A stretch of DNA of 26,663 bases from a virus, in the IMG/VR virus record IMGVR_UViG_3300028045_000081, positions 1 to 26,663 of that record, one strand, 5' to 3'. Under the pieces are notes generated by a model. It did no database searches. It saw only the letters and a list, made by a program, of their open reading frames with translations, and was not told the DNA's origin. Every line of letters starts with the position of its first letter. Position 1 is the stretch's first letter. Of this stretch, positions 1 to 26,663 are shown piece by piece. The translations under genes were made by a program, and so were the position numbers.

Positions 1-1380
1 CTGAATGTTATTAAATTTGTCAATATAAGAAACTCATATATTAAAATAGAAAATCTACCAACTTCAGTAACAAAATCAAATATATTCTTCTCACTGAATG
101 TGACCACAGCATATTTCTTGGAAGGATCTACTTTCATAGATTCAGAATTATATTTCGATTTTGATTTGGAATGGGATGATAGTTTATCTACAGTTTTATT
201 TAAACCTTTTTATGTTTCTTCTACCGCAACGGGTAATAAGTTTGATTTAAAAGTGAGCCAAACAAGAGGCGCCGGACAAAAAACACAGCAAAAGTCAGTA
301 TCATTTGAAGGTATACGAAAAAGTGATTTGAGATTGGACTTGACATGCACAACAACTGTACCATTAACCAGTTTCTTAGTTGAGGCATACGATTCTAACG
401 CTACTGTTATTATGCCGGCTAGATGTACAGATCTACAACTTAATAGTGATGGTGTCGACTTCACTTTGGTTACTACCGATTACGCTGAAGGAACTTTTAA
501 AACATATGGTGATAGTTCAATTTTCAATAATATGAATGATTCTGTATCCAAATCATACATTCCAGCTGTTATATATGGATTCTATCATATGTTCAACAAT
601 ATGAATTTTGGTACAATCAATTTTAGTGGTGCTGAAAATAATATTTTGATAGGATGTGAAGTAAATAGCACAATCACTGATTCAGGAACAGGAAATGTAT
701 ATTATGAAAATTTCAATTATGGATCTACAAGTGACTTACAAGCATTAGGCGGTGGAGCTTCAGCGTTAAATGATTTATCTGATGTAACTATTACAGGTGT
801 TGCCCAGGGTAATGTTCTTTATAGAAATGCATCTGGTTGGGTTAATCTAGCTCCAGGAACATCTGGGAAAGTTCTTCAAACTAACGGAGCAGCTGCAAAT
901 CCTTCATGGGAAACTGTTAGTGGTGGTGCAGCAGCATTGAACGATCTAACAGATGTAACCATTACAGCAGCCGCACGAGGTCAAATATTATATAGAAATG
1001 CAACTGGATGGGTTAATTTAGCTCCAGGTACAGCAGGAAAAATTCTTCAGACTAATGGTGCTGGGGCAGATCCTACATGGGTTGATGCACCAACTTCAAC
1101 TCTAACAACAGCAGCAAAAACAACCACTTATACACTTACAAATTCGGATGATGTTATATTGGCAGACGCATCTAGTGCTGGTTTTACAATCACTCTTCAT
1201 GCCGCTGCTAGTGCTACTTCAAAAGTATATAGAATAAAGAAGACAGATTCAACATCCAATACAGTAATTATAGATGGTAATTCAAGTGAGACTATTGATG
1301 GTCAACTCACATATACACTGACAGCCGAAGGTGAATCTGTTACAATCGTTACAAATGGTTCAAATTGGTTTATAGTATAA
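1..1380 (+). CDS. Tail fibre protein, 5'-truncated by window edge
   Basis: The reading frame is open back to base 1, so this is the C-terminal 459 codons of a longer gene; the GTG at 100 is only the first start-like codon inside the window and has no convincing ribosome-binding site. The middle holds two copies of a fibre repeat, each containing LNDL(S/T)DVTIT, then LYRNA(S/T)GWVNLAPGT and LQTNGA, encoded at about 760-930 and 935-1085. This repeat style is common in phage tail-fibre shafts. The last 100 residues are Thr/Ser-rich, predicted beta, and end in SNWFIV, like fibre tips in which a C-terminal beta domain follows the shaft. Three paralogous propeller-like proteins follow, which supports an adsorption-apparatus role. 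Which receptor it binds cannot be told. The family call is fairly secure; the exact fibre type is not. Confidence 0.72.
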   Translation: MNVIKFVNIRNSYIKIENLPTSVTKSNIFFSLNVTTAYFLEGSTFIDSELYFDFDLEWDDSLSTVLFKPFYVSSTATGNKFDLKVSQTRGAGQKTQQKSVSFEGIRKSDLRLDLTCTTTVPLTSFLVEAYDSNATVIMPARCTDLQLNSDGVDFTLVTTDYAEGTFKTYGDSSIFNNMNDSVSKSYIPAVIYGFYHMFNNMNFGTINFSGAENNILIGCEVNSTITDSGTGNVYYENFNYGSTSDLQALGGGASALNDLSDVTITGVAQGNVLYRNASGWVNLAPGTSGKVLQTNGAAANPSWETVSGGAAALNDLTDVTITAAARGQILYRNATGWVNLAPGTAGKILQTNGAGADPTWVDAPTSTLTTAAKTTTYTLTNSDDVILADASSAGFTITLHAAASATSKVYRIKKTDSTSNTVIIDGNSSETIDGQLTYTLTAEGESVTIVTNGSNWFIV

Positions 1381-1447
1381 TTCATAACATATTAAATTCA
1401 TTAAAAAATAATCTAAAATATTCCTATAATAATATATTTTAAAAAAT

Positions 1448-1456
1448 AATAAATAA
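1448..1456 (+). promoter_or_regulatory. Late promoter variant (AATAAATAA)
   Basis: AATAAATAA differs by one base from the TATAAATAA found before most virion genes here. It lies 27 nt upstream of the first propeller gene in an A/T-only stretch of the 103-nt intergenic region, so chance occurrence is possible. Confidence 0.35.
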
Positions 1457-1483
1457 TAACATATAATTTTAGAGGAAGATTTT

Positions 1484-2764
1484 ATGGATAATAAACTCTT
1501 AAAACAAATAAACGAGGGAAAATTTGACAATGCTCTTGAAAGAGCATTGGGACAATATAACAACGGTGGTTATTGTGGTGGCGTTGTTAAATCAAAAAAT
1601 ATAGCAATGCATTCGGGAAATGTGGAGGCTTATGATGTGGCTACTATTAATAGTGCCTACGTATTATTTTCATCCATTTGTTTTGATGGAAGATATATAT
1701 ACTACTGTCCACTAGAATTTGCTGTTTCTTCACAGCCATCTTATTTTTTGAGATATGATACAACAGGTTCTTTTACTTCATCGGGATCATGGTCATCAAT
1801 TGAATTGACTAATGGTGGATCAACTCCGACATATTTTGGTTATAGAGGAATTAGTTTCGATGGTCGTTATATATACTTGGTTCAAGATCATTCAACCTTA
1901 AATGGACCTATGCTACGATATGACACACAAGCTACATTTACTCATGCCAATTTGGAGGCGTATACAATCCCTGGAAATGCCGGTTGGTCAACTGCTTGTT
2001 TTGATGGTCAATATGTATACTATTTACCTACAAAAAATATAAGTGGAACATATCACGGAACAATTGTTAGATATGACACTACAGGTAGTTTTACTTCAGC
2101 TGGATCATGGACTTCTTTTGACTTGACAACAATCAATGCGGCATACACAGGTTTTTGGAGTTGTGCTTTAGATGGAAAATATATTTATATGATAGGTAAT
2201 GTAAATGGATCAGGAAGACATGGTAACATGATTAAATATGATACATCATTATCTTTTACTTCAGCTGGATCATATGAAGTCATTGATATTTCAGGTATAA
2301 ATTCAAATTGGAAGGGATTTAACGGTGCCGCCGCTTGTAATGGATCTTTATATCTATGTCCATGGTCTAATGATGCAGGTAGGCACGGTAATCTAGTCAA
2401 GTGTGATTTTTCAAAAGATTTTGAAAGCAATGGTGCGTGGAGTAGCATTAATGTAGCATCATTAGATGCTGGTTATGTAGGATTTAGTGGACTTTCTGGT
2501 ATCGGATCAAATATATATCTAATCCCAAATTCAAATACAACAGTACCTTTTGGAGATGTACTCGAATTAGATACTACAAAATCTTTCGAAACTTCAAATG
2601 TTCAGGAATTTGATTTGGCTGGAATAAGTGTCAATTACAAAGGATATTATGGTTCATGTTTCGATGGACAATGGATGTATTTGTGCCCATATCAAAATGC
2701 CACATCAACACCACACGGAAATATGATCAGAATAAGACTAACACCATACAATAGGAGTATATAA
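1484..2764 (+). CDS. Seven-repeat beta-propeller-like tail protein, copy 1
   Basis: After a 45-residue Gly-rich head (NNGGYCGG), the rest divides into seven units of about 50-58 residues. The typical unit is a (F/I)DLTTIN-like strand, Y-x-G-F/Y, then FDGRYIYxxP, then HGNxxRYDTTxSFTSAGSW. Seven units of four predicted short strands suggest a seven-bladed beta-propeller; this is inference from the repeat count, not a structure. Ribosome-binding site AGAGGAAG precedes the ATG. The stop overlaps the start of copy 2 (TAATG), so the two are translationally coupled. Position after a tail fibre suggests a receptor-binding, fibre-cap or glycan-binding role. Units 5 and 6 have lost the FDGRY core. I do not recognise a named family. 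Confidence 0.7.
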   Translation: MDNKLLKQINEGKFDNALERALGQYNNGGYCGGVVKSKNIAMHSGNVEAYDVATINSAYVLFSSICFDGRYIYYCPLEFAVSSQPSYFLRYDTTGSFTSSGSWSSIELTNGGSTPTYFGYRGISFDGRYIYLVQDHSTLNGPMLRYDTQATFTHANLEAYTIPGNAGWSTACFDGQYVYYLPTKNISGTYHGTIVRYDTTGSFTSAGSWTSFDLTTINAAYTGFWSCALDGKYIYMIGNVNGSGRHGNMIKYDTSLSFTSAGSYEVIDISGINSNWKGFNGAAACNGSLYLCPWSNDAGRHGNLVKCDFSKDFESNGAWSSINVASLDAGYVGFSGLSGIGSNIYLIPNSNTTVPFGDVLELDTTKSFETSNVQEFDLAGISVNYKGYYGSCFDGQWMYLCPYQNATSTPHGNMIRIRLTPYNRSI

Positions 2765-4047
2765 TGACATATTTACCTAATTTAAAAAAATTAAAAAATA
2801 AGACATATCAAGCAGCTGTTTCAAAAGGTAATGGAAATGAGAATTCGGGTGGATTCTCTGGTGGATGTGGACCAAATACTGAAATGTATATGAGAGCGGA
2901 CAACGTTGAATATATGGACTTTTCATCGATTAATATAGCCTATAAAGGTTATTGTGGTATATGTGATACTGGAGATTATATTTTTTATATTCCTCAAGGC
3001 GACAATTACTATTTTCTTAGGTATGATAAGTCACAGGCTTTTACAACATCTGCTGTATCTGTGATAGATATTTCTAATGGTGGATCAACTCCACAATATA
3101 AGGGATTTAGAGGTGCAGTTTTTGACGGTCGATATGTATATTTTGTACCTTATACTGTGGGAGGTGTTTATTATGGAAACATCATTAGATATGACACTAC
3201 AGCAGCATTTACATATGCTAATCTGAGTTTCTTTGACTTAACAACTATCAATGCAAATTATAAAGGATATTATGGTGCTTGTTTTGATGGTCGATATGTA
3301 TATTTCAGCCCATATAGTTACGGTACAGCATCACATGGAAATTTTGTTAGATATGACACTACAGGTAGTTTTACTTCGGCTGGATCTTATACGGTACACG
3401 ATTTGACGACTATTAATGCAAATTATAAAGGATTTATCAATATCACATGTTCTGAATCTGGATATATTTATATGAGTTCTTATTACCATATGGTTGGTGG
3501 TATAAAAGGTATAATACTACGGTACAAATTCGATGAATCATTCACTAGCTCGGGTAGTTATGAATCGATTGATTTGGAAGCTATTAATGTAAATTATAAA
3601 GGGTATTTTGGATTTGTTGAGACAAACGAGTATATTTTCACTATACCATGGAGTAATGGATCATCATCTGGCATTTTTGCTAGATATGACAAAGCGAAAA
3701 ACTTCACTGAAAATAATTCATGGGATTTTTTCGATATGGGAACTATTGATTCAGATTATAAAGGATTCTTATGTGCTGCTGTTTCAGGACGATATATTTA
3801 CTTTGTACCGTATAAAGCGGGAGTATCTGAAGGCGGTGTTGTTGTTAGATATGATACAAAAAAAGATATGGATGACACTACAGCATATGCATCGTTTGAT
3901 TTGGCTACTGTTGATTCAGATTTGGTGGGGTTTTTTGCTTCATTATTTGACGGTCAGCATTTGTATTTGTCTCCATATACATCGTCCGGATCGACTTCAG
4001 GTGTAGCAGGCAGGGTAAAACTTTCACCATACAATAGGGGGATATAA
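2764..4047 (+). CDS. Seven-repeat beta-propeller-like tail protein, copy 2
   Basis: This is the middle of three tandem paralogues of almost equal length (426, 427, 424 aa). It has the same design: Gly-rich head (NSGGFSGG), then seven units of the FDGRYVYFVPY / RYDTT / DLTTINANYKGF type, ending in LSPYNRGI, which matches the end of copy 1 (LTPYNRSI). Units 2 and 3 are the best conserved; units 1, 4 and 5 have diverged at the FDGRY core. ATG overlaps the stop of copy 1 and the stop overlaps the ATG of copy 3, so all three are probably one translationally coupled transcript. Near-identical nucleotide stretches shared between copies, such as the coding for RYDTTGSFTSAGS, point to tandem duplication or later gene conversion. 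A role in adsorption is inferred from context only. Confidence 0.7.
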   Translation: MTYLPNLKKLKNKTYQAAVSKGNGNENSGGFSGGCGPNTEMYMRADNVEYMDFSSINIAYKGYCGICDTGDYIFYIPQGDNYYFLRYDKSQAFTTSAVSVIDISNGGSTPQYKGFRGAVFDGRYVYFVPYTVGGVYYGNIIRYDTTAAFTYANLSFFDLTTINANYKGYYGACFDGRYVYFSPYSYGTASHGNFVRYDTTGSFTSAGSYTVHDLTTINANYKGFINITCSESGYIYMSSYYHMVGGIKGIILRYKFDESFTSSGSYESIDLEAINVNYKGYFGFVETNEYIFTIPWSNGSSSGIFARYDKAKNFTENNSWDFFDMGTIDSDYKGFLCAAVSGRYIYFVPYKAGVSEGGVVVRYDTKKDMDDTTAYASFDLATVDSDLVGFFASLFDGQHLYLSPYTSSGSTSGVAGRVKLSPYNRGI

Positions 4048-5321
4048 TGGGATATAGTAAAAAAGCAAAGGAATTAAATGATAATAAGGTCAAACTATCA
4101 GCTCTAGCAAGTTTGGCAAATACAAGCAATTCTGGAGGGTTCTCTGGTGGTATTTCAGGAGTTAATAATTTAGAAATGCATACAGGAAATGTTGAAAATA
4201 TGGTACTAACATCTATAAATTCCAACTATAAAGTATTTAGTGGATCTTGCTTCGATGGTCGTTATATTTATCTAGTGCCACTGGAAGCCGCTCAACCATA
4301 TTTTATAAGATATGATACAACACAAGCATTCACCACATCCAATATAGATGTTGTTGATCTTACTAATGGTGGATCGAATCCATCACATTCAGGATTTATT
4401 TCCGCTGTTTTTGATGGTCGTTACATATACCTAATTCCTTCATATAATACCGCATATCACGGTATTGTGATGAGATATGATACAACTTTATCATTTTCTA
4501 TAGGTAATTTTACAACATATGATTTATCAACTATTAATGCTAATTACAAGGGTTTTGGTAGCGCAACATTTGATGGGAGATATGTATACCTTCCACCAGA
4601 TAAAAACACAACAGTAGCACATGGATATTTTGCTAGATATGACACTACAAAAACTTTTACTGCATCCGGTTCATGGGATTTTTATGATATAACTAATGTA
4701 GATGTTGATTGTAAAGGTTATTTAAGCTCGTGTATATGTGGTAATTATATATATCTTTCACCATACTATACAGGAGCACCGACAAACAATTATCACGGTC
4801 ATGCAATACGTTATGACATAGCACAATCATTTACATCAAGTAGCTCTTATGATTACATTGATTTGGAATCTAATGATTCTGAATTAAGAGGATTTTTTCA
4901 TTGTTGCACTGACGGAGATAATGTGTACTACATTCCATATTACTCTGAGAGTAAGACAAAAGCAAAAATTCTTAAATATGATACATCCAAAAATTTTAAC
5001 GAATTTGATTCTTTTGAAAATACAAACTTAATGCTTCAATCAACCGATTATTCCAGATTTTATTCAGCATTGATAATAAATAAAAAGCTGTATCTGATTC
5101 CTTATGAAGCACCAACCACCAAAATTGGAAAGATAGTACAATATGACACAACCGAAGATTTTGATTATTCCAATTTTTATGATTTTGATTTAACAACTTT
5201 CAGCGCTAATTATAAAGGTTATTTTGGTGCGTGTTTTGATGATCAGTGGTTATATTTAATTCCTTATTATAATACAGATGGTAAACACGGAAATTTTTTA
5301 AGAATCAAAATAAAAGCCTAA
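4047..5321 (+). CDS. Seven-repeat beta-propeller-like tail protein, copy 3
   Basis: Third tandem copy, with the same Gly-rich head (NSGGFSGG), the EMHTGNVEN lead-in and seven repeat units. Units 4-6 are the most diverged (CICGNYIYLSPYY, CTDGDNVYYIPYY, LIINKKLYLIPYE) while unit 7 keeps the FD-x-W-LYLIPYY...HGNFLRI closing signature seen in copy 1. Unlike copies 1 and 2 it lacks the PYNR(S/G)I tail and ends in IKIKA. Ending at 5321, it is followed by a late-promoter motif, so the three-gene unit appears to close here. Divergence in the central units but conservation at the ends would fit selection on a variable binding face; this is inference. Confidence 0.7.
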   Translation: MGYSKKAKELNDNKVKLSALASLANTSNSGGFSGGISGVNNLEMHTGNVENMVLTSINSNYKVFSGSCFDGRYIYLVPLEAAQPYFIRYDTTQAFTTSNIDVVDLTNGGSNPSHSGFISAVFDGRYIYLIPSYNTAYHGIVMRYDTTLSFSIGNFTTYDLSTINANYKGFGSATFDGRYVYLPPDKNTTVAHGYFARYDTTKTFTASGSWDFYDITNVDVDCKGYLSSCICGNYIYLSPYYTGAPTNNYHGHAIRYDIAQSFTSSSSYDYIDLESNDSELRGFFHCCTDGDNVYYIPYYSESKTKAKILKYDTSKNFNEFDSFENTNLMLQSTDYSRFYSALIINKKLYLIPYEAPTTKIGKIVQYDTTEDFDYSNFYDFDLTTFSANYKGYFGACFDDQWLYLIPYYNTDGKHGNFLRIKIKA

Positions 5322-5333
5322 TACAATCTAATA

Positions 5334-5342
5334 TATAAATAA
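5334..5342 (+). promoter_or_regulatory. T4-type late promoter (TATAAATAA)
   Basis: Exact TATAAATAA 31 nt before the next ATG. It matches the T4 late promoter core TATAAATA and recurs before most virion genes in this window. Confidence 0.6.
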
Positions 5343-5373
5343 TTTCATACAAACAACTTTTTAGAGAATAATC

Positions 5374-5595
5374 ATGCCTAAGAAAACTAGAGCACTTACT
5401 GAAGAAGTTGATATAATGGTTACGGTTAATAATGATGGACGAATAATAGGTTATAATACACCTAATGGGAATGTAGTCCTTCCCGATGAGTTACTTGGAT
5501 TGGATTGGAGAGCCTTTATTTACAATACAAATAATGGAAAATTTAAATTAGATCCTGATTATGTTCCTCCAGTTCTAGAAGATCCAGAATTTTAA
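5374..5595 (+). CDS. Small hypothetical protein, possibly fibre-associated
   Basis: 73 residues, acidic at the C-terminus, with a predicted beta core (DIMVTVNNDGRIIGYNTPNG, then LLGLDWRAFIYNTNNGKFKL) and a Pro-rich end (DPDYVPPVLEDPEF). I do not recognise a family. It has its own late-promoter motif 31 nt upstream and a weak ribosome-binding site (TAGAGA). Lying directly after the fibre/propeller genes, it could be a small structural or fibre-assembly protein, but nothing in the sequence proves this. The overall composition and length suit a real gene rather than a chance frame. Confidence 0.55.
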   Translation: MPKKTRALTEEVDIMVTVNNDGRIIGYNTPNGNVVLPDELLGLDWRAFIYNTNNGKFKLDPDYVPPVLEDPEF

Positions 5596-5599
5596 TATA

Positions 5600-5608
5600 T
5601 ATAAATAA
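5600..5608 (+). promoter_or_regulatory. T4-type late promoter (TATAAATAA)
   Basis: Exact TATAAATAA, 30 nt before the ATG at 5639; same spacing as the preceding gene. Confidence 0.6.
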
Positions 5609-5638
5609 CTATATATTAATTATTATAATCTATAAAAA

Positions 5639-6220
5639 ATGACACAAACAACAGCATTCAAAAATAAAAAGACTCAGTTGAATAAGTTTACTGACGTTAT
5701 CGAGGAATACGGGATCACTGGAGATGTAGCAGGTGTACTTGTTAACAAATTAAACCGAGAAACATTCGAGGAAGTTTCAGGCCAAACAAAATCAAGTCTA
5801 AAGAACATTCTATCTATAGATGAATATACCTATGCTGAGAAATTAGAACTCGAACAAGCTTATACAAACATCATTGAGAGAGTAGGAGACGATTACTTTA
5901 TTCACGGAAACTATACTAATGAGACGGACAAATCATTAATTCAATCAAATCTAAATACAAAACTATTAATACTATATATTCACAAGGGACTAAAAAAATT
6001 CTTTGATAATATTATTTCTAGAAATTATGATAGAGATGTATTATTAAGATTAGTTAATGATAAAATGATTGATGTCACTAACTCTGTTAAAAACTATCTT
6101 ACAGATTTTACTTATTCTATAGACTATGATGATAATTCTAAAGAATTGTATATAAATCTATATGAGCAATATAATAAACAGATAGATAGATTTTATATAA
6201 ATATAACTGAGTTAATTTAA
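5639..6220 (+). CDS. Hypothetical protein, mostly helical
   Basis: 193 residues, mixed charged, predicted mainly alpha-helical, with no cysteines, no signal peptide and no membrane segment. No ribosome-binding site is evident before the ATG (an A/T run precedes it), but the late promoter 30 nt upstream and the good ORF support it. It lies between the fibre block and the sheath gene, a place where neck, completion or accessory virion proteins can occur. I could not match it to T4 gp13, gp14 or another named protein. Its stop is 10 nt from the next ATG, which has a strong GGAG site, so the two genes are probably co-transcribed. Confidence 0.6.
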   Translation: MTQTTAFKNKKTQLNKFTDVIEEYGITGDVAGVLVNKLNRETFEEVSGQTKSSLKNILSIDEYTYAEKLELEQAYTNIIERVGDDYFIHGNYTNETDKSLIQSNLNTKLLILYIHKGLKKFFDNIISRNYDRDVLLRLVNDKMIDVTNSVKNYLTDFTYSIDYDDNSKELYINLYEQYNKQIDRFYINITELI

Positions 6221-6230
6221 GGAGACATAT

Positions 6231-6899
6231 ATGAAAAAGGAGTATATAGCATTATTTACAGCGCTTTTAACATTAGGAACTGGAATCGCCAATCATTTTT
6301 TGAAGAGTGGTAATATAGCATCAGCATTAACCCTGTATTGTGCTACTATCGTTTTCATATCAATATTTTTCCTCGTTAAAACAAGAACATTCAACGGAAG
6401 AAATATAAATCTCTCAAAACACTATTTCTTTGAAAGAATGAATTATTGGATCAAATACAAAATTCCTCATCTAGAAATCGGATCAGATTTAAGAACTAAA
6501 TTTATAAGAGAAAGACTATTAGTTAAATATATGATTGGTAGAGATCTGATACAAAATAAAATGATTGCTTCGAAAGATATGTCAGTTACAGAACAGACAG
6601 ATATATTCGTCGAAATAATAGGCGAATACGAAAAAGAATGGAAAGCAATGCATACCCCGGATATTTTCATCAATAAATTCAATGAATGGCACAAAGAACA
6701 TACTGATAGAGCAATTTCAAGAATAAAAGACGTGTGTACCTCAGGTGTATTAAACGATAACGAGAAAAAAATAAGCTTATTGGATATATATCTTACTACA
6801 TATGATATAACTCTTACCGATTCAGAAAAAACTTTGGTAGAGCTTAACGGTGTATTAGAAAACGAGTTCAAAAAAATGCGTAAAGAAGGAAAATTATAA
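6231..6899 (+). CDS. Hypothetical membrane-anchored protein
   Basis: 222 residues. Two hydrophobic segments occupy roughly residues 6-24 and 29-48, with basic residues before the first and after the second, suggesting an N-in hairpin anchor. The remaining 170 residues are charged and predicted helical and would face the cytoplasm. A strong ribosome-binding site (AAGGAGAC) precedes the ATG and the stop overlaps the next ATG (TAATG). A membrane protein between late structural genes might act in lysis control, superinfection exclusion or assembly at the membrane; none of these is shown. I do not recognise the family. Confidence 0.6.
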   Translation: MKKEYIALFTALLTLGTGIANHFLKSGNIASALTLYCATIVFISIFFLVKTRTFNGRNINLSKHYFFERMNYWIKYKIPHLEIGSDLRTKFIRERLLVKYMIGRDLIQNKMIASKDMSVTEQTDIFVEIIGEYEKEWKAMHTPDIFINKFNEWHKEHTDRAISRIKDVCTSGVLNDNEKKISLLDIYLTTYDITLTDSEKTLVELNGVLENEFKKMRKEGKL

Positions 6900-8122
6900 T
6901 GAAAATATTTTGTTTGATTTGTAATGAGGAGCGTATGAACAATCTTTCTTTGGCCCGACATATTAGAGATAATCATAAATTATCATCAAAAGAATATTAT
7001 GATATATACATTGGAAAAGAAAATAGCGGAATATGTATAGAATGTGGGAAAGAAACTAAATACAGATCACTAAACAAAGGATATAGCGAGTTTTGCTCCA
7101 AAAAATGTTCTAGTAGTTCTAAGCAAACTCAGAGTAAATCGATAGAAACTTGTCAAAATAGATACGGAGTTGAACACTACTCACAAACAGAAGAATCAAC
7201 TATTAGATCTAAAGAAACTTGTCAAAATAGATACGGAGTTGATTCTGTTAGTAAGTTGGAATCAGTAAAAGAAAAGAGGAGGGCAACAAATCAAAAAAAA
7301 TATGGTGTAGATTATTATGTAGAGACAGAAGAATTCAAAGAAAAAATAGAAGAAAGCAAACAAAGAGAAAATATTCGAATACAAGAAATATATGGTGTAG
7401 ATTATTATGTAGAGACAGAAGAATTCAAAGAAAAATCGATAGAAACTTGTCAAAATAGATACGGAGTTGAACACTACTCACAAACTGATGAGTTTAAAGA
7501 AAAAGCAAGGAATCGATCACAAGAAATACATGGAACTGATAGTTATTTTGAAACTGATGAGTTTAAAGAAAAAGCAAGAAAAACTAAATTAGAGAAGTAT
7601 AATGATGAGAATTATACCAATAGCGAAAAGAAGAAGAAAACTAAATTAGAGAAGTATAATGATGAGAATTATAATAATCGAGAAAAATTTATACAAACTT
7701 GTCAAGAAAGATATGATGTTGATAATCCCACACAGAATGCTAAAATACTCGAAAAAGCACAAAAATACTCAAGAACAAATAAAAAATATACTTGTCCATC
7801 CGGAAAAACTATAATTATACAAGGTTATGAGTACTTCGCATTAGATATATTATTTGAAAAATACGAAGAAATAGATATTTTAACGGATAAGTGTGATGTA
7901 CCCAAAATAAATTATATTTTCAATGATAAAAACAAAGTATACTTTCCGGATATTTACATACCTTCTAAAAATTTAATAATCGAAGTGAAATCAGGATACA
8001 CATTTGAAAAAGAACTTGATAAAAACTTAGCTAAACAGGAAGCATGTATATCTGAAGGATATAACTTTAAGTTTTTGATATTTGACGGAAAAGGAAATTT
8101 AATAAATAATAATAGAAAATAA
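6899..8122 (+). CDS. Repeat-rich zinc-finger nuclease, homing-endonuclease-like
   Basis: 407 residues in three parts. Residues 1-75 hold a C2H2-type finger (C5, C8, H21, H26) and a second Cys pair set (CIECG ... FCSKKC). Residues about 80-280 hold nine degenerate units of about 23-37 residues with the core (C)QxxYGVDxYxxTEEFKEK. Residues about 290-405 look like a PD-(D/E)XK nuclease: YFPDIYIP followed by LIIEVKS, with the putative Asp near 349 and the E-x-K near 362-364. Phage proteins of this make-up are often intron-less homing endonucleases or mobile DNA-binding nucleases. It sits just before the sheath gene, an essential gene of the kind such elements flank. Several repeat units are nearly identical in DNA (for example near 7139 and 7437), so recent internal duplication is likely. 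Nuclease activity is inferred. Confidence 0.65.
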   Translation: MKIFCLICNEERMNNLSLARHIRDNHKLSSKEYYDIYIGKENSGICIECGKETKYRSLNKGYSEFCSKKCSSSSKQTQSKSIETCQNRYGVEHYSQTEESTIRSKETCQNRYGVDSVSKLESVKEKRRATNQKKYGVDYYVETEEFKEKIEESKQRENIRIQEIYGVDYYVETEEFKEKSIETCQNRYGVEHYSQTDEFKEKARNRSQEIHGTDSYFETDEFKEKARKTKLEKYNDENYTNSEKKKKTKLEKYNDENYNNREKFIQTCQERYDVDNPTQNAKILEKAQKYSRTNKKYTCPSGKTIIIQGYEYFALDILFEKYEEIDILTDKCDVPKINYIFNDKNKVYFPDIYIPSKNLIIEVKSGYTFEKELDKNLAKQEACISEGYNFKFLIFDGKGNLINNNRK

Positions 8123-8148
8123 TAACAATTGACTAGGAGATAAATAAT

Positions 8149-10035
8149 ATGGCTACTAACTATAGTCCTTCAATAGTTTCAAGAATTCAGGACAAAAGTG
8201 TTTCTGTAGTTCCAGTAGGAACAGGAAATGCAGGATTTGTATCTGGAGCGCAGTGGGGAGAAGCAAACAAGATCCTCACTATAAACAGTGAATCTGATTT
8301 AATCAGTAAAATTTCTGAACCAGTAGTAGGAATTAATGAATATACTTTCAATGCTATGGTATCTCATTTGAGTTACAGTGCTGGAATAAAATTTATTAGA
8401 GCTATTTCTGACACCAATAGTACTAAAAATTCAGTCGCATTTTTTGATGATGCTGGTGCATCACTTGCATGGTATAATGGTGCTGATCAAATTAGAAAAT
8501 TAAATGATGATAAAGATGAACCATCAGTAAGTTTTGTTACAGTTAGACTGACCCTAGACGCTGTTACCTCTTATGCTGTTGGTGATACTATTACTGGAGA
8601 TACTTCTGGTGCTAGTGCTGTTATCACAGGTATTGATACCACAAACAAATACGTTTATGTTGTTACTGTAACAAGTGGACCTTTTCAAGTAGAAGCTGTT
8701 GATACTGCTACAACAAATATCTCAGCTGTTGATAGTGTAACTCAGACACTTATGTTTTATGGAAAATATGCTGGAAGCCGTGGAAATGATATCAAAGTTG
8801 CTTTTACAGGAGCTACTGATTTTGCTACTGCTACTTATTCAGGAACAAGTCTTATTAAAGATGTGGTTGCTGAGAAACTTTCAATTACTTCTATTACTGC
8901 TACTGAACTTGCTATCTTAGTATTACTTGATGATGTTATAGTAGAGACTTTTGTTGTATCAACTGATTCAACTGCATTAACAGTTCAAGGATCACTTCCA
9001 TTGTTCATTGATAAGTATCTTGAAAACAATTCTAATTATATTGGTTCTGTTTCCGATTCAACTCTTATTGCTTCTTTTGATTGTGACGCTGTTGCAACTG
9101 CATTGACTGGTGGAGCAAGTGTTCAACCCGTACTTGCTGATCTTTATACAGCATACGATGTATTGATTGGTGATAGAAGAAATGAAATATACCTTATAGC
9201 AGATTGTCATGACCTCTCAGCTGAATCAGAATGGAATACTCTTATGGTTGCTCTTCAAACTAGAGTTGAAGCTTCTAGAAGACACTTTTTAATCGGAACT
9301 CTTCCTAAGGGTGCTATTGATGCTAGTAGTTTTGCTGTAACTGATATTGATGCACATGTTTCAGGATTAAATTCTAAATATGTTGCTATATATGATGAGC
9401 ATAAGCAAATTTATGATAAGTATAATAGAATTAAATATTTTATTCCAATGACTGGAGATGTACTTGGTATCCATGTTAAGACTTTTGAGAATTTTGGCGA
9501 ATGGGAAGCACCTTTTGGAAATGAAAAAGGATCACTTTCAGGCGTTGCTAAATTATATCATAATCTTCCACAAGGTGGCGGAAGTCCTGTATCAGCACTT
9601 TACAGAAATGGTATCAATAACATTATATACAAAGACGGAATTGGATTTGTAGTATGGGGACACAAAACAAGATACAACCCAGCAAGTTCTTTAGTAGACA
9701 TTGAAGCAGTTCATACACTTACAAAAGATCTTATTGCTATGGGTAATTTACTTGATAACTTTATTTCAAAACCAATCAATAATGGAACTTTCGCTCTTAT
9801 CAGAAATGCAATTGATAGAGGATATCTTGAAAGAAGAGCCAATGCAGGCGCTTATTACGGTGGAACAGAAGGATATCTGTTTGTAGTAGATGAATCAAAT
9901 AACACTGCTGCTGATGCACAAAACAAGACTCTCAATGTAGACTTCTTTGTTAAACCAGCAAAAGCAATTGACTTCGTTATTCTTACTGCTATCATAACAC
10001 CAACTGGAACTGAATTCAGTGAAATAAAGGAATAA
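8149..10035 (+). CDS. Contractile tail sheath protein (T4 gp18-like)
   Basis: 628 residues, close to T4 gp18 (659). The N-terminal YSPSIVSRIQDKS and the following VSGAQWGEANKI segment are typical of sheath starts, in which a short arm links to neighbouring subunits. The C-terminal third has the conserved sheath pattern: WGHKTRYNPASSL, then VHTLTKDL, GTFALIRNAIDRGYLERR, and a final beta segment with FFVKPAKAIDFVIL. The middle (about 130-290) is a variable Thr/Ser/Val-rich insertion, as expected for surface-exposed sheath domains. A strong AGGAG lies 9 nt before the ATG. The tube gene follows, the usual sheath-tube order. This is one of the safest calls in the window. Confidence 0.93.
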   Translation: MATNYSPSIVSRIQDKSVSVVPVGTGNAGFVSGAQWGEANKILTINSESDLISKISEPVVGINEYTFNAMVSHLSYSAGIKFIRAISDTNSTKNSVAFFDDAGASLAWYNGADQIRKLNDDKDEPSVSFVTVRLTLDAVTSYAVGDTITGDTSGASAVITGIDTTNKYVYVVTVTSGPFQVEAVDTATTNISAVDSVTQTLMFYGKYAGSRGNDIKVAFTGATDFATATYSGTSLIKDVVAEKLSITSITATELAILVLLDDVIVETFVVSTDSTALTVQGSLPLFIDKYLENNSNYIGSVSDSTLIASFDCDAVATALTGGASVQPVLADLYTAYDVLIGDRRNEIYLIADCHDLSAESEWNTLMVALQTRVEASRRHFLIGTLPKGAIDASSFAVTDIDAHVSGLNSKYVAIYDEHKQIYDKYNRIKYFIPMTGDVLGIHVKTFENFGEWEAPFGNEKGSLSGVAKLYHNLPQGGGSPVSALYRNGINNIIYKDGIGFVVWGHKTRYNPASSLVDIEAVHTLTKDLIAMGNLLDNFISKPINNGTFALIRNAIDRGYLERRANAGAYYGGTEGYLFVVDESNNTAADAQNKTLNVDFFVKPAKAIDFVILTAIITPTGTEFSEIKE

Positions 10036-10041
10036 TTTTTT

Positions 10042-10069
10042 AAGGGAGAGTTGAAATATACTCTCCTTT
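10042..10069 (+). other. Hairpin between sheath and tube genes
   Basis: AAGGGAGAG (10042-10050) pairs with CTCTCCTTT (10061-10069) as a 9-bp stem with one G-U pair and a 10-nt loop. There is no T-run after it, so it is probably not a strong terminator on this strand; it might stabilise the 3' end of sheath mRNA. Its right arm runs into the TATAAATAA motif. Confidence 0.5.
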
Positions 10070-10077
10070 ATAAATAA
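10069..10077 (+). promoter_or_regulatory. T4-type late promoter (TATAAATAA)
   Basis: Exact TATAAATAA 29 nt before the tail-tube ATG, allowing tube protein to be transcribed separately from sheath. Confidence 0.62.
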
Positions 10078-10106
10078 TAATATAATAATTATGGAGTAAA
10101 AATAAA

Positions 10107-10628
10107 ATGGCTTTAGTAAATGAATATATAGCTAAACTGAAATCAACGGTTAATCCGAATCGTTTCAGAGCTAAGATAAATTTTCCATCTTTTTTGGAAA
10201 GTAATGACGCAAGTGACTTATCAGAATTCATGATTCAGTCAACAAGCGTTCCGTCAGTTGATATTGGTGTAATAGAAATACCGATTCATGGCGGAGAAAA
10301 ATTAAAAGTAGCCGGTGATAAAACTTATGCTGATTGGACAGCAACATTAATTTGTGATGTTGATTTCGTTCTTTATAGGAACTTTATGAAGTGGACCGAA
10401 TTTTTGAAGAGCACTGTGGCGGGAACCAAGGCAGCTGACTTTACATATAAAGTAGCTATCGAATTGACTCAACTTGACGGCGCTAATCAACCGATCCAAA
10501 CTTGGTCACTCATAGGAGCTTTTCCTATATCTATTGGTGAATTGAACATGTCTACTGAAGATACAGACAGTTACAGCACTTTTGATGTTACTTTTTCGTA
10601 TGATTTCTCGGTAACCCAATTAACCTAA
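10107..10628 (+). CDS. Tail tube protein (T4 gp19-like)
   Basis: 173 residues, against 163 for T4 gp19. The pattern matches the gp19 family: an N-terminal NRFRAKINFPSFL segment, the SEFMIQSTSVPSVDIGVIEI strand pair with the Pro-rich turn, a central DWTATLICDVDFVLYRNFMKW, and a C-terminal LIGAFPISIGELNMSTED followed by a final TFDVTFSYDFS strand. This protein would form hexameric rings inside the sheath. The position right after the sheath gene and before a terminator supports the call. Two more proteins with the same general fold occur at 13012 and 21829. Confidence 0.9.
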   Translation: MALVNEYIAKLKSTVNPNRFRAKINFPSFLESNDASDLSEFMIQSTSVPSVDIGVIEIPIHGGEKLKVAGDKTYADWTATLICDVDFVLYRNFMKWTEFLKSTVAGTKAADFTYKVAIELTQLDGANQPIQTWSLIGAFPISIGELNMSTEDTDSYSTFDVTFSYDFSVTQLT

Positions 10629-10655
10629 TATTGATTTTGATATGAATTTTTAATA

Positions 10656-10679
10656 GGCTCCTTCGGGAGTCTTTTTTTT
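10656..10679 (+). terminator. Rho-independent terminator after tail tube
   Basis: GGCTCC-TTCG-GGAGTC makes a 6-bp stem (one G-U) closed by the stable cUUCGg loop, followed by eight Ts. It ends the sheath/tube unit and meets the leftward genes ending at 10682, so it may stop transcription from both sides. Confidence 0.88.
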
Positions 10680-10681
10680 GG

Positions 10682-10894
10682 TTATTTTTTGATCATTATA
10701 TAGGTAAGAAGAATAATATCTTTAATTCTTTCTTCTGAATCGAATGTAAGAAGATTATCAGCCAATTTTAGATAGTCTTTAAGTGCTTTTAATTGCTTTG
10801 GGTCATCGAGATATATTCTAACCTTCATATTTTTTACAATCACTCCACCAATATTAAATTTCTTCTTTAAAAAATCTTTAAATTTATCGTTCAT
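10682..10894 (-). CDS. Small hypothetical protein
   Basis: 70 residues, Lys-rich, helical in prediction, with YLDDPKQLKALKDYLKLA as its most structured part. No cysteines, membrane segment or recognised motif. A GGAG site sits 6-7 nt before the ATG. It is the last gene of a leftward three-gene unit (11351 to 10682) that starts at the sigma70-type promoter 11390-11418 and ends at the shared UUCG hairpin. Function unknown; the promoter class suggests early expression. Confidence 0.6.
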   Translation of the reverse strand: MNDKFKDFLKKKFNIGGVIVKNMKVRIYLDDPKQLKALKDYLKLADNLLTFDSEERIKDIILLTYIMIKK

Positions 10895-10920
10895 TTATTT
10901 CTCCATTTTATATAGTGTAT

Positions 10921-11163
10921 CTATTTATTTATTTCATATTCCTCTTCGCTTATTTTTTTGTCATTATTCCAGTAAGATTTTTTCATGAGTTGACCATTAG
11001 AATAGTACAGCAAACGTTCTCCGTGTTTTTTGCCATTCTTCCAATAAGACTTTTCCATGAGTTGACCATCAGACCAATAGTATATGTATAGTCCTTTCCA
11101 CTTTATTCCTGATAACCAAATACTATATCCTCTAGTCATCTTCAATAGATTAAAACAGTTCAT
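10921..11163 (-). CDS. MNCF/MORN-repeat family protein A
   Basis: 80 residues. It starts with the family signature MNCFNLLKMTRG, then YSIWLSG, then two MORN_2/YwqK-like repeats (YYWSDGQLMEKSYWKNGKKH and YYSNGQLMKKSYWNNDKK), then the family C-terminal SEEEYE. Repeats of this sort fold as beta-hairpin ladders and occur in proteins annotated as YwqK-family antitoxins; what they bind here is unknown. The start overlaps the stop of the membrane-protein gene upstream (ATGA), so the two are coupled. It is one of eleven paralogues in the window. The family membership is certain; the function is not. Confidence 0.85.
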   Translation of the reverse strand: MNCFNLLKMTRGYSIWLSGIKWKGLYIYYWSDGQLMEKSYWKNGKKHGERLLYYSNGQLMKKSYWNNDKKISEEEYEINK

Positions 11164-11351
11164 TTCTTATCCTTTGGATCAGGTAGACCAATAATTCCAC
11201 ATATAATACCTACTACAGCAGCTCCAAAGCAGATAAGCTGCAATGGTTGTACTCCAATCATTCCCATAATAGTCATGTTAAGCAAGATAATAATAGCATT
11301 TGCTGTAATTAATATTTTAGGATTTGACAATTTTTTAATAATTTTACTCAT
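11160..11351 (-). CDS. Small two-segment membrane protein
   Basis: 63 residues, with hydrophobic segments at about 13-34 and 37-54 separated by a short polar turn, and a charged tail (PDPKDKK). The start at 11351 was preferred over 11381 because AAGGAG lies at a suitable distance upstream. It leads the leftward unit behind the TTGACA/TATACT promoter at 11390-11418. Its stop overlaps the ATG of MORN gene A, suggesting the two products are made together. Function unknown; a holin-like or superinfection-exclusion role would be a guess. Confidence 0.6.
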   Translation of the reverse strand: MSKIIKKLSNPKILITANAIIILLNMTIMGMIGVQPLQLICFGAAVVGIICGIIGLPDPKDKK

Positions 11352-11389
11352 AATACTTCTCCTTATAACAATTTTACTCATCTAATATA

Positions 11390-11418
11390 AGTATACTATA
11401 CAATTATATTAATGTCAA
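11390..11418 (-). promoter_or_regulatory. Sigma70-type promoter, TTGACA-17-TATACT
   Basis: Reading leftward, TTGACA (11413-11418) is separated by 17 bp from TATACT (11390-11395). It faces the membrane-protein/MORN A/70-aa unit and is divergent from the RuvC-like gene. Confidence 0.75.
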
Positions 11419-11459
11419 TAGAAAAAATAAATATTATTAAAGGAAGGGAGGAAGAAATA

Positions 11460-12104
11460 ATGGATTATGTAGTTTCAATTGATTGTTCAATAAATTCACC
11501 GGCAGTATGTGTATATGATATGGAGAATGATTTCTATCATTTATATTCATACACAGATAAGATACCAAAAAATTCAGTGATTAAATTTACAAAGGAAAAC
11601 TGTTCTATCTTTATAGAGAGAAAAATAAAAGAAGAAGACTATACAGATGATTTTACAAATACAACTAATAAAATACTAAAATTCATTGGTAGACATACAA
11701 CAAAAGAGTTTGTTATAGTATTAGAAGGCTACTCATATGGATCAAAAGGAAGATCTATATTTGATATTGCTGAACTCGGAGGAATATTAAAGTATAGACT
11801 TAAAGAAACTTTTAAAAATGCACATCTATTCATTGTTACTCCAAGTGAATGGAAAAAAGAAGTAGTAAAACATGGTAATGCTGATAAAGAAAAGATTGCT
11901 AATTATTTAATTGAGAATGATAATACATGGAGTTCAGTTCTAGATCATTTCTTGGAATTGGCCTTAGATGAAAAATTTGGAAAAAAGAGAGATCCAAGCA
12001 AGTTAAAAGATAAAATATATGAATCTCCTGTCAATGATGTAACGGATGCCTATTGTATATGTCAATACTTCTTAAATAAGCGTGCTCAGACTGTCTCAGA
12101 CTAA
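11460..12104 (+). CDS. RuvC-like Holliday junction resolvase / RNase H-fold nuclease
   Basis: 214 residues from the ATG at 11460, chosen because AGGAAGGGAGGA lies just upstream; the longer frame from 11412 has no such site. The RNase H-fold acidic residues are visible: D8 in VVSIDCS, E89 in IVLEGYSYG, and D193/D196 in VNDVTDAYC near the C-terminus. Between them is TPSEWKKEVVKHGNADKEKI, the segment that in RuvC-like proteins carries the P-x-x-K-K and G-N-A-D-K motif. RuvC-family enzymes cut four-way junctions; in phages they help resolve branched replicative DNA before packaging. It stands alone, divergent from the 11390 promoter and convergent with MORN gene B. The fold call is firm, the substrate less so. 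Confidence 0.78.
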   Translation: MDYVVSIDCSINSPAVCVYDMENDFYHLYSYTDKIPKNSVIKFTKENCSIFIERKIKEEDYTDDFTNTTNKILKFIGRHTTKEFVIVLEGYSYGSKGRSIFDIAELGGILKYRLKETFKNAHLFIVTPSEWKKEVVKHGNADKEKIANYLIENDNTWSSVLDHFLELALDEKFGKKRDPSKLKDKIYESPVNDVTDAYCICQYFLNKRAQTVSD

Positions 12105-12141
12105 CGAAACAATAAAACTGATAGCAGAGTATAGGTAAGGA

Positions 12142-12399
12142 CTATTCTACCCTATTTCCATCAATGTCGTATTGGATATAATCCTTAACTGAACCATTAG
12201 TATATATGCTAATTATAGAAAGTTGTCCGTTGTCATGATATACCACACAATTTCCGTGTTTATTTCCATCCTCCCAATAACATTTTTCATATAATTGGCC
12301 ATCATTATAATAATATATTAAACCTAGTCCTTCGTATTCTACTCCAGACAACCAAATATAGTCTCCTCTAGTCTTATTCAATACATCAAAACAGTTCAT
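12142..12399 (-). CDS. MNCF/MORN-repeat family protein B
   Basis: 85 residues: MNCFDVLNKTRGDYIWLSG head, one well-conserved repeat (IYYYNDGQLYEKCYWEDGNK), a second degenerate one (VVYHDNGQLSIISIYTNG) and a C-terminal end IDGNRVE that lacks the usual EEEY tail. GAGGAG precedes the ATG. It has its own promoter at 12427-12455 and is transcribed alone, toward the RuvC-like gene. The loss of the second-repeat EKSYW core suggests this copy is drifting from the rest. Confidence 0.82.
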   Translation of the reverse strand: MNCFDVLNKTRGDYIWLSGVEYEGLGLIYYYNDGQLYEKCYWEDGNKHGNCVVYHDNGQLSIISIYTNGSVKDYIQYDIDGNRVE

Positions 12400-12426
12400 A
12401 GTATCTCCTCATATTAAACTAATACT

Positions 12427-12455
12427 ATCATACTTGATAATTTCTATAATGTCAA
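12427..12455 (-). promoter_or_regulatory. Sigma70-type promoter, TTGACA-17-TATGAT
   Basis: Leftward TTGACA (12450-12455), 17-bp spacer, TATGAT (12427-12432), reading into MORN gene B. Divergent from the promoter of MORN gene C only 18 bp away. Confidence 0.75.
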
Positions 12456-12473
12456 TAGTTTTTAAGAAATAGT

Positions 12474-12502
12474 TTGACTTTATTAAAAATATGCTATATA
12501 CT
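12474..12502 (+). promoter_or_regulatory. Sigma70-type promoter, TTGACT-17-TATACT
   Basis: TTGACT (12474-12479), 17-bp spacer, TATACT (12497-12502), 33 nt before the ATG of MORN gene C. Confidence 0.75.
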
Positions 12503-12535
12503 TATATAGAGTTGATAAAATTTATGGAGTGGTTA

Positions 12536-12766
12536 ATGAATTGTTTTGAACTACTGAAAAGGACTTTACGAGAGGGTAATGGAATAATGTTATCTAGTCT
12601 TTATTTTTATTATCATCCTAATGGTCAACTATGGGAAAAATCTTATTGGGAGGATGGCAATAAACATGGTAAATATTTATTATGGTCTAAAAATGGTCAA
12701 CTATGGGAGAGGTCTTACTATAGGAATGGAAGAATATATGGGAAACGTTTAATATATAAACATTGA
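12536..12766 (+). CDS. MNCF/MORN-repeat family protein C
   Basis: 76 residues from the internal ATG at 12536, which has GGAG upstream and gives the family start MNCFELLKRT; the longer frame from 12491 would begin inside the promoter. Two repeats follow (YYHPNGQLWEKSYWEDGNKH and LWSKNGQLWERSYYRNGR). The protein ends abruptly in KRLIYKH without the EEEY tail. It is monocistronic behind its own sigma70-type promoter, and another such promoter overlaps its stop codon. Confidence 0.83.
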   Translation: MNCFELLKRTLREGNGIMLSSLYFYYHPNGQLWEKSYWEDGNKHGKYLLWSKNGQLWERSYYRNGRIYGKRLIYKH

Positions 12767-12791
12767 TATTATTAAAATTGTAGAGTATACT
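12763..12791 (+). promoter_or_regulatory. Sigma70-type promoter, TTGATA-17-TATACT
   Basis: TTGATA (12763-12768), 17-bp spacer, TATACT (12786-12791). It starts at the MORN C stop codon and serves the small HTH gene. Confidence 0.65.
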
Positions 12792-12825
12792 TTTAGTAGA
12801 TCATTTAAAATCAGGGGAGGAAAAC

Positions 12826-12978
12826 ATGTTAGACAGAATAAGAAAGAATTTTGGATCAGTATCGACATTAGCAAGACGATTGGACGTTAGTGGAGATGAA
12901 ATTTACTTGGCTATTGATGGTCATATGGAAAAGAGATCTTTACTCAAAAGAATATTAAGAGCTTTGAAAGATCTATAA
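12826..12978 (+). CDS. Small HTH-like DNA-binding protein
   Basis: 50 residues, with a strong GGGGAGG site 6 nt before the ATG and a sigma70-type promoter just upstream. The sequence FGSVSTLARRLDVSGDEIYL has the look of a Cro/XRE-type helix-turn-helix: a helix with ALA-like small residues, a turn around DVSGDE, then a recognition helix (EIYLAIDGH), followed by a basic C-terminal helix (RSLLKRILRALK). It is short enough to be just the DNA-binding domain. Its stop codon is embedded in the late-promoter motif of the next gene. It may regulate neighbouring early promoters, but the target is unknown. Confidence 0.6.
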   Translation: MLDRIRKNFGSVSTLARRLDVSGDEIYLAIDGHMEKRSLLKRILRALKDL

Positions 12979-12982
12979 ATAA
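12974..12982 (+). promoter_or_regulatory. T4-type late promoter (TATAAATAA)
   Basis: Exact TATAAATAA, 29 nt before the baseplate-gene ATG at 13012. The motif contains the stop codon of the preceding HTH gene. Confidence 0.6.
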
Positions 12983-13011
12983 AAGTAGTATAATACTTTA
13001 TGGAATAAATC

Positions 13012-13791
13012 ATGTCAGTAAAATTACAAAGAGAAACACAAGAATATATAGTTCCATTGGTTGAGAAGAGCTCCGAAGGAAGTAGAGTAAGCACAGGAGA
13101 ACTCCTCGGACAAGTAGCAGCTCTTGCTCTAACTGGTGCCGCTTCTGAATCAGTTGGTAGAACAAGAGAAGCATATATGAGAAACAATGCACAAAAGAAT
13201 GTGGATAAGCAGAATTACTATAATACTATCATTACAGACACACAAGGAGAAGATAGAACCATAGTAAATTATTTTTATGAAGCAACAGGCATACTAGACG
13301 AGAACGGAATCAACTTCGGAAATAATTGGTATATAGACTTCGGAAAGAATGAAACTTTAAAAGACGAGCAGATAAATATATTGAATGCATATACAACCGA
13401 AGTATCAATGCCTACAGTAGATATAGAAACAAATACAAATCCTCTTGGGTTTACTAAAAATGAAGATATATCAGGAATCAATTACGGAGATTTCTCAGTA
13501 ACTTTTATAATTGATAAGAAAAATCGTACTCATAGTGCTATAATGAATGTCATATCTGAGATGAAAAATAGAAAAAATGGTAGATATGGATATAAATCTA
13601 ACTATATGTTTAGATATATAGATGTAACCGTAAATGATTCTATCAATAATCCTGTACAACTATGGTCATTTGAAAACTGTATAATCAAATCAATATCTGA
13701 CTTGACATTAAATTATGGTGAGAGTGAAATGAAAACTTTCAGCTGTACATTTGGATATGATAGATTAAAAGGATTTAGCGGAATTTCTTAA
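13012..13791 (+). CDS. Tube-fold baseplate protein (T4 gp48/gp54-like)
   Basis: 259 residues. The C-terminal 150 residues carry a tail-tube-like strand pattern: AYTTEVSMPTVDIET, ISGINYGDFSVTFIIDKKNR, a helix (SAIMNVISEMKN), YMFRYIDVTV, and a terminal WSFENCIIKSISDLTLNYG then TFSCTFGYDRLK. This resembles the strand order of tube proteins such as gp19 and the tube initiators gp48 and gp54. The N-terminal 90 residues are an extra region with an Ala/Gly-rich helix (LLGQVAALALTGAASESVG). It most likely caps the baseplate and starts tube growth; an additional tube component is possible. Late promoter upstream; MORN gene D follows 20 nt after its stop. Confidence 0.65.
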   Translation: MSVKLQRETQEYIVPLVEKSSEGSRVSTGELLGQVAALALTGAASESVGRTREAYMRNNAQKNVDKQNYYNTIITDTQGEDRTIVNYFYEATGILDENGINFGNNWYIDFGKNETLKDEQINILNAYTTEVSMPTVDIETNTNPLGFTKNEDISGINYGDFSVTFIIDKKNRTHSAIMNVISEMKNRKNGRYGYKSNYMFRYIDVTVNDSINNPVQLWSFENCIIKSISDLTLNYGESEMKTFSCTFGYDRLKGFSGIS

Positions 13792-13811
13792 TGTTTTTGT
13801 GGAGGTCTAAT

Positions 13812-14150
13812 ATGAATTGTTTTGAATTATTAGAAAGAAAATATATTTTCTTAACCGATGGAGAAAAGGAAGCAACAGGAATCTGTATCGAATGGTTTCC
13901 TAATAATCAGATTAGATATAAAACATATCTAAACAATAATAAAAAGCATGGAACCACTTCAGTATTTAATAAGTGTGGAAGACTAATCGCCTGCTCTGAG
14001 TGGAAGAATGGAAGACGACACGGTAAATGTAATAGATGGTGGGGAAATGGTAATAAAAGAGAACATGGAGAATATATAAAAGGAAAAGCAGTAGGCGAAC
14101 ACATATTTTATTTCGAAGACGGATCTATCTGGACAAAAGAAGTTCATTAA
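13812..14150 (+). CDS. MNCF/MORN-repeat family protein D
   Basis: 112 residues from the ATG at 13812, which has GGAGG 6 nt upstream and gives the MNCFELLERK start. It is the most diverged copy: the WLSG segment becomes IFLTDGE, and the repeats (EWFPNNQIRYKTYLNNNKKH, then SVFNKCGRLIACSEWKNGRR, then RWWGNGNKREHGEYIKGKA) keep the G/N spacing but lose EKSYW. Unlike the others it has no sigma70-type promoter directly before it and lies 20 nt after the baseplate gene, so it may be expressed late by read-through. Confidence 0.75.
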   Translation: MNCFELLERKYIFLTDGEKEATGICIEWFPNNQIRYKTYLNNNKKHGTTSVFNKCGRLIACSEWKNGRRHGKCNRWWGNGNKREHGEYIKGKAVGEHIFYFEDGSIWTKEVH

Positions 14151-14167
14151 AAAATCAACAAAAACTC

Positions 14168-14196
14168 TTGACATTTAATTAAAAATATAGTATACT
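14168..14196 (+). promoter_or_regulatory. Sigma70-type promoter, TTGACA-17-TATACT
   Basis: TTGACA (14168-14173), 17-bp spacer, TATACT (14191-14196), 31 nt before the GTG of MORN gene E. Confidence 0.78.
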
Positions 14197-14227
14197 ATTA
14201 ATAGATAAATTTTATTAGAGGAATACC

Positions 14228-14638
14228 GTGAACTGTTTTAATGTGTTAGACAAGACCAGGAATTCAAGTATCACTATTAATTTAAGTAATAAAACTTGTG
14301 CTTGTATTGGATGGTGGGATAATAGATCACTGAAATACAAAACTTACTATAAGAATGAAAATAAATGGCCTATGTTCAATTGTGAGTTACACGGAACATA
14401 TTCCGTTTGGTATAGTGATGGTCAACTAAAAGAAAAGTCTTACTACATGAATGGTGGATTACATGGAGAAAGATTGGTATATTATTATACAGGTCAACTC
14501 ATGGAAAAATCTCATTGGAAGAATGGAAATCTACACGGAAAGTATTTGTGGTATCATGATAATGGTCAACTATGGAAAAAGTCTTATTGGAATAATGGCG
14601 AAGAAATCACTGAAGAGGAGTATAATGAATTGTTTTGA
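14228..14638 (+). CDS. MNCF/MORN-repeat family protein E
   Basis: 136 residues, starting at GTG (AGAGGA upstream) with MNCFNVLDKTR. After a longer variable head it has a degenerate unit (WWDNRSLKYKTYYKNENK) and three clear repeats: VWYSDGQLKEKSYYMNGGLH, VYYYTGQLMEKSHWKNGNLH and LWYHDNGQLWKKSYWNNGEE. It ends in the family tail ITEEEYNELF. The DNA of this tail, GAGGAGTATAATGAATTG, contains the ribosome-binding site and ATG of gene F in another frame, so E and F overlap by 14 nt and are translationally coupled. Confidence 0.85.
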   Translation: MNCFNVLDKTRNSSITINLSNKTCACIGWWDNRSLKYKTYYKNENKWPMFNCELHGTYSVWYSDGQLKEKSYYMNGGLHGERLVYYYTGQLMEKSHWKNGNLHGKYLWYHDNGQLWKKSYWNNGEEITEEEYNELF

Positions 14639-14816
14639 TACATTAAAAAAGACCAAAGGAGACTATATTTGGTTGTCGTTATCAGATGGAAGATCTCTTT
14701 GTATGTACTGGTACCATATTAACGATCAAATAACGGAAAAGACATACTTTTATCGTAATAACATAGTAAGTCAAACTGCGTGGGACTGTAACGGAGTTGT
14801 GACACATAAATTATAA
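14625..14816 (+). CDS. MNCF/MORN-repeat family protein F (short)
   Basis: 63 residues beginning MNCFDTLKKTKGDYIWLSLSDG, with one weak repeat (YWYHINDQITEKTYFYRNN) and no EEEY tail. The start at 14625 is fixed by the family signature and by GAGGAG inside the end of gene E. It appears to be a truncated or minimal copy produced by tandem duplication of E. Its end runs into the late promoter for the gp26-like gene. Confidence 0.75.
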   Translation: MNCFDTLKKTKGDYIWLSLSDGRSLCMYWYHINDQITEKTYFYRNNIVSQTAWDCNGVVTHKL

Positions 14817-14820
14817 ATAA
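14812..14820 (+). promoter_or_regulatory. T4-type late promoter (TATAAATAA)
   Basis: Exact TATAAATAA beginning in the last codons of MORN gene F and 31 nt before the gp26-like ATG. Confidence 0.6.
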
Positions 14821-14851
14821 TAACATAAAAGTCGTAGGAGGACAAAATCAA

Positions 14852-15637
14852 ATGAAAATTAATGACAAATTACTTAGCATCTTTGAAGAAGATTGGAATT
14901 TAATTACACTTCCGTTTTCAGATAAGGAAATCGAATGTAAAGCTTATACACATAAAGCAGTGAAAAATATTATTCAATCTGCTGTTAAAATGAAAGATAG
15001 AAAGAAAGGACACGTAAAACAATCATTGAATACACTTAGAAATCTTGTACAGAGTTGTATTAAACCAGATGAGACAGGTGAGCCGATCGACGTTAGAAAT
15101 CTTTTAATTGGTGACTTTACTTATGTAATGTTATATCTCAAGACTATTTCAAGTCCTGATAAAAGTAAATATAAAGCTGAATGTGCAAATGATCAGTGTA
15201 AATTTATTTACACAATTGATTTTGATATAGAAACTCTAGAATTCTTGAACAAAGAAAATCTCAAGAACGAACGAAAGATAGATCTCAAACAGAATAGCAA
15301 TGTATTTTCAATTGAGATGGGAGAATATACTTTTAATACTATGTTAGATAATGCTGATTTATTTGGAGCAGAGATCGAAACAGGCGATGAGATAACCAAA
15401 TTCTACTGTTCTTTTATCAATAGTATTATTGTTGGTGATACTGTATTCGAATCAAACGATCTTAATGTAGCAACCAAAATGGCTTTCCTGGATAAGCTAT
15501 CAGATAATGATTTACTTCCACTTGTAAAATATATAGAAGAACAACCAAAATTATTCTGGAAGACTACATTCGAATGTCCTATATGTGGTGAAAAGAATGA
15601 ATTAGTATTGGAGAATACCCTCGATTTTTTCTCCTAA
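14852..15637 (+). CDS. gp26-like baseplate hub / tail assembly chaperone protein
   Basis: 261 residues. The overall pattern, with LPFSDKEIECKAYTHKAVKN near the start, a mid CANDQCKFIYTIDFDIETLE and the C-terminal ECPICGEKNELVLENTLDFF, fits the T4 gp26-type baseplate family, whose members carry similar cysteine pairs followed by beta strands. GTAGGAGG lies upstream of the ATG. It precedes the tape measure gene by about 1.1 kb with small genes between. The last codons, GAT TTT TTC TCC TAA, contain a -1 slippery heptamer, and the 57-codon ORF after it is in the -1 frame, so a minority fusion product of about 320 residues is predicted. That arrangement is the hallmark of G/GT-type tail chaperones. 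Confidence 0.7.
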   Translation: MKINDKLLSIFEEDWNLITLPFSDKEIECKAYTHKAVKNIIQSAVKMKDRKKGHVKQSLNTLRNLVQSCIKPDETGEPIDVRNLLIGDFTYVMLYLKTISSPDKSKYKAECANDQCKFIYTIDFDIETLEFLNKENLKNERKIDLKQNSNVFSIEMGEYTFNTMLDNADLFGAEIETGDEITKFYCSFINSIIVGDTVFESNDLNVATKMAFLDKLSDNDLLPLVKYIEEQPKLFWKTTFECPICGEKNELVLENTLDFFS

Positions 15638-15659
15638 TGGCCAGCACCTATGGGGCCAT
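15625..15659 (+). promoter_or_regulatory. Candidate -1 programmed ribosomal frameshift signal
   Basis: Slippery heptamer T TTT TTC at 15625-15631 is in the correct phase (X XXY YYZ) of the gp26-like frame. After 5 nt comes a perfect stem ATGGCC (15637-15642) with GGCCAT (15654-15659) and an 11-nt loop. The 0-frame stop is at 15635-15637. A -1 slip continues as CTC CTA ATG into the 57-codon ORF. Slippery site, 5-nt spacer and stem-loop match the standard layout; stem stability was not calculated. Confidence 0.7.
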
Positions 15660-15810
15660 CTCCGATTACTATGAGTGTTTACATGTATTCACTTATCACA
15701 TGGGTTGGACAGTAAGTGAAGTAGAGAAACTTCTTCCATACGAAGTTGAAATCTTTTTACTGAACTTTGCTAAACAGAAAAAAGAAGAAGATGACAAAAA
15801 TAATAAATAA
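15637..15810 (+). CDS. Small tail-chaperone C-terminal ORF (-1 frame extension)
   Basis: 57 codons (MASTYGAISDYYECLH... ending KEEDDKNNK). Its core VFTYHMGWTVSEVEKLLPYE has the helical 'gWt..ev..lpy.e' look of the T part of GT tail chaperones. It lies in the -1 frame of the gp26-like gene; its ATG overlaps that gene's TAA (TAATG) and has no clear ribosome-binding site of its own, so frameshifting, re-initiation, or both could make it. It could also correspond to T4 gp51; I cannot decide. The fused product would recruit the tape measure protein during tube assembly, if the analogy holds. Confidence 0.65.
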   Translation: MASTYGAISDYYECLHVFTYHMGWTVSEVEKLLPYEVEIFLLNFAKQKKEEDDKNNK

Positions 15811-15842
15811 TGCTTGACATTTACTTTAAAATGTTGTAATAT
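15802..15842 (+). promoter_or_regulatory. Late-variant AATAAATAA and sigma70-type promoter
   Basis: AATAAATAA (15802-15810) is followed at once by TTGACA (15814-15819), 17 bp and TAATAT (15837-15842; TGTAAT at a 15-bp spacing is an alternative). Both read toward the gene at 15877, so it may be expressed from either promoter class. Confidence 0.45.
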
Positions 15843-15876
15843 TAAATTAGATACAATAATTAAGAGGAATTTGAGA

Positions 15877-16359
15877 ATGAAACTTATTAAGAAAGAAGGA
15901 AAATGGAAGTTAAGTGAAAATATCGAAACAGACAGAAAAGAATTACTTAATCGAATAGAGAAAATAAACTCCACTATTCATACTCTTGATAAAAGAGAGA
16001 AAGAATCGGCAAAGAGAAAAATAATATCTTTGCAGAAAGATATGGAAAAATTAGATAAAAAAATAAATGCTGAGAAATATAGTCACAAGGATATTAAAAA
16101 AATATTTAAAAAAATTGGATTAGAGTCATCAAAATCAAAATCTTCTGGATCAATTAGAGGATTTTCTAAGCAGACCAGAGGTTACGAAATTGATAAAGTT
16201 GTTGGTGACTATGTAAAACTTTATAATATTACTGTTGAAGAATTTGAAACCATATTAAACGAATTTAAAAAATCAAACATCAATATATCATCATCCAAAG
16301 GACCTTTCAAGAGTGTCAATGGATTTTCATATGAGATAGTAATTAAAAATAATAAATAA
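15877..16359 (+). CDS. Hypothetical Lys-rich coiled-coil protein
   Basis: 160 residues from the ATG at 15877, supported by AGAGGAA upstream; the longer frame from 15814 would begin in the -35 box. Residues about 20-65 are a heptad-like charged helix (NRIEKINSTIHTLDKREKES and onward), followed by a Ser/Lys linker and a C-terminal alpha/beta part (VVGDYVKLYNITVEEFETIL ... GFSYEIVI). The first residues, MKLIKKEGKWKLSE, resemble those of the next gene, MIKILKKDDKYYISE, suggesting a shared N-terminal module. No known family recognised. It lies inside the tail-length module. Confidence 0.6.
   Translation: MKLIKKEGKWKLSENIETDRKELLNRIEKINSTIHTLDKREKESAKRKIISLQKDMEKLDKKINAEKYSHKDIKKIFKKIGLESSKSKSSGSIRGFSKQTRGYEIDKVVGDYVKLYNITVEEFETILNEFKKSNINISSSKGPFKSVNGFSYEIVIKNNK
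16351..16359 (+). promoter_or_regulatory. Late promoter variant (AATAAATAA)
   Basis: One mismatch to TATAAATAA; overlaps the stop of the preceding gene and lies 29 nt before the next ATG, the same spacing as the exact copies. Confidence 0.42.
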
Positions 16360-16388
16360 TTATATATTAAAAACATAAAGAGATAGTT

Positions 16389-16691
16389 ATGATTAAAATA
16401 CTAAAGAAAGATGATAAATACTACATTTCAGAAGAAGACATAAACGAAGCAGTAAAAAAGATTACTGTTGTTAGAGACGGAAAGAAAAAGAAAGTTAAGA
16501 AGTCAACTAAGAAAGGATATAAGATAGTTGATGGAAAAGAAGTTAAACAAAGTTCAACAGAGAAAAGAAAGTTATCTAAATCAGCTAAGAAAGCAGCTAA
16601 GAAAAGAAAGGGCAAACAAAGTGTTGCTAAAAGAAAAAGAGCAAAGTCTATTGCTCGAAGAGGATCTCTCAAGACTATTTCAAAAAAATAA
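16389..16691 (+). CDS. Highly basic Lys/Arg-rich protein
   Basis: 100 residues. A short N-terminal module (MIKILKKDDKYYISEED) shared with the upstream gene is followed by a tail dominated by Lys, Arg, Ser and Ala, including KKSTKKGYK, RKLSKSAKKAAKKRKG and KRKRAKSIARRGS. Such composition resembles histone H1-like tails or nucleic-acid-condensing proteins. Lying directly before the tape measure gene, it may be a virion internal protein, a DNA-binding protein, or may interact with the acidic coiled coil of the tape measure. Nothing catalytic is visible. The frame is convincing because it has its own late-type motif upstream and spaced Lys-rich repeats rather than a random poly-A translation. Confidence 0.62.
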   Translation: MIKILKKDDKYYISEEDINEAVKKITVVRDGKKKKVKKSTKKGYKIVDGKEVKQSSTEKRKLSKSAKKAAKKRKGKQSVAKRKRAKSIARRGSLKTISKK

Positions 16692-16707
16692 CGAACTTAT
16701 AAAGTTA

Positions 16708-16716
16708 AATAAATAA
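16708..16716 (+). promoter_or_regulatory. Late promoter variant (AATAAATAA)
   Basis: One mismatch to TATAAATAA, 29 nt before the tape measure ATG. Confidence 0.42.
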
Positions 16717-16745
16717 TAGTAATATAAACTATTATAGAAATAACT

Positions 16746-18917
16746 ATGGCAAACTCAGAAAAAAAGATGATAGAGGACTTTACCAAGTTCTTATCAAATT
16801 TATCAAAACAGTCTACTAGTCAAACAAGTACACAAAAAGAAATACTAGCTTTAACAAATAAACAGTTAAATGCCTTGAAGAGTCTACTTGATAAGCCTGC
16901 TGGAGATACTTTTGGTATAGGTGATATGAGTTCAAGTGTATTCAAGTCCAAGAAAGATGAGATAGAATATGAAAAGAAAATGATTGCTCTTGAAGAAGAA
17001 CGAGCAGAACTATCAGAAGATTCCTTAGAGAAGGAATTAGACATGTTAGAAGATAAAATAAAAGGTGTTGATAAATTACAGAAAGAAGAAGATAAATTAC
17101 AAGAGAAAAAAGCAAGGAACGCAAGACTAGTCAAAGAAACTAAAAATTTTGTGTCTGATACTATGGGACTTGTTGCTGATGTAGTTGGCGTATCAAATCC
17201 ATTAACCGTATTTGGAAATATTTTCTCAGGACTCAAAAGTCAATTCGGTGGCATACTTGGAGCTGTTGGCGGCATAGGATCAGGTCTAGGTCTAAAGAAA
17301 AAAGAAGCAGATGAATTAGTTAAAGAACAGTCACTTGGTCTTCAGACAGAAACAAACGAACTACTCAATCAATTAGTCGATAATACAACTGAGAAAAAAG
17401 ATATGCTTAAAGGCGGATCTATGTTAGACTTTTTAAAGAAGTTTATTCCTAGTGGACTTGCTGGTATGTTTTCTCCTAAGGGAACTTTCGGTAAGATGGG
17501 TGGTACTCTATTAAAGGGTGCTGGTGCTGCTATGATTCTTGGTGGTGTATGGATGGTTGTTGATGATTTCATTGAGGGATTCAATAAAGGCGGTATATCT
17601 GGCGGTCTATCAAAAGCACTACTTGGAGAAACTACTGGTAAGATGGAAGACTCATTCAAGAATGCTGGGAAGTTTGCTCTTATAGGAGCCGGTATCGGTG
17701 CTTTCTTTGGTCCTATTGGTGTACTTGCTGGCGGTCTTATCGGCGGAGCTATTGGTCTACTTGCTAACTACATAGGTAGTCTTATAAAATCAACTGATAA
17801 ATCAACTGGTGAAAAGATTGGTGATGCATTGTTCGGTGGATCTTCCGGTATTAAATCAGCATTATTTCATGGAGCTAAGTTTGCTGGTATAGGTGTCGGA
17901 ATCGGGTTTGTTGCTGGTGGTCCTATTGGTGCTATTGTCGGTGGTCTTATCGGATTCGTTGTAGGGTTTGTTATTAACTTCGTTAAACAGATTCTTCCAG
18001 ATGATTTAAAAACAAGTATGAGTGCTTTCTTTATAAAGACTGGTAGATGGATTAAAAATGCTGGTATTAGAATGTGGGAAGGATTCAAGAACGTATTATC
18101 ATTTATGTGGGAAGGATTCAAAAATAATTTATCTAGTATATGGAGCGGAATAGAATCTATAGGGCACATTTTTAAAAGATTAGGCAATAAAATATGGGAA
18201 GGAGTGTTGTGGATTTCAGATAAATTAGGAATATCTGGTTACCTAGAAAGAATTAAAAACGGATTCATAATGATGAAGGACAAGACTCTAAGTTTCGTTG
18301 AATCTATCTTTACTGAGATATCTAATTTATGGGACTCATTTAAAAATGTTATGGATGGCTACTGGAATAGAATTAAAGGATTCTTTGACTTTGGTGGAGA
18401 TGACAAAAAACCAACAGAGAAAAGAAAAGCATTTAAGAAGATGTCTTTTGGTGGTATAGGTTCTGGATCAATATCAGCTAATAAAATACCTGAAGCAAAT
18501 TCAGTTACAGAATTAAAAGAAGAAAAGAATTCAACTAAGATAATTGAAAAGCAAGACGTAATGAAAGATGTACTAGGAAATGCTAAAACACATATAAAAA
18601 ATATAGAAGAATTTCTTATTAATGATATGATTGATAATATTAGAAAGATGTTCAGTGAAAATATTAATCATTTAATAACACAAATGAAAATAATGCAATT
18701 TGAAGACAGACAATGGAGGACATTTTTAGATACTGGAACATTGAGTACTTTTGGTAGTTCATATAAATCATTTGCACGAGAAGTAGGTGACATGGGAGCT
18801 AATAGAAGAGAAAGAGAAGAAATAGGAAGCGCTATTAATTCAGTAAATAATGTAAACAATTCTGTATTTCAAAATGTTCAAACAACAGAAACATATAATT
18901 CACTAAGGAAGGGATAA
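16746..18917 (+). CDS. Tail tape measure protein
   Basis: 723 residues, longer than T4 gp29 (590). Residues 1-125 are charged helix with heptad character (KKDEIEYEKKMIALEEERAE and on). Two large Gly/Ala/Ile-rich hydrophobic blocks follow, about 255-345 and 365-420 (FALIGAGIGAFFGPIGVLAG; FAGIGVGIGFVAGGPIGAIV), typical of the membrane-active part of tape measures. Next come Trp-containing helical repeats (IRMWEGFKNVLSFMWEGFKN) and a helical C-terminus. Length, composition and position after the chaperone-like genes all fit. The protein would set tail length and be ejected to help DNA cross the host membrane. It is the longest gene here and ends convergent with MORN gene G. Confidence 0.87.
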   Translation: MANSEKKMIEDFTKFLSNLSKQSTSQTSTQKEILALTNKQLNALKSLLDKPAGDTFGIGDMSSSVFKSKKDEIEYEKKMIALEEERAELSEDSLEKELDMLEDKIKGVDKLQKEEDKLQEKKARNARLVKETKNFVSDTMGLVADVVGVSNPLTVFGNIFSGLKSQFGGILGAVGGIGSGLGLKKKEADELVKEQSLGLQTETNELLNQLVDNTTEKKDMLKGGSMLDFLKKFIPSGLAGMFSPKGTFGKMGGTLLKGAGAAMILGGVWMVVDDFIEGFNKGGISGGLSKALLGETTGKMEDSFKNAGKFALIGAGIGAFFGPIGVLAGGLIGGAIGLLANYIGSLIKSTDKSTGEKIGDALFGGSSGIKSALFHGAKFAGIGVGIGFVAGGPIGAIVGGLIGFVVGFVINFVKQILPDDLKTSMSAFFIKTGRWIKNAGIRMWEGFKNVLSFMWEGFKNNLSSIWSGIESIGHIFKRLGNKIWEGVLWISDKLGISGYLERIKNGFIMMKDKTLSFVESIFTEISNLWDSFKNVMDGYWNRIKGFFDFGGDDKKPTEKRKAFKKMSFGGIGSGSISANKIPEANSVTELKEEKNSTKIIEKQDVMKDVLGNAKTHIKNIEEFLINDMIDNIRKMFSENINHLITQMKIMQFEDRQWRTFLDTGTLSTFGSSYKSFAREVGDMGANRREREEIGSAINSVNNVNNSVFQNVQTTETYNSLRKG

Positions 18918-18927
18918 TACTCTTCCT

Positions 18928-19206
18928 CTAATCCTTTAATAAAAAATTTAATTCGTCGCTTACACCATTAACGTATCTGGATTTCTCCCATAACTCTCCA
19001 TTATTCGAGTAAGTTGTAAACTTTCCGTGTCTAACTTCACCCTTATAATAACCCTTTTTGAAAAGAATTCCGTTTTCCCACCACTCCAAATATAATTCTA
19101 TTCCATCTGATAAGGGAATGAATAACCTACTTCTGTTTTCATATTCTTCCTCAGTCAACCACATACTTTTTCCTTTGGTCTTATTCAGTATATCAAAACA
19201 ATTCAT
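18928..19206 (-). CDS. MNCF/MORN-repeat family protein G
   Basis: 92 residues from the ATG at 19206, with GAGG upstream, giving MNCFDILNKTKGKSMWLTEE; the longer frame from 19224 adds MIIEVN and would exclude the ribosome-binding site. It has a single-residue-class variation of the head (SDGIELYLEWW) and two repeats (EWWENGILFKKGYYKGEVRH and TYSNNGELWEKSRYVNGV). It is monocistronic behind the TTGACT/TATACT promoter at 19234-19262 and ends 11 bp from the tape measure stop, tail to tail. Confidence 0.82.
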   Translation of the reverse strand: MNCFDILNKTKGKSMWLTEEEYENRSRLFIPLSDGIELYLEWWENGILFKKGYYKGEVRHGKFTTYSNNGELWEKSRYVNGVSDELNFLLKD

Positions 19207-19233
19207 ATTAACCTCAATAATCAATCTAATACA

Positions 19234-19262
19234 AGTATACTACACAACTATAATAAAGTCAA
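19234..19262 (-). promoter_or_regulatory. Sigma70-type promoter, TTGACT-17-TATACT
   Basis: Leftward TTGACT (19257-19262), 17-bp spacer, TATACT (19234-19239), for MORN gene G. It is back to back with the late motif at 19270. Confidence 0.75.
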
Positions 19263-19269
19263 TGAGTAT

Positions 19270-19278
19270 TATAAATAA
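19270..19278 (+). promoter_or_regulatory. T4-type late promoter (TATAAATAA)
   Basis: Exact TATAAATAA 32 nt before the gp15-like ATG; 7 bp from the -35 box of the divergent promoter. Confidence 0.62.
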
Positions 19279-19310
19279 TATCAGATAAAATTATAAAATA
19301 GGAAACTAAC

Positions 19311-20834
19311 ATGGAACAGTACTTTTTTGACAGTCAACGCAAGACTATAGTAGCATTCTCTAAGCTTTTTACCGATGTAATTGTGAGGAGAGAGAATTCA
19401 ACTAATATAGATGTTCCAATAATATATGCAAATAAACAAAAATTCTATCAAAGAATAAATGATAATAGATCTTCCCAAGGAATAACTCTACCAGCTATTT
19501 CATTATTTAACACTGATATTGAATATAATCTGGAAAGACAAAAAAGTAATCTGGCCAAGTCTATACTTAAGATTTCCAAGAATGACTCTGATATACTTTA
19601 TCATATTCCAAATCCAAGTCCCGTCACAATGCTATTCGAAGTATTAATCAAATCTAAATACTATTTTGATCATAGATACATTACTGAGACTATTATTCCT
19701 AGATTTCAACCAACACAACATCTACTACTTAATCTTATTCCTGAAATGAGTGTACAATGTTCTGTTCCAGTCACTCTTACAAGCATACAAAATGATTTCC
19801 AAACAGAGTTGGATGAGGATCCGAATTCAGTAAGATCATTTGAAACTACTCTCACGTTCGAAGTCGAATCTTTTATATTTCCTCCTCTTACTGAAAAATC
19901 TATTATAAAAACTATTAAGTCTTATGGTAACGATGTTTTATTGACTGTTGAGAACGAGTATTCCCACGATGAGCTGATAAACAGTAAATTACATACTATA
20001 ACAGACAATGCGACTAATCTAGCAGCAGAGATCAATATAGCCGCTACAACAGCAGATAGATACAATCATTTCGTCATACAAGACTTTACAACTGAAATAG
20101 GAACTTATGGAGACAAATTCAAAATAACAAATGAAGAAAATGAAGAATTCGAGTATCTATTTGAATATGATAACGGAGAATTATATTCAGCCGATCAATT
20201 TGTTCCTGATACACTTACATTAAATAAGACTAATAATATTTTTATTCATATCCCTTTCATTAAAGAAAATAAATCAATGAAACTATTTGTTAAGACTTAT
20301 CATGGAGATTCTTATATAAAAGCTGAAGAAATTGTTCCTATATACAATTCTTTTAATACTAGAACACTCAGAGACCTTTATATACAGGAAAAAAAGTCAG
20401 ACTCTATAGTTTACATTGATAATTCTGTTTTATTCGTTAGAGACAGTTCTGGTTCGTCTATTGATGATATACTACGTGTTTCCTCAGTGAATGCTTTAAG
20501 TGGATCAAAAACTATTAGTATAGGACTATCAACTTTCACTTGGGAAGCTGAAAAATTCATATGTGGAGTGTCTGATGAAAATGAATCAGAACTCTATATA
20601 AAAACAACTACAACACAAGACGAATATGAAGTGTTTGTTGCTGCTACTTCAAAAGGAACATTAACAAAAGCTAGTATAAGTTTAATTAGATTTGATTATG
20701 ATGGAACTGATTGGGACGTATATGTTAATGATCAGACATTAAGTTTTACTGATAGTGATTTCATATCACCTTTTATCTGTTGGAATGGTACTAGTATTGC
20801 TCAGTTTGATTATATTAAAGGTTATACTGTCTAA
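19311..20834 (+). CDS. Tail sheath stabiliser/terminator (T4 gp15-like) with long C-terminal extension
   Basis: 507 residues. The first 190 match the gp15 pattern: YFFDSQRKTIVAFSKLFTDV, then VPIIYANKQKFYQRI, then GITLPAISLFNTDIEYNLER, then PNPSPVTMLFEVLIKSKYYF and ETIIPRFQPTQHLLLNLIPE. In T4, gp15 (272 aa) forms a hexamer that caps the tail and binds the neck. Here about 230-300 extra residues follow: a mixed beta region from about 300 and a final Thr/Ser-rich beta segment (FEVFVAATSKGT-like, ending IAQFDYIKGYTV), reminiscent of small carbohydrate-binding or decoration domains. The N-terminal call is good; the extension is unassigned. Its stop overlaps the stop of MORN gene H. Confidence 0.75.
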   Translation: MEQYFFDSQRKTIVAFSKLFTDVIVRRENSTNIDVPIIYANKQKFYQRINDNRSSQGITLPAISLFNTDIEYNLERQKSNLAKSILKISKNDSDILYHIPNPSPVTMLFEVLIKSKYYFDHRYITETIIPRFQPTQHLLLNLIPEMSVQCSVPVTLTSIQNDFQTELDEDPNSVRSFETTLTFEVESFIFPPLTEKSIIKTIKSYGNDVLLTVENEYSHDELINSKLHTITDNATNLAAEINIAATTADRYNHFVIQDFTTEIGTYGDKFKITNEENEEFEYLFEYDNGELYSADQFVPDTLTLNKTNNIFIHIPFIKENKSMKLFVKTYHGDSYIKAEEIVPIYNSFNTRTLRDLYIQEKKSDSIVYIDNSVLFVRDSSGSSIDDILRVSSVNALSGSKTISIGLSTFTWEAEKFICGVSDENESELYIKTTTTQDEYEVFVAATSKGTLTKASISLIRFDYDGTDWDVYVNDQTLSFTDSDFISPFICWNGTSIAQFDYIKGYTV

Positions 20835-21304
20835 GCATCTATTATAGGAAGACTTTTCCTATATTCTTCCTCGGTAATTTTTTCACCATCCTTCCAATAA
20901 GATTTTTCATGTAGTTGACCGTTAGAATAATACATCAGACGTTCTCCGTGCATATTCCCATTCTTCCAATAAGATTTTTCACTGAGTTGGCCGTTAGAAT
21001 AATACCACAGAGATTCTCCATGTCTTTTGCCATTCTTCCAATAAGACTTTTCCCGAAGTTGACCATTAGAAAAATACCTCAGACGTTCTCCGTGCATATT
21101 CCCATTCTTCCAATAAGATTTTTCACTGAGTTGGCCGTTAGAATAATACATCAGACGTTCTCCGTGCATATTCCCATTCTTCCAATAAGATTTTTCGTGT
21201 AGTTGACCATTATCGTGATATTCTAGATGTAGACCTACGTATAGTATTCCCGATACCCATAAATCATCGTCTATAGTCTTATTCAGTAAATCAAAACAAT
21301 TCAT
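20831..21304 (-). CDS. MNCF/MORN-repeat family protein H (five repeats)
   Basis: 157 residues, the longest copy. The head MNCFDLLNKTIDDDLWVSG is followed by five near-identical 24-residue repeats of the type YYSNGQLSEKSYWKNGNMHG and the tail KITEEEYRKSLPIIDA. Repeats 2 and 5 differ by only a few residues, so the array was probably duplicated recently. AGGAG precedes the ATG and the TTGACT/TATAAT promoter lies at 21334-21362. Its stop overlaps the stop of the gp15-like gene tail to tail. Family assignment is certain; binding partner unknown. Confidence 0.87.
   Translation of the reverse strand: MNCFDLLNKTIDDDLWVSGILYVGLHLEYHDNGQLHEKSYWKNGNMHGERLMYYSNGQLSEKSYWKNGNMHGERLRYFSNGQLREKSYWKNGKRHGESLWYYSNGQLSEKSYWKNGNMHGERLMYYSNGQLHEKSYWKDGEKITEEEYRKSLPIIDA
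20843..20863 (+). terminator. Possible bidirectional terminator hairpin
   Basis: TATAGGAA (20843-20850) pairs perfectly with TTCCTATA (20856-20863) across a 5-nt loop, just after the gp15-like stop and within the 3' end of MORN gene H. The tail TTCTTCC is only partly T-rich, so termination strength is doubtful. Confidence 0.35.
20891..21250 (-). repeat. Five tandem 72-bp repeats inside MORN gene H
   Basis: The string cttccaataa (plus strand) recurs at 20891, 20963, 21035, 21107 and 21179, exactly 72 bp apart; each unit codes one 24-residue MORN-like repeat. The same unit, at the same 72-bp period, occurs in gene J (for example 23016 and 23088). Such direct repeats allow gain or loss of units by recombination. 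Confidence 0.9.
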
Positions 21305-21333
21305 CTGATACTCCTAAAATTTATTCTAATACT

Positions 21334-21362
21334 ATTATACTATATAAATTCCTCTAAGTCAA
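21334..21362 (-). promoter_or_regulatory. Sigma70-type promoter, TTGACT-17-TATAAT
   Basis: Leftward TTGACT (21357-21362), 17-bp spacer, TATAAT (21334-21339), for MORN gene H; back to back with the late motif at 21368. Confidence 0.78.
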
Positions 21363-21367
21363 GAGTT

Positions 21368-21376
21368 TATAAATAA
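21368..21376 (+). promoter_or_regulatory. T4-type late promoter (TATAAATAA)
   Basis: Exact TATAAATAA 33 nt before the gp16-like ATG and 5 bp from the -35 box of the divergent promoter. Confidence 0.62.
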
Positions 21377-21409
21377 TATTAAAGATTGATTTCTTATTGG
21401 AGATTTATA

Positions 21410-21829
21410 ATGGAAAACGAATTTAAACAAGTCGATGAAAAACTTGGATTCGAAGAAGAGAAAGAAGAAATAGTGGAGACTACTAAAAAGGAAGAAATAC
21501 AAGTAGAAGTCTCTGAGTTTCATGATACAGAAATAAAAAATGATTATCAAAAAATAAGAAAAGATATCATAAATAGTATTAACACAATTAATAGTGCTGT
21601 AGAGATCATTGAAGAGTCAATGAAAGTAGCCGACGAGAGATTTCTTGCTAGACAGGCAGAAGTAATCGGCACACTAATGAAAGTTGGTGTTGATATAAGA
21701 AAAGAACTAATGAATTTACATAAATCAAGACAAGAATTACTATATCAAGAAGAAGACGAAGATAAGCCTGAAGGTAAAGTAATAACATTAAAAGACGTAA
21801 AGAGTAAAATCAAGGGAGAAATGTTTTAA
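21410..21829 (+). CDS. Terminase small subunit (T4 gp16-like)
   Basis: 139 residues from the ATG at 21410, with TTGGAG upstream; the frame from 21386 is longer but lacks a site. An acidic N-terminal 40 residues lead into NDYQKIRKDIINSINTINSA, then VADERFLARQAEVIGTLMK and KELMNLHKSRQELL. This mirrors the T4 gp16 core, in which a 'DYg.vR' start, a long helical hairpin, 'r..EV..tLM' and 'eil.LHK' occur in the same order. Small terminase forms a ring that recognises DNA and stimulates the large subunit. T4 also has 16 directly after 15, supporting the call, but the large terminase (17) does not follow here. Confidence 0.68.
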   Translation: MENEFKQVDEKLGFEEEKEEIVETTKKEEIQVEVSEFHDTEIKNDYQKIRKDIINSINTINSAVEIIEESMKVADERFLARQAEVIGTLMKVGVDIRKELMNLHKSRQELLYQEEDEDKPEGKVITLKDVKSKIKGEMF

Positions 21830-22290
21830 TGTCACAAAATTTAGTGAAAAATAAGTATCAGATGGTTTTCGACGATAGTCTATATAATCTATCACAAGAA
21901 ATCATATCTGTAACACTACCATCAATTTCTTTATCTACAGAAGAGAAAAGAACTCCTCTTGGTGGAAAGTTTTTTGAGTCTGGCGAGAATATCGATTATA
22001 GTCCTCTATCAATTCAATTCGTTGTTGGATCTGATATGAGTAACTATATTAATCTAATTGATTGGGTATACGAGCTATACAATCCAATGGAACTGACTAT
22101 ATCCGATAAAGAAATACAAGGATCTCTATTAGTATATGATGTGAGCGGTAATCTAAGAAGAACATTTGATTTTCAAAATCTAAGACCTACTGATATATCC
22201 GAGATAGAATTCGCATCAAATGACACTGATAACAATTACGAAGTATGCACAGTATCATTTGTTTTTGATCATATGAGAGTTTATAAATAA
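21829..22290 (+). CDS. Tail-tube-fold protein, probably tail/baseplate tube component
   Basis: 153 residues. NKYQMVFDDSLYNLSQEIIS leads to VTLPSISLSTE, LSIQFVVGSDMSNYINLIDW, LLVYDVSGNLRRTFDFQNLR, PTDISEIEFASND and a final CTVSFVFDHMRVYK strand. The order of strands plus the 'f.nl.PTdiseieF' segment is like gp19/gp54-type tube proteins, so this is the third such protein in the window. It could be a tube initiator (gp48/gp54 counterpart) or a tail completion protein. The ATG overlaps the stop of the gp16-like gene (TAATG), so both are expressed together. Followed by the UUCG terminator. Confidence 0.62.
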   Translation: MSQNLVKNKYQMVFDDSLYNLSQEIISVTLPSISLSTEEKRTPLGGKFFESGENIDYSPLSIQFVVGSDMSNYINLIDWVYELYNPMELTISDKEIQGSLLVYDVSGNLRRTFDFQNLRPTDISEIEFASNDTDNNYEVCTVSFVFDHMRVYK

Positions 22291-22294
22291 TATT

Positions 22295-22322
22295 ATAACA
22301 TGTTCCTCCTCCTGCATGTTAT
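22295..22322 (+). other. Hairpin with CCTCCTCC loop before terminator
   Basis: ATAACATG (22295-22302) pairs perfectly with CATGTTAT (22315-22322); the loop TTCCTCCTCCTG is anti-Shine-Dalgarno-like. On the other strand it reads as a very strong ribosome-binding site followed by ATG TTA TAA, a two-codon frame. Role unknown. Confidence 0.45.
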
Positions 22323-22326
22323 GATT

Positions 22327-22348
22327 GGGACTCTTCGGAGTCCCTTTT
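22327..22348 (+). terminator. Rho-independent terminator (UUCG loop), convergent
   Basis: GGGACTC-TTCG-GAGTCCC is a perfect 7-bp stem with a cUUCGg tetraloop, followed by TTTT. It closes the gp16/tube-fold unit and lies between it and the convergent small-gene operon ending at 22356, just as the 10656 hairpin lies between convergent units. Confidence 0.85.
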
Positions 22349-22355
22349 CCTTTAT

Positions 22356-22487
22356 TCATCTGTTATACTTTTCCCTAAATACTTCCATCATCTCTTCATA
22401 GCAAGTCATGCAAAGTGCTCTACCATATTTGTCGATAGAAATACCATCTTCCTCGCCACAGCTTTTACAATGATCACAAACTAACAT
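22356..22487 (-). CDS. 43-residue zinc-ribbon-like microprotein
   Basis: MLVCDHCKSCGEED starts a 43-residue protein with C4, C7, C10, then ALCMTC giving C26 and C29, followed by a charged C-terminal helix. Two C-x2-C pairs suggest one zinc-ribbon or treble-clef site. AAGGAGA lies upstream at normal distance. It overlaps the end of the preceding gene (22474) by 14 nt and is the last gene of the leftward operon, ending just before the UUCG hairpin. Zinc microproteins of this kind in phages often bind host enzymes; the partner is unknown. Confidence 0.65.
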   Translation of the reverse strand: MLVCDHCKSCGEEDGISIDKYGRALCMTCYEEMMEVFREKYNR

Positions 22488-22665
22488 TATAAATCTTCTC
22501 CTTCTTTAACCATTCAAGCATGCTGATATTTAGTTCTTTTAGAAGCTCTTGCGTTTCTTCTGTAATTATTTTCTTCATTTCTTCGACGGAATCAATACTT
22601 TGGTATTGCTTGTATTGCTCCAAATCTTCTTTTGTAAAAAAGTTTTTTAATCTATCATCAGACAT
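22474..22665 (-). CDS. Small acidic helical hypothetical protein
   Basis: 63 residues, rich in Glu and Lys, predicted almost all helix (EDLEQYKQYQ, EEMKKIITEETQELLKELNI). Strong AAAGGAGGG lies before the ATG. The start overlaps the end of MORN gene I by 8 nt and its end overlaps the zinc microprotein gene, so it is translationally coupled in the operon. No family recognised. Confidence 0.62.
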   Translation of the reverse strand: MSDDRLKNFFTKEDLEQYKQYQSIDSVEEMKKIITEETQELLKELNISMLEWLKKEKIYNVSL

Positions 22666-22915
22666 TTTTTCCCTCCTTTAGTATCTTATACTCTTCTTCG
22701 GTTATCTTCTTTCCATCTTTCCAATAATATTTGTCCACAAGCTTACCATCATAATAGTATCTTGTACACTTCCCAACTCTCTCACCATCTTTCCAGTAAG
22801 ACTTTTCGCATAATTGTTTGTTAGGATAATAATCTAAATAAAGACTAATGGAATTAAATAAAGGTATAGAAAATATTTTACCTACAGTCTTATCTAGCAG
22901 ATTTAAACAATTCAT
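22658..22915 (-). CDS. MNCF/MORN-repeat family protein I
   Basis: 85 residues. The head is MNCLNLLDKTVG (Leu for Phe at position 4), then IFSIPLFNSISLYLDYY. Two repeats follow (YYPNKQLCEKSYWKDGERV and YYYDGKLVDKYYWKDGKK) and the tail KITEEEYKILKEG. The start lies inside the 3' end of gene J: J ends ITEEEYNELFKSAR and the same DNA read in another frame gives GAGGAA...ATGAATTG for I. The overlap is 26 nt. This is the same junction as E/F. Confidence 0.84.
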   Translation of the reverse strand: MNCLNLLDKTVGKIFSIPLFNSISLYLDYYPNKQLCEKSYWKDGERVGKCTRYYYDGKLVDKYYWKDGKKITEEEYKILKEGKNV

Positions 22916-23348
22916 TATATTCTTCCTCAGTGATTTCTAATCCATCATTGAAAAACGATACACATAATGATCCATCGTAATTCCGCCATATACATTTTCC
23001 ATGATTCTGACCATCTTTCCAATAAGATTTTTCCTTTAACTGACCATCAGAATTATATATTATACGATCTCCATGTTTCTTTCCATTCTTCCAATAAGAT
23101 TTTTCCCATAGTTGACCATTATAATAATATTCTAAATATTCTCCGTGTCTTTTGCCGTTCTTCCAATAAGATTTTTCCTTTAACTGACCATTATCATAAT
23201 ACCACAAACGTTCACCATGATTCTGACCATCTTTCCGATAAGATTTTTCCCATAGTTGACCGTTATCACAGTACCGGTGTATGATAATAGATCTACCGTC
23301 TGATAACGGTATGCAAAGAGATTTTACTAATACATCAAAACAGTTCAT
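22890..23348 (-). CDS. MNCF/MORN-repeat family protein J (multi-repeat)
   Basis: 152 residues: head MNCFDVLVKSLCIPLSDGRS, then five repeats including YYDNGQLKEKSYWKNGKRHG, YYNGQLWEKSYWKNGKKH and YNSDGQLKEKSYWKDGQNHG, then a degenerate unit (GSLCVSFFNDGLE) and tail ITEEEYNELFKSAR. The start overlaps the stop of the preceding gene (TAATG). The 72-bp unit period is the same as in gene H, and J and H share long near-identical DNA stretches. Likely a partner of I by duplication. Confidence 0.86.
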   Translation of the reverse strand: MNCFDVLVKSLCIPLSDGRSIIIHRYCDNGQLWEKSYRKDGQNHGERLWYYDNGQLKEKSYWKNGKRHGEYLEYYYNGQLWEKSYWKNGKKHGDRIIYNSDGQLKEKSYWKDGQNHGKCIWRNYDGSLCVSFFNDGLEITEEEYNELFKSAR

Positions 23349-23593
23349 TACGCTTCAGCCTCTTCCATGAAATTTTTGTATAGATAATCTAAATCAAAAT
23401 ATGTATCTATGATAAACTGTAATCCAAAGTGGGAAAGTTCATTTGGTCTACCCATTTCACTTATAACTCGTGACATTGTATATCCTTCATCATTCAATTC
23501 CATTATAACACAGTCACCATCTCGTTCCATAACTGTATAGAAATGATTGATTATAGCATTCTTCATAACGATTAATTCTCTAGTTATTTTCAT
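23348..23593 (-). CDS. Hypothetical protein
   Basis: 81 residues from the ATG at 23593, which has AAAGGAG upstream; the longer frame from 23611 would start upstream of that site. Predicted alpha/beta, acidic at the C-terminus (YKNFMEEAEA), with the conserved-looking core DCVIMELNDEGYTMSRVISE. No metal site or membrane segment. Its start overlaps the end of the preceding operon gene and its stop overlaps MORN gene J. No family recognised. Confidence 0.6.
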   Translation of the reverse strand: MKITRELIVMKNAIINHFYTVMERDGDCVIMELNDEGYTMSRVISEMGRPNELSHFGLQFIIDTYFDLDYLYKNFMEEAEA

Positions 23594-23945
23594 TATTAAT
23601 CTCCTTTGCATCTATTGCTAAACCTGCATCAATCCAGTTTCGTTGATCTACACCAATTTCATCAAGATAATCGACTGATTCTATTGATGTGATAGTATTT
23701 ATCATCGTTAGCATAAAGTATTTCTCTGTCTCTCTTTGTGTCATATCCTCAAGGCGGCGGAGGATGGGTTTACAAGTTTCTGGCTGTCCATTGTATAAAA
23801 AACACGTTTCACACTCGATCAGCAAGCTAAAGCCTTTCTTGTTCTCCCAAACCTTTACACCAGTAAGCCTATGGATTTCATCATCACACATAATATTTTT
23901 CCCTATCAACCTTCCCCAATCCTGCGGCGTTAATTTATCTTTCAC
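23580..23945 (-). CDS. Hypothetical protein with Cys motif
   Basis: 121 residues, GTG start with AGGAGAT upstream. It contains three cysteines close together (ECETCFLYNGQPETCKP), following a VKVWENKKGFSLLIE beta segment, then a helical region (TQRETEKYFMLTMINTITS) and an acidic end. The C-x2-C...C arrangement may bind a metal but lacks an obvious fourth ligand. It lies in the early-type operon. No family recognised. Confidence 0.6.
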   Translation of the reverse strand: MKDKLTPQDWGRLIGKNIMCDDEIHRLTGVKVWENKKGFSLLIECETCFLYNGQPETCKPILRRLEDMTQRETEKYFMLTMINTITSIESVDYLDEIGVDQRNWIDAGLAIDAKEINNENN

Positions 23946-23948
23946 TAT

Positions 23949-24125
23949 CTATCTCCTAAACAATCTCATTAAATTATCCATTATACTTCTCTTACCATTC
24001 AAGTGTATTTCTAGATCTTTTTCACATACTTTCGAACACACCCCATACGTTAAATTAGTTGACTCTGATACAACTTTGAATTTCTTTTCTTTGAAATAAT
24101 CTCCACAAGATGCACATCTACACAT
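23949..24125 (-). CDS. Small zinc-finger-like protein
   Basis: 58 residues from the ATG at 24125, because AGGAG lies between this ATG and the alternative start at 24143. MCRCASCGDYFKEKKF gives Cys 2, 4 and 7, and YGVCSKVCEKDLE gives two more, consistent with a treble-clef or FCS/MYM-type zinc site (second pair C-x3-C, as in FCSKKC of the nuclease at 6899). The C-terminus is basic and helical (MDNLMRLFRR). Likely an adaptor or host-interaction protein; unproven. Confidence 0.6.
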   Translation of the reverse strand: MCRCASCGDYFKEKKFKVVSESTNLTYGVCSKVCEKDLEIHLNGKRSIMDNLMRLFRR

Positions 24126-24135
24126 ATTAAATCTC

Positions 24136-24387
24136 CTAGTCATATTTTACTAATTGTTTATACTCTTCCAATGTTACGAATATTCCCTCATTCCAATACG
24201 ATACGCCGATGAAAGATCCTTTTCTTGTCCACATTAAACATCTTCCATGAGCCTTTCCATTAAATCGTTCCACTATATCCTCTATCTGGCCATTGCTATG
24301 CCAGTGATAAAGAATATCACTATTTTCTGACTTAGGAATAACCAATCCATCTCCTTTAGTCTTATCTAATAGATTAAAACAATTCAT
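24136..24387 (-). CDS. MNCF/MORN-repeat family protein K
   Basis: 83 residues: MNCFNLLDKTKGDGLVIPK head, then two diverged repeats (YHWHSNGQIEDIVERFNGKA and LMWTRKGSFIGVSYWNEGI) and the tail VTLEEYKQLVKYD, which keeps the (E)EEY position. It lacks EKSYW in its first repeat, making it with D the most drifted copy. It is the third gene of the leftward operon, with its ATG overlapping the stop of the gene before it. Confidence 0.78.
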   Translation of the reverse strand: MNCFNLLDKTKGDGLVIPKSENSDILYHWHSNGQIEDIVERFNGKAHGRCLMWTRKGSFIGVSYWNEGIFVTLEEYKQLVKYD

Positions 24388-24572
24388 TATACTATCTTAA
24401 TATATTTTTCAAATTTAATCTCTTCTAATTCAATGAACTCTCTAAAATCTTTTCTATTCATTGTCAATTCATTTTCATTAATTCTAATAAGACACTCAAT
24501 AGCATTAATAATAGCTTTCATTCCTTTGCTCTTCTTCTTTAGTGTATTTCTTAACTTATTAAAATCTTTCAT
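24387..24572 (-). CDS. Small basic helical hypothetical protein
   Basis: 61 residues, strongly Lys/Glu-rich and predicted helical (KLRNTLKKKSKGMKAIINAI, then a second helix with FREFIELEEIKFEKY). GTGGAGG lies before the ATG. The stop overlaps the start of MORN gene K. No recognised domain; it may be a small DNA- or RNA-binding or adaptor protein. Confidence 0.55.
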   Translation of the reverse strand: MKDFNKLRNTLKKKSKGMKAIINAIECLIRINENELTMNRKDFREFIELEEIKFEKYIKIV

Positions 24573-24584
24573 GTTGAACCTCCA

Positions 24585-24809
24585 CTAACTCAGGATACTA
24601 AACTGACTCTTGGGTGAATGAATCCTAATAGTACAAAAATCAATTCTAGTAACTTTATATTGTTTTCTTAGATGTGATATAATAGTCTCCGCTTTAACTT
24701 CTGATATACTAGATAAATCAAATGTGATACTATTATCATATGTTCCATTGTTTATTGCGTCCCACTTTGAATCTATCATTGTATCTGTTAAATATTCTTT
24801 CCAACACAT
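24585..24809 (-). CDS. Small hypothetical protein, first gene of leftward operon
   Basis: 74 residues from the ATG at 24809, where GGAGG lies 5 nt upstream; the frame from 24833 is longer but has no comparable site. Predicted alpha/beta with NSITFDLSSISEVKAETIIS then HLRKQYKVTRIDFCTIRI, a beta-alpha-beta order. No known family recognised. It leads a ten-gene operon behind the TTGACT/TATAAT promoter. Confidence 0.55.
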   Translation of the reverse strand: MCWKEYLTDTMIDSKWDAINNGTYDNSITFDLSSISEVKAETIISHLRKQYKVTRIDFCTIRIHSPKSQFSILS

Positions 24810-24842
24810 ATCAACCTCCAAATAAACATTCAATCTAATACT

Positions 24843-24870
24843 ATTATACAGTATCTATTTCATAAGTCAA
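24843..24870 (-). promoter_or_regulatory. Sigma70-type promoter, TTGACT-16-TATAAT
   Basis: Leftward TTGACT (24865-24870), 16-bp spacer, TATAAT (24843-24848), reading into the operon 24809 to 22356; back to back with the late motif at 24878. Confidence 0.75.
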
Positions 24871-24877
24871 TAGATTT

Positions 24878-24886
24878 TATAAATAA
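24878..24886 (+). promoter_or_regulatory. T4-type late promoter (TATAAATAA)
   Basis: Exact TATAAATAA 31 nt before the holin-like ATG, 7 bp from the divergent -35 box. Confidence 0.6.
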
Positions 24887-24917
24887 TCTTGTAAATAAAT
24901 TTAAATCGGAGGAGATA

Positions 24918-25181
24918 ATGAAATTTTTACAGCCTTTTAAAGGAATTCTATTCGAGAAGAATTCAAAGTATATATCAATAGGAAGATTTTTTCTTCTAAT
25001 CACTTTTTCACTGTGCTGTTTTTTGTGGATCAGGAATGCTATTGAATGTAGTGCTCAAGACATACCAAAAAGCCTTGAAAATATCATCATGTTTCTTTTG
25101 ATTTATAACTTCGGTAAGAAAGTTTCTGTATTAAGAAAGAAAGACGAACCCAAAAATGAACAGGAGATACTTCATGGATAG
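24918..25181 (+). CDS. Holin-like small membrane protein
   Basis: 87 residues, CGGAGGAG before the ATG. Two hydrophobic segments: about 22-41 (IGRFFLLITFSLCCFLWIRN) and about 53-66 (LENIIMFLLIYNFGK), joined by a short acidic loop with a DIPKSL turn, and a charged C-terminal tail (RKKDEPKNEQEI). Two membrane segments, a charged tail and position immediately before a peptidoglycan-type peptidase fit a holin. It could equally be another small membrane protein. Its stop overlaps the start of the peptidase gene by 8 nt, so they are coupled. Confidence 0.5.
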   Translation: MKFLQPFKGILFEKNSKYISIGRFFLLITFSLCCFLWIRNAIECSAQDIPKSLENIIMFLLIYNFGKKVSVLRKKDEPKNEQEILHG

Positions 25182-25647
25182 AATACAATATCCTAATATA
25201 GATTTAAATCTGAAACCAAAACATACAAATGTATATGTGCCTAGACACTTCTCTATAAAAGAGTTTGTACATCCAGATATATATTCTTATTTTGGTGAGA
25301 AGTCGATTCAGTTTATGGACACAAGGATACTATACACGGCAGATCAGCTAAGAGATCTATTCGGTCCTATAACTTGTAATAGTTGGTCATGGGGGGAGAA
25401 TAGAAAGTTTTCCGGTCTTAGACCATTTGATTCTAAAATCGGTGCAAAGTATTCGGCGCATAAGTATGGAAAAGCTCTTGATTTGATATTCAGAAATAAT
25501 ACAGCTGAGGAAGTTAGACAATATATTAAAAAATATCCTAGATTAGAAAGTTTTAAATATATCACAAGGATCGAATCAAAAGTTTCATGGCTCCATATAG
25601 ATACTTTTACAACTAATAAAGAAGGTATTTTATTCTTTAATCCCTGA
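25174..25647 (+). CDS. M15-family peptidase, probable cell-wall endopeptidase
   Basis: 157 residues from the ATG at 25174, which has AGGAG 7 nt upstream; the earlier ATG at 25156 has none. The M15 zinc motif is present: SAHKYGKALD (H96 and D103) and SWLHID (H141), giving the usual His/Asp/His ligands. An N-terminal VPRHFSIKEFVHPDIY segment and a NSWSWGENRKFSGLRP loop also match phage M15A-type proteins. Such enzymes cut peptide cross-links or D-Ala bonds of peptidoglycan; as no signal peptide is visible, release probably needs a holin. The neighbouring membrane protein suits this. Alternatively it is a virion-associated wall enzyme. Confidence 0.75.
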   Translation: MDRIQYPNIDLNLKPKHTNVYVPRHFSIKEFVHPDIYSYFGEKSIQFMDTRILYTADQLRDLFGPITCNSWSWGENRKFSGLRPFDSKIGAKYSAHKYGKALDLIFRNNTAEEVRQYIKKYPRLESFKYITRIESKVSWLHIDTFTTNKEGILFFNP

Positions 25648-25983
25648 TTATCTATAGCTTCCTTTCAATTCATCCATATACTCGTTAAAAACTCTCAATA
25701 AAATAACCTCGTTTACATTCTCATAGTGCAGACTTATTTTGATATCGCCATACAAAAGTTCCTTGGTAACATAGAGATTATCTTTTATAATTGCTTTAGT
25801 GGTTTTAGTTAACTCATCAGAGCAATTCATTTCATAACAATCCGGATTATTTTTCATATCAATGGTAATCAATTCATTAATACTTTCCTCTAATCTTCTT
25901 ATTTCTTCAAACTTCTCAATCACTTCTAACATAGACTTCAAAAGTTTAACTTGATCTTTTTTTGCTAACTTAGTTTTTTTCAC
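25648..25983 (-). CDS. Hypothetical helical protein
   Basis: 111 residues, GTG start with GGAG upstream. The first 60 residues are a charged coiled-coil-like helix (LLKSMLEVIEKFEEIRRLEE), followed by a short segment with two cysteines (NPDCYEMNCSDELTK) and a C-terminal alpha/beta part. It is tail to tail with the M15 gene, with its stop directly adjacent to that gene's stop. No family recognised and no good promoter was found directly upstream. Confidence 0.6.
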   Translation of the reverse strand: MKKTKLAKKDQVKLLKSMLEVIEKFEEIRRLEESINELITIDMKNNPDCYEMNCSDELTKTTKAIIKDNLYVTKELLYGDIKISLHYENVNEVILLRVFNEYMDELKGSYR

Positions 25984-26055
25984 TTATTTCTCCATATATT
26001 CAACACACTATTATAAAAAATATGGTCGATAAAACTTTATTCGTAATATCTCCTT

Positions 26056-26358
26056 TTATTTTCTAATTAATGAAAACATATCACTAGCTGTAATATCCCG
26101 GCATAGATCCGAATTCGTTTGAACATACAATCTATTTCCATTCTCATCTGTGAAAACATACTGGTAATATTCTCCTTTCACATCTAAAATTCTTATAAAA
26201 ATAAATTCAGATTTAAATGGATCCGAATTATTCATTCTATACACTTGTCCAATTTCAATTCCCTTACATGTATCAGTTTTGCTTGTACTATTAAGTACAC
26301 TACATCCCAATAAGCACATTAATAATAAAAAAACTAAAAAAACTAAAAAAATTCTCAT
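26056..26358 (-). CDS. Predicted phage lipoprotein
   Basis: 100 residues, AGGAG upstream. The N-terminus is a classic lipoprotein signal: MR, a hydrophobic run (IFLVFLVFLLLMCL) and the lipobox LLGC, so C19 would be lipidated. The mature part has a small beta-rich domain (GIEIGQVYRMNN, FIFIRILDVKGEYYQYVF, NGNRLYVQ). T5-type phage lipoproteins block the receptor against superinfection; a similar role is possible but unproven. Alternative: a lysis accessory lipoprotein. Confidence 0.68.
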   Translation of the reverse strand: MRIFLVFLVFLLLMCLLGCSVLNSTSKTDTCKGIEIGQVYRMNNSDPFKSEFIFIRILDVKGEYYQYVFTDENGNRLYVQTNSDLCRDITASDMFSLIRK

Positions 26359-26389
26359 TGTACTCTCCTTTTATTCATTTACAATTAAT

Positions 26390-26434
26390 CTATGAATCTC
26401 TCTTCAGTTCTTTCAAAATAAACTCTTTATTCAT
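26390..26434 (-). CDS. Possible 14-codon ORF or gene remnant
   Basis: MNKEFILKELKRDS follows a strong AGGAGG that lies 6-7 nt before its ATG and just overlaps the end of the preceding gene. It may be a real microprotein or the start of a decayed gene; too short to judge. Confidence 0.25.
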   Translation of the reverse strand: MNKEFILKELKRDS

Positions 26435-26435
26435 T

Positions 26436-26663
26436 TTAATCCTCCTGTTCAATACTATTTAAAATATTAATCAAGTCGCTCTCCGATACAAATACAAAAT
26501 CATAACTCAATGAGTCGATTTCATGTATTGTATATTCTCTTTCTACTATTTTATTTTTGTTTTTAAACGAACAAACAACGCCATTATGCTTTCTATTTAA
26601 TTTTAAAGTTATCTCAGTGTCGCCTATATTGTCGCTTAATGTACACAAACTGAGATACCAGTG
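26436..26663 (-). CDS. Hypothetical protein, 5' end beyond window
   Basis: The frame is open from the window edge through the TTG at 26648, with no ribosome-binding site seen there, so the true start is probably outside. At least 75 codons: predicted beta-rich first half (DTEITLKLNRKHNGVVCSFK) and helical end (SESDLINILNSIEQED). No recognised family. It leads the leftward run 26663-25648 as far as can be seen. Confidence 0.5.
   Translation of the reverse strand, partial: HWYLSLCTLSDNIGDTEITLKLNRKHNGVVCSFKNKNKIVEREYTIHEIDSLSYDFVFVSESDLINILNSIEQED

Follow-up and report, generated by a model that had tools for sequence, protein, structure and literature searches.

MORN-type repeats are already known from bacteria (MORN_2), giant viruses and uncultivated phages (MORN_2), and the MNC gene family described here relates to them. 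Compact phage genomes seldom contain large multigene families. Arbiol et al. are said to have described, in 2010, mobile regulatory cassettes in T4-type phages. According to passages of one review, MORN2 proteins of Fusobacterium form multi-copy expansions with 1-27 repeats, and most of them have signal sequences (PMC12940168). In T4-like phages, as passages of another source put it, novel ORFs generally lie behind early promoters, and late promoters stand only before orthologs of late genes (PMC1524935). A multi-paralog MORN_2 family in phages was not described in the literature searched, the coverage of which mostly excluded subscription journals and preprints.

Results

Eleven intact members of one family lie in a T4-type tail module

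The window, i.e., the whole stretch of 26,663 nucleotides analysed here, belongs to a T4-type myophage, as seen from its T4-type sheath, tube, hub, sheath stabiliser and small terminase and from its TATAAATA late promoters (Table 1). The T4 tube family was absent in 11 other records tested. When viral contigs were queried with the sheath and tube, the only find was a near-identical sister contig of 44.6 kb, which carries 15 members of the family, including all 11 window loci.

The original prediction had claimed eleven genes starting with MNC(F/L)xxL and carrying repeats like those of the MORN_2/YwqK type. All 11 ORFs were found at the left ends by which the members are named here, intact, homologous and with one to five MORN_2-like repeats. 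A search of the window record with the 20831 protein returned exactly 11 places (E 5e-109 to 8e-6); the match at 13812 crossed a stop codon and the other 10 were stop-free. This search and alignment A1 joined the members as a whole by mutual similarity, which is far above chance (34-57% identity to the 157-aa member 20831; all 11 loci in the sister contig). In alignment A1, M1, N2, C3, L7 and one Gly were invariant in 11/11 members, and F4 was kept in 10/11. The MNC starts of 12536 and 13812 are internal ATGs within slightly longer open frames. As had been claimed, the members lie on both strands (7 minus, 4 plus) between tail genes, spread over six intervals of the T4-type tail module; the family takes up approximately 14% of the 24-kb tail region.

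By a simple score, 20831 has five repeat units, 22890 four, 14228 and 13812 three each, 10921, 12142, 12536 and 22658 two each, and 14625, 18928 and 24136 one each. Pfam MORN_2 (PF07661) matched nine of the 11 window members, all except 14625 and 24136, which supports the suspected likeness to MORN_2-type repeats; only 10921, 14228, 20831 and 22890 were above the cut-off. Among all 15 members, seven were above the gathering score, six were below it (E up to 1.6e-4) and two had no match. The ending EEEY, said to be frequent, was C-terminal in five of the 11 (10921, 14228, 20831, 22658, 22890); however, 18928 has its EEEY near the N-terminus and 24136 ends in LEEY.

Table 1. Positions of the family members, promoters and tail genes in the window
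Feature	Coordinates	Strand	Remarks
Member 1	10921..11163	-	80 aa, 2 repeats, ends SEEEYEINK; 4-nt overlap with 11160-11381
Member 2	12142..12399	-	85 aa; chimeric, two sister paralogs joined via 452-bp deletion
Member 3	12536..12766	+	76 aa, 2 repeats
Member 4	13812..14150	+	112 aa; lowest similarity to 20831; follows tube paralog 13012 in a late gene run
Member 5	14228..14638	+	136 aa, GTG start, 3 repeats, ends TEEEYNELF
Member 6	14625..14816	+	63 aa; start within last 14 nt of member 5; unmatched by Pfam
Member 7	18928..19206	-	92 aa, 1 repeat
Member 8	20831..21304	-	157 aa, 5 repeats; AlphaFold solenoid
Member 9	22658..22915	-	85 aa; start within last 26 nt of member 10
Member 10	22890..23348	-	152 aa, 4 repeats, ends TEEEYNELFKSAR
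Member 11	24136..24387	-	83 aa; unmatched by Pfam; detected through 20831 (E 1.7e-8)
Dual-coding junction	14609..14638	+	TEEEYNELF-stop in one frame; GAGGAG + ATGAATTGTTTTGA (member 6 RBS + start) in next
Sigma-70-type promoter	11390..11418	-	leads 11160-11381, then member 1
Sigma-70-type promoter	12427..12455	-	member 2
Sigma-70-type promoter	12474..12502	+	member 3; weak extended-motif match (7.6 bits left out)
Sigma-70-type promoter	14168..14196	+	members 5 and 6
Sigma-70-type promoter	19234..19262	-	member 7; back to back with 19311 late promoter
Sigma-70-type promoter	21334..21362	-	member 8; back to back with 21410 late promoter
Sigma-70-type promoter	24843..24870	-	leads run 24833-22474 with members 11, 10, 9 (run presumed from spacing)
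Late promoter TATAAATA	12974..12981	+	tube paralog 13012 and, by position, member 4
Late promoter TATAAATA	14812..14819	+	hub gene 14852; overlaps member 6 end
T4-type tail/packaging genes	8149..22290	+	sheath 8149, tube 10107, tube paralogs 13012 and 21829, hub 14852
T4-type tail/packaging genes, continued	8149..22290	+	tape measure 16746, sheath stabiliser 19311, small terminase 21410

A constant tag flanks a predicted solenoid

Structure prediction, which had been proposed as a check, gave a confident beta-hairpin solenoid in the AlphaFold models of 20831 (pLDDT 93.4) and 13812 (pLDDT 86.7). The predicted architecture also includes a flexible helix at the N-terminus and a helix formed by EEEY at the C-terminus. 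The first ten residues had pLDDT values of 59 (20831) and 52 (13812), as expected of a free linear motif. In Foldseek, MORN1 structures ranked first (E 1.4e-6, TM-scores 0.3-0.5), and the predicted fold was retained even at 25-35% identity. The repeat framework was conserved, and some surface positions were highly variable; the variability at repeat positions 19-24 comes partly from last units turning into ITEEEY. In 8 of 24 repeat columns pN exceeded pS, with no clear pattern.

In codons 2-7, pN was 0.12 and pS 0.58, compared to 0.46, a value inflated by the gappy repeat alignment, and 0.57 in the remainder of the gene. The N-terminal tag is thus selected as protein: its silent sites vary freely and its amino acids do not. 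DNA copying was rejected as the origin of the constant MNC start, since the silent sites are saturated.

In two tandem pairs, the DNA coding for EEEYNELF has a second function: the following gene takes its ribosome-binding site and its MNC start from it. A role of EEEY solely as ribosome-binding site was rejected, because it also ends 20831, which has no follower gene, and forms a helix in the model.

Tail genes and members have two classes of promoters

Late promoters of T4 type (TATAAATA) stand at nine tail-region genes. On the plus strand, nine of the ten sites lay 35-42 nt upstream of tail-region genes; an exact match was absent at the sheath and tape measure genes. None of the 11 members was found to have TATAAATA within 120 nt upstream. 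Sigma-70-type promoters were located upstream of ten members, five directly and five more via a gene run, such runs presumably being operons. The exception was 13812, which stands in a late gene run behind a late promoter. Tail genes and members are thus served by two promoter classes.

Directly behind a sigma-70-type site (at least 10 of 12 matches) were 5 of the 11 members versus 5 of the 32 other genes, and two of the latter lead runs containing members. Three of the five best textbook promoter sites in 18.7 kb lay within 100 nt upstream of a member (chance approximately 2e-4). Overall, the region showed no surplus of promoter-like sites (116 versus 104.4 expected, sd 8.7). The sigma-70-type sites share an extended motif, the leave-one-out scores of which are raised by near-identical promoter copies; the 12536 promoter fits it poorly. 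Moreover, this motif stands upstream of the non-family genes 15814 and 12827 and, in the sister, upstream of the non-family 24249-24554 and, more weakly, 28922-30079. Therefore, the motif marks a programme and not the family.

The members are apparently on a programme different from that of the tail genes and, judging by promoter type, probably on an earlier one. The expectation of early expression agrees with the promoters, which put most members, though not 13812, outside the late programme. Among the traits of moron cassettes, an own promoter was present (directly or by gene run, as above). Deviating GC was not found, with 0.325 in members and 0.326 in ten other genes. As for an own terminator, eight terminator-like sites were counted versus 5.6 expected, none of them systematically behind members.

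The family is in flux between two near-identical genomes

Compared with the sister, the window showed seven structural differences, as grouped in this analysis, and four of these affect the family. Seven of the 11 members were identical in both. The four altered members comprised a 6-nt change (the sister has 6 extra nt in the EEEY stretch of member 1), a whole-gene deletion that left the chimeric 12142, a substitution cluster, and a 1-nt fusion, through which member 9 and the ORF after it form a single frame in the sister. Recombination between paralogs is evident from the chimera. With gapped members left out, members had 6 synonymous and 6 non-synonymous substitutions and other genes 32 and 18, too few for selection tests.

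The family had been supposed to be expanding, with repeat number as the variable. The genes are indeed in flux; however, the single event with an inferable direction is a loss. Shared members of the two genomes did not differ by any whole repeat unit. Open frames were intact in 11/11 window and 15/15 sister members.

The MNC tag was seen in one phage lineage among the collections searched

A relative of the longest member was present, at E 1e-5, in 2 of 50,697 phage records, suggesting that MORN_2 families of such kind are mainly a feature of uncultivated phages. Passages of one source note that repeat-rich genes are easily lost from short-read assemblies (PMC9238414). In 84,980 bacterial and archaeal species, the pattern MNCF[DNE][LVI]Lx[KR][TS] gave nine matches and no relative; a repeat-based scan of the same species gave 121 matches and a single relative. 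This was a lipoprotein-like ORF from a MAG, with Bacteroidota-looking neighbours, and it did not hint at the host. A fused late/early promoter pattern was found in 15 stretches of viral contigs, one of which was the sister. The A2 search of the 14 others and one further contig gave 0/15, and these matches were judged chance. The predicted restriction to related phages held, the MNC tag occurring in one phage lineage only among the collections searched. PADLOC gave no defence-system match for ten proteins (three of them members), and NCBIfam none above the cut-off for seven (five of them members).

Discussion

We put at about even chances the reading that a T4-type myophage uses the members, as a private set of probably early adaptors or decoys, for host takeover or counter-defence. 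Each member would combine a constant, flexible helix at the N-terminus (MNCFxxLxKT) with a small MORN_2-like solenoid of beta-hairpins, and about half of them would add a constant C-terminal helix, ITEEEYxxL. The N-terminal helix may dock on one common partner, from host or phage, and the variable solenoid surface may contact different host or defence proteins. One phage would thus be equipped with a set of related adaptors or decoys, and this set would change via paralog recombination and tandem copies. Should the members bind host proteins, the tag would point to one shared partner, and the variable surface to the targets. About 14% of the tail region is given to a family that its promoters place mostly outside the tail programme.

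The main rival reading, that YwqK-type antitoxins or immunity proteins block host toxins (polymorphic, contact-dependent or abortive-infection) with their solenoids, with paralogs for toxin variants, appears unlikely. It draws on the MORN_2 repeat itself, since plasmid and viral records give proteins with this repeat the label 'YwqK family antitoxin'; however, this label is based on few tested proteins, no toxin gene was found beside members among the neighbours scanned with PHROG, PADLOC and NCBIfam, and the constant N-terminal tag lies outside the Pfam MORN_2 match. Passages of two papers also favour it: the B. subtilis ywqJ-ywqK pair is among LXG toxin/antitoxin pairs (PMC8321402), and in Campylobacter jejuni the operon that a T4-like phage induces most strongly contains a YwqK-like gene (PMC6024767).

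A selfish or neutral family, spreading by tandem duplication and recombination as self-promoted, RBS-bearing cassettes tolerated between late genes, would agree with start/stop overlaps that favour head-to-tail copies, with recombination between paralogs, with seven unchanged and four structurally altered members between two genomes, and with a pN close to pS outside the tag, pN being inflated there. Nevertheless, we regard it as quite unlikely, because all open frames are intact in both genomes, the tag is kept at the protein level, and the fold is kept at 25-35% identity. It is very unlikely that the members are accessory proteins of the virion or of tail assembly, with genes located where they belong. 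The members do lie among tail genes, and 13812 comes after a tube paralog, with a late promoter upstream; however, 7/11 members are encoded opposite to the tail genes, and 10/11 have sigma-70-type promoters upstream. Host-handling tools are therefore the likelier role than parts of the virus particle, in keeping with the adaptor/decoy reading.

Comparison with known systems

The Pfam MORN_2 or 'YwqK family antitoxin' proteins, the MORN2 expansions of Fusobacterium among them, have the same repeat as the phage family. Unlike most of the Fusobacterium proteins, with their signal sequences, the phage members have a short cytosolic-looking tag, phage promoters and a tail-module location. The closest predicted folds in the viral library (best 50 of 855 matches) were from giant viruses (Orpheovirus, Hyperionvirus and others), with many MORN paralogs per virus among the matches listed. 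These differ, again among the matches listed, in belonging to eukaryotic viruses, in showing no MNC tag and in an identity of approximately 18-30%.

The early-promoter novel ORFs of T4-type phages are also placed among conserved genes, as passages of PMC1524935 describe. Here, many cassettes carry members of one homologous family, inside the late tail module, and several of their promoters are paired back to back with a late one.

Several short MORN_2 paralogs, with constant ends and variable repeats like the MNC family, were also found in the uncultivated phages G002, G004, G007, G012 and G015 and in a Helicobacter equorum prophage, and one uncultivated phage carries 45 MORN_2 genes. Tandem start/stop overlaps occur likewise in G004 (31/35 pairs), G002 and G015. 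However, their constant ends differ, e.g., MNSKDITPRNDKGE...KEKIYYI, and they form long head-to-tail arrays, whereas this phage has scattered cassettes. It is conceivable, though improbable, that several unrelated phage lineages maintain private, diversifying repertoires of small-solenoid binders against host defences, with lineage-specific constant tags, variable repeat faces, overlaps allowing tandem copying, and recombination.

The repeat family and its carrier

The original prediction of an eleven-gene repeat family was upheld, since all 11 members (named here by their left-end coordinates) were real, intact, and homologous. The window that carries them is a virus record of 26.7 kb. The member proteins are 63-157 aa long, with the constant tag MNC(F/L)xxL followed by 1-5 MORN_2-like units of 24 residues. 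As had also been claimed, the members lie between tail genes and on both strands (six intervals; 7 minus, 4 plus). A near-identical 44.6-kb sister contig, IMGVR_UViG_3300027996_000062, holds all 11 loci and 4 extra members, giving 15; no member was found in its final 17 kb.

Judged from PHROG and tblastn matches, by which the carrier genes were named, the carrier is a distant T4-type myophage. Within its one tail module, the T4 tail tube family is represented by three paralogous genes, and the same is seen in the sister. The homing-endonuclease-like gene has internal repeats of the type SIETCQNRYGVEHYSQTEE and is directly upstream of the sheath gene. At 1484-5321 there are three consecutive paralogs of 424-427 aa with repeated FDGRYIY-type stretches, which are beta-propeller-like by eye and perhaps fibre proteins; a PHROG scan of the first of the three gave no match.

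Features of the window, with its differences from the sister contig
Feature	Position	Particulars
Sheath	8149	27% to Pseudomonas phage Astolliot; PHROG/tblastn
Tail tube	10107-10628	PHROG 45, E 7e-40
Tail tube paralog	13012-13791	PHROG 45, E 1e-14
Tail tube paralog	21829-22290	PHROG 45, E 5e-22
Hub	14852	PHROG/tblastn
Tape measure	16746	PHROG/tblastn
Sheath stabiliser	19311	PHROG/tblastn
Small terminase	21410	PHROG/tblastn
Endolysin	25156	PHROG/tblastn
RuvC-like nuclease	11412	PHROG/tblastn
Homing-endonuclease-like gene	6899-8122	PHROG 3339, E 1e-25
Back-to-back promoter units	19234-19277, 21334-21375, 24843-24885	sigma-70-type minus, T4-type late plus; a few bases apart
Intergenic difference	5634	1 nt
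Member difference	10921	6 nt
452-bp deletion	12142	chimera of two sister paralogs
ORF presence/absence	15814	between 16-bp repeats
Substitution cluster	20831	near 21098-21130
1-nt difference	22658	sister version joined to next ORF
Small gene replaced	23594-23908	

Promoters of the members

The sequence TATAAATA, the T4 late promoter according to PMC1524935, occurred 10 times on the plus strand of the window. Nine of these sites were 35-42 nt upstream of the ATG of 5374, 5639, 6231, 10107, 13012, 14852, 19311, 21410, and 24918, and the tenth was at the end of 21829; the two minus-strand matches were inside genes 2764 and 1484. None of the 11 members had TATAAATA within 120 nt upstream, and no exact match was found for the sheath and tape measure genes.

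A sigma-70-type site was situated directly upstream of five members (12142, 12536, 14228, 18928, and 20831). Member 10921 comes after 11160, which has such a site, member 14625 overlaps 14228, whose start has one upstream, and the site at 24870 leads the minus-strand run holding members 24136, 22890, and 22658. Upstream of member 13812 is the tube paralog 13012 with a late promoter of its own, and a weaker motif match (12763+) also precedes the member. Sites with at least 10 of 12 matches within 120 nt were found for 5 of 32 non-member genes (1484, 8149, 10107, 11160, and 24585). Promoter-like sites overall showed no excess (116 found vs 104.4 expected); three of the best five lay within 100 nt upstream of a member (chance ~2e-4), and the other two led gene runs containing members.

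The sites had in common the extended motif aaactcTTGACt-N16/17-TATANT-agtattaga. The left-one-out scores of its nine seeds (seven window, two sister) were 46, 38, 34, 26, 31, 26, 7.6 (12474), 17, and 37 bits, raised because some seeds are nearly copies of one another; the maximum scores in four Markov sequences were 7-14 bits. Other window sites above 14 bits were 15814+ (20.7) and 12763+ (16.3), the latter preceding a small ORF at 12827, and the sister-only sites include 30117- (23.8 bits). Since the motif is also upstream of non-member genes, what it marks is a programme to which the family contributes a large part. At 19262, 21362, and 24870, and in the sister at 24607 and 26173, the motif and a late promoter are arranged back to back. 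The promoters mostly place the family outside the late programme of its tail module. The members' programme would be early, a label given because, according to PMC1524935, novel ORFs of T4-like phages follow early promoters, and late promoters precede orthologs of late genes.

Selection, junctions, and predicted structure

Among the 15 paralogs, pN was 0.12 and pS 0.58 over codons 2-7, which shows that the tag is maintained as protein; past codon 11, pS was 0.57 and pN 0.46, the latter inflated by the gappy repeat alignment. Across 34 repeat units, N-G-Q-L-x-E-K-S-Y-W was the conserved frame, and positions 8, 24, 22, 3, 17, and 18 were most variable (entropy 2.8-3.7 bits), positions 19-24 being affected by the change of the last units into ITEEEY. 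pN exceeded pS in 8 of 24 repeat columns (1, 2, 3, 11, 15, 18, 22, and 24), with 0.41 and 0.55, respectively, for all columns together. The repeat variation may represent a diversifying face, which is not proved by these counts.

One frame of the DNA ACTGAAGAGGAGTATAATGAATTGTTTTGA at 14609-14638 encodes TEEEYNELF-stop, and in the next frame GAGGAG and ATGAATTGTTTTGA serve member 14625 as ribosome-binding site and start. The 22890/22658 junction is the same type of join with a weaker GAGGAAGA; in the sister-only members 27529 and 27218, GAGGAG is upstream of an ATG that has a single base in common with the stop. Because EEEY is also retained at the ends of members without such a follower, it has a role in the protein as well.

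The AlphaFold model of 20831, made from 15 sequences, consisted of stacked beta hairpins (pLDDT 93.4, pTM 0.82), with a low-confidence helix predicted at residues 3-9 (pLDDT 59 over the first ten residues) and another helix at 145-151 (EEEYRKS). For 13812, the member least similar to 20831, pLDDT was 86.7 and pTM 0.73, with 52 for the first ten residues.

Differences from the sister

We grouped seven differences over the common 24 kb, scattered substitutions apart. Members make up 14% of the sequence, yet four of the seven differences fall in them (p ~0.01); whether to count the 20831 cluster is a matter of judgement, as substitutions occur elsewhere too (15 in 4047, 9 in 19311, and 8 in 5639), and without it the count is three of six (p ~0.04). 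The breakpoint of the 452-bp deletion is within a 17-bp stretch common to both paralogs. The other 7 of 11 members were identical in window and sister, as were the sheath, three tube genes, hub, tape measure, and small terminase.

The segment at 15811-16345 (534 bp), flanked by 16-bp direct repeats and absent from the sister, carries an ORF of 181 aa from TTG with its own promoter-like site; its NCBIfam match to AcrF10 was under the cut-off (15.3 of 28 bits). At 23594-23908 is a small early-side gene, in place of which the sister has an unrelated gene.

Interpretation and relation to other MORN_2 proteins

We favor the reading that the members act early as adaptors or decoys that dock through a shared tag, and give it an even chance. 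That they are YwqK-type antitoxins, a proposal in keeping with the MORN_2-like repeats, seems unlikely. A selfish or neutral family, against which the maintained tag counts, is less likely still. Least probable are virion-associated or tail-assembly accessories, favored by the position between tail genes and disfavored by the promoters mostly outside the late programme.

One member matched 2 of 50,697 phage records, a Helicobacter equorum prophage, in which three MORN_2 ORFs overlap, and Vibrio phage 2.275.O; it also matched 8 of 72,556 plasmid records, six of them from Cetobacterium, Fusobacterium, or Ilyobacter. Matches in viral contigs comprised 19 loci in 16 contigs, and among their examined stretches the MNC tag was found in the sister only. 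Several other viral contigs hold arrays of short MORN_2 genes, each with its own constant ends. In the uncultivated phage IMGVR_UViG_3300031963_008158 (80185-115661), 45 short MORN_2 ORFs occupy 35 kb (46 matches in two loci, L014 and L016, one common to both). They are mostly head to tail, 31 of 35 adjacent pairs having a 4-nt overlap (ATGA), with the constant ends MNSKDITPRNDKGE ... KEKIYYI. Among the genes nearby are those for a DNA transfer protein and a phage-type sigma factor. Some of the 45 ORFs are behind TAnnTTTG sites, which we take to recall Bacteroidota promoters. Long ORFs that contain MORN_2 and reach 1668 aa are found at three further loci (L013, L017, and L029) and have a KKLFIPR-type N-terminal stretch in common. 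Locus L021 (8212-10144), probably from a virus of eukaryotes, encodes MORN_2-like proteins whose N-terminus, by eye, resembles an F-box. MORN repeats were 37 times commoner in long marine reads than in assemblies, according to PMC9238414.

A lone MORN_2 protein in a phage would be unremarkable. In the literature searched, there was no description of a 15-member family whose tag is under selection and whose promoters mostly set it apart from the late programme of the surrounding module. The top Foldseek matches in PDB were MORN1 structures (E 1.4e-6, modest TM-scores), and those in the viral library included giant-virus MORN proteins and an uncultured Caudovirales 'MORN variant' with 41% identity.
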